Origin: Closterium sp. NIES-65
Taxonomy: Eukaryota; Streptophyta; Zygnematophyceae; Desmidiales; Closteriaceae
Reading direction: 5' to 3'
Length of the DNA stretch: 64,000 nt
Assembly: GCA_948144175.1 (NCBI GenBank)
Contig: CANXME010002057.1
Coordinates: 209,501 to 273,500 of the forward strand
This document shows, in pieces, positions 1 to 64,000 of this stretch (position 1 is the first letter of the stretch; each line of letters begins with the position of its first letter). The translations under genes were made by a program, and so were the position numbers. The notes beneath the pieces were generated by a model that searched no databases, had not been told where the DNA came from, and was given only the letters and a program-made list of their open reading frames with translations.

Positions 1-472
1 GACTGAAGGTGTAACCCTGTGACGACCGCTGCGTAGCCTGGTCGTCAGCCCAAGAAGCGTCCGCGTGCCCTGTAAGGACCACTGAACTCCGCCCTCCAAG
101 CACTAGCCCCATACCCGACGTACTGCACAGGTAGCGCAACACCCTCTTCGCTGCAGCCATGTGCTCTGGTCGGTGTCTCCCAGGAGCAACATAGCGTGCA
201 AGAATGCTCAGAGGGTATGCAAGGTCAGGTCGTGTGCAGGTCATCAGGTACATGAGGCAGCCAACAAGCTCTGGGTACGCGCCACTCGACTCTACGGACT
301 CATCCGAAGGCAGAGCTGAGAGCGAGTGGCGAGTAGACAGAGGAGTGGCCGGAGGCGAGGAGTACGTGAAGCCGAAGCGCTGAAGGACCTGCTGCACCAT
401 GTGTGACTGAGTCAAGGTAATGGTGCGGCGTGCTCTGTCCCGAGTGATCTGCAAGCCAAGGTAGCTGCGCAG

Positions 473-602
473 TGACAAAAGTTAGAAGAAGAAAGAGTAT
501 TGAACTAGCAAGAATGAGGATACAAATAGCAAACCCTAGAAGGGTTGTACTCGCTATAGAGCACCCCACTACAGGCTAGAACAATGAGATAATATTCTGA
601 CA
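473..602 (-). repeat. Solo LTR nested in E1 pol
   Basis: A 130-bp insertion relative to the homologous stretch of E2 (near 21470) begins TGACAAAAG and ends TTCTGACA. It is flanked by the 5-bp direct repeat CGCAG (468-472 and 603-607). Length, termini and internal words (aaaccctag, gtac, ccccact) resemble the E2 and E4 LTRs. It is therefore the remnant of another copia insertion whose interior was lost by LTR-LTR recombination. Confidence 0.9.
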
Positions 603-2324
603 CGCAGTTCACCCAGGTCTGTGCACGTGTGTCTCTTCAGCAGCTCGGACTTCACGTAGGCGAGTCCAGCAGTGTCCGCTGTGGCAAAGACCAAGTCGTC
701 GACGTACACGAGGATGTAGAACGGCGGCAGAGAAGTGTCGTTGTGCAGAAACAGCGACGGGTCAGCAGTAGAAGGAGCAAACCCAAGAGCCGCAAGCGTA
801 GTCCTCAGTGTGTCGTGCCACTCACGCGGTGCCTGGCGGAGACCGTAGACTGGCCGTCGGAGGCTCCACTAGGTGCCAGGAGGGAAAGTCCCAGTGAAGC
901 CAGGTGGACGGCGCAGCCAGATCTCCTCGTGCAGGCTACCCTGCAGGAACGCAGTGCTGAAGTCGAGAGAGTGAAGCTCGTAGTCGCGCTGAGCGGCTAT
1001 GTGCAGCAGCACCCGAAGAGTGGTCATCTTCGGGGTGGGAGAGAAGGTCTGAAAGTAGTCAACTCCCTGCCGCTGACTGAAGCCACGAGCAACGTACCGC
1101 GCCTTGAAGACAGGTGGAGAGCCCGGCGGCCGCTTCACCCTGAAGATCCACATGCCACTGACGATGTTCGCCCCAGGAGGGGGAACTGCGTCAACGTAGG
1201 TGCCTGTGGACTTCGAGGAAGCCATCTCTGCATCCATAGCTGCCTGCCACTGAGACGAGTAGGGACCCTCTACGGCCTCCGCGTAAGAGCGCGGAGTCGG
1301 GATGTCTAGTGCATCCGGGTCTCCCTCAGGAGCAAGCAGTACAGACGCGAGATGAGGTGAAGCAGCCGCCAGACACTGTAACTCCTCCTGCCTGTCCTCT
1401 AGGACGTCCGTGCCAAGAGCACAGTCACCCCCGACGGACGGAGGACAGTCAGACGCAGACTCAGCAACAAGACTAGCAGCGTAGTCTAGACGACAGCGAG
1501 CAGCAAAGTCGACGAGCTCAGCGACAAGGGCAGACGCAGCAGTGGACTCAAACGAGGGGTCAGTGACGACAGTAGCAAGGAGACGCGTGACAGTAGGACT
1601 GGCAGCACGAAGAGAGTCCGACTCAGGGTCGGCAAGCGCAGGAAGAGAGGACTCAGGAGGAGAAGGCAAAGGGGCACGCTAGAGGAGCAGTGGACGGACG
1701 CAGAGACATCCGGTGCGTGCCAGGGACAGGAGGAGGACGCTGACGCGAACTGCGACCACTAGTGCGAGCAGCACGAACAGGCGACGCAGGACGAGACGCA
1801 GGCTCACGACGCTCAGCAAGACCTCCAGTAGGACTAGTGTAAGGAGAGGGAGCAGGCAGTGGAGAGGAAGGCTCCAACAGGGACTGCGACTGGACAGGCT
1901 GTGGACACTCTACCGGAGGAGAAAGACCAACAACCTGCTGCAGGAGCGGAACGAAGTATGGCCGAGGCCGCGCGGCAACTCCAGACTCAGCAGGTACAGC
2001 ACCAGCACCCTCAGCGACAGCACCAGCGCCACCAGCACCTCCAGCAGCAGGACCTCCAGCAGCACCACCAGCAGAATCACCGCCAGGACAGACAGCAGTT
2101 GTCTCAGCACCAACACCCTCAGCGGCTCTAGCTCCAGTAGGACCCGCAGGCCCAGCAGCTCCAGGACCGGCAGGACCAGCACCCTCGACAGTCGAAGAAG
2201 CTCCAGCTTCAGCAGCATGCCTCCAGCGGCGAGCAAACCACTCGCGCAGCTCCTGTGGAGAGAGGGGCTCCCGGCGAGATGCAGCAGTAGGAGAAACCCC
2301 GGGCTCAGCAGCTCCAGACGCAGC

Positions 2325-2565
2325 ACCCCCAGGCGTAGCAGCTCCAGAATCAGCACCCCCAGGCTCAGCAGCTCCTGACACAGCACCCTCCGGCCCAGCA
2401 CCCCAAGGCGTAGCACCTCCAGTCTCAGCACCCCCAGGCTCAGCACCCCCAGGCTCAGCACCCCCAGGCTCAGCACCCCCAGTAGTAGCACCTCCAGGCC
2501 CAGCACCCCCGCGCACAGCACCCCCAGAGGCAGCACCCCCAGGCCCAGCACCCGCAGCAGCACCA
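2325..2565 (-). repeat. 15-bp tandem repeats in the E1 integrase-RT linker
   Basis: Repeats of about 15 bp (gcacccccaggctca on the plus strand) encode runs of GGAEP/GGATP in the Pol frame. The same region is also open in a second minus frame as LSLGV repeats. Equivalent blocks of different copy number occur in E2 (about 23225-23440) and E4 (about 35150-35405). E5 has a related Gly/Ala/Val-rich linker at 14460-14760. Confidence 0.85.
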
Positions 2566-5500
2566 GAGTCACCAGTAACCTCGACCGGTTCAACGGCGTC
2601 TACCTGGGACACACCTGAGGGAGTAGGAACCTGAGGGGGGAGGGGGTCTACCGGGGGGGGAACCGGCACAAGGAAGTCCGGTGGAGGGGGGAGGGAAGGA
2701 GTGCGGTAGGGGAAGAGGCGGTAGAAGGGGACTGACTCGTCGAACGTGACGTCCTGGGAGGACAGAACACGACGAGAGGAGGGGTGGTAGAACTGCCACC
2801 CTTGGGCGTCAGGGGGGAAGCCAAGGAAGACACAAGGAGCAGCACGAGGGGACAGCTTGTCTGCAGACAAGTCGCGGACAAACGCCCGAGATCCCCAGAC
2901 ACGGAACGCCGACGCATCGCCAACCTTCCCCGTCCACATCAAGACTGGGGACATCGCGGGCCGAGAGACCCTGGGGTGAAGGTTGATCTGATGCGCGGCG
3001 TACCGAACCGCAAACTGCCACAGAAAATGGGGGGCAGCCGCATGCACCATGGACGTACGGGCGACGTCCATGACTATGCCGATGCGGCGCTCAGCAATCC
3101 CATTCTGCTGTCGAGAGTCCGGAAGCGTGAAGGTCTGGCGGATGCCACGTGCCCGACAGTAGGCTCGCAGAAGGCAGGAGGAGAACTCTCCGCCTCTGTC
3201 CGAGTGCAGGCGGAAAACAGGAAAGTCTGAGCCGAAGCTCTTCCTGAGCTGGAGACGAGCCGCGCGGATCCAGTCGATCAACACCTCAGTGACCTCACCC
3301 TTGCTGCGCAAGGGGAAGACTGAGGTGTAACGCGTGTAGTCGTCAACCACCAGCAGGAAGTAGCGCTCGTGACCCTGTCCACGGACGCGGGGCTGGGCCC
3401 CACACGTCCATGTGAAGCGTCTGCATCGGGGCCTCCGTCGGAGGGAACTGGGGAGGAGTGAGGGGTAGCCCGCAGGCGACCCTCGACACAGGGGACACAG
3501 GGAGGGCCAGGCCCAGGAGGAAGGGGAGGGAGGGACCGGGGAAGGCGAGAGACAAGAAGGCGAGAGGCCATGCCTCGGAGACGAGGCAGGAAGGGGTGAC
3601 CCATCCTGTGGTGCCACAGGAGGGTCTCGTGGGACAGGAGGCGACACGAGCAGGGGGCAGACTCAGGACCAGACCTGGACGCTGCAGCAAACACCTGACC
3701 CGACGCAGCTACCTGACCAGACGCAGGAGAAGGAGACGGAACAGTGAGTGTGTACAGGCTCGACCCTGGACCACGTATGAATGTGGTCAGGTGTCGACCC
3801 GTGTCCGCGTCCGTGCAGTGGGTGACTCGTCGGCGCGCAGGGGTGAACTGGTCAACCCCTGCATCCTGTAGGTCAGCACCCGCCACCAAGTTCGTAGAGA
3901 ACGAGGGGAGGTAGAGACCGGACAGGGCGCCAGGCGGGACCGCATGGCACGGCAGGACAGTGGAGTAGCGAGCCAGAACAGGACCCCCAGAGGGGTCTGC
4001 TTAGGAGACCGCCACTGGCCGACTAAGCGGCGTGAGTGTGGTGCGGTCTCGAAAGAAGGAGCGAGACGCCCCGTAGTCAAGAGTGAAAGTGAGAGAGGGT
4101 GAAGTCGACACAGTACCTGAGAGAGCAGACTCACCAGCACCTGAGGACTCAGACTCACTGGCACCTATAGCAACAGCCTCACCAGCACCTGGAGTAGCAG
4201 CCTCAACAGCACCTAGAGCCGCAGTACCAATGCCCGGGTCGGGCGGGAAACACCGGTAACAGTCACCCTCCTCACTAATAGTCACAGCATACATAGCAGC
4301 AAGAATAGCATCAAAGTCAAGATCAAAGATAGCTACTCCAGCCCTAGATAGCTGGTCCCAGCGAGGGATCTCAGAGGCGTCAGGAAACTGGCGGCGCCAA
4401 GCGTCAGTCAGGCGGCCGAAGCAACGCTGGGTGGAGTGTGGACCACCACACTACTCACCCGCACGGTCGCCAGTGCGCAGGACGTAAGTGCACGGACCAG
4501 TACCCCCACCCCGCTGACGCGCAGACTACCACTCACGGAGCTGCTGCGGGGAGAGGGTCTCCTGACCACGCTGCTGCTGCTGGCGCTGACCACCACCGGA
4601 GCCACTCCTCCTCGGCGCGCCACGACCTCCGCCGCCCCCTCCGCCGCCGCCGCCACCACCTCCACCGCCACCGCCACTCCCACCGTCGCCGCCGCCACCG
4701 CCGCCTCCGCTAACACCCCCACTACCACCGCCGCTGCCGCCCCCGCCTCCACTGCCTCCGCCGACACCTCCACTCCCGCCACTACTCCCGCTACCACCCT
4801 CACCTCCGCCGCTGCCTCTACCTCCGCCTCCACCGCCCCCTGCCGCCTCCACCACCGCCCCTGCCCCCCTTGCTCTTGCCAGAGCGACGTCTCCCGCTGG
4901 GGGCAGACGCCGCTCCGACCGACTCAAAACCAACAAGGTCGGCCGTAGCAGCAGAGGCGACAGAGGGCAGGGAGGGGGGAGGGGGAACACCCCTCAAAGA
5001 TGGGGGTGCGCGGGTCACCACGAGAGGCCCCTACTAGCGAGAATGCCCTTCTCGGCTTGCGAGGAGGGACTTCTCGAGGATCTCGACAGTGAGAGTGGTG
5101 GGGCAGACTGCGAGTAGGTCGTCCCTGACTCCGCGAAGGGAGTCAGGGAGGCGGGTGACAATGTAGTAGAGAGTGAAGTACTGGGGGGGGGGGTTCTTGG
5201 CGCAGAACTCAGCACGAAGTGCAGCGCGGAAGCGAGCGTCACTAGTGCGCAGGTGGGTAATGAGGTTGGCCACTGTCGGCAAAAGCAGCAAGGTCGGGAA
5301 AGAGGTACGGTAGCATGAGGCGGCTCAGTGCAGCAGTGGCAGGGGTGGAGTAGCGCGCGATAACGGCGTCGTACAAGGTCTTAGCACTCTTGTACGACCC
5401 AAAGTGCGCACGCTCAGCGGGAGGGAGGTGGCGACGCACAGCAAGACGTGCAGCAGCATCGCGTGTGGCCCACTGTGAGCGAGCAGTGGCATCCTCAGTA

Positions 5501-5719
5501 GCAGCAGGGGCGGGAGAGGCACCAGAAGTGAGATCAAAGAGAGAGAGTCCGTCAGCTCTGTCGCACTGTAGGAAAAGCAGTAGGTCGTCTACCCACACGT
5601 CAAAGTCAATGGCTCTGCCCTTAGCGTCAAAGGCGAGGACACTGGGGGTAGCCATGACAGCAGTAGAGAGAGGGCAGTGCGCAGAGTAAAGCTCAGTGCT
5701 CACCAGACAGGGCAGTGCA

Positions 5720-6660
5720 GGGAGGGCTCGGGCGGCTCGGGCGGCTCGGGCGGCTCGACTGCTGGGCGGCTCGGGCGACTCGGCGGCTCGGGCGGCTCGG
5801 GCGGCACTGCAGCTGGGGCGGCTCGGCCGCTGGGGCGGCTCGGCTGCTGGGGCGGCTCGGCTGCTGGGGCGGCTCGGCGGCTGGGGCGGCTCGGCTGCTG
5901 GGGCGGCTCTGCTGCTGGGGCGGCTCGGCCGGGAGATGCAGGGGCGGGGCCGTCAGGTGCAGCGGCGGGCCGGCAGGTGCAGTGGCGGGTCGACCGGTGC
6001 AGCGGCGGGCCGGCAGGTGCAGTGGCGGGGTCGTAGGGTGCAGCGGCGGGCCGGTAGGTGCAGCGGCGGGTCGACCGGTGCAGCTGCGGGCCGGCAGGTG
6101 CAGCGGCGGGCCGTAGGGTGCAGCGGCGGGCCGGCAGGCGCAGCGGCGGGGCCGTCAGGTGAGGCGGCGGGCCGTAGGGTGCAGCGGCGGGCCGTAGGGT
6201 GCAGTGGCGGGCCGGCAGGTGCAGCGGCGGGCCGTAGGGTGCAGCGGCGGGCCGGCAGGTGCAGCGGCGGGGCCGTAGGGTGCAGCGGCGGGCCGGTAGG
6301 TGCAGCGGCGGGGCCGTCAGGTGAAGCGGCGGGCCGCTGGGTGCAGCGGCGGGCCGTAGGGTGCAGCGGCGGGCCGGTAGGTGCAGCGGCTGGGCCGTCA
6401 GGTGAAGCGGCGGGCCGCTGGGTGCAGCGGACGGGCCGTAGGGTGCAGCGGCGGGCCGGCAGGCGCAGCGGCGGGGCCGTCAGGTGAGGCGGCGGGCCGT
6501 AGGGTGCAGCGGCGGGCCGTAGGGTGCAGCGGCGGGCCGGCAGGTGCAGCGGCGGGGCCGTCAGGTGCAGCGGCGGGCCGGCAGGGCCGCGTCAGAGCCG
6601 GCGGCGGGGCCGCGTCAGTGGAGGCGGCGGGGCCGCGTCAAGCAGGCGGCGGGGCCGCGA
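5720..6660 (-). repeat. GC-rich tandem-repeat leader of E1
   Basis: This is about 0.9 kb between the primer-binding site and the Gag start. The left part (5720-5940) is built of ggcggctcgg units. The right part (5945-6590) is built of roughly 18-20-bp units such as gtgcagcggcgggccgta. All frames are largely open because of composition, so I do not call proteins here. E4 has the same two-block arrangement (38590-39470). E2 has only the ggcggctcgg type followed by degenerate GC-rich repeats. Confidence 0.85.
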
Positions 6661-6693
6661 TTCAGGAGGGGCAGCGGGGCCGTGAGGGAAATG

Positions 6694-6788
6694 GCGACCC
6701 GAGGGGTCGCTAAAAAAAATGCGCGCCTCGGGGCGCGCTTCGGTGGGCCCTAAAAAAACGGTCCTTAGGAAGGACCCGCTCTATACCA
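6694..6788 (-). promoter_or_regulatory. E1 primer-binding site and hairpin cluster
   Basis: The primer-binding site is 6778-6788 (minus strand TGGTATAGAGC), directly next to the LTR. It resembles the plant initiator-Met site TGGTATCAGAGC with one base missing. Next to it on the transcript lie three hairpins: 6760-6776 (GGTCCTT/AAGGACC), 6721-6738 (GCGCGCC/GGCGCGC) and 6694-6710 (GCGACC/GGTCGC). The first two are each followed by a run of T on the minus strand. E4 conserves all three (39475-39562). E2 keeps only the PBS-proximal one, with a different stem sequence. Confidence 0.75.
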
Positions 6789-6898
6789 TGTGAAACAAGT
6801 GAACAGAAGATTGGGTACAAGTACAACCCTAGAAACCCTGTACCCCATATGTGCTACCCCAATATAGCCTACAGCAACTATGTCATATAAATCTGACA
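6789..6898 (-). repeat. E1 5' LTR
   Basis: 110 bp, beginning TGTGAAACAAG and ending AAATCTGACA on the plus strand. It matches the LTRs of E2/E4 in length class, termini and the block of accc/gtacccc words. It is placed by the adjacent primer-binding site. The partner LTR is outside the window. Confidence 0.88.
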
Positions 6899-7440
6899 AT
6901 CCACGTCTTCAAGCTCATAGTACATTATTGTTGACAACATTACTGGCTTGATCCTTTGTTGAAGTTAGGCCTAAGTGGAAATGAAGTTAGGCCTAAGAAG
7001 AAGTACAGAAACTCTTCTCACTAGTACCTAAACTGTGCGAACCATCAGAAGAGAGGACAACAGTTCCCTTGGTGCATTTGCTAGCCATAGTCCACGTGGT
7101 AATCATAGAATGGCCCACGTCTTGCTTCTGGGTCCCCGAGAACGGTGCCCTGCGGGGCTCCACGTCACTGGCTAACATCCTGAGGTTGTTCGGAGGCATC
7201 GAGGTTTGTGCGCCCGCGTGGCTGCAAGAGCACGTCCTAATTGGCTCGCGAAGATCGGGTGATTCTTCGCTTCTCCAAGTGCCTGCACATCGCCTTGGGA
7301 ATTGCTGGCCTCACCACAGCCCTTCAACCTCCCCCACCCTCCCCCTTCCTGCCCCCTTCCCCAACCGTTCAAGCACCGCCCAGCCACAGCAGCGGAGAGT
7401 TGCCTTGGGCGCGGAGCGGAAATCCACGTCTTCAAGCTCA
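6899..7440. repeat. 20-bp direct repeat bracketing 502 bp upstream of FtsH
   Basis: The word aatccacgtcttcaagctca occurs at 6899-6918, immediately after the E1 LTR, and again at 7421-7440. The 502 bp between them contain no recognisable gene. The repeat could be a long target-site duplication of a non-LTR or processed insertion, or a local duplication in the FtsH promoter region. The E1 target duplication would begin inside the first copy. Confidence 0.6.
6965..6996. promoter_or_regulatory. Paired palindromes TTAGGCCTAA
   Basis: Two identical copies of the perfect palindrome TTAGGCCTAA lie at 6965-6974 and 6987-6996, each inside the 15-bp word gaagttaggcctaag. Their 22-bp spacing is about two helical turns. 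They lie about 670 bp upstream of the FtsH start codon. A binding-site role is inferred only from symmetry and spacing. Confidence 0.35.
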
Positions 7441-7661
7441 GCGCAACACTCCCAAGGGGGAGTGATGACAGGCTGTACACGGACATATATTCGAACAGAT
7501 TTTCCACAAGGGTAGTCTAACTTAGATTTCTACAATCATTGATATTTTCCGCAGCAGACTTAAGAGCCGTTCGTGACTTGCGATCAGTCTGTCGACGAGG
7601 TACTCACTTGCGGTAGTTTTATATTTCGACTCAGGCTTCTATTCGCATTAGCTCTAGCGCA

Positions 7662-10164
7662 ATGGCTTCCATCTCCGCTCACGCCTCCCTCGCGCTCCCT
7701 GCGCGTGCAATCCAGAGCAGCGCCGCACAGCAGAAGCTGCGGTCGTCAGTTCTCGGCCAACGCCTGGCCGTTACCGTTAAGAAGCACCTCGTCGCAGCCT
7801 GCCAGCGCAACACCTCCCCTAGAGCCGCCGCTGATGACGCTGCTCTGACCCTCGCAAAGGCCCTCCCTCCCGCCGCTCTCACTTCCCTAGTCCTGTCCCT
7901 CGCCGCATCCCCCGTCGCTTTTGCTGAGGATGTCGCCGCTCCTACGACCCCTGTCTTCGGAACTGAGCTTCAAGTCCTTACCCCTGCCGCCGCTCCCTCA
8001 GCCCTGGAGCAGTCGTCCCTGTCTGCGCCTCCCGTGGCCACTGCTAACCGCCTAGATTTGCCTGAGAGCACCACCTGGCGCTACAGCGAATTCATTAACG
8101 CCGTGCAGAGCGGCAAGGTGGAGCGCGTTCGGTTCAGCAAGGACGGCGCGTTCCTGCAGCTGACGGCCATCGACGGTCGCCGCGCGACCGTCACCCTGCC
8201 GAACGACCCGAGCCTCGTCGACATCCTGGCGCAGAACGGCGTGGATATCTCCGTGGCGGAGAGCGAGGCGAGCAACAACTACGTCGGGCTCATCGCGAAC
8301 CTCCTCTTCCCGCTGATCGCGTTCGCCGGGCTCTTCTTCCTCTTCCGCCGCGCGCAGGGTGGCCCTGGCGGAGTCGGCGGCCCCGGCGGGCCCATGGACT
8401 TCGGTCGCGCTAAGTCGAAGTTCCAGGAGGTTCCCGAGACTGGCGTTACGTTCAAGGACGTGGCCGGTGCCGATCAGGCGAAGCTGGAGCTGCAGGAGGT
8501 CGTCGACTTCCTTAAGAACCCTGGTAAACCTCACTTTTAATGTCTAATTCATCTGTTTTTTTGGCACAGCTCGTTAAAGTACCTTGTCTCTTGATACTCA
8601 CCTGAGATTCGAACAAATTATGCTGCATCTGCGTAGATCGTCGGACTTCAACGAATCCTCCCTCACTCTACACATATTCTCGTTCTATCCGTGCTTCCTG
8701 CAGACAAGTACACCCAGCTGGGTGCTAAGATTCCCAAGGGCTGTCTGCTGGTTGGTCCCCCTGGAACTGGCAAGACTCTTCTCGCCCGCGCTGTGGCCGG
8801 TGAGGCTGGAGTGCCCTTCTTCTCCTGCGCCGCCTCCGAGTTCGTCGAGCTCTTCGTCGGTGTCGGTGCTTCCCGCGTCCGCGACCTCTTCCAGAAGGTG
8901 AGCGCTCGAATACAATATTTAATCTGATTGCATTGCTTCATTTGACAGACCTCTGCGATTTCAACATTTTGGAACAAAGGAAAAGAAATTTGGAACAGCA
9001 GCCATGATGTTAGGATGATTGTTCTGACCTGTATTACACCTTGTCGCCTTGCCCCTCCAGGCCAAGTCTAAGGCCCCTTGCATCGTCTTCATCGACGAAA
9101 TCGACGCTGTGGGACGTCAGCGTGGTGCTGGTCTGGGCGGCGGCAACGACGAGCGCGAGCAGACGATCAACCAGCTGCTGACGGAGATGGACGGCTTCCA
9201 GGGCAACACGGGTGTCATCGTCCTCGCCGCCACTAACCGTCCCGACGTCCTCGACTCCGCGCTGCTCCGCCCCGGCCGTTTCGATCGCCAGGTGACCGTT
9301 GACCGCCCGGACGTCGCCGGCCGCGTGTCGATTCTGAAGGTGCACTCGCGCGGGAAGGTGCTGGCCAAGGATGTGGATCTTGACAAGGTGGCGCGCCGCA
9401 CGCCCGGATTCACCGGCGCTGATCTTCAGAATCTCATGAATGAGGCGGCCATCTTCGCCGCGCGGCGCAACCTGAAGGAGATCTCTATGGACGAGATCTC
9501 CGACGCTCTGGAGAGGATCATTGCTGGGCCGGAGAAAAAGGGCGCCGTGGTTTCCGCTGAGAAGCGCCGCCTGGTGGCGTACCACGAGGCTGGCCACGCG
9601 GTGGTGGGCGCGCTCATGCCGGAGTACGATCCCGTTGCTAAGATCTCCATTATCCCCCGTGGCGGCGCTGGTGGACTTACCTTCTTCGCCCCCAGCGAGG
9701 AACGCCTGGAGTCGGGGCTGTATTCGCGGTCGTACCTCGAGAACCAGATGGCTGTGGCACTCGGCGGGCGTATTGCCGAGGAGCTGATCTTCGGCGCGGA
9801 GAATGTTACCACTGGCGCGTCAAACGACTTCATGCAGGTATCGCGCGTGGCTCGGCAGATGGTGGAGAGGCTCGGGTTCAGCAAGAAGGTCGGTCAGCTG
9901 GCTCTGGGTGGAGGCGGAGGGAACCCGTTTCTGGGCCAGCAGGTGTCGAACGCAACGGAGTACTCAATGGCTACGGCTGATCTGATTGACTCGGAGGTGA
10001 GGGAGCTGGTGGATCGGGCGTACACGAGGGCTAAGACGCTGCTGACGGAGAACATTGATGTGATGCACAAGTTGGCGGAGCTACTGATGGAGAAGGAGAC
10101 GGTGGATGGGGAGGAGTTCATGAGCCTGTTCATTGACGGGGATGCCAAGCTGATGTTGAACTAG
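7662..10164 (+). CDS. FTSH5: Chloroplast thylakoid FtsH protease, type A (FtsH1/FtsH5, VAR1-like)
   Basis: ATP-dependent zinc metalloprotease of the thylakoid membrane. In plants the type A/type B FtsH hexamer degrades damaged photosystem II D1. Three exons, 7662-8523, 8704-8897 and 9061-10164, give 719 residues, close to the roughly 700 of plant homologues. Residues 1 to about 65 look like a chloroplast transit peptide (Ser/Ala/Arg-rich). A hydrophobic stretch at about 71-90 fits thylakoid targeting, and a membrane span lies at about 207-228. The AAA domain has Walker A GPPGTGKT (305-312), Walker B with D364-E365, and the second region of homology at about 408-427. The protease site is HEAGH (527-531), with conserved Asp608 as probable third zinc ligand. 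Wording around [16 protein letters not shown] and the FIDG C-terminus matches the FtsH1/FtsH5 side rather than FtsH2/FtsH8. Introns are GT-AG and the frame is intact. Confidence 0.96.
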
Positions 10165-10393
10165 GGGAAAGAGTGTGCCTTGGTTGGTGTTTGCTTTGGG
10201 TGTGGCATGGCTCTGCTTGGGATTTGGCCGTCTGAAACCTTGTAAAAACCTTCATTCTTGATTATAGGTATATTGTGTTTCCACTGCTCAACTAAAGATG
10301 CCGTTTCGACTGTAATGACCATGTTTTCATATGCGTGCCAATGCGAAAACATTGCTTTCGTTAGAGCCTACTACTTCACAAGCTGCACAATAA
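10165..10393 (+). other. FtsH 3' flank
   Basis: About 230 bp between the FtsH stop and the E5 target duplication. It includes TGTAA at 10241-10245, the polyadenylation word commonly used in green algae, about 80 bp after the stop. No other feature is visible. E5 therefore inserted just beyond the likely end of the FtsH transcript. Confidence 0.5.
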
Positions 10394-10398
10394 TCTAG

Positions 10399-10511
10399 TG
10401 TCAAATGCTTGTAGCCTATAGTGAGGTTTGTCTTAGGCGGTACACAAGTTAAGGGTTTGTTATATGTACCCCAACCAACATCAATGGCATCATCCACTCC
10501 TCATTCTGATA
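10399..10511 (+). repeat. E5 5' LTR
   Basis: 113 bp, from TGTCAAATGC to ATTCTGATA. The end is TA rather than the usual CA, but the boundary is fixed by the TCTAG duplication and by the matching 3' LTR. Confidence 0.9.
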
Positions 10512-10619
10512 TGTTATCAGCTAGGTTAGAATCCTGTGAGATCTCGTTCCTCCGTTCTCCGTTCGTACCTCCCGAGCCTGACCCTACCTCTCGTTCGTAC
10601 GAGTTCCGTTGTTACCGCG

Positions 10620-11130
10620 CCTAGTACCGAGCCTAGCGCCCTTTCCCCCCGTCGCTTAGCGCCCTTTCTCCCCGCTTACCTAGCACCCTTTCCCCCCCCG
10701 TCGCGTCGCCCTGTCCCGTCGCGTCGCGCCCTTTCCCCCCGTCGCGTCGCGCCCTTTCCCCCCGTCGCGTCGCCCCCGTTCCCCCCGTCGCGTCGTGCCC
10801 GCCCGTTCCCCCCCGTCGCGTCGTGCCCGCCCAGTTCCCCCCCGTCCCGTCGCCCTGTCCCGTCGCGTCGCCCTGCCCCGTCGCGTCGCCCTGCCCCGTC
10901 CCGTCGCCCTGTCCCGTCCCATCGCCCTGCCCCGTCGCGTCGCCCTGCCCCGTCGCGTCGCTCCCGCCCTTTCTCCCGTCCCGTCGCCCTGCCCTACGCC
11001 CTAGCCCGTCGCCCTACTCTAAGCCCTGGCCCGTCGCCCTACCCTAAGCCCTGGCCCGTTGCCCTACCCTACGCCCTGGCCGGTTGCCCTACCCTACGCC
11101 CTGGCCCGTCGCCCTAGCCCGCTCTTCCGC
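10620..11130 (+). repeat. E5 leader repeats
   Basis: The leader between primer site and Gag consists of C-rich units such as ccgtcgcgtcgccctg, then units of ccctggcccgtcgcccta type. They leave several frames open, but nothing protein-like is evident. Like the E1/E2/E4 leaders it is long, GC-rich and repetitive, but its unit sequence is unrelated. Confidence 0.8.
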
Positions 11131-11191
11131 TGCGACTGAGTCCTCTTCCTCCCGGTTGTTACTCGCCTGTTCGTTTGCGTTAGTTCTCACT

Positions 11192-14100
11192 ATGGCGACT
11201 CCGCGAGTTCTTCGTTTCGACGCTGACGGTAGACCCCTTGACTTTTCCGTCTGGCTTCTTCGCGCTCGCCGTCTGTTAGAGAGTCAGGTCCAGGGGGGCG
11301 AGACCCTCTGGTCGCACGCTACTGGTGACCTCCCCGAGCCCCCCGAGCCTACAGCTTTTAGGCCCTGCCCCTGACGACACTACTACGGCTCGCTTTGCCC
11401 GTCAGCGCGCTGACCGGACGGCTTGGACGTCGCGTGACGCTGCGGCCTGCATCGCACTCAGCAGCCTCCTCCCTGAGTCCGAGGAGGTCCACTTTACTCA
11501 GGTTCGCACCGCTGCTGCGTACCTCACTGCGATTAAGGCCCGCTACTCTACTCCCGCTACTGTCTCTCTCGGCCGTCTTTTCCTCCCGTTCCTGTTTCCT
11601 GATCTCGCCTCGTTTGAGCGCTCTGCTGACTTGATCGCTCACCTCCGCTCGCTCGACGCTAGTTACCGCGCTGCTTGCACTGAGGCACAGCTTGCACTGC
11701 TTCCTCCCCCCATGGCGATTACTGTCTATTTCATCGCCACTAGCCTCCCTGACCGCCTTGCCTCCGTTCGTGACGCGCTTCTGCTGAAGCACCCTAGTGA
11801 GCTGACTATCGAGGTCCTTGAGTCTGCACTCAAGGACGTCGAGAGCAACCTTCGTTCGGTAGCTGCCGCCTCTGGTACTGTGTCCCCCCCACTCTTCCAC
11901 GGGTGCACAGTCCCGCAGTTACCCACCTTCACTGCCTCTCTTGCCACTGCCGCTACTGACGCGACTGCGGCTGCTATTACGACTGCGTCGCGGTCCCGCG
12001 GCAGGGGGGGCAAGAAAGGTGGTTCTGGTGGAGGTGGAGGCGGAGGTAGCGGAGGTAGTGGGGGTGCTGTTGCGACTGGCGGTGGTGGGAGTGCAGCGTC
12101 TGGAGAGACCCCTCGTGCAGCGGCTGGTGACTCCACTGCACCTGCTGGTGGCGGCGACCCCCGAGCTCGTCAGTCGCCTCCTGTACTGCCGGCCCCGCTA
12201 GGTGGAGCAGCGGCGTGGTACCAGGCTCAGCGGCAGCAGCACCTTCAGCAGCAGCAGCAGCCCCTTTCCTCCCAGCAGCCTCAGCAGCAGCAGCGTCAGC
12301 AGCTGGCTCCGGGGTCGGGGCTACGTCAGCCCCAGCGCGGTACTGCTTACCCTCCCTGCCCCTACCAGGTTCTGACAGGTCCTCGTCGGGGCCACCCTTG
12401 TGGCCGCTTTCACCCCCCTGGTCAGTGCTTTGCTCAGCTCACTGACACGGTCCGGTTGGCCTACGGGGTTGGCGGTCCTGCTCCTGACTGGCTTCCTCTG
12501 GTTCAGCGCTACGGCTCCGCTCTGTGGGGCATGTCTGCTGAGCAGTTAGTTGATCTGATTAGTGCTCCTCATGCTATGTATGCTGTTGTTGACTCTAGTG
12601 TTTCTGACTCTGTTTACTCTGGTGTTGTTAGCTTAGGTGCTAGTCTTGCTCAGTTGCCTGTTGCTAGTGTAGGTTCTTGTGTAGACTCTAGACCAGCGAC
12701 TACCTCAGAGGACGCTTCGCTGTCGTTCACGCTGGACTCTGGAGCCTCCCACTGCTTCTTCCGGGACAGCACGACACTTACACCACTTCCTGCGCCTGTT
12801 TCTGTTGCGTTGGCTGATCCCACTACGGGACCAGTCACTGCACGTCACACTACCACTTTACCGTGTCGTGCTGCTCCCTCCGGGTCTCTCACTGGGTTTC
12901 ACGTCCCCTCGTTCTCCCGGAACTTGGTGGGCGTGCGACCCCTCGTGAGTCAGCACGTGGGTGTGTGGTTTGAGCCTTCTGGAGAGACTGCGGTGTGTGT
13001 TGACGGAGACTCTTACCAGCCTCTTGCTACCTTTACTGCTGAGCCGGGCTCGGGTCTCTACACTCTTCACACTGGCCCGCGTGCGCCGCAGCAGCAGCCG
13101 CAGCAGCAGCAGCAGCAGCCGCAGCCGCAGCAGCAGCAGCAGCAGCAGCAGCAGCACCAGCGACCGCACCAGCAGCCCCCCCTACTGCCACTGCCCCCGG
13201 TCCCCCCCCCCGTTCGGGTCCCCGCGTCTCACCAGGTTGCTTCGTCCCCCCAGGTGTCTGTGTCGTGTCTGGTTCCTACGTCTGTTCCAGTCGCTGCGTC
13301 GTGCTCCTGCCGGTCGCTTGCCCACCCCACCGTTCTGTGGCACCACCGGATGGGGCACCCGTCCCTTCCTCGTCTGCGCGCTATGTCCAGTCAGCGTCTT
13401 GTCCTAGGCCTCCCACGTGTCTTGCCGTCGCTGCCGCCTTCGCTTGCGCCGCCGTGTGGTCCCTGCGTCGAGGGTCGGCTGCGCGCCACCCCTCACTCCT
13501 CCTCCCTACGTCCGGCCACCGAGCCTTTTGAGACGCCTCACTTGGACGTCTGGGGCCCCGCCCCTCGTCTAGGCCCTGAGCGTGAGCGTTACTTTCTGGT
13601 GGTCGTTGACGACTTCTCCCGCTACACCACAGTGTTCCCTCTGGCGAAGAAGTTTGAGGTGACTTCTACGCTGATCAGGTGGTTGCTCACCACCGAGGAC
13701 ACTCGTGGTCGTCGTGTCAGCTGTCTCCACTCCGATCGTGGGGGTGAGTTTCGCTCCGGCATTCTCGCTGGATTCTGTCGCGAGCAGGGCATTCGTCAGT
13801 CCTGGACGCTTCCAGAGTCCCCACAGCAGAATGGGGTTGCTGAGCGCCGCATAGGCCTGGTCATGGAGATCGCCCGCACCTCCCTGACTCACGCCTGTGC
13901 CCCCCATTTTCTGTGGCCCTACGCGGTCAGGTACGCCGCGCACCAGCTGAACCTCTGGCCACGTGTCTCTCGACCAGAGGTGTCACTGACCAGTCTTTGG
14001 ACAGGGTCCCCTGGTGTTGCGTCGCGGTTTCGCGTCTGGGGGTGCTTGGCTCTTGTCCGCGACACCTCCGCGGACAAGCTCTCGCCTCGTGCCGTCCCCT

Positions 14101-17100
14101 GTGTCTTCCTTGGTTTTCCTGAGGACTCCTCTGACTTCACCTTTTACCACCCTCCCTCTCACCGGTTCTTTGACTCCCGTGACGTCTGTTTCGAGGAGTC
14201 CACTCCGTACTAAGTCAGGTACCACAGTCGAGGTCTCCCGGTTCCTCCTCCCCCCCTCTTCCTGACTGCAGCCCCCCCTCCTGCTCCCGCGGTACAGCCT
14301 CCCCCCCCTGGTCCAGCCCCGTCAGGTGTGTCCCAGGCTATCCCTCCTCCTTCGGTAGCCCCTCCGGTACAGCCTCCCTCCCCACAGTCCTCCTCGCAGC
14401 GTGCCGCTGGTGCTAGCTCTCGAGAGGTTGGTGCTGCGCCTGTTCCTGTACCGGTTTCTGGTTCTGGGGGTGCTGGAGTTGGAGCTGGAGTTGGTGCTGG
14501 AGTTGGCACTGGAGTTTCTGGTTCTGGGGGTGCTGGAGTTGGAGCTGGAGTTTCTGGTTCTGGAGTTGGAGCTGTCCCGGTGGGTGCAGAGGACTCTTGT
14601 CGTCCGGGAGCTGGTGCTGGTCGCGCGGCCACTGGGGGTGCTGCGTCTGGGGGTGAGGGTGCGCCTCCTTCGGGTTCAGGTGAGCCTGGGTCTGGAGCTG
14701 GTGTTAGTGCTGCCTCTGGGGGTGGTGCGCCTAGTTCTTCTGGGGTGGACTCTGGAGCTGCCGCTGCTTCGGACACTACTCCACCCCCCCACCCCTACCC
14801 GACTAGGCACCAGGCTCGTGTTCGCCGTGCCCGTGACGGGCAGCTGGCGTTGGAGAGAGAGGAGAGGGAGTTACAGCGGCTGGAGGAGCAGCAGCAGCAG
14901 CTGGACCCGCAGGAGCAGCAGTCCCAGCAGCAGCCGCGTCCGCAGCAGCAGCAGTCGCAGCCACAGCAGCAGCAGCCACTTCCTCCTCCTGTCTCGGGTC
15001 TTCGGATCCTTGGTCTCCCCTCCCCTTCTCCTCCCTCCTCCGCCTCTCCTCCTGTCTACGGTCCCACGTTTCCTCCTCCTGACTCCTCCCCCGCTGTTTT
15101 CCCCAGTTCTCCGCCCTTGTCCTCTTCTCCTCCGTCTCGTTCTTGGGCTACTCGTCGCTCCCCTCGTGCTCGTCCCTCGTCTCCTGTTCCCTTCACTGAC
15201 CTTCGTACTGCCTTCCTTCTTTCTAGTCCACCTCGTCCGTCTCAGTCTGTGCTTCCGTCTCCTCCTGAGTCGGCCCTCACTGTGTCGCTCCCTACTCCTG
15301 TCACTGACTACTACCGCACGTACCGTCCTGTTCTCTCTCGTGTTCTCGCCTCTCTTGTTACTCACCCTCGTGCCTCTGTGTCCTCTGTGTCCGCTCTTAC
15401 TGCCGCAGTTACTGACTTTGCCTCTACCCGCCGCCTTGACTACGCCACCACGCTTGTGGCTGCTCCTCCTACCAGTCCTCTGGCCGTCGGGGGTGTGTCT
15501 GCCCTTGGCTGTGACGCCCTAGAGGACAGGCAGTTTGAGCTAGAGTTCCTGGCGGCCGCTTCCCCTCATCTCTGTGCCATGCTCCTCGCCCCTGAGGGTG
15601 ACCCCGACGCCCTTGACATTCCGACTCCTCGCACTTACGCTGAGGCAGTGTCAGGGCCTTGGGCCTCTCAGTGGAGAGCTGCCATGGACGCAGAGATGGC
15701 CTCCTACAGATCCACAGGCACCTACGTCGATGAGGTTCCCCCCCCTGGGGCGAACGTAGTCGACGGCATGTGGATCTACAGGGTGAAGCGGCCACCGGGA
15801 TCTCCCCCGGTCTTCAAGGCGCGCTACGTGGCTAGAGGTTTCAGTCAGCGCGAGGGAGTTGACTTCTTTCAGACCTTCGCACCTACCCCGAAGATGACCA
15901 CTCTTCGGGTGTTACTACACGTAGCAGCACAGAGAGACTACGAGTTACACTCTCTCGACTTCTCCACTGCTTTCCTTCAGGGCAGCCTACACGAGGAGGT
16001 CTGGTTGCGTCGCCCCTCGGCCTTCACTGGCACTTTCCCTCCTGGGACCCAGTGGAGGCTGAGGCGACCTGTTTACGGTCTTCGCCAGGCCCCTCGTGAG
16101 TGGCACGACACTCTGCGTTCTACCCTCTCTGACCTTGGGTTCCAGCCGTCTTCTGCCGACCCGTCGCTGTTCGTTCGTCGTGGCTCCACACCGTTCTTTG
16201 TTCTGGTCTACGTCGACGACCTCGGTTTCGCCACTTCGGACAGGGTTGCTTTGGCAGACGTGAAGTCCGAACTGCAGAAGAGACACACGTGCACTGATCT
16301 TGGTGAGCTGCGCCACTACCTTGGCCTGCAGATCACCAGGGACAGAGCCGCTCGCACCATTACACTCTCACAGTCACACATGGTGCAGCAGGTCCTTCAG
16401 CGGTTCGGGCTTCAGCACTCCACCGTACAGCGCACACCTCTAGCTGTTGACCACAGACTCACTGGTCCCTTTCCTGACGAGCCGTTTGAGCCTAGTGGTA
16501 CCTACGCAGAGCTTGTGGGTTGCCTCATGTACCTGATGACTTGTACTCGCCCGGACCTCGCCTTCCCTCTCAGCATCCTTGCGCGCTTTGTTGCGCCAGG
16601 GAGACACCGTCCTGTTCACTGGACGGCAGCTGTGAGGGTGGCGAAGTACCTAGCGACTACATCAGGCGTGGGGCTAGTTCTTGGAGGGCAGCAGTCTGAC
16701 GTACTCACTGGTCACTGTGACTCCTCTTACGCTGACGACGCTGAGACTCACAGGTCTACTCAGGGGTACTGTTTCAGTCTGGGTTCTGGAGCTGTTTCCT
16801 GGCGTTCCACGCGCTCCTCTTCTGTCTCGACCTCTACAGCTGAGGCTGAGATTTACGCTGGTGCAATGGCGGCACAGGAGTTGCGGTGGTTGACCTTCTT
16901 GCTCGCCGACCTTGGTGAGCGGCCGAGCTCTGCACCGACCTTGTTTACTGACAACAAGGCGTCGATCCTCCTCTGTCGTGAGCCGCGACTGGAGAGCAGA
17001 GTGAAGCACATTCACGTCAGGTACTTTCTTCTGCGAGAGTTGCAGAGGACGTGGACAGGCTCGCTTCGAGTTCGTGGAGTCCGAGGCCAACACTGCAGAC

Positions 17101-17187
17101 ATCTTCACCAAGGCGCTTCCGCCTTGTGACCACCAGAGGTGTTGTGTGCAGTTAGGCCTTGTTGACACAGGTTCTAGTCATGTGTAG
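11192..17187 (+). pseudogene. E5 gag-pol, nearly continuous but with three lesions
   Basis: Gag starts at ATG 11192 (MATPRVLRFDADGR). A frame change near 11325-11370 leads into the long frame to 14213. It contains a CCHC-like motif C-x13-C-x3-H-x4-C (about 12356-12430), protease DSGA (Asp codon 12734-12736), the integrase HHCC region (about 13330-13470), and SDRGGEF and QQNGVAERR (about 13730-13850). An in-frame TAA at 14211-14213 interrupts the protein. The same frame then continues through the linker into reverse transcriptase (YVDD at 16209-16220) and RNase H. Near 17050 another frame change displaces the C-terminus, whose homologous stop is 17185-17187. Probably inactive. Confidence 0.9.
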
Positions 17188-17249
17188 ACTTGAGTTTATT
17201 GCCTGCTTCGTCTGTACACTTGCTATATATACTTGTGATCTCTTGGACT

Positions 17250-17341
17250 GGCCTTGTGGCCACTGTTGCTTGTGCTCAGAGTGTGTGGTGACGTTGTGAT
17301 CCACCCTGAGCTTTGTTTTCTTTTGGACTGGTCTTGTGACC
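17250..17341 (+). other. Conserved 3' non-coding block of the copia family (E5 copy)
   Basis: Between the pol stop and the purine tract, about 90 bp are strongly conserved with the reverse complement of E2 (20415-20518) and E4 (32418-32516). The conserved words are actggccttgtggcc, gtgtggtgacgttgtgat, ccaccctgagctt and gactggtcttgtgacc. Adjacent sequence and LTRs are much more diverged. This suggests a constrained RNA or DNA element. Confidence 0.65.
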
Positions 17342-17390
17342 GTACTCTTTTTGATTTTGCTAGACACCCCTCACTTAGGCTATGGGGGTG

Positions 17391-17501
17391 TGTCAAATGT
17401 TGTAGCCTATAGTGAGGTTTGTCTTAGGGGGTACAGAAGTTAGGGTTTGTTATATGTACCCCAACCAACATCAATGGCATCATCCATTCCTCATTCTGAT
17501 A
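17391..17501 (+). repeat. E5 3' LTR
   Basis: 111 bp, from TGTCAAATGT to ATTCTGATA, preceded by the purine tract and followed by the TCTAG duplication. It differs from the 5' LTR at about five positions, including two single-base indels. Confidence 0.92.
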
Positions 17502-17506
17502 TCTAG

Positions 17507-18064
17507 GTATCTAGGTAGGTGATCCTTCAATTCACCCTCTTGCATAATGGAAATACATGCACTACCATTATAACACACCACCATTATCAGCGTTGTCGCA
17601 CCCTGGTTAGGTTGAGTGTATAGTCGAAGCCTATGTCAGACATCAGGTCAGACCCGAAGTGGAGGCTTGGAAGACCTGAAGTGGCTCGTTTGTGAGGCAA
17701 ATCCGAGTTCGGATGAGCCAAATTGGAGACTAAGGGCTTTTGACCTGAAGTCTGACACGGGCCACGAATGTACCCTGATATCATAAAGCCCCACCTTTCA
17801 GCGGAAGTCCTTAACTCAGTAGCAGCACATTCTATCAGAGTTGTCCCCACTGCGACCACGATGGGTACCGATTTCCTCTGAAGGTGTTGTAGTGTACATA
17901 CATAGAGATCATACTGGTAGCTTTTCATCACATTCCCTTCATGTTGCATGTGTACATCACATGATCCTAGACAGAAAGAGGAAAAAGGGAAAGAGAGACA
18001 TCATCTCATATGCAAGTTCTAGGCTCCAGTTAGTTGCATCCGAACGTAGAATCGTGATTTCCTA
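17507..18064. other. Intergenic sequence between E5 and E3
   Basis: About 560 bp of moderate GC content. A 120-codon open frame on the minus strand (17587-17949) resembles no family I know and has no supporting signal, so I do not call it. This is the left flank of the original E3 insertion site. Confidence 0.5.
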
Positions 18065-18069
18065 ATCTT

Positions 18070-19351
18070 TGTTGGGCTGAGTGCAGGGCTCTCGCTAGGA
18101 TTTTGGCCTGTCTGAAAACCTAAACCCAAAAATCCGTTTCGTCTGACGTTCGGACGGGAAATTTTCGCGTGTCTTTCTTTTCAGACGAAATTCCATTGCA
18201 TGTCTGAAAATCTCAGATGATTTTTTTTTCCGCGTCTGATGTTGCAACTTGCATCTTGATGACGTAGCAGCGGTGCATTAGACTGCACGTTAGTGGACAG
18301 GACTGTGAGGCGTGGGGCTCGAGAGGGGAGTGGGGCTGGACTAGGGTAAGAGCGGTCAATGTGGGGGAAGGGTTGGGCTGGGAAAGGTATGTGAGAGTTG
18401 GGGGGGGGGGGAGGACTTTGCTAGAAGATTTGCGACAGTGCGAGGGAGTTGGGTGAAGTGCTGGGCTGGAGTTGGTAGGGTGGCTAGGCTGGTAGAGGCA
18501 AGGGGGACTTACGGTAGCGCTTGGCTGGCGGACGTGGGGGGCGGTAGGGGGGGGGATGGTGGCTTGGCTGGGCTGGTAGAGGCCAAAGGGACTTGGTTGG
18601 GCTGGTACGAGGCAGGCTTTGTGCTAGTACAGTACACTACAAAATTCGGCCAGTGAGGCGACGCAAATTACTACACGTGCAATCACAGCCACCAAAGGTG
18701 CCTGTCAGAACTGACAACCTATGGCTACGTGGGCAGAATTGTCGGTATCAGATGAAACGAAACTCACTATCTGAAATTTCGGACGAAGTATAACGCCTGC
18801 TCTGATAATTCAGACTAACTAAAATCCTTTCTCTTATGGATCAGACGAAATAAAAAGCACTGTCTTATGGTTCAGATGAAAGGAAAAATAAAGGTCTGAA
18901 AATCAGACCATCAGACCAAATTAGTCTGATAACGAGAGCCCTGGCTGAGTGCCCCTTAGGATCTTTGGTAGGGTTAATCTCTGGGTAGAGTGATGTAGTA
19001 GCGGAAGCGTTAACAAAGAGATTATGAACCACCTTGCGCTAGTATGTGAGGGCAAAGTAAGTTAATTAAAGCAAACAAGTACAAAGGCTTATATAAGAGT
19101 ACAAGGAATACGAAGGGATATGAATGATAACTGTCTTACTGTTGGCTGTTGCGGTTCGATACAGTGCGACTCGAGCAACTGCTCAGTATCGAGTCAGTTG
19201 TGTGTCCTTGCTGTCGCGCTGCCTTTGTCAGGTCAAAGGTCGCTGACCTTTGACTTTCACGTAACCTTCAGCGGTTACTTCAACCTCCGAGGGTTGACTC
19301 GCTGGTGTTTCGACACGATAGAAGCGTTTTTTGGATCGATTGTTTCCAACA
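18070..19351 (-). repeat. E3 3' LTR with hAT-like insertion
   Basis: The LTR parts are 18070-18083 and 18952-19351, split by the 860-bp transposon and its duplicated 8 bp. The uninterrupted length would be about 414 bp. The 5' LTR is about 448 bp. The 34-bp difference is one indel (near 39813-39846 in the 5' LTR). Several substitutions also separate the two LTRs, so E3 is older than E2 and E4. Confidence 0.92.
18084..18943. mobile_element. Non-autonomous hAT-like transposon (MITE), 860 bp
   Basis: Terminal inverted repeats begin CAGGGCTCTCG at the left and end CGAGAGCCCTG at the right. A perfect 8-bp target duplication GCTGAGTG lies at 18076-18083 and 18944-18951. CAGGG ends and 8-bp duplications are the hAT signature. 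Inside both ends are many copies of TCTGA/TCAGA words (for example tcagacgaaa near 18180 and 18843), as expected for subterminal transposase-binding repeats. The middle is G-rich and encodes no transposase. Confidence 0.93.
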
Positions 19352-20243
19352 CTCCCCTTCGCTTCTGGAGTGTCGCTGGCGTGGCTCTGTCCAGTCAGCA
19401 ACATGCAGTATTCGAACTTCTGCTTTCCGAGTTTCTTGGTCAAGTAGTCAGGTGCCATCTCGGACGTGGGACAGTATGACAGGACGAGTTTTCCCTTCTC
19501 GATCTCGTCCTTCACGAAGAAATATCGCAGGGCGATGTGTTTCGTCCTGTTCGCGAAGCCGTTCTTGTTGGCAATGCGAATTGCAGATTGGTTGTCGCAG
19601 AACAGGATGAAGTTGGGTAACTCGGCTAGCTTCGCTTCTTCTAGCAGTTTGCGAAGGTAAAGTCCTTCCTTGGTGGCTGAGCAGAGTGCAATATATTCTG
19701 CTTCGGCTGACGAGAGAGCAATTAGTTCTTGCTTGCTCGATTGCCAGGGGATAGGCCCGATAGGCTCGAAGCGATAGATATAGCCAGTGCGCGATCGTCT
19801 GTTGTCGGAGTCGCCCGCGTGATCTGCGTCGACATAACCGATTAGCTTAGGCGGTGCAGTTGCGTTCTTATGGTAGGTCAGGCCGACCATTGGGGTGCGG
19901 ACGAAGTAGTGAAGAGCGCGGTCGAGTTCCGCCAGATGTTCTGCTTCAGGCCTTTTGAGATAGGTAGCGAGCTGGCTTGCGGAGTATGAGAGGTCGGGAC
20001 GACAGGTGACGGCTACGAAGAGAAGACATCCCAGCTTCTTCTGGTAGTCTCGTATGCCGGCGGGTTTGAGTAGGGCGGAACCTCCTTTGTCGTTCCCTGC
20101 CGTGTAGCGGTATGGCGTGGAGATGGCTGTTGGTGTGATCGTAAAACGTTTGGCGATAGTGTCGGCATATTTTTCAGGCGCTGAGATAGATCGCGTTCTC
20201 TTCTTCGCAGATGTTGAGGCCGAGGTACTGAGTGACAGTAGAT
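19228..20243 (-). pseudogene. E3 pol 3' part: end of reverse transcriptase and RNase H
   Basis: Continuation of E3 pol downstream of the E2 insertion. From the 20243 side the frame reads a QYLGLNICEEE stretch, then the RT/RNase H connection, the RNase H region with YVDADHAGD, SSAEAEYIAL and KHIALRYFF, and a stop at 19228. The frame crosses the purine tract (gaaggggag on the minus strand) and enters the 3' LTR, so the last 41 codons lie in the LTR. It is separated from its 5' part by the 7.4-kb E2 insertion and cannot be expressed as one product. Confidence 0.88.
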
Positions 20244-20248
20244 GAGAC
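20244..20248. repeat. E2 target-site duplication, left copy
   Basis: GAGAC at 20244-20248, repeated at 27634-27638 on the other side of E2. Confidence 0.93.
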
Positions 20249-20382
20249 TGTGAAGAATAGAACGAGAAACGAGTGCAACTATGAATGAAGTGAGTACATA
20301 TATGAAACCCTAATTGGGTTGTACCCCCTATGGGATACCCCACTATAGCCTACACAACAGCATAAGCTATGATGTTCTGACA
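20249..20382 (-). repeat. E2 3' LTR
   Basis: 134 bp. The purine tract (read ccccatagg on the plus strand) follows at 20383 and onward, marking this as the 3' LTR of a minus-strand element. Confidence 0.93.
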
Positions 20383-20414
20383 CACCCCCATAGGCAAAGT
20401 GGGGGAGAACAAGG

Positions 20415-20518
20415 GGTCACAAGACCAGTCAAGCAAAGCAAAGCAAGCTCAGGGTGGATCACAACGTCACCACACAGTCCGAGCACAAGATCAGGGCCAC
20501 AAGGCCAGTTCACATGCA
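20415..20518 (-). other. Conserved 3' non-coding block (E2 copy)
   Basis: Counterpart of 17250-17341 in E5 and 32418-32516 in E4. On the minus strand it carries the same series of words, including gtgtggtgacgttgtgat and gactggtcttgtgacc. Confidence 0.65.
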
Positions 20519-20609
20519 GGAGGAGACATATATATATAAGTCTAAACAAGCAAGAGCAGGTATATATATATGCAAGAGTACAAGTAAGGTCAAGAGGTGA
20601 GCAAGTGAG

Positions 20610-23600
20610 GCAAGACTGGGACAAGTCCCAGCTGAGTACAGAAACGCTAATGATCACAAGGCGGAAGTGCCTTGGTGAAAACATCAGCAGTGTTGGCCTC
20701 AGAGGCCACGTACGCAAGTCGCAACTGACCACGCTGCTGCAGCTCACGAGCAAGAAAGTAGCGGAGAGCAATGTGCTTCGTTCTAGTGCTCCAGGCGCTG
20801 CTCTTGACACAAGGCCAGCATGGCCTTGTTGTCTACGTACAGCACTGGAGGAGAACGAGGCAGCTCTCCAAGGTCAGTCAGCAGGTAGGTGAGTCAGCGA
20901 AGCTCCTGAGCAGCCATGGCCCCGGCGTAGATCTCAGCCTTACAACTGGAGCCGAGAACAGAAGACGAGCGAGTAGCCCGCCACGAAACAGAGCCGGAAC
21001 CAAGGCTAAAGGTGTAACCCTGTGACGACCGCTGCGTAGCCTGGTCGTCTGCCCAAGAAGCGTCCGCGTGCCCAGTGAGGACCACTGGACTCCGCCCTCC
21101 AAGCACTAGCCCCATGCCCGACGTACTGCACAAGTAGCGCAACACCCTCTTCGCTGCAACCATGTGCTCTGGTCGGTGTCTCCCAGGAGCAACATAGCGT
21201 GCCAAGATGCTAAGAGGGTATGCAAGGTCAGGTCGTGTGCAGGTCATCAGGTACATGAGGCAGCCAACAAGCTCTGGGTACGGGCCACTCGACTCTACGG
21301 ACTCATCCGAAGGCAGAGCTGAGAGCGAGTGGCGAGTAGACAGAGGAGTGGCCTGAGGCGAGGAGTACGTGAAGCCGAAGCGCTGAAGGACCTGCTGCAC
21401 CATGTGTGACTGAGTCAAGGTAATGGTGCGGCGTGCTCTGTCCCGAGTGATCTGCAAGCCAACGTAGCTGCGCAGTTCACCCAGGTCTGTGCACGTGTGT
21501 CTCTTCTGCAGCTCGGACTTCACGTAGGCGAGTCCAGTAGTGTCCGCTGTGGCAAAGACCAAGTCGTCGACGTACACGAGGATGTAGAACGGCGGCAGAG
21601 AAGTGTCGGTGCGCAAAAACAACGACGGGTCAGCAGTAGAGGGAGCAAACCCAAGAGCCGCAAGCGTAGTCCTCAGTGTGTCGTGCCACTCACGCGGTGC
21701 CTGGCGGAGACCGTAGACTGGCCGTCGGAGGCTCCACTGGGTGCCAGGAGGGAAAGTCCCAGTGAAGCCAGGTGGACGGCGCAGCCAGATCTCCTCGTGC
21801 AGGCTACCCTGCAAGAAAGCAGTGTTGAAGTCAAGAGAGTGGAGCTCGTAGTCGCGCTGAGCGGCTATGTGCAGCAGCACCCGAAGAGTGGTCATCTTCG
21901 GGGTGGGAGAGAAGGTCTGAAAGTAGTCAACTCCCTACCGCTGTCTGAAGCCACGAGCCACGTACCGCGCCTTGAAGACAGGTGGAGAGCCCGGCGGCCG
22001 CTTCACCCTGAAGATCCACATCCCACTGACGATGTTCGCCCCAGAAGGGGGAACCGCGTCAACGTAGGTTCCCGTGGACTTCCAGGAAGCCATCTCTGCA
22101 TCCATAGCTGCCTGCCACTGAGAGGAGTAGGGACCCTCTACGGCCTCCGCGTAAGAGCGCGGAGTCGGGATGTCTAGTGCATCCGGGTCTCCCTCAGGGG
22201 CAAGCAGTACAGACGCGGGATGAGGTGAAGCAGCAGCCAGACACTGGAACTCCTCCTGCCTGTCCTCAAGGACGTCCGTGCCAAGAGCACACTCACCCCC
22301 GACGGACGGAGGACAGACAGACACAGACTCAGCAACAAGACTAGCAGCGTAGTCTAGACGACAGCGAGCAGCAAAGTCGACGAGCTCAGCAACAAGATCA
22401 GACGCAGCAGTGGACTCAAAGGAGGGGTCAGTGACGACAGTAGCAAAGAGACGCGTGACAGTAGGACTGGCAGCACGAAGAGAGTCCGACTCAGGGTCGG
22501 CAAGCGAAGGAAGAGAGGACTCAGGAAGAGAGGGCAAAGGGGCACGCAGAGGAGCAGTGGACGGACGCAGAGACATCCGGTGCGTGCCAGGGACAGGAGG
22601 AGGACGCTGACGCGAACTACGACCACTGGTGCGAGCAGCACGAACAGGCGACGCAGGACGAGACGCAGGCTCACGACGCTCAGCAAGACCTCCAGTAGGA
22701 CTAGAGTAGGGAGAGGGAGAAGGCAGTGGGGAGGCCGGCGGTAACTGTGACTGCGAACTGGACAGGCGGAGGACCCTCTAAGAGAGGAGGAAGACCAAGA
22801 ACCTGCTGAAGGAGCGGAACGAAGTAGGGCCGAGGCCGCAGCGGCGGCACCAGACACAGCAGGGACAGCACCAGCACCCTCAGCACCTCCGGCAGCACCA
22901 GCGCTAACAGCACCTCCTGCGGCAGGACCTCCAGAAGCGTCAGCAGCACCCGCAGCACGACCACCACCAGGACGGACAGTAGTAGTCTCAGAACCAACAC
23001 CCTCAGCAGCTCCAGCTCCAGGCAGACCCGCAGGCCCAGTAGCTCCGGGACCAGCAGCACCAGCACCCTCAGCGGCCGAAGAAGCGCCAGCTCCAGAAGT
23101 ACGCCTCCAGCGGCGAGCAAACCACTCACGCAACTCCTGTGGAGAGAGGGGCTCCCGCCGAGACGAAACACCCGGAGAACCTCCAGGCCCAGTACCGCCA
23201 GACGCCACAAGGGGAGGTCCAGTGGCCGCAGGCTCCACACCTCCAGGCTCAGCAGCTCCAGACGCAGCACCCCCAGGCTCAGCACCCCCAGGCGCAGCAC
23301 CCCCAGGCTCAGCACCCCCAGGCTCAGCACCCCCAGACCCAGCACCCCCAGGCTCAGCACCCCCAGGCTCAGCACCCCCAGGCTCAGCACCCCCAGACTC
23401 AGCACCCCCAGGCTCAGCACCCCAGGCTCAGCACCCCCAGCAGTACCTGAGTCACCATCAACCTCGACCGGCTCGACTGCATCTACCTCGGACACACCTG
23501 AAGGGGCAAGACCCTGAGGGGGAAGGGGGTCTACCGGGGGGGGACGTGGCACAAGGAAGTGCGGTGGTGGCAGGAGGGAAGGAGTGCGGTAGGGGAAGAG

Positions 23601-26462
23601 GCGGTAGAAGGGGACGGACTCGTCGAACGTGACGTCCTGGGAGGACAGAACACGGCGAGAGGTGGGGTGGTAGAACTGCCACCCAGGGGCGTCGGGGGGG
23701 AACCCCAGGAAGACGCAGGGAGCAGCGCGAGGGGACAGCTTGTCCGAAGACAAGTCGCGGACAAACGCCCGAGATCCCCAGACCCGGAACGCCGACGCAT
23801 CGCCAACCTTCCCCGTCCACAGCAGGGCTGGGGAGGTCTCCGGCGTGGAGACCCTTGGGTGGAGGTTGATCTGATGCGCCGCATACCTAACCGCAAACGG
23901 CCACAGAAAATGGGGGGCAGCCGCATGCATCATAGACGTACGAGCGACGTCCATGACCATGCCAATGCGGCGCTCTGCAATCCCATTTTGCTGCGGTGAG
24001 TCCGGAAGCGTGAAGGTCTGACGGATGCCTTGTGCATGACAGTAGGCACGCAGAAGGCCAAAGGAGAACTCCCCGCCTCTGTCCGAGTGCAGAACAGGAA
24101 AGTCCGAGCCAAAGCTCTGCCTGAGCTGGAGACGAGCTGCGCGGATCCAGTCGATCAGCACCTCAGTGACATCACCCTTGCTGCGCAAGGGGAGGACCGC
24201 GGTGTAACGCGAGTAGTCGTCAACCACCAACAGGAAGTAGCGCTCGTGACCGAGTCCACGGACGCGGGCAGGGCCCCACACGTCCATGTGAAGCGTCTGC
24301 AACGGAGCCTCTGTCGGAGGGAAATTGGGAGGAGTGAGGGGCAGCACGCTGGCGTCCCTCGACACAGGGGACACAGGCAGGGTCAGGGCCCTGAGGAAGG
24401 GGAGGGAGGGACCTGGGGAGACCAGAGACAAGGAGACGGGAGGCCATGCCTCTGAGCCGAAGCAGAGAGGGGTGACCCAGGCGGTGGTGCCAGAGGAGAG
24501 TCTCGTGAGACAGGCGACGAATGGACCAGACCTGGACGCTGCAGCAAACACCTGACCGGACGAAGGGACCCTACCAGACTCAGGAACTGGAGGAGAAGGA
24601 GTGGTCAGTGTGTACAGGCTCGACCGTGGCTGACGTGTAAACGTAGCCAGGTGACGACCTGTGCTAGCCTCTGTGCAGTGCGTCACTCGCTGACGAGCAG
24701 GGGTGAACTGGTGGACTCCCGCATCCTGGAGGTCAGCACCACTCACCAAGTTCGTAGAGAACGAGGGGAGGTAGAGACCAGACAGGGTGCCAGAGGGAGC
24801 CGCCGGACACGGAAGGACAGTGGAGAAGCGAGACAGGACAGGACCCCCAGAGGGGTTAGCCAGGGACACCGCAATCGGCCGACTGAGCGGCGTGAGTGTG
24901 GTGCGGTCCCGAAAGAAGGAGCGAGACGCCCCAGAGTCAAGGGTGAAGGTGTGGGAGGTAGAGGCCGACGCAGTACCTGAGAGTGCAGACTCACTAGTAC
25001 CTGAGAGAGCAGCCTCACCAGTACCTGAGAGCACAGACGCACTGGCACCTAGAGCAGCAACCTCAATGCCCGGGTCGGGCGGGAAACACCGGTAACAGTC
25101 ACCCTCATTACTAACGGTCACAGCATACATAGCAGCAAGGATAGCATGAAAGTCAAGATCAAAAATAGCTACACCAGCCCTAGATAGCTCTCCCCAACGG
25201 GGGATCTCCGCGGCCTCCGGGAACTGCTGGCGCCAAGCGTCCGTCAGGCGGCCAAAGCAGCGCTGGGCGGAGTGGGTACCCCCACACTGCTCTCCAGCGC
25301 GGTCGCCAGTGCGAAGAACGTAGGTGCAAGGACCAAAACTCCCACCCCGCTGACGCTGCGTGTACCACTCACGGAGCTGCTGAGGGGTGGGGATGTCGAG
25401 AGAACGCTGCTGCTGCTGGCGCTGACCACCTCCAGTGCTGCTCCGCTGCGAAGCGCCACCCCGACCACCTCCACCACCGCCACTCCCTGCCTCCTCCTCC
25501 ACCGCCACCGCCTCCGCCACCTCCGCTCCCACAGCCACCGCCGCCGCCACCTCCGCCTCCACTGTCGCCACTAGCACCCCCACCCACGCCACCACCTCCA
25601 CCGCCACCCCCACTCCCTCCGCCGCCTCCACCTCCACCTCCACCGCCCCTGCTGGTCCCACCCGCTCCCTTGCCCCCTTTGTCCTTGCCAGAGCGGCGTC
25701 TCTCGCTAGGGGCAGACGCCGCACCGACCGACTCAAGACCAACGAGGTCGGCCGCAGCGGTAGAGGCTACAGAGGGCAAGAGAGGGGAAGGAGAACACCC
25801 CTCAAAGATGGGGGCGCGGGGGTCACCTCGAGAGGCTCCTACAGCTACGATGCTCTTCTCCGCCGCTAGGAGGGCCTTCTCAAGGCTAGTGGACTGTGAG
25901 AGTGGTGGGATTGACCGCGAGGAAGTGGTCCCGGACTACACGAAGGGAGTCAGGGAGACGAGTGACTAGAAAGTAGAGAGTGATGTACATGGGAGGAGGG
26001 TTCTTGGCGCAGAAGTCAGCAGGAAGCGCAGCGCGGTAGCGGGTGTCACTAGTACGGAGGTGCGTAATGAGATCAGCGACAGTGGGAAAGGCGACAAGGT
26101 CAGGGAAGAGGTAGGGGAGCATGAGGCGGCTCAGTGCAGCATGTGGCAGGGGAGGAGTAGCGCGCAACTACAGCGTCGTACAAGGTCTGGGCACTCTTGT
26201 ACTGACTAAAGTGTGCACGCTCAGCGGTAGGCAGGTGGCGACGCACAGCAAGACGTGCAGCAGCATTGCGTGTGGCCCACTTGGAGCGAACAGTGGGGTC
26301 AGCATCAGCAGCAGGGGCAGGGACGGCGCCAGAGGTAAGGTCAAAGAGAGAAAGGTCGTCTACCCTATCGCACTGCAAGAACAGCTGCAGGTCGTCGACC
26401 CAGACCTCAAAGTCAATGGCGCGGCCCTCAGCGTCAAAAGCAAGGACACTGGGGGTAGCCAT
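20610..26462 (-). pseudogene. E2 gag-pol, frameshifted
   Basis: Gag begins at the ATG complementary to 26460-26462 (MATPSVLAFDAEGR). A poly-Gly/Ser tract (about 25480-25680), the CCHC motif with 13-residue first spacing (about 25255-25335), protease DSGA (about 24935), integrase (about 23930-24480, with HSDRGGEF), a GGAEP-type linker (23225-23440), reverse transcriptase (YVDD near 21566) and RNase H follow. Frame changes occur near 26150, 25870, 25740, 23240 and 22600. A TAG replaces the glutamine of the SQRQG stretch near 21935. RNase H shows GHADASWADD. Not translatable as one protein. Confidence 0.9.
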
Positions 26463-26569
26463 GACAGCAGGCGACGGTCTCACCAGACAGGACGGGTCGG
26501 GCAGCTCAGTAGCACAGCAACACGGCAACACAGCAGCTTGGTCGGCCCAGCAGCAACAGCAGCTCCGCG

Positions 26570-27430
26570 GGACCAGCGGCTCGGCTCCTCAGGCGACTCG
26601 GGCGGCTCGGGCGGCTCGGGCGGCGCGGGCGGCTCGGGCGGCTCGGGCGGCTCGGGCGGCTCGGGCGGCTCGGGCGGCTCGGGCGGCTCGGGCACTCAGC
26701 GGCATAGGCGGCTCGTGCGGCTCGGCTCCTCAGCGGCGCAGGCGGCTCGGGTGGCTCGGGTGACGTGGGTGGCACGGGCGGTTGGGTGTCACAGCGGCGT
26801 ACGGGCGGCGTGGGGCCGGGACGGCGGCGTGCGGCAGGGACAGGTGGCGCACGGGCGGTGCGGGGCCAGCACGGTGGCGCACGGCTGGGACGGGTGGCGC
26901 ACGGGCGGCTGGGAGCGGGGCCGGGACGAGCGACGCACGGGCGGATTGGGGCCGGGACGGTGGCGAGGGGCCAGGACGGGCGGCGCACGGGCGCCGAGGG
27001 GCCGGGACGGCTGTGCGCGGCGGGGATGGGCGACGCACGGGTGGCGTGAGGCCGGGACGGGCGGCGCACGGCGTCGACGGGCCAGAACGGGCGGCGCGAC
27101 GGCGGCGTGGGGCCTGACGGGCGGCGCACGGGTGGCGCGAGGCCGGGACGGGCGGCACACGGCGCCGACGGGCCGGGACGGGCGCCGCACGAGCGCCTAA
27201 GGGTGGCGCGACGGCGGCTCGGGGCGTTACGGGCGGCGTGCGGGCGGCTAAGGGCGGCGCGCGGGCGGCGTGGGGCCTGGACGGGCGGCGCGCGGGCGTC
27301 TAGGGGCCGAGTCTAGACGGCGCGCGGGCGGCTAAGGGCGGCGCGCGGGCGTCTGAGGGCGGCGCGCGGGCGTCTAGGAGCCGTAGGGTAGGTCGACAGA
27401 TCGAGAGAGAGAGAGCCCGGAGCGCGCTAC
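26570..27430 (-). repeat. GC-rich repeat leader of E2
   Basis: ggcggctcgg units (26590-26700) grade into degenerate repeats of gcgcacgggcggc type to about 27370. Long open frames on both strands here are products of composition. It corresponds in position to the E1 and E4 leaders but lacks their gtgcagcggcgggcc units. Confidence 0.8.
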
Positions 27431-27470
27431 GGGCAGGAAAAAAAGTTCGAAGTGGTGGGCCCTTTGCACA

Positions 27471-27499
27471 GTTCCCACAGGGGAACCTGCTCTATACCA
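27471..27499 (-). promoter_or_regulatory. E2 primer-binding site and adjacent hairpin
   Basis: Hairpin GTTCCC/GGGAAC at 27471-27486, then primer site 27489-27499 (minus TGGTATAGAGC). The stem sequence differs from E1 (GGTCCTT/AAGGACC) and E4 (GTCCT/AGGAC), but pairing and position are kept. A conserved GGTGGGCCC word precedes it at about 27454-27462. Confidence 0.7.
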
Positions 27500-27633
27500 T
27501 GTGAAGAATAGAACAAGAAACGAGTGCAACTATGAATGAAGTGAGTACATATATGAAACCCTAATTGGGTTGTACCCCCTATGGGATACCCCACTATAGC
27601 CTACACAACAGCATAAGCTATGATGTTCTGACA
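27500..27633 (-). repeat. E2 5' LTR
   Basis: 134 bp, one difference from the 3' LTR, followed by the second GAGAC copy at 27634-27638. Confidence 0.93.
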
Positions 27634-27638
27634 GAGAC

Positions 27639-30600
27639 TGTGAGTGTGAGATCTTGCTACAGCTCCCCTTCAAACCAGGTGGTGATGTCGTCAGTGGAAC
27701 CAATGTAGAGTAGGTCGTCTATGTAGACGATCAGCAGGATGTAGTTGGTATCTTTCGTGAGTCGGTACATTCCTTGGTCATGAGGTAGTTGGCGGAATCC
27801 GATGCGAGTGAGGCGAGTGTGTAGGTGCTGTTGCCATAGCCGCGGGGCTTGTTTGATTCCGTAGAGCGATTTCAGCAGCTGGCAAACCCGGTTGGGTTCT
27901 CCGTTAGTACCGTGCGGTAGTTCAACGAAGATTTCAGCGGTGACGGGTGCGTAGAGGAAGGCGTTAGCGACGTCGATTTGCCGCAGTTTCTTTTTCTTCA
28001 TGGCGGCGATCGCGAGGAGGATTCGGAGTGAAGTATGTCGGCTAACCGGGGCGAATGTCTTGGTGAAGTCTCGTCCGTGTTCCTGATCGAATCCACGCAC
28101 GACCCAGCGTGCTTTGAACTTCTCAATTGTGCCGTCTGCTTTTGTTTTAACGCGGAAGACCCATTTCCCGGTGAAAATGGTTTTGTTCCTTGCCACGCCG
28201 ATGGGGACGACTTTCCAGGTGTTCCGTTCCTCCAGCGCCTTTAACTCTATGTCCATGGCTTCACGCCATTTTTCCCTGTGTTCCCCCCCCAGAGCCTGCT
28301 GAACTGTCGCAGGCTCCTTATGAAGAGTGTTGCCGTGGACTGCGGTAACGAGGCCGAGAATCTGCAGTCCAGTCTGTGAGTAGCGGGGAAGAGTTGCGTC
28401 CTCGGGATAAGCTGCTTCATCTCCCGCTTCTGGATCAGGTATGAAATTCGGTCCTACTCGTTCTGCTTCGTTGGTGTTGATTGTCGCAGGTGTTATGTAA
28501 CCGTTGTCGGCGAAGTAGTAGAAGGTTTCGGCATTGACACTTTCGCGAGGGTTGTCTTCGTCCATGGGAACGTCGACGGAGCGGAACGGAAGAGGTCCGG
28601 CTTCTTCTGACGCGTTGTCCACATTCTGCTCGTCCCAGTCAGCTTCGTCTTCTGCGGAGGCGAAGGCTCAGTCGCCACGAAAACCACCTGTGGGATCTTG
28701 GTCCTCTTGCAGGTTGGCAAGGTATGTTTGGAGCGTGAGTAGTTGGTAGAAAATCACGTCACGTGCTGCTACTGTTTCCTTGGAGTGGACGTCGAAGATT
28801 TTCCACGCGTTGTAATTCTTTTCGATGCCGAGGTGTAGTCCCCACTATGCGCGTTGTGAAAATCGGCCCGCTCGTGCTGCTGGGGGTCGATATTGTACCA
28901 TGCATCCGAACACTCGTAACATTTTTGTGCTGCCCTGTTTCCCTGTCCACAGCAGATGCGGTGATGCGTTGTTCGGAAACGATGATGACGACAGCAAGTT
29001 GTGCAGCATGACAGCGTGGTCCATTGCTGCAGGCCACTGGTGGTTGGGTAGCCGCATGCCACGTAACAGTTTGCGCATGCTGTTCTGCAGAGTCCTGTTC
29101 ATTCTTTCTGCTACACCTTGCTGCTGATGGGCGTAGGGAAGAGAGAGGAGCTGCTTGATGCCCCTTTCCGCCAGGTACTGCTTGAATCGTTGAGAGGTGT
29201 ATTCTCCTCCTCCGTCTGACTGGAAGCTTTTGAGCTTTACGCCCGACTCTCTCTCTGCTACTGGTAGCCAGGCAGCGAATGCTTCGAGGGCCATGTCGCG
29301 GCTGGGTAAGTTTAGGTGCCAGACGTGTCGGGTGGCAGCGTCGATGAAGGTGATTGTGTAGTTGTAGATTATTTGTCCTGGCTCCCGATTGTACAGGATG
29401 TCGCTATACACCTTTTCGAGTGGTGCGTACGCGGGTGCGCTCGGGTTGTGACGAGGAGTGAACGGCCGATGTGGTAAGTCGGCTTCGGAGCAGGTGAGGC
29501 ATGTTTCTCGTGCTCGTTGGAGTTCTCTTCCCGTCGAGTAGTAGTAACGAGTCCTTGTCAAGGACTCCTGCTCTTATTGTGTTGTTTAACACAGTGTTGC
29601 TTGGGTGTCCCATCCTTGCGTGCCAAGTACTTTCGTCGGCGCGATGCCCGGGTGATCGTCGGTACATGTCGGAGTTGGAGTAGAAGCTGGCGATGAAGTT
29701 TGCGCTACGATGAACTTCTTGTGGTGCTGGGTGGAGCTGTTGTGCTGGTGTTGGCGGTGTTTCGTCGACGAGAGCTGGTCTCGTTGTTGCTGCTGCTCTT
29801 GTTGTTCCTGCTGCTGCCGATGATGTCCCAGCTGCTGCCGATGTTGTCTTTGCTGCTGCCGATGTTGTCTCTGCTGCTGCCGATGTTGTTTCTGCTGCTG
29901 CCGATGTTGTCTCTGCTGTTGCCGATGTTGTTTCTGCTGCTGCCGAGTGTTGAATTGTTACTAACGTGCGTGTTCGTTTTGCTTCAGGAATGGTATGTGA
30001 ATACCAAAAGCCTTCCGGACTGAAGTCTGGATCAAGATCTGGAGGGTGTGTCCAGTCGGCGAAGTTCACGATGGCGTCGCTGTCTGCGGTGCCCAGGTCT
30101 GGGACGAAGTGAAGGACGAAGACGTTGTTCTTCAGGACCGCCTTTCCGATGTAGAGGCCGCCCTTCCCGTGGTACAGTTTGAACTCCTGGGTGGTACTGT
30201 CGGCTTCCAGGTGTATGCCTTTCGCCATCAACTGACTGACGCTCAGTAAGTTGTAGCCGAGTCCCTCCGCGATTAGTACTTTTGACATCTGCAGTATAAC
30301 ATTTATCTCTTGTGACTGAAGTTGTACTACTCCTTGTCGTCGTGTGCGCAGATTCTGATTGTCGGCGACTGTGATGACGACCTCTCGTTGAAGTCCGTGC
30401 TCGCGTTGGACGAAGCGTCCCGAGGAGCACATGTGCTGTCCGCAGCAACTGTCCAAGAACCATGTGTCTTTCCCGGACGGTTCGCTTTGAGCGATGGCAG
30501 CGTACGTCGGGTTCGGTTGAAGTGACTCGCGGCGAGGCGTGCTGTTGTCGAGTTGTTCTTCCGGTGAGTAATATGGTGGTGACTCAGTTACGCAGGAGTC

Positions 30601-31923
30601 ACTTAATCTTGCCATGCAGCTGATGATGTTTCTTGTTTCTTTCGCAGATTGTCCCGTTGATGTTGTTGAGACTTGTACTGACGTTGTCGGACTTGCTTGC
30701 GTTGAGGCGACTTGACTGCTTGAAGGGCGAAGTTGGCGTTGCGGCGGCGTTGACTGTTGTCGATTCGAGCAGTGCGTACGAGGATGCCCTGAAGTCTTGC
30801 AGAGGTGGCAGAACGGAGGTACGATTTTCGGTCGACTGTTGTTGTTGCTGTGGCGTCGTTGAGTGTGGAACGCGAATTCGGGTACTGATACCTTTCTCTT
30901 GTGTCGTTCTTCTTGCAGGTCCATGTCTTGCTGCTCAGCATGGATTTCGACGCAGAGTGCTGCTTCGGAGATTCTCCCGTGTGCTCGTAGTATGGCGCGA
31001 GTGGAGCGCCAGTGAGGGCCAAGACCGTCGATGACAACCGTGACGAAGGCGTCTTCTGAAATCGATCCTCCACATCGAAGAAGCTTGTCGCGCAGCTTGC
31101 GGCAGCGACTGATATACGCCATTCCCTTCTCGCCTGGTTTCATTTCGATTGTTGTCAGCTGTGCCATTAACCGACTTTGGTTTATGCTGTCTGTTGCTTG
31201 ATACAGGTTCTTCAAGTGGTTGTACGCGAGCTCCGCGGAGTTGCCATATCCTCGGTAAGTCCTTATGTTCTGCTGTTGAGTCGAAGTGATGTTCCTCAGT
31301 AGTATTGTGTACGCCATCATCGATTGATAGGTGTATTGCTGCTTCTCATACTGTGTGCCGTTTGTTGGGTATGGCAGGGACCCGTCGAAGAAGCCAAGGA
31401 TCTGCGCTCCTTCCATCATCAGCTCGAATTCGAACGACCAGGTAAAGAAGTCCTTCCCGTCGAAGGGTTTTGTCGTTTGCAGTTTTAGAACGTGCGCGAA
31501 CTGCGACTGAACTTGTAGTGCGTCCAGCGCTCTTTCTTGTCCCGGTGCAGGTTGTGGTTGTGGCATGAAGCTGACGGAGCCGCGCTGGGGCTCGTACGGA
31601 GCGAAGGTAGGTTGTTGTTGTTGATTCCCGCGTGCGTAGGATGAGCCATCGAGACTCATGGGCGTCACGTTGTTGTTGTTGTTGCTGTTGTTTGATTGCG
31701 CAGGTACTCCTTGCTGGTGCTGCTCGTAGAAGGACATGAAGGAGAAGAATTTCTCCATCATGCTTGGATCGAAGCCCGCGCCTTGGTTTGCGGGTGTTTC
31801 AGTAGACCTAGCGGCCGGTCTCGTTGTTGTGCCTTCCTCTGTCTGTAGACCAGATGCAGGAGGTGGAGTAGGAGTAGTACCAGGAGATCCGTTGGAGGAG
31901 CTTCTTTCCTTCCTGGCAGACAT
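27639..31923 (-). pseudogene. E3 gag-pol 5' part: Gag, protease, integrase, start of reverse transcriptase
   Basis: The start codon is complementary to 31921-31923 (MSARKERSSS). Gag includes a conventional zinc knuckle C-x2-C-x4-H-x4-C (CHLCKTSGHPRTHC, about 30770-30820). The protease motif reads WFLDSCCGQHM, with Cys where copia proteases usually have Gly (DSG). A low-complexity AAAETTS repeat lies at 29785-29950. Integrase changes frame near 29555 and shows DGGGEY and HQQQGVAERMN. An in-frame TAG lies near 28845 and another near 27655. Reverse transcriptase (RWVVRGFDQEHG, YIDDLLYIG) is then cut by E2. Confidence 0.9.
29785..29950 (-). repeat. Short tandem repeat in E3 Gag-Pol
   Basis: Units built on tgctgctgccgatgttgt, about 21 bp with some length variation, encode alternating poly-Ala and Glu/Thr/Ser (AAAETTS). 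Located between the protease and integrase regions. Confidence 0.8.
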
Positions 31924-31968
31924 GTCTCTTGGTGTAATTGAAGAAGTGATAGAATTTTACCCTAGCCT

Positions 31969-32250
31969 GCTCTCATACCATGTTGGGCTGAGTGCCCCTT
32001 AGGATCTTTGGTAGGGTTAATCTGTGGGTAGAGTGATGTAGTAGCGGAAGCGTTAACAAAGAGATTATGAACCACCTTGCGCTAGTATGTGAGGGCAAAG
32101 TAAGTTAATTAAAGCAAACAAGTACAAAGGCTTATATAAGAGTACAAGGAATACGAAGGGATATGAATGATAACTGTCTTACTGTTGGCTGTTGCGGTTC
32201 GATACAGTGCGACTCGGGCAACTGCTCAGTATCGAGTCAGTTGTGTGTCC
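31969..32250 (-). repeat. E3 primer site and inner part of the 5' LTR
   Basis: Primer site at 31969-31980. LTR sequence 31981-32250 matches 18070-18083 plus 18952 to about 19211 of the 3' LTR. E4 then interrupts the LTR, which resumes at 39715-39892. Confidence 0.93.
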
Positions 32251-32384
32251 TGTCAAAGAAGTGAACAGGAAAAATGAATGAACTAGCAGTTAAATGAGTA
32301 CAAGTAGGAAACCCTAGAATTGTGTACCCCCTATAGGCTAACCCACTGTAGCCTACACAAGCATAACATATATAATGTTTGACA
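32251..32384 (-). repeat. E4 3' LTR
   Basis: 134 bp, bounded by the TGTCC duplication on the left and by the purine tract (cacccccatagg on the plus strand) on the right. Confidence 0.93.
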
Positions 32385-32417
32385 CACCCCCATAGGCAAA
32401 GTGGGGGAGAACAAGGG

Positions 32418-32516
32418 GTCACAAGACCAGTCAAGCAAAGCAAAGTAAAGCAAGCTCAGGGTGGATCACAAAGTCACCACACAGTCCGAGCACAAGAGCA
32501 GGGCCAGAGGCCAGTT
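32418..32516 (-). other. Conserved 3' non-coding block (E4 copy)
   Basis: Same position between pol stop and purine tract, and same words, as the E5 and E2 blocks, with small differences (aaagtcaccac instead of aacgtcaccac). Confidence 0.65.
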
Positions 32517-35149
32517 CACATGCAGGAGTACAGACATATATATAAAACTAGACAAACAAGAGCAGGTATATATATATGTCACAGTACAAGTGAAGTCAAG
32601 AGGAGAGCAAGTGAGGCAAGACAGGTACAAGACCCAGCTGGGTGCAAAAGCGCTGATGGTCACAAGGCGCGAGTGCCTTGGTGAACACATCAGCAGTGTT
32701 GGCCTCAGAGGCCACGTACGCAAGTCGCAACTGACCACGCTGCTGCAGCTCACGAGCAAGGAAGTAGCGGAGAGCAATGTGCTTCGTTCTATGCTCCAAG
32801 CGCTGCTCTCGACACAAGGCCAGCATGGCCTTGTTGTCTACGTACAACACTGGAGGAGAACGAGGCGGCTCTCCAAGGTCAGTCAGCAGGTAGGTGAGCC
32901 AGCGAAGCTCCTGTGCAGCCATGGCCCCGGCGTAGATCTCAGCCTCACAACTGGAGCCGAGAACCGAAGGCGAGCGAGTAGATCGCCACGAGACAGAGCC
33001 GGAACCAAGGCTGAAGGTGTAACCCTGTGACGACCGCTGCGTAGCCTGGTCGTCAGCCCAAGAAGCGTCCGCGTGGCCGGTAAGGACCACTGGACTCCGC
33101 CCTCCAAGCACTAGCCCCATGCCCGACGTACTGCACAGATAGCGCAATACCCTCTTCGCTGCAGCCATGTGCTCCGGTCTGTGTCTCCTAGGAGCAACAT
33201 AGCGTGCAAGAATGCTCAGAGGGTATGCAAGGTCAGGTCGTGTGCAGGTCATCAGGTACATGAGGCAGCCAACAAGCTCTGCATACGGACCACTCGACTC
33301 TACGGACTCATCCGAAGGCAGAGCTGAGAGTGAGTGGCGAGTAGGCAGAGGAGTGGCCTGAGGCGAGGAGTACGTAAAGCCGAAGCGCTGAAGGACCTGC
33401 TGCACCATGTGTGACTGAGTCAAGGTAATGGTGCGGCGTGCTCTGTCCCGAGTGATCTGCAAGCCAAGGTAGCTGCGCAGCTCACCCACGTCTGTACACG
33501 TGTGTCTCTTCAGCAGCTCGGACTTCACGTAGGCGAGTCCAGCAGTGTCCGCTGTGGCAAAGACCAAGTCGTCGACGTACACGAGGATGTAGAACGGCGG
33601 CAGGGAAGTGTCGGTGCGAAGAAACAGCGACGGGTCAGCAGTAGAAGGAGCAAACCCAAGAGCCGCAAGCGTAGTCCTCAGTGTGTCGTGCCACTCACGC
33701 GGTGCGTGGCGGAGACCGTAGACTGGCCGTCGGAGGCTCCACTGGGTGCCAGGAGGGAAAGTCCCAGTGAAGCCAGGTGGACGGCGAAGCCAGATCTCCT
33801 CGTGCAGGCTACCCTGCAAGAACGCAGTGCTGAAGTCGAGAGAGTGAAGCTCGTAATCGCGCTGAGCGGCTATGTGCAGCAGCACCCGAAGAGTAGTCAT
33901 CTTCGGGGTGGGAGAGAAGGTCTGAAAGTAGTCAACTCCCTGCCGCTGACTGAAGCCACGAGCAACGTACCGTGCCTTGAAGACAGGTGGAGAGCCCGGC
34001 AGCCGCTTCACCCTGAAGATCCACATGCCACTGACGATGTTCGCCCCAGGAGGGGGAACCGCGTCAACGTAGGTGCCTGTGGACTTCCAGGAAGCCATCT
34101 CTACATCCATAGCTGCCTGCCACTGAGAGGAGTAGGGACCCTCTACGGCCTCCGCGTAAGAACGCGGAGTCGGGATGTCTAGTGCATCCGGGTCTCCCTC
34201 AGGGGCAAGCAGTACAGACGCGAGATGAGGTGAAGCAGCCGCTGTAACTCCTCCTGCCTGTCCTCTAGGACGTCCGTGCCAAGAGCACACTCACCCCCGA
34301 CGGACGGAGGACAGACAGACGCAGACTCAGCAACAAGACTAGCAGCGTAGTCGAGACGACAGCGAGCAGCAAAGTCGACGAGCTCAGCGACAAGGGCAGA
34401 CGCAGCAGTGGACTCAAACGAGGGGTCAGTGACGACAGTAGCAAGGAGACGCGTGACAGTAGGACTGGCAGCACGAAGAGAATCCAACTCAGGGTCGGCA
34501 AGCGCAGGAAGAGAGGACTCAGGAGGAGAAGGCAAAGGGGCACGTAGAGGAGCAGTGGACGGACGCAAAGACATCCGGTGCGTGCCAGGGACAGGAGGAG
34601 GACGCTGACGCGAACTGCGACCACTAGCGCGAGCAGCACGAACAGGCGACGCGGGACGAGACGCAGGCTCACGACGCTCAGCAAGACCTCCAGTAGGACC
34701 AGTGTAAGGAGAGGGAGCAGGCAGTGGAGAGGAAGGCTCCAGCAGGGACTGCGACTGGACAGGCGGTGGACCCTCGACTGGAGGAGAAAGACCAAGAACC
34801 TGCTGCAGGAGCGGAACGAAGTACGGCCGAGGCCGCGCGGCAGCTCCAGACGCAGCAGGGACAGCACCAGCACCCTCAGCGACAGCACCAGCGCCACCCA
34901 CACCTCCAGCGGCAGGACCAACAGCAGTAGGCTCAGCACCAACGCCCTCAGCAGCTCCAGCTCTAGGAGGACCCGCAGGTCCAGCAGCTCCGGGACCGGC
35001 AGCACCCGCACCCTCGACGGTTGAAGAAGCTCCAGCTCCAGCTCCAGCAGCACCTCCAGACTCAGCAGCACGCCTCCAGCGGCGAGCGAACCACTCGCGC
35101 AGCTCCTGTGGAGAGAGGGGCTCCCGGCGAGACGCAGCAGCAGGAGAAA

Positions 35150-35405
35150 CCCCAGGCCCAGCAGCTCCAGACACAGCACCCCGAGACTCAGCAGCTCCCA
35201 GCTCAGCACCCCCAGGCTCAGCAGCTCCCAACCCAGCACCCCTAGACCCAGCACCTCCAGGCACAGCACCCCCCGGCTCAGCACCCCCAGGCTCCGCACC
35301 CTCCGCAGTAGCACCCTCAGGCCCAGCACCCCCAGCAGTAGCACCCCCAGGCTCAGCACCCCCGCGCACAGCACCCCCAGAGTCAGCACCCCCAGGCTCA
35401 GCACC
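35150..35405 (-). repeat. GGAEP-type repeat linker in E4
   Basis: Tandem 15-bp units in the integrase-RT linker. In this copy the sequence is also open in a second minus frame for almost 400 codons (34265-35446), a side effect of the repeat period being a multiple of three. Confidence 0.8.
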
Positions 35406-37439
35406 CGCAGCAGCACCAGAGTCACCAGTAACCTCGACCGGGTCAACGGCGTCTACCTGGGACACACCTGAGGGGGCAGGAACCTGAGGGGGGAGGGGGT
35501 CTACCGGGGGGGGAACCGGCACAAGGAAGTCCGGGGGAGGTGGGAGGGAAGGAGTGCGGTAGGGGAAGAGACGGTAGAAGGGGACTGACTCATCGAACGT
35601 GACGTCCTGGGAGGACAGAACACGACGAGAGGAGGGGTGGTAAAACTGCCACCCTGGGGCGTCAGTGGGGAAGCCAAGGAAGACACAGGGAGCAGCACGA
35701 GGGGACATCTTGTCCGCAGACAAGTCGCGGACAAACGCCCGAGATCCCCAGACACGGAACACAGACGCATCGCCAACCTTCCCCGTCCACAGCAAGGCTG
35801 GGGACATCGCAGGCCGAGAGACCCGGGGGTGAAGGTTGAGCTGATGCGCCGCGTACCTCACCGCAAACGGCCACAGAAAATGGGGGGCAGCCGCATGCAT
35901 CATGGACGTACGAGCGACATCCATGACCATGCCAATGCGGCGCTCAGCAATCCCATTTTGCTGTGGTGAGTCCGGAAGCGTGAAGGTCTGGCGGATCCCC
36001 CGTGCACGACAGTAGTCCCGCAGAAGGCGAGAAGAGAACTCTCCGCCTCTGTCCGAGTGCAGACGCAGAACAGGAAAGTCCGAGCAGAAGCTCTTCCTGA
36101 GCTGGAGACGAGCCTCGTGGATCCAGTCGATCAGCACCTCAGTGACCGCACCCTTGCTGCGCAAGGGGAGGACTGTGGTGTAACGCGAGTAGTCGTCAAC
36201 CACCAACAGGAAGTAGCGCTCGTAACCCTGCCCACGGACGGGGGCTGGGCCCCACACATCCATGTGAAGCGTCTGCAGGGGAGCCTCTGTCGGGGGGAAG
36301 TGGGAGGAGTGAGGAGTAGCCCGGAGGCGGCCCTCGACACAGGGGACACAGGAAGGTCCTGGCCCGGAGGGGAGAGGAGGGAGAGACTGGGGAAGACCAG
36401 AGACAAGGACACGGGAAGCCATGCTCCGAAGACGGGGCAAGGAGGGGTGGCCAAGACGGTGGTGCCACAGGAGAGTCTCGTGAGACAGGAGGCGACAAGA
36501 ACAGGGGGCAGGCTCAGGACCTGACCGGGACGCAGCAGCAAGCACCTGACCCGACGCAGCCACCTGACCAGACGCAGGGACAGGAGGAGACTCAACGGTC
36601 AGGGTGTAGAGACTCGACCCCGGCCGACGCGAGAACGTGGCCTGGTGTCGGCCTGTGCGTGCCTCCGTGCAGTGGGTCACCCGCTGACTCGCAGGAGTGA
36701 ACTGGTGAACCCCCACATCCTGCAGGTCCGCTCCACTCACCAAGTTCGTAGAGAACGAGGGAAGGTACAGACCCGACAGGGTGCCCGAAGGGGCAGCCGG
36801 ACACGGGAGGACAGTGGAGAAGTGAGACAGGACAGGACCCCCAGAGGGGTCAGCAAGGGAGACCGCAACCGGCCGGCCGAGCGGCGTAAGGGTAGTGCGG
36901 TCTCGAAAGAAGGAGCGAGAAGCTCCGGAGTCAAGTGTGAAAGTGAGGGAGGACGAGGACGACGCAGTACCTGAGAGCGCAGTCTCACCAGTACCTGAGA
37001 GCACAGACGCACTGGCACCTAGAGCAGCCGCCTCACAAGCACCTAGCGCAGCAGTACCAATGCCCGGGTCGGGCTGGAAACAACGGTAACCCTCATTCTC
37101 CTCACTATAATCCACAACATACATAGCAGCAAGGATAGCATCAAAATCAAGATCAAAGATCGCTACACCAGCCCTTAGAAGCTCATCCCAGCGAGGGATC
37201 TCACTAGCCCCAGGGAACTGCTGACGCCAAGCGTCCGTCAGGCGGCCAAAGCAGCGCTGGGTGGCGTGGGCACCCCCACACTGCTCACCCGCGCGGTCGC
37301 CGGAACGAAGAACGTAGGTGCAGGGACCAGTTACCCCACCCCTCTGACGCCCAGCGTACCACTCACGAAGCTGCTGAGGCGGAGGGATGTCCCGCGAGCG
37401 CTGCTGCTGCTGCCGCTGCGAGCGCTGGCCACCACCACC

Positions 37440-37690
37440 GCCGCTACGCTGCTGGGTACCACCTCGACCAGCTCCACCTCCTCCACCACCACCGCCTCCT
37501 CCGCTGCCGCCTCCACCGCCTCCACCTCCGCCGCCTCCACCTCCGCCGCTGCCTCCACCACCACCGCTGGCACCACCACCACCGTCTCCGCCGCTGCTGC
37601 CACCACCACCACCACCCCCGCCACTATTCCCGCCGCCACCCCCACTCCCTCCGCCGCCACCGCCGCCACCGCCACCGCCCCCTCCAGCTC
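37440..37690 (-). repeat. Poly-glycine tract in E4 Gag
   Basis: Imperfect ccaccgccg repeats encode an almost pure Gly/Ser run on the minus strand and Pro runs on the other. Equivalent tracts are at about 4620-4860 (E1) and 25480-25680 (E2). E5 has a shorter one at about 12000-12090. Confidence 0.85.
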
Positions 37691-38589
37691 CACCCGCGCC
37701 CTTGCCCCCCTTGCCCTTGCTGGAGCGACGTCTCCCACTAGGGGCAGACGCCGCGCCGACCGACTCAAGACCAAGCAGGTCGGCAGCAGCAGCAGAGGCA
37801 ACAGAGGGCAGCAAGGGGGAAGGAGAGCACCCCTCAAAGATGGGGGTGCGAGGGTCACCACGAGAAGCACCTACAGCGACTATGCTCTTCTCCGCTGCGA
37901 GGAGGGCCTTCTCGAGGAGGTCGACGGTGAGGGTGGTGGGACAGACTGCGAGAAAGTGGTCCCTGACGACGCGAAGGGAGTCAGGGAGGCGCGCGACTAC
38001 GTAGTAGAGAGCGATGTACATGGGGGGGGGGGGTTCTTAGCGCAGAACTCAGCAGGAAGGGCGGCGCGGTAGCGAGTGTCACTAGTGCGGAGGTGCGTAA
38101 TGAGGTCAGCGACAGTGGGAAAGGCAGAGAGGTCAGGAAAGAGGTAGGGAAGCATGAGACGGCTCAGTGCGGCAGTGGCAGGGGAGGAGTAGCGCGCAAC
38201 TACAGCGTCGTACAAGGTCTGAGCACTCTTGTACTGACTAAAGTGCGCACGCTCAGAGGTAGGGAGGTGGCGACGCACAGCAAGACGTGCAGCAGCATCG
38301 CGGGTGGCCCACTTAGAGCGGACAGTGGGATCAGCATCAGAGGAACAGGAGCAGGAGAGGCGCCAGAGGTGAGGTCAAAGAGAGAAAGGTCGTCAGCCCT
38401 GTCGCACTGTAAGAACAGCTGCAGGTCGTCTAACCAGACCTCAAAATCAATGGCGCGACCCTCAGCGTCAAAAGCTAGGACACTAGGGGTAGCCATGGCG
38501 ACGACAGCGACGCAGTGCAAGCAGTAGGGAAAGAGCTCGCAGTGTCAGTGGGACTGTGCTCACCAGGCAGGGCAGGTCGTGCAGCTATG

Positions 38590-39470
38590 CAGAAAGGCGG
38601 CTCAGCGACCGGGCGGCTCGGGTGCACAGCGGCTCGGCTCCCGGGCGGCTCGGCGGCTGGGCGGCTCGGGCGCAGGGCGGCTCGGCTCCCGGGCGGCTCG
38701 GCGGCAGGGCGGCTCAGGTGCAGGGCGGCTCGGCAGCAGGGCGGCTCGGGTCCCGGGCGGCTCGGCGTTGGGCGGCTCGGCTCCCGGGGGGTTCGGCTGC
38801 TGGGGCGGCTCTGCTGCTGGGGCGGCTCGGCAGGGAGATGCAGGGGCGGGGCCGTCAGGTGCAGCGGCGGGTCGACCGGTGCAGCGGCGGGCCGGCAGGT
38901 GCAGTGGCGGGGCCGTAGGGTGCAGCGGCGGGCCGACCAGATGGGGCGGCGGGCCGTAGGGTGCAGCGGCGGGCCGTGGGGTGCAGCAGCGGGCCGGCAG
39001 GTGCAGCGGCGGGGCCGTCAGGTGAAGCGGCGGGCTGCTGGGTGCAGCAGCGGGCCGGCAGGTGCAGCGGCGGGCCGGCATATGCAGCGGCGGGCCGGCA
39101 GGTGCAGCGGCGGGCCGGCAGGTGCAGCGGCGGGGCCGTCAGGTGAGGCGGCGGGCCGTAGGGTGCAGCGGCGGGCCGTAGGGTGCAGCGGCGGAGCCGG
39201 CGGTGGGGCCGCGTCAGGGGAGGCGGCGGGGCCGCGTAAAGCAGGCGGCGGAGCCGCGACGAAGCGGGCGGCAGGGCCGCGTCAGAGCCGGCGGAGCGGG
39301 GCCGCGTCAGTGGAGGCGGCGGGGCCGCGTCAAGCAGGCGGCGGGGCCGCGACGAAGCTGGCGGCAGGGCCGCGTCAGAGCCGGCGGCGGGGCCGCGCCA
39401 AGCAGGCGGCGGGACCGCGATCAGGAGGGGTGGCGGGGCCGCGTATGAGGGACAGCGGGGCCGCGAAGGA
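38590..39470 (-). repeat. GC-rich tandem-repeat leader of E4
   Basis: The same two-block organisation as E1: ggcggctcgg units (38590-38830), then gtgcagcggcgggcc units (38850-39190), then ggcggggccgcg units to about 39450. Open frames here reflect composition. Confidence 0.85.
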
Positions 39471-39474
39471 AATG

Positions 39475-39575
39475 GCGACCCGAGGGGTCGCTAAAAAAAA
39501 AAAGGGCGCGCCTCGGGGCGCGCTTCGGTGGGCCCTAAAAAAAAACAGTCCTAAGGAAGGACCCGCTCTATACCA
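39475..39575 (-). promoter_or_regulatory. E4 primer-binding site and hairpin cluster
   Basis: Hairpins at 39475-39491, 39506-39523 and 39548-39562, and primer site at 39565-39575 (minus TGGTATAGAGC). Order, spacing and A-runs match E1. Confidence 0.75.
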
Positions 39576-39709
39576 TGTCAAAGAAGTGAACAGGAAAAAT
39601 GAATGAACTAGCAGTGAAATGAGTACAAGTAGGAAACCCTAGAATTGTGTACCCCCTATAGGCTAACCCACTGTAGCCTACACAAGCATAACATATATAA
39701 TGTTTGACA
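39576..39709 (-). repeat. E4 5' LTR
   Basis: 134 bp, one difference from the 3' LTR. Followed by TGTCC (39710-39714). Confidence 0.93.
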
Positions 39710-39714
39710 TGTCC

Positions 39715-39892
39715 TTGATGTCCCGCTGCCTTTGTCAGGTCAAAGGTCGCTGACCTTTGACTTTCACGTAACCTCCAGCGTTTACTTCAACCTCCGAGGG
39801 TTGACTCGCTGGTGCCTCGATATGATATGCTTCGCTTGTGCCTTGGTGTTTCGACACGATAGAAGCGTTTTTTGGATCGATTGTTTCCAACA
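39715..39892 (-). repeat. Outer part of the E3 5' LTR
   Basis: Continuation of the LTR interrupted by E4. It ends TTTCCAACA and is followed by the ATCTT duplication (39893-39897). It contains 34 bp (about 39813-39846) absent from the 3' LTR. Confidence 0.92.
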
Positions 39893-39897
39893 ATCTT

Positions 39898-40694
39898 TAC
39901 ACAACATATATTTATGAGGTTTACCGTGCACCTTGCCATCGTGTGGAATGGGGTATTCATGGCAAGGTGTATTTCATTACAGCATCTAAACAATTTCTAG
40001 TCCGATCTCGATCAACTCATTTACAGAGATGGCCAACAGAGTCAAGCGACAGGTGCTTCGCCAGCAAACAGTCCGGTAGACAACGTGGGCCGTTCATTTG
40101 ATTGCAGGGCAGACAACACGGCACCATCCATCCATCATCTCATATCATCACCCCTGTTCTCCTCCCGTCCGAACGAACGACTTTCCCGGTCACCATACCC
40201 GCACCTGTCGACATGGTTTGGTTTACTGGTCGGTGGGAAGACATACACGTCCAGGTTGCAGGTTCATTGCAGAATGGTGGTTGATGATGGTGAGTCTGCT
40301 ATCTCGCCAAGATTGACGGTGATTGACGTGACGATGGTATTGCCAAGGGACTTGCGGTGATAGGACGATGCATTGGCGATTTTAGGAGGTGAAATGCCAG
40401 CAGCAGTAACGGCTGCAAGCAAGTATCCGCGACTGTCGTAGTTAGTCGCTGCCGTTTCCCCTGTCGCTGTTTTTGCGGAAAAGCATTTCGTTTCCCGTGG
40501 CTCTTTAATTATTCACTCGTGATCTCCAATCAGTGCCGTTAATGAAAGCCGCCTTTAGTTTCCGCGACGTGTCATAATGGCCGAAGTTAGTCCGTGGAGT
40601 TTGGGCTGCGTCGTTGGAGTGCGTACTCGTTTTCACCTCTCATTTTCGCGAATGTGTCACCCGCAAGAGCCGTCCTTATCCAGCTAATCCACAA

Positions 40695-40735
<41 letters not shown>

Positions 40736-41179
40736 CCAGATTTTGAATCATTAGGCCTTCGCGAATGTCATCGGCAAGAGCCGCCTTTTTCCAGCTAAAC
40801 CAGCATCCGCTTCGTTTCAAATCTTTATCAGTCGGAGCGTCTCGTCGCGTAGCATTATTTCTATAGCAAGTGGGATTTTGCGGTTACCGCTGCTCGAGGA
40901 GGCATAAAACCTCAATTGCACGGCAGCAACCCCCGTCTGACGGGGTTTTACACGGCAGGATCAGCGACGAACAAATCAACGACACAACCCCCGTCTGACT
41001 CAGTTACTTCCTGTGCCAGAACTGGGTTAAGTAGGGCATTGGCAAATTGTACCGCTTCTTGAAGACCGGACACATAGACGCATTGGCATACTTACCCTCC
41101 AGTGATATTTTAGAGATCCTTACATTAGGAGCCTCGTTACATTCACCCGGGAGCCTCCGTCTGACTCGCTGCTCCCGTC
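39898..41179. other. Intergenic region and RLCK promoter
   Basis: No gene recognised. It holds a run of about 46 T (near 40699-40736), a duplicated segment around that run, and a CCCC-gtctgac-GGGG hairpin near 40930 followed by a second cccccgtctgac copy near 40988. The last few hundred bases should include the promoter and 5' UTR of the kinase gene. Confidence 0.5.
40648..40808. repeat. Diverged direct repeat on both sides of a poly-T run
   Basis: About 50 bp starting cgcgaatgt and containing caagagccg and ccagctaa occurs at 40648-40697 and again at 40760-40808. The T run and a short unique segment lie between. Confidence 0.7.
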
Positions 41180-43693
41180 ATGGGGAGCTGCATGTCAGTC
41201 GAGGTAACGGTCGACAAGAAGGGATCTTCCACGAACCTTCGCAGCTCCGCGTCGTCCGCCACGTCAGCCGGAAAGAAGAGCTCCGCCGGCTCAGATGCTC
41301 CAAAGAAGAGCTCCGCAGGTTCCGGCGCGAGTTCCGCTCCCATCGTCTCCAATTCGTCAGCCTCAGGTACGGCCGAGACTTGCCGGTTGTATCATTGTCC
41401 TGGGGTCAACAGTTACCGTTGTCGCGCATTCCGGGGTGCACTTGACGCAGATTTTGCTGTTACCATCGTCGCGGATTTCGCAGTTACAAATGTCGCGGAT
41501 TTTCCAGATACCGTTGTCGCGGATCTCCTGAAGTGTACATTCCGTGGGTGCCGGTCGAACGAATCTCGAATCAGTAATAACACTGGTCCTCATGGAAAAA
41601 AAGCGAGCCTTCCCGGCCAGCCATTGGCCACTCTGTGCCGCGCACACGCCATAACCCTCTGAGAATCTTCCAAACATAACCCACTCCGCACGCGCACCGC
41701 CAGCAGTGCTGGCGCAGGCTTTTGAGCTGACAGAGAGTCGTCGTGCCGTCCCCCCTGATGCAGGCCTTCCGATTCTGCTGCCGTCCCGCCTGACGCAGGC
41801 TTCTCCGCTTCTCCTCCCGGCCCCCCTGACACCCCGCCGCAGGAACCTCACAACAACGACCACGAGCACCAGCCCTGCTGCAAGCTCTTGAGTTCACCAT
41901 CATCAATCCGTTCCCTCTCCGCTTCTCCTCCCGTTTCCACTAACGCCCTCCCCACAGGAGGCGTCACAACGACCAACAGCAGCGGGCCTGGTGGCGGCGG
42001 CGCGGGCAGCGCAAAGAAGTTCAAACTAGCAGAGCTGAAGGCGGCGACGAACTCGTTCAGCAAGAAGGGCGTGCTGGGCGAGGGCAGCTTCGGGGAGGTG
42101 TATCGGGGCACGCTGACGGACAAGGTGACGGGCGAGGTGACCAAGGTGGCTGTCAAAATGCTCAACGCGGAGAGCTCCCAGGGCATGGACGAGTGGCTGG
42201 TGAGTGAATGTAAACGGTCAGGTTCACATGGGCGGCTTCGGGTTGTTGTGAGGGACATTGAACGACAAGGCTAGAAGGGGAGTTGACCCGGAGAGCTCCC
42301 AGGGCATGGACGCGTGGGTGGTGAGTGGGTGGTGAGTGGAGTCGGAAGGAGCAGGGGTTGAGGGCAGCTATGGGGAGGTGCTCTAAGGGATCCTGAGTGA
42401 CAAGGCTACAGGGTGGGCATTAAGACGAGGCTCAAAAGGAAGGGCAGCAATGTGAAGGTATATCTGGGGGAGACACTGAGTGACAGGGCGACGGGCCAGG
42501 TGACCAAGGTGTCTGTAAAGTTCTGACGGACTCTTGTTGACTCTCGTTGACTCTGGTCCGCTGACCATCTGTCACACAACTAAACACCTCATTTGACCCG
42601 CTCCTCTCTACCACCTGCCGCCTCAACCCACCTGTCACAACCTTCCCCTTCCAGGCGGAAGTGCTGCTCTTGCCGAGCCTGAACCACCCGAACCTGGTGC
42701 GCCTGGTGGGGTACTGCGCGGAGAAGGGCGAGGCGCTGCTGGTGTACGAGCTCTGTGAAAACGGCAGCCTCGACGACAAGCTATTCCCCTGTGAGTCGCT
42801 CTTTCTTTGTATCGCGCCTACGTCTTCTTGCTCTCCCCTCAGCTTGTCTCTCCCCTTAATTGTCCCAGCCCTCTCACACTTCACCCCCTCCCCCCTCAGC
42901 CCCTCCCCCCTCAGCCCCTCAACCCCTTACCCCTCAACCCCTCAGCCCTCACCCCCTCCCTCTAACGCCCTCCCCTTCAACTCTTCAACTCCTCATCCTT
43001 TAATCCCCTCCTCTCAGCGCACGTGACTGGAAATCGCGCCTGCAACTAGCTCTCCGATCATCTTGTCCCCCCTTTCCTCTCGTTTTTTGGTAGGTTGATT
43101 GTGACTTTTCACAAAATCAACCTTAAAAAAAAAAAAAAAAACTGGAATTAGCGCCTGCAACTAGCTCTCCTCTCATTCCCACGCGCTCTCACAATTCACC
43201 ACCTCCCCCCTCCCCACCCACACATCCCCTGCCCAGCGCGCATGGAGGAGGCGTTCGACTGGATCTCCTCCGACAGGAACTAGCGCCTGCGACTAGCTCT
43301 CCACTCACCTTCTCCCCCCTCCTCTCCTCTCCTTTCTCCGCCTTTTCACCCTCCACCCACTCCCCCTTCACCCCCCTTACCTCCCTGCACAACCCCCAGC
43401 GCGCATGGAGGAGGCATTTGACTGGAACTCGTGGCTGCGGGTGGTGCAGGGCACAGCGGGTTTGATTTGACTGAAACCCCCTTTCCCCCTCCACAACCCC
43501 CTCCCCCTGTGCACAATTTCCCCCCCCAGCGCGCATGGAGGAGGTGTTTGACTGGAACTCGCGGCTGAAAGTGGTGCAAGGTACAGCGGGCGCGCTGGTG
43601 CATCTGCACGAGCACAACGTCATTCACCGCGACCTGAAACCGTCCAACATCCTGCTGGGAGATGTGAGGAGCGAGGGACGTATGGGTTGAGGG

Positions 43694-43762
<69 letters not shown>

Positions 43763-45673
43763 CTGCTGGTGCATCTTCATGAGCACAACTTGATTCACCG
43801 TGACCTCAAGCCGTCAAACATGCTGTTGGGGTAGGTGAGGAGCGAGCAATGTTGAGGTTGAGGTGTGTAGTGGGTGCACAGGTGCTATTGGCCTTCACAA
43901 TGCTGCTATGTGCACATGTGCTATTGGCCTTCACAATGCTGCTATGTGCACATGTGCTATTGGCCTTCACAATGCTGCTATGTGCACATGTGCTATTGGC
44001 CTTCACAATGCTGCTATGTGCACATGTGCTATTGGCCTTCACAATGCTGCTATGTGCACATGTGCTATTTCGTATGTGTGGATCGCTGACATTCCACACC
44101 CCCTTGGCACACTGCTGCTCTGAACAGACGCAATTCTTTGCATCGCTCATCTTTCCCACCCGGCACCTGCTGGGGTTGCTGTGCATGGGGCATGCACGGG
44201 ACATGGGGCATGGGGGCATGGGGCATGGGGGCGTGGGGCATGGGGCATGTTGGCATGGCAGGGTATGGAGGCGAAGCTAACAGACTTTGGGATGGCGAAG
44301 CAGGCAGCAGAGGGGGTGAGCCATGTGAGCACACGAGTCATGGGCACTCTGGGCTACCTCGACCCCGCCTACATGGAGACTGGTACGTCTGTGCTGCCGC
44401 TGCACTGCCCTTGCCTTTGAGACATCTCAAAAGTGACTTGGATATGGCCGGAGGGAGTGAGCCATGTGAGCACATGAGTCATGGGCACTCTGGGCTACCT
44501 CGACCCCCGGTCTACATGGAGACCGGTGCGTCCCTGCTGCTGCCCTTGCTGGGATACATACAAGCCACGCTTCAGCTTTCAGTTTTTCTTGTCGAGTTAC
44601 ACACATTTCACTCACTGCTTGCTCTAATTTCTTTCCCCCGTCCACTTCCTCCACCTCCCCTCCACTCCTCCCGCGGCCCTTGTTGCTAGGCTGTCTAGCT
44701 AGGTCGAATGCCGTATTTTCCTGCACGGCCAGTCTCTGCTTGAAGCTCTTTCTCCCCCCTCCTTCCTCCCACCCGCCCCCTTGATGCCAGGCTATCTATG
44801 GGAGAAGAATGATTTGCTTTTCTTTGGGGCCATTCCACTACAGCTGCTGACAGGGAAAGACACCCATTGCACTCTCTCCGTGCTGCTCTCACCCCCTTCC
44901 ACCCTCCCCATCCCTTCGCCCCCCTTTCACGGCCCTCCTGGCTGTCTACGGGAGAAGAGTGACGTGTTCTCCTTTGGAGTGGATCCTGCTGCAGGTGCTG
45001 ACAGGCAAGGACACCCATCCTTAACACTCTTACCCCCTTCCTCCCTCCCTTCTCCCTTTCCCTCCTCTCTTTTTCATTGCCCTCATTCATCCAGGCTGTC
45101 TTCGAGAAAAGAGTGACGTGTTCTCATTCGGCGTCATCCTGCTGCAGGTGCTGATAGGGAAGGACGCAGTGGATGATTGGAACATCAAGCTGGCAGCAGC
45201 CATGCACAAGCACCTGCACCCCAACGTTGCTGATCCTGACAAGCCAACTCCCCGTTCCACTTACCTTATGTACTCACTGCTCGTTGTTCCCTCCCGCTCA
45301 CCCCTGCTCCCCCCCCCCCCCCCCCCCCCTTGTCCCCCCTTCCCATCCCCCACTTCACCCCATGTATCTGCCAGGCTGCCTTCGAGAAAAGAGTGACGTG
45401 TTCTCATTTGGGGTCATCCTGCTGCAGGTGCTGACAGGGAAGGACGCAGTGGATGATCGGAACGTCAAGCTGGCAATAGCCATGCACAAGCACCTGCACC
45501 CCAACGTGGCGGACCCGGACAAATGGATCGACCCAAAGCTGCAGGGCAAGTACCCGCGGAAGGGCGCTCTCATGATGGCTGCGATCGCCAAGCAGTGCAT
45601 TGCTGATAATGCCGAGGACAGGCCGGAAATGAGCGACGTGGAGGAGTTTCTGAATGACATCCAGATGATGTAG
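41180..45673 (+). CDS. Receptor-like cytoplasmic kinase (RLCK-type Ser/Thr protein kinase)
   Basis: Predicted plant-type cytoplasmic signalling kinase. Six phase-compatible exons, 41180-41366, 41958-42199, 42655-42790, 43530-43663, 44262-44382 and 45375-45673, give 372 residues. The N-terminus MGSCMS fits N-myristoylation plus palmitoylation and so membrane attachment, as in plant RLCKs. No signal peptide or receptor domain is present. Kinase features in order are the Gly loop GEGSFGEVY, Lys in VAVK, helix-C Glu in [17 protein letters not shown] (TDFGMAK), activation segment [10 protein letters not shown], and RP in EDRPEM. The usual Glu of the APE-like motif (DPEY in relatives) is Ala, which may weaken the fold. 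Partial copies of exons 2, 4, 5 and 6 lie in the introns, so automatic gene models may differ. The family is clear; substrate and pathway are unknown. Confidence 0.88.
42280..42525 (+). repeat. Echo copies of RLCK exon 2
   Basis: After the true exon 2 donor (42200) come decayed copies: ggagagctcccagggcatgga near 42290 with its own gtgagt donor, gcagctatggggaggtgctc near 42365, and a longer copy (42440-42525) that still resembles the [17 protein letters not shown] part but ends in a stop. Confidence 0.8.
43026..43465 (+). repeat. Echo copies of RLCK exon 4 upstream of the true exon
   Basis: Two copies keep the acceptor and the ARMEEAFDW start (43237-43280 and 43400-43465) but run into stops. 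Three shorter copies of the actggaa...gcgcctgcaactagctctcc segment lie at 43026-43055, 43141-43170 and 43272-43302. A 9-bp inverted repeat (AGGTTGATT/AATCAACCT, 43092-43123) lies between the first two. The intact exon is 43530-43663. Confidence 0.85.
43696..43758. repeat. (GT)n microsatellite
   Basis: About 63 bp of GT dinucleotides in RLCK intron 4, directly before an echo of the exon 4 end. Confidence 0.97.
43759..43835 (+). repeat. Echo of the RLCK exon 4 3' end
   Basis: About 75 bp repeat the [18 protein letters not shown] part of exon 4 with substitutions. The donor is changed (ggggtaggtgagg), so the copy reads [14 protein letters not shown] and then stops. Confidence 0.85.
43884..44075. 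repeat. 36-bp minisatellite, five copies
   Basis: Five nearly identical 36-bp units beginning gctattggccttcacaatgc, followed by a partial unit. Located in RLCK intron 4. The period is a multiple of three and the unit has no stop in several frames, so it mimics repeated short proteins. Confidence 0.95.
44416..44525 (+). repeat. Palindrome and echo of RLCK exon 5
   Basis: Palindrome TTTGAGA-CA-TCTCAAA at 44416-44431, then a copy (44445-44525) of the exon 5 segment encoding [16 protein letters not shown] with one inserted C that breaks the frame. The intact exon is 44262-44382. Confidence 0.85.
44791..45250 (+). repeat. Three echo copies of RLCK exon 6
   Basis: Copies start at 44791, 44941 and 45095, each followed by the [13 protein letters not shown] segment. 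The third retains the acceptor and an open frame for about 50 codons to NVADPDK and could be spliced. The first two are broken. The intact last exon starts at 45375. Confidence 0.85.
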
Positions 45674-45754
45674 CGGAAGAAGAGGGTGGATAGGTGGGAT
45701 GTTCCAATCTTCAGTGCTGTGTTGAGCGGTGAAGTGCCCTGGAGGCTAGAGCTT

Positions 45755-46070
45755 CACCGGCTGGAAATGAGCGATGTGGAGGAGTTTCTGAATGACATCC
45801 AGATGATGTAGCAGGAGGGGCTGGATGGGTGGATGGGTGGGTGATGTTCCAATCTACAGTGCGGAAGTGCCCTAGAGGCTAGAGCTTCACCGCCCGGAGA
45901 TGAGCGACGTGGAGGAGTTGCTGAATGACATCCAGATGATGTAGCAGCAGAGCGTGGATGGGTGTGTGGGTGATGTTCAAGCGGCCAAGTGCCAGAGGCT
46001 AGAGCTTCATTGCCTGGTAATGAGCGATGTGGAGGAGTTGTTGAATGACATCCAGATGATGTATCAGGAG
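45755..46070 (+). repeat. Three tandem copies of the RLCK 3' end after the stop codon
   Basis: The segment encoding [15 protein letters not shown] plus its flank is repeated with a period of about 130-150 bp, near 45762-45810, 45896-45944 and 46018-46064. The first two keep the TAG stop and the last reads TAT. All lie downstream of the true stop (45671-45673), so they form part of the 3' UTR or flank. Confidence 0.88.
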
Positions 46071-46806
46071 GAGAGGGTAGATGGGTGGTTGGGTGCCGTT
46101 CCAACCTCCAGTGTGTTGCAGTGCATGATCCTAAGATCTGGTGGTTTTCGCAGCTGCTGTGTGCTGTGCAGCTCCCCGAGGGAGTTTTTGTGGCTGGCTG
46201 GGCAGTACGGCTCTGCTGCTGTGTTAGGAGGCCAGGCTAGGCACCCTGGAGGCTACAGCTTCACCCGAGCTGCATGGTTTGGGCTGGGTGGCTTTTGCGG
46301 CGGTTGTGTGGTGTGGCGTGCGCATCTCTCAAAGAATCGCTGGGCCGACTTGTCTGTGCTCGGCGGTTTATGACAGCCAGGGCTCCTCAAATAGGTTAGA
46401 AAACTGACGGCTCGAAGGGATATACCTGGCTCGTATTTCGAGCCTGCTTGGGACTAAATTATTACGGGGTTACTACCATATAGAATAGCTGGGTGCCATA
46501 ATATCAGGTTTGCTGTAGAGAAGGCATTTCCTGCTATTGTTGTTTGTCTGTGTCATACGGCGAAGTTCAAATGTCGGTGGCTATGGTAATCCCCGCTGTG
46601 TTTAGAGCAGCGTGCCCAGTCAATTACGAGGAAATGAACCACAGTGAATTCGCTCTACTGCCCCATGTTTCCGTGAGCAACGGGATGCGGGATTATCAGC
46701 AACAAGAACGCGAGACCATGAGTAACGGAAATGCAAGCAACAGGAGAGCGTGATTAGAAGCAACGGGAATGCGTGATTTAGTGGTTCCTCTTGCGACTTC
46801 TCCGCG
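46071..46806. other. Intergenic region before the O-fucosyltransferase gene
   Basis: No gene recognised. A short imperfect repeat (gcaacgggatgcggga / gcaacgggaatgcgtga, 46677-46780) lies just upstream of the start codon. Confidence 0.5.
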
Positions 46807-49800
46807 ATGCCGACGTGGGCTCTGTATACGGCGCTTCGCCTCCTCGTGCTATCCAACCTATTCCAGTTCGGGTTATCAGCATCTCGCCAAAACGAGTCTT
46901 CGCTCGCGAGCGTCGTGGTGGCGAATGAGATCGTTGCAGGGAGAGTGGACGAAATGGAATCCGAGTTGGAGGAGGCGTTGGCGGGAAGGACGCAAGGGGA
47001 TGTAGCAGCAGGAAATCTTTCGAGCATCGCGCCACTAGACAATCAGCCGACGAGTCTAACGGGCGGCGACAAGCACCGCTCCCCACCGCTTTCTGTTTCC
47101 GTGGCCCGGCAGTCTCTCTCATCCGCCTCCCCTGCAGCAGCCAATGCCTCGCTCGACTCGTTACCGGCACAAGCACCGCCGTCCCTTTCGGCTCCAGACA
47201 CAGCAGCACAAGGGGAAAGCCCGGGTTACCAGGCCCCGCCCTCTGTACCTGCTCCTACAATCAACAGCACGTCAGGAACTGGGAGGTTAGATGATCCTGA
47301 GTGGGGAAGGGTGAACTGGGGGAGGGCCATTACCCTGAAGGAGAGGGAGGCGGAGGAGCGAGCTAAAGTGGCTGCAAAGCGGTGCTATGGGATGCAGAGG
47401 GCATACCGCATGGGGTTTGAGAGGGGCGGCATGGCATGGGAGCCACAGGCGGATCGCTACGTGCTCATGGACTGCCATCGCAACCAGGTGGGCGTGGTAA
47501 CCATGTGTGGTAAACAGGTGGGTGTGGTAACCAGGTGGGTGTGGTAACCAGGTTGGATGTCGTAATCAGGGAGTAACTCAGCCTTTCGAACACCCTGAGC
47601 AACGCACTTTGGTCAACGACCGGGTTGATCGTTACGTGCTTATGGACTGCCATCGCAACCAGGTGCGTTTGGTAACCAGATGTGGTAACCAGATGAGGTG
47701 CGGTAATCAGGTGGGGCGTGGTAATCAGGTGCGGTGTGGTAATCAGGTGGGGTGTGGTAATCAGGTGGGGTGTGGTAATCAGGTGGGGTGTGGTAACTGA
47801 GTATGGTAACCAGGTGGGTGTGGGAACCAGGTGGGGTGTGGTGGTAATCAGGTGAGGTGGTAACCAGGTACGGTGTTGGAATCAGGTGGGGTTTGGTAAC
47901 CAGGTGGGGTGTGCTTCCCCAGTACATGACATTTGAGACCATGTGGTGTTTGTGGGCCAGATGTGGCATGGGAAACGCCTTGTGTCGTATGTCTGCTCTC
48001 ACTCCTCATGGCTCCTGCCCTGGTGCTCCTCATATATGCATATGCGCATACGTGCGTGCGTGACTGCATGTCCCGATTTGTGCATGTGTGCGTGAGTGCT
48101 TGTCTGTCTATGTGCATGTTTCCCTGTGTGTATGTGTCCATGTGTGAGGGACATTGGCTCACCCCAGCTGAGCAACCGCATTCGGTGCATCAAGAACCAC
48201 CTGGTGGTGGCGGGCGTGTTCAACCGCACGCTCGTGGTGCCCCTGCGAGCACACGAGGTCGCCCGCCACTACGACCGCCGCACCTTCTTCCATCTCCCGG
48301 TGCGCCGCTAGCAGCTTGTTGCTCGCTGCTCGCTGCTTGCTGCTCTCTGCTCTCAGATTGCTTCCCTCGTGGTGCCCCTGCGAGCACACGAGGTCGCCCG
48401 CCACTACGACCGCCGCACCTTCTTCCATCTCCCGGTGCGCTGCTAGCTGCTCGCTGCTTGCTTTCTGGTCTGTTAGCGACCTTCTGGTCTGTTAGCGACC
48501 TTCTGGTCCACCAGGTCAGCAAACACGGGGTCTGCAGCGAGCTTGTATCCCTCCCAACTCACCTGCCTCACTTCTTTCTCTGTTTTGTCAATCCTCTGTG
48601 ACCCCACACTGCCCCCACCAGCATACCCGGCTGTGCTACGGGCCACAGTCAGTCATTTCCCTGGACGCCCTCTCTGTGGCAACAGCTTCTGCACCCGGGT
48701 CAGAACCTTCACCAGCAGGTTCGGAAGCAGCAGCCACAGCAGCACCACTACCTGTAGCGCCAGCAACAGCAGCAGCAGTAGAGGCACAAGGAGCAGCAGC
48801 ACCTGGTGCTCCTCCTACTCCTGCTGCAGCACCAGCATCTCCACCCCAGAGTGCCACAGTGCAAGTGGATCAAGTGCTGTGTCTGCAGAAGCAATGCTAC
48901 AACCAATCTGCTGCCTCCCGCGACGACCTCCCCTCCCTCTCCGGTGTCACCTACCCTCCGAACCTCGCGCTCACGATCGGCAACGCCTCCGAGCCTCTGG
49001 AAATCCCAAAGCTCCTGGCCCTGCGGTCTCTGATACAGCCAACTGCGAGGGTTGTTCTGCTGGGAGATCTGGGATCCATGCATCTCACGTTCCCAGGGAA
49101 GAATTACCTGGACGTCCCCTTTAGGACAGTCTATTGAGTGCCCTAATGCTCTGGCTGTAGCGCCACACCCCGCTATCCTCGAAGCTGCTAGGGAGTTTGT
49201 TTGCAGTGTGGTGCTGCCGGGTTCCAGGAGGGAATGGGAGGCTGCTGATGCTGATGTGGTGACGGAAGGAGGTAAAGCCACTGACCAGCCGCAGCAGCAG
49301 CAAAAGGAGGGGGACGGAAATGGGGGGGGGAAGGGGCTGGAGGGAGGGCGTGCAGTTGGTCGGTACATGGGGGTGCATTGGAGGCGAACGGACCTGATGC
49401 AGCACAGCAACCCCAATGCACGGCTCTCTGTGGAGCATGCGGGTGCATGCCTGGTGAAGGCCATGGGCATGGCTGGAAACATCTCCACCATGTTCCTTGC
49501 CTCTGATACTGACGACCGCGAGGTGAGGGGATTGATAGTGCGTGTAGTGCATGTACTGTGGTTTAATGTGGAGCATGTGGTGCATGCCTGGTGAAGGCCA
49601 TGGGTATGGCTGGAAACATATCCACCATGTTCCTTGCCTCCGATACTGACGACCACAAGGTGAGAGGTTTGAAGGTGCGTGTAGTGCATGTTCCTTGGTT
49701 ACCCTAAGAAATCTTTTAACAGAGGTTTGTTGACGTCCACTGTTTTTTTGCACCCCTGCTTGTGGTGTTCACTGCACAGGTGGAGGCGCTCGAGAAATTT

Positions 49801-50058
49801 ATGAAGGAAAGGATACTGGGCTTTAAGCTGGTTCAAAGACCCAAGTCTTTTGAAGACCAGCCTTGGGCGGCGGTGCTCAAGCCTTACAAATTCCAAGACG
49901 ATGTGTCATTGACAGCGACTCTAGACAAGGCGATATGTGCCATAGCGGATGTGTTTCAAGGAACTGCCGCCTCGTCGTTTTCGCTAGATATCAGAAGGTT
50001 GAGAACCGGGCTTCGCTTGACAACATGTTCTGATACGGATATATGCACAAAAACATGA
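46807..50058 (+). CDS. GDP-fucose O-fucosyltransferase family protein (plant-type, PF10250-like)
   Basis: Predicted Golgi glycosyltransferase. Exon 1 is 46807-47487 (227 codons) with a hydrophobic segment at about residues 5-25, suggesting a signal anchor, then a low-complexity stem. Exon 2 (48168-48299) carries LSNRIRCIKNHLVVAGVFNRTLVVP, the N-terminal family signature (split here: LSNRIRCIKNHL, VFNRTLVVP). A 30-nt exon (48515-48544) is tentative. Exon 4 runs 48622-49522 with GVHWRRTDL and FLASDTDD. The last exon, 49780-50058, carries DKAICAIADVFQGT and SLDIRRLRTG, the C-terminal signature. The frame shifts near 49110-49140, so this copy is either damaged or contains an assembly error. The total would be about 670 residues. 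Target glycan or protein is unknown. Confidence 0.8.
47488..47930 (+). repeat. Intron 1 tandem repeats and echo of exon 1 end
   Basis: The intron begins with gtgtggtaaccaggtgg-type units. The exon 1 end DRYVLMDCHRNQ plus donor is repeated at 47619-47660. Units of about 17 bp (ggggtgtggtaatcagg) then fill 47695-47900. The unit resembles the exon/donor junction (caaccaggtg), suggesting that the array grew from it. Confidence 0.85.
48366..48440 (+). repeat. Echo of O-fucosyltransferase exon 2
   Basis: Nearly exact copy of the LVVPLRAHEVARHYDRRTFF part of exon 2 (48225-48310), including the ccggtgcgc donor, about 140 bp downstream. gctgctcgctgcttgctg repeats lie between and after. Confidence 0.9.
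49575..49662 (+). repeat. Echo of the O-fucosyltransferase exon 4 end
   Basis: About 85 bp repeat CLVKAMGMAGNISTMFLASD with its own gtgagag donor. The true copy is 49446-49522. Because the frame stays open it could be mistaken for an exon. Confidence 0.88.
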
Positions 50059-50603
50059 TCCTTTTCTGATTAGATATATTGGTTGTGAGATTTTGTTCAG
50101 CTTCGGTTGAGTTATGCCACAATGTACAGCAATTCGCTACACTAACCCCCGCAACACTATCGCACCTTGGGATTCCCCCTCAACCCCTCAACCTGACTCC
50201 GCGCAGTTTCTGGCGCCAAAATCCTGAAATTGCTGTCAGTCGGTTGAGACTAGTTCAGTTCTGTTCGTGAGTCAAGTAGACTGCAAGGATGAACGGCCTT
50301 GCATCGACCTGCGTCGCAGGCCAACGGTTATCCCATCCTTCCGTCAAAATTGGCGGGAAAATGCAGTTTTCCGCCTCTCCTGAGTTCGCAGGGATTTGAG
50401 CCTCACTGGCAACAGCTCCTTCTGCCGCGTGCGCGCTGGCGGGAATTTTGCAGCCCCAAGCTGAGAACCGCGGGGAGGCTGCTCGCCCGCCCGGGATAGC
50501 GCTGGCGCGCGGAGTTTGCGCGGAAGCTCTCGCGCGTCTTATCCGACCGGGAGAGAGCAGCGGGATGGCGCGCGGATGAACCGGGACGTGTGGACGCGGG
50601 ACA
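50059..50603. other. Intergenic region before the methyltransferase gene
   Basis: AT-rich to 50160, then increasingly GC-rich toward 50600, as expected for a promoter and 5' UTR. No other feature seen. Confidence 0.45.
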
Positions 50604-52737
50604 ATGGCGCAAGCGGAAGGGGGAGAACAGGTGGAAGGGAAAGCGAGGGGGGAAGACGAGAGGGAGCGGAAATATGGGGACGAGGTCGTGAGGAATCTGT
50701 TTCAGGGAGAAGAGGGTTTAGGGGGGACAGCGCAGGATGGGGAGCTGCGCGCGGGGAGAGGAGGGGCGAATGGAGGCGGAACGGGGGAGGGGAGCGACGA
50801 GGGGAGCCGGAGGAAGGACGCTGGGGTGAAGGACACGGGTGTATGGGTGGGGGAGGTGGGGGAGGGGGAGCAGCAGGGTAAGGAAGAGGAGCAGGAGGTG
50901 ATTCGAGAGGAGATCTCACCGCACAGAGCAGGTGCGAGGTGATGGATGGACGGTGAGGATTGAATTTCTGGGTCGATTCAGAAGGCGAGGGCTGGTTGGA
51001 GGACGCAGGGTGAGGGTTGTGGGAAGGGGCTTAGGGTTGGGGGTTTTGCAGCTGTTATGGGGACACTGTCAAATGGGCAGAATGGCTCGTTGCCTGACAA
51101 TATCTGATTGCCGCACAACTCTCGCCCTCTTATCTGAATGTTTGAGATTAGTTTTGAGAATTCTCAAAACATAATCTCAAACAAAATGATTGCCGCACAA
51201 CTCTCGCCCTCTTATCTGAATGTCTCATTCATCTCCTGACAATGTCTCATGCATTCCCTGCCAACGTTCCACTGCCACTCCCAGCTGCTGTCGTGCGTCT
51301 GCTGAGAGTGGAGCAAGGGGGAGCCTATGCCGACATTCTCTCAGGGGCAGCAGCAGTGGAGGGGCATTATTCATATCTTCTCCTGCTGTCCCTCCTTCCC
51401 CCGATCACTGCACTGCCATCCCCAGCCGCTGTTGTCCGTCTGCTAAGAGTGGAGCAAGGGGGAGCCTATGCCGACATTCTCTCAGGGGCAGCAGCAGGGG
51501 AGGGGGCGGGCGGGTGGGAGCTGGAGATGCAGTATGTGCGGCGCACGCTGGGCTTCGGGCTTTTGCCTCTGGAGGGGCGGGGAAGGCGCCATGTGACTGA
51601 GCTCGTGGCAGGTGTCACCCGGTGGAGGCGTTATCTGGACTTTCTGCTCTCGGAGTTTTTTTCGGGCAGCCTGAATGAGCTGGAGAGGATGGAGCCACTG
51701 CTGAAGCAGGTTTGTGCTGTGTAATGATGATGTGTAGGGGAATTTTCCCTGTCGCAATTACCTTGTGGGTAATTGTGCTGAGGGGAATTTACCTCCGTCT
51801 TCGCTATGTGGTACCGTATGCTGCAGTAGTGAGATTTCTTTTCTGAGCCGTGTTGCAGTCTCAGGAATCGGGATGCTGCTCTAGGCTTAATGGCGAGTGC
51901 ACTCATTTCGATTAAGTGTAGTTCCCCCCTGCCCCTTCTCCCCGCATCTCCTGCTATCCTCGTCTGTAGATTCTCCGATTGGGGATGTTTGAGCTCGCTA
52001 AGATGGACACACCACCACATGCTGCAGTCAACGAGGTGAGTGCAGGTGGAGTCAAAGCAGTCAATGTAGGTAGTCAAATTATTCAGTGAATCTAAACTCA
52101 CCAATGCAGGTGGAGTCAACGCAGTCAACGAGGTGAGTGAAGGTGGAGTCAATGCAGTCAACGAGGTGAGAATCAATGCAGTCGATGTATTCATTGTATC
52201 TAATCAGCTGCACGACCATTCACCATTGTCCCTTCTGTCCGCTGCTCCTTGCAGGCGGTCAAGCTCGCTCGGGCAGCCTTAAGGCCCGGAGCCGCCTCAT
52301 TGGCCAATGCTATTTTGCGGGCAGCTGTTCGCGCACAGGTGCGCCACAAAAGCTGTAGGTCCGAATACGAGAAACATAGAGAGAAAGGGGCACTGGGGCT
52401 GCGGCGACTTCAGGGTTTAGGTTTTGGGGCTTCCTACCCTACTGGTCGAGTCGTTACTCATGCTAGGAACCGTACAGTACAGTACGGCTGACCTTGTTCT
52501 ATACGCAACCCACTAACTCCTACCGCCCCCCCCCTCTCCCCTCGCGCCCTTCTTTTCCCCTTATCCATCCCCCGCCTCCTCCTCCCTGCTTCTACTTCCC
52601 GGTACAACATCAGGAGCAAGGCCCACTGCCGGCCCCGTCGCTGCACGATGCAATGACGGACCGGGACAAGGCGCGGGCCCTCGCCACGCTGCACTCTCAC
52701 CCCGTGGTACGTGCGTTGGTGGGGAGGAGGCGGCGTG

Positions 52738-52769
<32 letters not shown>

Positions 52770-55700
52770 CTCACACACACACACACACACTCACACACGC
52801 ACGCTCGCACGCACGCTCGCACACACACGCATACACATGCATGCACATGCATGCATACATGAATGGATGAATGAACAGATGCACTTCACATGCACACAAG
52901 GCGCGGGCCCTCGCCATCCTGTGCGCACGCCCCTTGGTTGGTATGTGCAGTGCAGTGGCGCACACATACATCCGGCACTGTGAAAGGCTGGCTGGATCAA
53001 GTTTTGAGACGTCTCTAAACTAAAGGGCTGGCTGGATTACATCTCACAATCTCAAGGAGCAAGGCGGGATATGAGTTGCAGTTTCCATGGTCACTCACTC
53101 ACACTCCCCTTTCTCCGTTCCACTCCTTGCTGTTCCCTCTCCCCTCCTCTCCTTGGTGCCCTCTCTTCTGTCCGCCCTGCAGTGGATGGTGCGGCGGTGG
53201 GCCGACAGGCTGGGGTGGCGAGAGGCGGAGCGGCTGATGGAGAGCAACAACGCCCGCCCCGTCTTCTCCCTCAGGTGAGACAGTTTCTGAGGTGCTTCAA
53301 AAGAATCGTCTCACTTGCGCCTCAAGAGCTGACAGGCTGGTGTGGCGAGAGGCGGAGCGACTTATGGAGATCAACAACGCCCGCCCCGTCTTCTCCTTGA
53401 GGTTCTGCGTTCGATATTGTCTCAGACAATTGCTTCTATTCTACTTTATGTATTCTGGCCTTAAATTCTGATTCTCTCAGACTTCCCAACCATGATGCTT
53501 GAGAAGTCTGAGAAGACCACCATGGCATGGCAGTGCATGAGGATCAACACTGCAAGAGGCCATCAGATCACACGCAGAACCGGAGGGCTGCAGCGCCTAA
53601 AAGTAGCTTCCTCTCGCCCCCTCTCCCATTACCACCATGACCATGCATCAGGGCCAACACTGCCAAAGGGGTATCGCGTTCTGATCTGCACTCCTTGCTG
53701 CTGGCGCTCCCCGAGGTATGCTTCTGCTCCGCATGCTGTCTCCATGCCACGTCATGCCGTCTCCATGCCACCTCATGCCATCTCCATGCCACCTCATGCC
53801 GTCTCCATGCCACGTCATGCCGTCTCCATGCCACCTCATGCCGTCTCCATGCCACCTCATGCCGTCTCCATGCCACCTCATGCCGTCTCCATGCCACCTC
53901 ATGCCGTCTCCATACCACCTCATGCCGTCTCCATGCCACCGCATGCCGTCTCCATGCCACCTCATGCCGCCTCCATGCCACCTCATGCCGTCTCCATGCC
54001 ACCTCATGCCGTCTCCATGCCACCTCATGCCGTCTCCATGCCACCTCATGCCGCCTCCATGCCACCTCATGCCGTCTCCATGCCACCTCATGCCGTCTCC
54101 ATGCCACCTCATGCCGTCTCCATGCCACCTCATGCCGCCTCCATGCCACCTCATGCCGTCTCCATGCCACCTCATGCCGCCTCCATGCCACCTCATGCCG
54201 TCTCCATGCCACCTCATGCCGCCTCCATGCCAAATCCATGCCAGCTCATACTATCTCCATGCCACCTCGTGCTGCCTCATGCCACCTCATGCCACAACTA
54301 TGCCAGCTCGTTCCAGCTCATGCAAGCTCTTGCGAGTTCCTTATGTGTCTATGGTCTGTGTGTGTGTGTGCGCCCCTGCCCGCCCCTCTCACCAACCACA
54401 GGTGGAGGTGGAAGATTCACCGTACCTGGACGATTTCATTCGCGTAAAAGCGGGCATGCAGCATGTGCTCACAGCGGGGCTCATAGAGGATGGGTCGTGC
54501 AACGTGCAGGATGAGAGTGCAGGTGGGTGGGGGTGTGGTGGCTGCTTGCAGTGGAAACCTTTAACCAGGTAACAGGGTAACCAGGTAATCAGGCGGGCAT
54601 GCAGCACGTGCTCACAGCGGGGCGCATAGAGGATGGGTCGTGCAACGTGCAGGATGAGAGTGCAGGTGGGTGTATGCTGGTGGGGTTGCAGGTAACAAGG
54701 TAACCATGTGGGGGGAATGCAGGTGGGGGAATGCAGGTAACCAGGTGGGCATGGAGCACCGCAGGACTCATAGAGGACGGGTCGTGCAATGTGCAGGATG
54801 AGAGTGCAGGTGGGGGTGTGTGTGGTGCTGGGGTTCTGGTGGTGGGGTTAGTTTGCTCGTCCGCTTCCCTCCTCTCGTCCTGCCCCTCCTCCCTCTGCAC
54901 GCTAAGCATAGATCTGGTGAATTCTTAGAATTTGCAAAACCTACCTGATCCCCTCCCTCCGTCTCCCTCCACCACCTCCCGCCATCTCCGTGCATCACCT
55001 CGCACTAACTCCAAGCACAGGGCTGGTGGTGAAGGTGCTGGCGCCCCAGCCAGGGGAGACCGTGGTGGACTGCTGTGCTGCGCCCGGGGGCAAGGCCATG
55101 TATGCCGCTGGGCTCATGCAAGGCTCAGGTGGGCAATAGTGCGTGTGTGTTACAGCTCTTTTCAATGCCACCACCACCCGTTTGACTTCATCTCATCCCA
55201 TCTCATCTCATGTCTTCTCACCCCATCCCGCACCACTCACCACGCACCTCTCATATCTCAGTGCTCACCTCTCACCACTCCTTTTCTCCCTGTCTCTCTC
55301 TTTCCGTCGCATTCTCTCACCCTCGTGGCCGGCAGGGCGGCTGGTGGCAGTGGATGTGAACGAGGGGCGGGTGAGGATTGCGGCGCAGGCACTGCACCTG
55401 TTGCACATCCCCCCTCATTTTCCATCTGACTTCTCACCTCTCCCCCTCACCTCTCACCAGCAGGGCGGCTGGTGGCAGTGGATGTGAACGAGGGGCGGGT
55501 GAGGATTGCGGCGCAGGCACTGCACCTATTGCACATCCCCCCTCATTTTCCATCTGACTTCTCACCTCTCCCCCTCACCTCTCACCGGCAGGGCGGCTGG
55601 TGGCAGTGGATGTGAACGAGGGTTTGGAGAGGATGGTGGCGCAGGCAGCACTGCACAGCACAGCGCTAGGGACCGCACTTATTGCCACACCCCCCCTCAA

Positions 55701-57733
55701 TTTCCATCTCACTTCTCTCCTCTCCCCTCTCCCCTCTCCCTCTCTGCAGGGCGGCTGGTGGCAGTGGATGTGAACGAGGGTTTGGAGAGGATGGTGGCGC
55801 AGGCAGCACTGCACAGCACAGCGCTAGGGACCGCACTTATTGCCACACCCCCCCTCAATTTCCATCTCACTTCTCTCCTCTCCCCTCTCCCCTCTCCCTC
55901 TCTGCAGGGCGGCTGGTGGCAGTGGATGTGAACGAGGGGCGAGTGAGGATGGTGGCGCAGGCAGCACAGCGCCAGGGGCTGCAAAGCATGGTGGAGTGTG
56001 TCTCTTCTGACCTGAGGACTTACTGCTGTAAGGGATCGCGGCTTAAACAGGGTTCTGTAGAAGGCTTGATGCTTCACTGTATAGTAAGGCTTGGAGCTCA
56101 CGGTCGCAATCGCAAGCCTTACACTTCCGCTGTAAGGGTCGCAATGTACTGGAACACATCTTAACACATGGATTGCATGAGCAGTGGCAGGAACCCCCCA
56201 TCAATATGCTTAACCTCTTGGCTGCAGCCTGCCCCAAGTTATTTCTCAAATGTTTAGAGGAGAGGTGCATTGTTCTTTGCAATGGCTCACACAGCCCTAC
56301 TGCGGTCCCCCGTCCACCCCCACCCGTCCTGGCACCCTGTTTCCCCGCCCCACCCACCCCACCTCACCCCATCCCTCCCCACACACTGTTCCCCTGCAGG
56401 CGTCATCTCCCCTGCGTGAGACAGCAGACCGAGTGCTGCTGGATGCACCCTGCTCCGGCCTTGGGGTGCTGGCCAAGGTGGGTATGGGGGAGAGGTGACT
56501 GTAAGCAGTGGTGACTGTATGACGAGGTGATTGAGGGGAGAGGTGATTCTAAGGAGTGCTGCTGCTGGATGCGCCCTGCTCCGACCTTGGAGTGCTGGCC
56601 GAGGTGGGTGGGGCGAGGTGATTGTAGAGAGTTGAGGCAGGCTGTGGAGGGGGAGACAGTCTAGTAGGTGCCTCAAACACCCCCCCCAGTTCGCCTTCCT
56701 CCCCCCCCCTTCGCCTTCCTCCCCTCCCCTTCCCGACCCGCCACACAGAGGCCGGATCTGAGGTGGAGGGGGAAAAAATCCACTAGGCGCCTCAAACCCC
56801 CCTAACCCTCTCCTCACATCCCCTCCTCACACCTCACCTACAGAGGGCGGATCTGAGGTGGAGGAGGACAGTGGAGGGGGAGGCGCAGCTCACAGCACTA
56901 CAGGACGACCTGCTGGACGCTGCTGCCAGGTATGATGCTGATGTGGATGCTGACTTGGATGATCCTGCCAGGTAGGATGCTGATGTGGAACGCTTGTGCC
57001 AGGTGGGATGCTGACATGGACGCTGCTGCCAGATGACATGCTGATGGGGATGCTTCTGCCAGGTAGGATGCTGATGTGGATGCTGCTGTTGTTGCTATGT
57101 AAGATGAGCCTGCCACAGCGGGAGGCGATGCTCACGTGACTTCCCCATCTCTCCCCTTCCCCCCTTCCCATTTCCCCTGCCTTCTACCCCTCCCCCTCCC
57201 CCACTCCCCCTTTCCGTTCATCCAATCGCCACCTTGTTGACCAGTCTGGTGCGGCCGGGGGGATTGCTGGTGTACTCCACGTGTTCCATAGAGCCATCGG
57301 AGAATGAGGATAGGATCACCACCTTCCTTCAAACACACCATGTATGACCCTTGCTCATCCCGTTCTCTCGTATCATTCTGTGTGGAAAAAAAAAAGTGGT
57401 GTTGTTGGTTTGTTCATTTCTTTCTTTCATCCTTTCTTTTTTTTGAAGTGTCATTGCATGTGGTAACAAGCATGTGGCATGCTGAGGTGTTTTACTGAGT
57501 CATGCCTGTCGTTTCATTCAGTTTGTATGTCACGTTTTCTCATTTTTTCGTGCTCATGCGAGGTAGCCAAGTCTTTCTTTCCTGGCTGGTTGCAGGAGTT
57601 TGTATTGGAACCACTAGATGCTTCAGTATTGCCCGAAGCGATGATCTCACGCCTTCGTTGCTTTGCATCATTGCCGCATTGCCACGCAATCGATGGGGCA
57701 TTTGCTGCTCGTTTGCGAAGGCGGGAGTTGTGA
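50604..57733 (+). CDS. RsmB/NSUN-type rRNA (cytosine-5) methyltransferase with NusB-like N-domain
   Basis: Predicted SAM-dependent rRNA m5C methyltransferase, like bacterial RsmB and its plant organelle homologues. Fourteen exons join in phase: 50604-50931, 51426-51709, 51970-52035, 52255-52338, 52614-52706, 53183-53274, 53652-53715, 54402-54522, 55021-55128, 55908-56027, 56425-56477, 56844-56929, 57245-57341 and 57596-57733, about 577 residues. NusB-like helices are encoded by exons 2-4 ([23 protein letters not shown]). SAM motif DCCAAPGGK is in exon 9, VAVDVNEGR in exon 10, DAPCSG with one catalytic Cys in exon 11, and YSTCS with the other in exon 13. The C-terminus has [10 protein letters not shown]. 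The charged N-terminus is not obviously a transit peptide, so exon 1 or the start may be wrong. Nearly every exon has a decayed partial copy nearby. Confidence 0.87.
51105..51230. repeat. Direct repeat with a nested double palindrome in intron 1
   Basis: About 37 bp starting tgattgccgcacaactctcg occurs near 51105 and again at 51187. Between lie the perfect 20-bp palindrome GTTTTGAGAATTCTCAAAAC (51151-51170) and outer arms GTTTGAGATT/AATCTCAAAC (51140-51149, 51173-51182). Confidence 0.9.
51285..51362 (+). repeat. Echo of methyltransferase exon 2 start
   Basis: Copy of the acceptor and the [19 protein letters not shown] segment, 141 bp upstream of the intact exon (51426-51709). It is in frame with exon 1 and has a working-looking acceptor, but no donor is evident. 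Confidence 0.9.
52100..52172 (+). repeat. Echoes of the exon 3 end and donor
   Basis: gcagtcaacgaggtgag, the exon 3/intron junction (52025-52041), recurs twice, near 52119 and 52154, with ggtggagtcaa spacers. Confidence 0.8.
52738..52812. repeat. (CA)n microsatellite
   Basis: Interrupted CA repeat, then cgcacgctcgcacgc repeats, in intron 5 of the methyltransferase gene. Followed near 52899-52935 by an echo of exon 5 (aaggcgcgggccctcgcca). Confidence 0.93.
52983..53040. repeat. Direct repeat with central palindrome in intron 5
   Basis: ggctggctggat occurs at about 52986 and 53027. Between the copies is GTTTTGAGAC-GTCTCTAAAC (53001-53020), a 10+10 palindrome with one mismatch. Confidence 0.85.
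53275..53403 (+). repeat. Inverted repeat and echo of exon 6
   Basis: GTGAGAC (53275-53281) pairs with GTCTCAC (53308-53314). A copy of exon 6 (gacaggctgg to ttctccttgagg, 53331-53402) follows, out of frame and lacking a clear donor. Confidence 0.82.
53475..53580 (+). repeat. Inverted repeat and echo of exon 7
   Basis: 11-bp arms TCTCAGACTTC/GAAGTCTGAGA (53475-53485, 53503-53513) precede a decayed copy of exon 7 (aggatcaacactgcaagagg, near 53541). The intact exon is 53652-53715. Confidence 0.7.
53730..54245. repeat. 21-bp minisatellite, about 24 copies
   Basis: Tandem units of tccatgccacctcatgccgt plus one base fill most of intron 7. Units alternate mainly at one base (ccgtc/ccgcc). Because 21 is a multiple of three and the unit lacks stops, five long frames on both strands are open. 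None is supported as a gene. Confidence 0.97.
54590..54812 (+). repeat. Two echoes of exon 8
   Basis: Copies of [20 protein letters not shown] with the gcaggtggg donor lie at 54595-54668 and 54745-54812. Spacers contain ggtaaccaggt-type repeats. The intact exon is 54402-54522. Confidence 0.9.
55336..55830 (+). repeat. Four echoes of the SAM-binding exon 10
   Basis: Acceptor plus [11 protein letters not shown] are repeated at 55336, 55464, 55592 and 55750 before the intact exon at 55908. Copies 1-2 and copies 3-4 are near-identical pairs (period 128 and 158 bp), so duplication occurred in steps. All four could be used as acceptors in phase, but only the last continues to a conserved downstream sequence. 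Confidence 0.93.
56025..56142. repeat. Direct repeat with central inverted repeat at the exon 10 donor
   Basis: gctgtaaggg(a)tcgc occurs at 56025-56039 (carrying the exon 10 donor) and at about 56130-56142. Between are perfect 10-bp arms GTAAGGCTTG/CAAGCCTTAC (56084-56093, 56113-56122). Confidence 0.75.
56550..56780 (+). repeat. Echoes of exons 11 and 12
   Basis: ctgctggatgcgccctgctccg (split: ctgctggatgcgcc, ctgctccg) at 56560-56605 repeats exon 11, and ggatctgaggtggagg at 56752-56770 repeats the exon 12 start. Both are broken. Donor-region repeats of exon 12 (ctgccaggtaggatgctgat) follow at 56930-57080. Confidence 0.8.
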
Positions 57734-59090
57734 CGTGAGTGTTTCCTTGGTTTTGTCATAGGTTATATTTGTCAGATGTAGAGGAAGCAATAGAAGTAAA
57801 AATGGAGAGACTGCTGGTCATGTGCTGTACTGAACTGCAGTAACGAGCTACAGAGGTTTTTTTTACTGAAGTACCCCCCACGGCATTCTGGCTACGGGGT
57901 TCTGGGCACCCCGAAACTTGCTGCTTTTCGCTGTCCACTTATCTTGTCGGGAGGAGTTCCTCGTGCAACGCCTGGACTGGACGGCGATCGTCTGTTCCTT
58001 TTGGCCCTAGTGTTGACAATTTTAAAAACGGCTGGGCAGCAATGGGATGGATTGGAATGTACATTTCGTCCCCCAGCCGTCCCTGGAACGCAGTTTCGCC
58101 CACTCTTTCCCCCTCAACCACCTTGGGTGCACGAAATGCTGGAGTGCGCGTCAGTGACATGAGGAAGGGACTGGGTGTAGAAACAAGACTGTCCCGCCAG
58201 CAGCCTCGCGTTGACGACAGGCCACACATGCCACATCAGGACGAGACGAGACACATTGACTAATCACTTGTCGCCTTTCCCTCGCTCGGAGAAACCGAGG
58301 CTGTGCAATTTCATCCACCAAACCTGCACCGCGCAGTTCAGCCATCGTACCGCGTGAAACCTTGGGATTTCGAGTTACTGTGCCTGGGGTTTTCCGCGTG
58401 CTCTTGGGACCTGCGGGGGTGTTCTTTTCTTCCTCCTCCCCATCTCACTTCTGTTCCTCAGCTCTGCAGCCAGCGATCACCGCCTAGTCCACCACGTCAC
58501 TCCGACACTCACTCTGCTGTGTCTAGGCTAGGCGAGCCACCTACATCCCAGACGTCAAGACAGTCCATGTGTCCGAGTTGGGAAGCGCATCCCGCGCGTG
58601 GGTTTCCTGTCGAGTGACGTTGTCACCAGGGCTTGAGTGAGCTGTGCTCGTGCAGTATATTTCTTCACTCTCCGAAATGGTTAGGAATTATATCTGATTA
58701 AGAGACCTAAGTTTCGGGCTACTTCTAGTTGCTTTTCTCTAGTTTTTCCGTCAGGCAATATAGCAATCGCTTCGTCGCCCCCCTCGCTGCAAGACTGCAA
58801 GGCATGTAGATGATACGAGCCGCCAATCGCAGCAGCGTCAGTCTTCACAGCATCAATCCCAGCCCTTGAATAGAGCGTTTTGGGAGATAATTAGTAGCAT
58901 TTTGATACGGAAACATAACAATGCTGCCACGCCCATAAGGTCCCGTACCCCTAGTCCGTATTTCACTTCTTCGAAATCCACTTACGTTAATTAAACACTT
59001 AGACTGATCGTGCAGCTTTATTTATTTGTCGTTTACCTGGGAAGCTTGGCTGGGGAAGGATAACATCCTTGGCATCTGCTGTAGCTGGCA
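57734..59090. other. Intergenic region
   Basis: About 1.35 kb between the methyltransferase stop and the next start codon. Open frames of 60-104 codons are present but none resembles a known family or shows a gene signal. It should hold the 3' UTR of one gene and the promoter of the next. Confidence 0.5.
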
Positions 59091-62000
59091 ATGTCGTGCC
59101 AGGGATTGGCCATGCTTGATCCTCCTAGAGACAGGCAGGGCTTCCCCGAAGCTGCAGGACGCGGGGATTTTGTAGGTTCGGGACACAGCGGAGGAGGTTC
59201 GGCTAGAGGAGCAGCAGGTTCGGGAGGGAGAACCGACTCCGCCTATGGAGTCGGGGACGGAGGCGGAAGCGGGGAAGGAGGCGGAGCAAGCGGAACAGGA
59301 CCTCCTGCATTGCCTGCGCGCGGAGGCGGTCGAGTTTCCGCCATCCGCAGCTTCTTTCCGCGGAGCCGATCGGTGTCGGTGGATTATTCCGCCTCTGCCT
59401 CCTCTCCGCCAGGTATCCCCGGAAGCAGCGCCAGTACCAGGCGCAACTCCGAATCTGAAGATCCCCGCCGATCCTCCCCCCTCGGTTCCCCTTGGGGGCA
59501 GCGCGGCGGGGGAGGCGGAACGGGGGGGGACCCGCGGCAAGCGTCTCGACCTCCGCCGCGCTACGATCCGCGCATGGGTCGGCATTGTTCCCCTCTCGGC
59601 GGTTCCGCGCTGTCCCCCGCTCCGCGACCCCCATCCCCGCTTCTCGAGGCATCGCTCCCCGTCTCAGCGGTCCAATCAGACCCTAGCGCCTTCGGCGGCG
59701 AAAATGGAGTATCCGGGGGACCAATGAACAGCTCCATTAGACAACTGCGGTCGAACCGCCATCTCCGTACACAATCCGTCGACGTATCGTCCGTCGATTT
59801 CGCCTTCCACGTCCCCGATCAAGGGGGGCTGGAGGCGCAGGGGGCACCGGGCGCAGCGGAAGGAGTCGGCGCAAGGGGAAGTGTGGTGGAAAGGGCTGCA
59901 GGCCCGCCACCAAAGTCCCCCTCGGGGTTCAGATTAGGGTTCGGGCTGGGAATCCGACCCAGCAGTAGTCACGGCGGCCGCCCCAACACCAGCCATGGGC
60001 GCCTGGGAGGCGGAGCAACGTCGGCGAGACCGGGAAGCGGCGGAAGCAGACCGGGAAGCGGGGGGAGCAGACTGGGGAGCGCGGCCGAGGGGAACGGCGG
60101 TCCGGAGCAGAGTCAGGGGCGCGGCGGGCGAGCGCACGGGCGGCGGGCGTCGGTAGACTTCGGGTCGATGGGCGCAGGAATCCCCGCGTCCTCCAGCGAG
60201 CCGCTATCCCCGTTCGAAGCAGCCAAAGCGTCGCTCTTTGCGAGTCAGCAGCGCCAGCGGGCTGGGATGGGGGGAGGGATGGCGGAAGGGTTGGGGGGAG
60301 GGGCGGGCGGAGGGGTACCGAGGGGCAGCAGCGTCGACGGCTCTGGGCGCGCGGTTGAGTCCCCCCGGACAGCGGCTAGGCGCGGGCTGCAGTACGGGTT
60401 TGGTTCGGATAACCGCGGAATGGAGGTTCGGGCTGAGGCTCGGAGCCCTATAATGCTCGGAGCACGCGCTCGGCACAGGCTCTCCGCAGGTTCGGACTCT
60501 GTTGATTCAGGTGGGAGCGACTCTCCTGGGTTTTCACCTGAGAGTTCGGTGTCTCCGCATGGAGGGATGCTGCCGGGGAGCAGGAGCACGGGGAGCGCGC
60601 CGATGGGGGGATTCGCGGGGGGGATGGGGGGTGCGCTGTCGAGCTGGGGCTCTCGGCGCGCGGGGATCAACCCGCCGCGGCTGCAGGTGGAGGTTCACGC
60701 GGAAGAGGAGGAGGGGGAGGGGGAGGGGGAGGGGGAGGGGGAGGAGCGTAATGTGTTAGTGATTGAGGAGGGGGAGAACGAGGAGGAGGAGGGGTATTCG
60801 AAGGACGCACTGTCCCCGCTACCAGGAGCAGAGGGAGAACGACAAAATCGCCCGCCCACAGCGGGAAAGAGCAAGTCGCCTCTCAAGTCCCGGATAGCCG
60901 CAGTGGCGCGGACCTTAAAGCACGGGTTGCACAGCCCCGCCGCTGGCGCCATGGGGGGAATCGGAAACAGGTTCCGCGGGGTTGGTGGTGGCATGGGGAT
61001 GGGGGGGATCGCGGGGGCGTTAGGCGGCGGGGGAGGCGCGGAAGCGGGGGGGGCTGGCGCGGGCGGGGGGCGCAGGCACAGGCGTGCAATCTCTGTGGAT
61101 TTCAACCAGGCGCCAGTGTTCACCGCGGCTTCCCCGCGTGGGGGGCCGGCGGAAGGGGCGGAGCCAGCAGAGGGGGATCTCTCCCTGTCCCCTCTCTCCC
61201 CCCCATGCGCTATATGCCTCTGGCGCAGACCCCGTGTTTGACGCCATGTCTCCCCGCCTGCTCACCCCCAAGGGTTTCAGCACTGGGTTTGGCGCCGCTG
61301 CTGGCCCCGGGCCTGCTGGCTCGGGACTGTTAGGCTCGGCAGCGCCAGGCTCGGGCGCTGCTGCAGTGGCTGGGCGGCAGCTGGCCGGCCAGCACCGCCG
61401 GCACCACTCGTTCGCGGACCAGTCCTGGGCGGGAGGGATAGGGGGAGCAATAGAGTCCCCCAGGCGGATGGGGAGCGGAGGGGGCGGGTCCATTCTTCCG
61501 CCGCGCAGCCCCCTAACCATGGGGGGAGGGGGCAGCGGCGCGTGGGGAGATAATCTAAATTTAGGGGAATTTACCCCATCTGCTTTGCAATCACCCAAGC
61601 CCCCGCGCTCGCCTTATCACAACGAATTCTCCCAAGACAGAGCAGCAGCCGCGGCTGCCGCCGCTGGGGGGAATGCGTCCGCTGCTACGGGCGCAGGGCA
61701 GCTCCCCCTCACGCCTGGGCGGAACCGCGCGTTGATTGCGGCGCGCGGAGGCGGGGGGGAGGCGGGGGAGCGGTGATGCGGGGCAGCGCGCGGGAGCGGC
61801 CGTCCCCCGGGATGGACGAGGACGACGACGTGTGGGGCGCTGCTTCTGCCATGGCAGGCGGAGCAGGGGAGGCGGGGGGAGCAGGGGGAGCAGGGGGCGG
61901 AGCGGGGAAGGCAGGCGGGGCGGGAGGGGCAGGGGTGCGTGCGGGTGGGGGAGCGTATGAGCTGCGCAAGGCGGGGAGCAGCAGCCGGTTGGAGCAGGCG

Positions 62001-64000
62001 CTCCTGCCAGACCACCGCGTGCAGGGCTCCCTGGCCTTCAACCGCCTGCACTCCGCGCGCGACCCCCACGCCAGCCCCCCCGCGCCCGCCTCCCCCCTCA
62101 CCCCCTCCGGCAGGGCGCTCGGCGGGGGGTATCAGGGGTCTGGGCGGGGAGGTGGTGGGAGAGGCGCGGAGAGGGGTGGGGCGGGTGCGGGGATGGGCGC
62201 GGGGCGGGGGGGCATGGGACGTATGGGCGCTACATCTCCTGCTGCTGCTGCTGGTGCGCGCGGCAGTGGTGGGGGCGCTAGGCAGCGGCGGCAGGGGGGG
62301 AGTAGTGCCTGCTTGCTCGTCCCTGGATAGCGCTGGGCTGGACTCCTCCCCCCTAGCTGTTCTCTCTCACGGCTCTATCCCTGATCGCCCCAGCACCGCC
62401 TCTGGCCCCAGCGGTAGGCTCAGGGCATGCAGCGTGGGGGCGAGTGAGGGTGGATGGGGGGAGGAGCGACGAGAGGGCGGCGGGCGTGGGTGGGTGGGAG
62501 GGTGGAGACGGGGAAGGGGGGGGAGGGGGAAGGGGAGGAGCGAGAGGCGCAGCAGCAGCAGTGGCAGAGGAGGCAGGGGAGAGGACAGGCGGCTGGCGGT
62601 CGGTGCAGGTGGGTGGGGGGGAGACATCATTGGCAGTAGCAGCAGCAGCAGCAGCGATGTTACTGGCATCAACCCTACCAGTTCTGCTACTGCTAATGCC
62701 AGTAGCGGCGACGGCGGTAGCAGCAGTGGGAACAGTGGTAGCTCTGTGCATAACCTGAGGAGGAATATGAGTACGAACTGCCTTATTGAGGCGGGTAAGG
62801 GCGCAGGAGCAGGGGCGGGAGGAGGAGGGATGGGAGGCGGAGCAGCAGGGCAATCAGGTGGAATCTCAGGTGAAAGCACAGGGCTGGATAATCAGGCACA
62901 GAGGCACGCAGGGCAGAGGGGGGGAAGGGGTGCGGAGGGACAGGCAGCGCGGGGGGGGGTCGGGGGGGAAGGTTCCAGGCGGGGCGGAGGGGATGCGGGA
63001 CGGGGGGAGGTGGGGGAGTGGGGGAGGGGATGCGGGTGGAGAGGCGGCAACACAGTGGATCCCCCATGCAGAGCAGTTTCTCAAGAGCCTGAGTCAGTAC
63101 ATCAGCCGGGGGCTTACAGGGGAGCTGGGGACGTATGGAGGCGATGGGGAGGGCGAGAAGGGGGATGCTGAGGCCGACATGTGGCAGGTAAGTGCGGTTA
63201 TACGTCTCGTGTGAGTTTGAGCGTGTGTTGTGAGTCGGTGTGTGTGGTGTGAGTGTTAGAGTGAAGAGGCATCATAGCATCCTGAGCCAGTACATCAGCT
63301 AAGGTGTCACAGGGGAGCCCCCATCTTGCACCCATCCTCATCTATCCCCACACCTCCCCACCCATTTCCACCCACTTTCTCCAGGTGATGAGCTCTGGCA
63401 GCATGTGGTGGAGAGATTTCATTCCTGCGCATGCCGTATGACGACGTGAAGAGCTTATACTCTGTCAGCGCCACCAAGAGCAACAATCTGTCAGACTCTT
63501 ACTCACCTCTCTCCACCCCTCCTCACCCCTCCCCACCAGGTGATGAGCTCTGGCAGCATGCGGTGGCGAGACTTCATCCTGCGCATGCCGTACGATGATG
63601 TGAAGAAGTTCTATTCGGTCAGCGCCACCAAGATCGGCAGCGGGCGGTACGGCGTCATTCGGACTTGTCTCAGCCGCAAGACTCGTGTGGTGCTGGCGTG
63701 CAAGACGATAAGGAAGGACCAAGTCAAGGTGAGGCTGGGGAGGGGGGAGGGTGGGGGGGGTTGGGGAGGTAGGAGAGGAGGGAGGAGAGAAGGGGAGGGG
63801 AGGGACTGGAGGACGTGGTCGGAAATTGGGTTAAGGCACGTGCGGCTCTGGCTTCATCAGCACGTGCCGCTCTTACAAGACTCACGTGATAAAAGTGTAG
63901 TTTTGAGACTGTCTCAAAACTACGCTTACTATCAATTGGGAGGAGGCATGTACTGCTCTGGCTTCATCAGCAAGTGCCGCTCTTGCAAGACTCGCGTGAT
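59091..64000 (+). CDS. Protein kinase with long low-complexity N-terminal region, 3' end beyond the window
   Basis: From ATG 59091 a 716-codon frame, Gly/Ser/Pro/Ala-rich and probably disordered, runs to 61241. Coding-like sequence then continues in a second frame (61200-61770), back in the first (61773 to about 62290), and onward to 63187, where a clear gtaagt donor follows HAEQFLKSLSQYISRGL. The frame changes may be small introns or homopolymer errors. The exon 63540-63728 (63 codons) starts the kinase domain: MPYDDVKKFY, Gly loop GSGRYGV and Lys in ACKTI, in the style of CDPK/CaMK-like kinases. The rest is outside the window. Four copies of an R-x-x-S-V-D motif (S96, S229, S354, S668) stud the N-region. 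The kinase call is firm; the N-terminal structure is tentative. Confidence 0.65.
63385..63480 (+). repeat. Echo of the kinase exon start
   Basis: The acceptor plus VMSSGSM and the MPYDDVK-equivalent sequence are repeated 155 bp upstream of the intact exon (63540), with one inserted T (ttcattcctg) that creates a stop. Confidence 0.92.
63840..64000. repeat. Direct repeat with central palindrome at the window end
   Basis: About 46 bp beginning gctctggcttcatcagca occurs at about 63845-63890 and 63955-64000. Between is a perfect 13-bp inverted repeat GTAGTTTTGAGAC/GTCTCAAAACTAC (63897-63909, 63911-63923). The repeat may itself be a decayed echo of the kinase exon (cgcaagactcgtgtggt). Confidence 0.9.

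Follow-up and report, generated by a model that had tools for sequence, protein, structure and literature searches.

The window, the 64,000-bp stretch of Closterium sp. NIES-65 DNA that was analysed, carries in its part beyond 40 kb a putative kinase exon, an RsmB/F-like methyltransferase exon and a series of sites at which a short hairpin lies between two direct copies of its flanking sequence (D-hairpin-D'), with both copies on the forward strand. Seven inverted repeats of this kind had been named in a preliminary description, and all of them are present at roughly the positions given there, the one reported at 63897 actually spanning 63893-63927. Neither Rfam at gathering scores nor a tRNA search yielded any match on the analysed DNA.

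At site A, a left copy of 37 bp (51105-51141) is identical at 37/37 positions to the right copy of the target duplication (51187-51223). The 45-bp insert between them (51142-51186) is an AT-rich hairpin, and its palindrome (51139-51183) consists of a core nested in a core, GTTTGAGA-TTA-[GTTTTGAGAATTCTCAAAAC]-ATAA-TCTCAAAC. Site B comprises a left copy of at least 67 bp (63824-63890), which matches the right copy (63934-64000, cut by the window end) at 58/67 positions, and a 43-bp hairpin insert (63891-63933) whose palindrome has 17-bp arms with one mismatch and obtained the top score in the palindrome scan. At site C, copies of about 18 bp (52983-53000 and 53023-53040, 15/18 identical) enclose the palindrome AGTTTTGAGACGTCTCTAAACT (53000-53021), which contains one mismatch. 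The left copy at site D is about 105 bp long (44310-44414) and by our reading represents a kinase exon continuing into its intron; it agrees with the right copy (44451-44556) in 90/114 aligned columns. The 36-bp spacer of this site (44415-44450) contains the palindrome TTTGAGAcaTCTCAAA at 44416-44431, which is followed by 19 bp before the right copy begins.

Sites E, F and G lack the core sequence shared by these four. Site E lies in the methyltransferase exon, where 76-bp copies (53201-53276 and 53328-53403, 69/76 identical) flank a 51-bp spacer (53277-53327) with the arms GTGAGAC...GTCTCAC and a 26-nt loop; the segment 53183-53275 gave a match to the Pfam family RsmF-B_ferredox with an E value of 1e-4, which is below the curated cut-off. 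At site F, the left copy of 36-60 bp (43026-43085), which looks like an echo of a kinase exon, is 89% identical to the right copy (43141-43190) over 36 bp and matches at 43/61 positions over the longer span, and the insert is a 55-bp hairpin (43086-43140) with a poly-A run at its 3' side. Site G was absent from the preliminary description and was found in this analysis as a marginal case: copies of about 19 bp (51736-51754 and 51781-51799, 16/20 columns identical) flank an insert (51755-51780) that consists of the hairpin CAATTACCttgtgGGTAATTG plus 5 bp. The palindrome at 56084-56122 (inverted repeat 10/10, loop of 19) is accompanied by weak flanking repeats. The hairpin fills the spacer except for 3/45 bp at site A, 8/43 at B, 1/22 at C and 5/26 at G, and the repeats adjoin it. 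With borders set by hand, the duplications measure 18, 19, 37, at least 67 and about 105 bp, and 36-60 bp at site F.

What the sites A, B, C and D have in common are AGTTTTGAGAC-like arms in near-perfect palindromes. Sequence is shared only over the inner 7-11 bp of the arms, and the outer arms vary between sites. The core had been described as present at four sites, which is correct for both arms in exact form only at two of them (51152 and 63901), whereas the others are inexact, an 18-mer being matched at 44416 with two mismatches and at 53001 with one. The octamer TTTTGAGA occurs six times between 40 and 64 kb, where 0.70 copies are expected, and all six copies lie inside the four core palindromes. 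Non-palindromic copies of TTTGAGA (46327, 47416, 47932, and 56244) are free of adjoining repeats in 4/4 cases, a count to which no random control belongs.

The association between hairpins and flanking repeats was evaluated against random sites in two ways. In a loose anchoring test with 1600 random sites as controls, from which the loci themselves were not removed, the flank P values were 0.0019 at 44416, 0.0056 at 53275, 0.011 at 63897, 0.019 at 51140 and 0.026 at 43092, and higher at 53001 (0.067) and 56084 (0.23). In a strict anchoring test with 4000 random sites, from which the loci A-G were excluded and for which the hairpin borders were set by hand, P was below 0.05 at 63897 (0.0045), 51140 (0.012), 53001 (0.038), and 51755 (0.042). 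The palindromes at 56084 (0.19), 53275 (0.40), 44416 (0.60), and 43092 (1.0) failed this test because their hairpins do not extend to both repeat edges. In this test, a score of 11 is attained by about 5% of random sites and a score of 37 by 1%. Among the four core palindromes, A and B are thus clear under strict anchoring, C is marginal and D fails, with a combined Fisher value of 6e-4. The proposed placement of inverted repeats between direct repeats is therefore supported for the core set, albeit on few sites that were partly chosen by the preliminary description itself, and it is weak at 56084. At 43092, the repeats are real, but the hairpin is only loosely anchored to them.

To assess how palindromic the spacers are, each was compared with 1000 length-matched random segments, with the restriction that the palindromes had been preselected and the P values thus depend in part on that selection. 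They were below 0.001 at 53001, 0.001 at 63897, 0.002 at 51755, 0.004 at 51140, 0.006 at 43092 (0.007 in a separate test of echo spacers) and 0.022 at 44416. At site E, the flanking repeats were confirmed, but the spacer is palindromic only at chance level (P 0.40, and 0.36 in the separate test). Six candidate sites thus have a palindromic spacer, of which A, B, C, and D carry the core, and F and G do not.

It had also been suggested that the palindromes could be the source of the exon echoes in this region. This does not apply to most of them, as only 2 of the 16 tested spacers among the local repeat echoes are palindromic beyond chance. The list of 16 is a lower bound, since it lacks the sites A (absent also when the search was repeated), C, and G and has D merged into a longer alignment; with A, C, D, and G added, 6/20 spacers are palindromic, C and G having originally been found via their palindromes. 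The many echoes with non-hairpin spacers indicate that a general duplication process is present in the region. Median repeat identity was 83 for repeats with a hairpin (n=7) and 92 for those without (n=12; P 0.13), a comparison of hand-entered values in which site F was entered as 80 (versus 43/61, or 89% over 36 bp) and which left out the pair 44599/44860, pairs with negative gaps, and gaps above 160.

The GC content of the inserts is clearly low at three of the seven sites, namely A (0.24, P 0.002), B (P 0.031), and F (0.24, P 0.0003), and weakly low at C, D, E, and G (P 0.06-0.14). When the six inserts A-F were searched for donors as exact words within 2 kb, no match of even 8 nt was found for B, and the matches of D, E, and F did not exceed 8 nt. 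Among random segments, 45/300 had a longest match of 8 nt or less, in a control that was unmatched for composition, with AT-rich words being rarer here. For the inserts of A and C, the main match is to one another, over 10 nt.

Our leading explanation, to which we give slightly less than even confidence, is that hairpin DNA was captured at staggered breaks, resulting in partially tandem duplications with hairpin filler, by a one-step insertion at each convincing site. Nicks 18-105 bp apart would open the duplex, fill-in of the overhangs would duplicate the target, and short, mostly AT-rich hairpin DNA would be joined between both ends, which would generate the D-hairpin-D' arrangement. Break repair in plants reportedly leaves partially tandem duplications with filler, in work ascribed to Vaughn and Bennetzen in 2014 and to Schiml et al. 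in 2016. Direct copies of tens of bp around a short insert are what we find, at strict P values below 0.05 only at A, B, C, and G, and the variable duplication length fits break offsets rather than a transposase with a fixed target site duplication. As the same inner arms AGTTTTGAGAC recur at four of the six sites, we infer that the captured DNA most likely came from a repeated palindromic source, for example the palindromic repeats of an organelle or a nuclear hairpin of high copy number. Precedents are the partially tandem duplications reported for rice (PMC7407515) and the organelle palindromes located within the nuclear genome of Volvox (PMC2670323). Capture is further favored by the near-complete filling of the spacer at A, B, C, and G, the echoes with non-hairpin spacers, the low insert GC, the outcome of the donor search and the TTTGAGA copies free of adjoining repeats. 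Against capture, one and the same core would not be expected in random filler at four of the six sites, D, E, and F are non-significant under strict anchoring, with the spacer of E not palindromic beyond chance, and the set of sites is small and partly preselected. The earlier view of an insertion with target duplication agrees with the anatomy, the rest of the earlier interpretation being less well supported.

The recurring core could also mark a dedicated ultra-short mobile palindrome of about 20-45 bp that is moved by an enzyme acting in trans, through integrase activity or target-primed reverse transcription, with long and variable target duplications. We consider this distinctly less probable than capture. 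The core common to four sites that are each flanked by duplications, the confinement of TTTTGAGA to palindromes, the core nested in a core at 51139-51183 and the poly-A at the end of site F would all suit such an element, and the yeast GC42 cluster, a 42-nt palindromic mobile cluster, provides an organelle precedent (PMC4478555). However, the differing outer arms leave no common element end visible, the duplication length ranges five-fold, a long poly-A tail is seen only at F, and the core is missing from F and G. For the 20-base core pattern, there were no matches in IMG/VR and 3 loci in GTDB contigs versus about 1 expected by hand arithmetic, which is near chance, and these results have no bearing on eukaryotes. 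A dedicated tiny mobile element is thus possible but unproven, and it appears doubtful that a nuclear family with the AGTTTTGAGAC/GTCTCAAAACT core is spreading in the genes of Closterium, with 18-100 bp of target duplicated per insertion; such a family would rank with the smallest mobile elements of any nuclear genome and would integrate by a novel long-stagger route.

Chance is a similarly unlikely explanation: in a region rich in short duplications, with 26 local repeat rows in 24 kb, some of them overlapping, certain palindromes would fall between copies and would then have been picked. A loose score of 15 is attained by about 5% of random sites, and four of the seven sites of the preliminary description fail the strict test. 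Of 96 palindromes between 1 and 40 kb, 6 have a flank score of at least 12, the loose score of site G, though none reaches 20. Between 40 and 64 kb, the palindromes at 62686 (score 17) and 57469 (score 14) even outscore site G, and were set aside by eye as simple-sequence. Set against this are the Fisher value of the four core palindromes, which were chosen by motif, and the fact that the top two short-loop palindromes by score between 40 and 64 kb are both among the sites. Least probable is local template switching, in which the polymerase copies back and resumes upstream, so that inverted and direct repeat arise together. Template switching is known to produce quasi-palindromes, and at A and B the whole-junction fold does take in a few bp at the end of the left repeat. 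In its simple form, however, this process needs an arm derived from the flank, and the left arm is absent beyond the right copy where this is visible; one core at four sites would not be predicted either. The low GC content of three of the seven inserts and the lack of a local donor (none above 8 nt within 2 kb for B, D, E, and F) disfavor it as the origin of the arms, which speaks against the hairpin-driven template switch proposed earlier, within a search of exact words in 6/7 inserts and a control unmatched for composition. A sequencing-adapter artefact was considered as well.

Taken together, the earlier observation mostly holds and is partly confirmed, and its interpretation is partly supported. 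Should the core prove to lie between duplicated targets throughout the genome, it would be a marker for staggered-break repair in a close algal relative of land plants, would help to distinguish hairpin capture from a minimal mobile element, and would reveal one way in which duplicated gene fragments come to lie in introns.

MITEs and introners are longer elements with constant ends. Like the Closterium sites, they are inverted-repeat insertions in genes, including those of algae, but their target duplications as summarized in PMC9860276 measure 3-9 bp where present, whereas the duplications found here are at least 18 bp long. Ranging from 18 to about 105 bp, these are not the fixed short duplications of DNA transposons or MITEs, and the differing outer arms are not constant terminal inverted repeats. 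The variable target duplication is shared with LINE- and SINE-type retroposons, but a 3' poly-A or conserved tail is not, as a long A run occurs only at site F, 1/7. Among the abstracts covered by the literature search, none describes a palindrome in nuclear DNA with long target duplications around it. The preliminary statement that no described element has this form was too strong, as short mobile palindromes of organelles (PMC4478555, PMC2670323) and partially tandem duplications in rice (PMC7407515) have been described. The GC42 clusters of yeast mitochondria resemble the Closterium sites in their tiny palindromic unit, flanking direct repeats and unit mergers, but are GC-rich and mitochondrial, with AG or ACT as direct repeats (PMC4478555). 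The organelle palindromic repeats of Volvox are hairpins averaging 50 nt with copies in the nuclear genome (PMC2670323) and thus, as in Closterium, short hairpins that a green alga carries in its nuclear DNA, an organelle origin of the Closterium hairpins being a possibility only. They differ in their loops of 3-5 nt and belong to a different lineage, and the terms 'direct repeats' and 'target' do not occur in that paper (PMC2670323). Although hairpin filler with a recurring core, as seen in Closterium, is absent from the short description of the rice duplications (PMC7407515), these plant partially tandem duplications, as outlined there, share with the Closterium sites the arrangement of short direct duplications whose copies are separated by an insert.

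All seven short inverted repeats of the preliminary description exist (43092, 44416, 51140, 53001, 53275, 56084, and 63897). The core attributed to four of them, at 44416, 51151, 53001, and 63901, holds as a set of similar (A)GTTTTGAGAC arms, but both arms are exact at only two, these being the two occurrences of the pattern. Allowing up to three mismatches in the core 18-mer added 44416 and 53001 (shuffled sequence would give 0.02 matches), and all six copies of TTTTGAGA in 40-64 kb lie inside the four core palindromes (0.70 expected under an order-2 model). TTTGAGA occurs in four copies outside palindromes, with adjoining repeats at none of them (0/4). At 51139-51183 the palindrome has a nested structure in which the outer arms GTTTGAGA/TCTCAAAC are a near repeat of the inner core, an arrangement suggestive of insertion of one unit into a second or of a merger of the two. 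Two more TCTCAGAC-type palindromes, without adjoining repeats, are present just downstream of site 53275, at 53416-53430 and 53475-53513.

The palindromes had also been described as lying between direct-repeat copies. We searched for repeats ending at the left edge of the palindrome and restarting at its right edge, with tandem repeats masked. Under loose limits (12 and 25 bp; 1600 random sites, with the loci themselves among the possible controls), this was borne out at 44416 (P 0.0019), 53275 (0.0056), 63897 (0.011), 51140 (0.019), and 43092 (0.026), but not at 53001 (0.067) or 56084 (0.23). Under strict limits (6 and 9 bp; 4000 control sites excluding 51755 and all noted loci but 56084; hairpin borders set by the analyst), anchoring was significant at 63897 (0.0045), 51140 (0.012), and 53001 (0.038), and was not significant at 56084 (0.19), 53275 (0.40), 44416 (0.60), and 43092 (1.0). 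Site 51755, newly found with a flank score of 12 in the scan described below, gave 0.042, and the combined strict values (Fisher) were 6e-4 for the four core sites and 1.2e-3 for all eight sites. That scan, which was independent of the noted sites, covered all 134 short-loop palindromes left unmasked in the window; a flank score of 12 was reached by 6 of 96 in 1-40 kb vs 7 of 38 in 40-64 kb, and a score of 20 by 0/96 vs 4/38, one of these four (44463) falling within the duplicated block of 44416. Two palindromes outscoring 51755, at 62686-62706 (17) and 57469-57483 (14), have CAG-rich and pyrimidine-rich surroundings and were excluded by eye as simple-sequence.

The palindrome fills the spacer between the repeat copies except for 3 of 45 bp at 51140 (spacer 51142-51186), 8 of 43 bp at 63897 (63891-63933), 1 of 22 bp at 53001 (53001-53022), and 5 of 26 bp at 51755; at 44416, the spacer extends 19 bp beyond it. 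Compared with 1000 random segments of equal length, spacer palindromicity had P ≤0.022 at these five sites and at 43092, and did not exceed chance at 53275 (P 0.40). The target duplications measure 37 bp (51140), at least 67 bp (63897), 18 bp (53001), ~105 bp (44416), 76 bp (53275), 36-60 bp (43092), and 19 bp (51755). GC content of the inserts is clearly low at 51140 (0.24, P 0.002), 63897 (0.35, P 0.031), and 43092 (0.24, P 0.0003), and weakly low at the other four (P 0.06-0.14).

Closterium is a unicellular zygnematophyte alga forming a species complex, of which four assembled strains have 438-975 Mb and 47-64% repeats (PMC10407611). FtsH is encoded in the first 40 kb of the window (Pfam AAA and Peptidase_M41), which also hold several Copia stretches, including a reading frame at 32596-34290(-) with up to 97% identity to Closterium sp.; among the best 120 of 8000 scored protein matches, 119 are named Closterium and one is without source, which is how the window's own protein is reported. 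Related Copia stretches within 603-39709 include 20253-27633 vs 32256-39709 (82%) and 603-6806 vs 33476-39593 (84%), and additional Copia-like frames lie at 11280-17129. In 40-64 kb, kinase-like and RsmB/F-methyltransferase-like exons (Pfam, some under the curated cut-off) are accompanied by numerous partial exon copies; near-tandem exon-like segments are seen at 55329-55970 and at 45618-46110, the latter taking in the end of a kinase reading frame.

The short-range duplication rate in 40645-64000 is high, with 26 local direct repeat rows in 24 kb, partners within 1.5 kb, some overlapping, and many representing exon parts. The palindromes had been suggested as a possible source of these exon echoes. 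Sixteen of the 26 rows have 10-160 bp spacers, and 2 of the 16 (43026 and 63824) are palindromic at P<0.05 in a listing that is incomplete, site 51140 being absent from it; adding 51140, 53001, 44416, and 51755 gives 6/20, with 53001 and 51755 discovered via their own palindromes. A 72-bp duplication (48231-48302/48366-48437) is 100% identical across a 63-bp spacer whose hairpin is not significant (P 0.08). As palindromic spacers are few and this identical pair has no significant hairpin, hairpins accompany a minority of echoes and do not account for them in general.

For a hairpin with one duplicated target copy on each side, the simplest single event would be insertion at a staggered break with both overhangs filled in. 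Because the core is common to four sites, the inserted DNA would have been drawn from a repeated source, and capture of hairpin DNA is the origin that we tentatively favor. That source could be passive, with organelle palindromes or a nuclear repeat taken up as filler. An active tiny element as the source appears less likely. The duplications are long and variable in length, which disfavors a fixed-stagger transposase. Chance together with selection is an unlikely account. The evidence base is one 64-kb window with few sites, an initial set picked by eye, and one site cut at the window end. Template switching, the other origin suggested earlier, is improbable, its simple form being disfavored by the lack of any local donor found within 2 kb of the six inserts searched (all except 51755): at 63897, no 8-nt match was found within 2 kb, the longest match within this distance was ≤8 nt at 44416, 53275, and 43092, and the main match of the 51140 and 53001 inserts was each other (10 nt). 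Equally match-poor segments made up 45 of 300 random controls, which were chosen without matching their base composition to that of the inserts.

A family of nuclear palindromes associated with target duplications of long and variable length does not appear in the excerpts of PMC2670323, PMC4478555, and PMC4524435, which describe related palindromes. In yeast mitochondria, GC42 is a mobile palindrome of 42 nt, and GC clusters have AG or ACT repeats on their flanks (PMC4478555), while an algal mitochondrion contains palindromes whose arms hold repeated units (PMC4524435). In Volvox, both organelles carry palindromes of ~50 nt, and the authors attributed nuclear copies of these to DNA transfer (PMC2670323).
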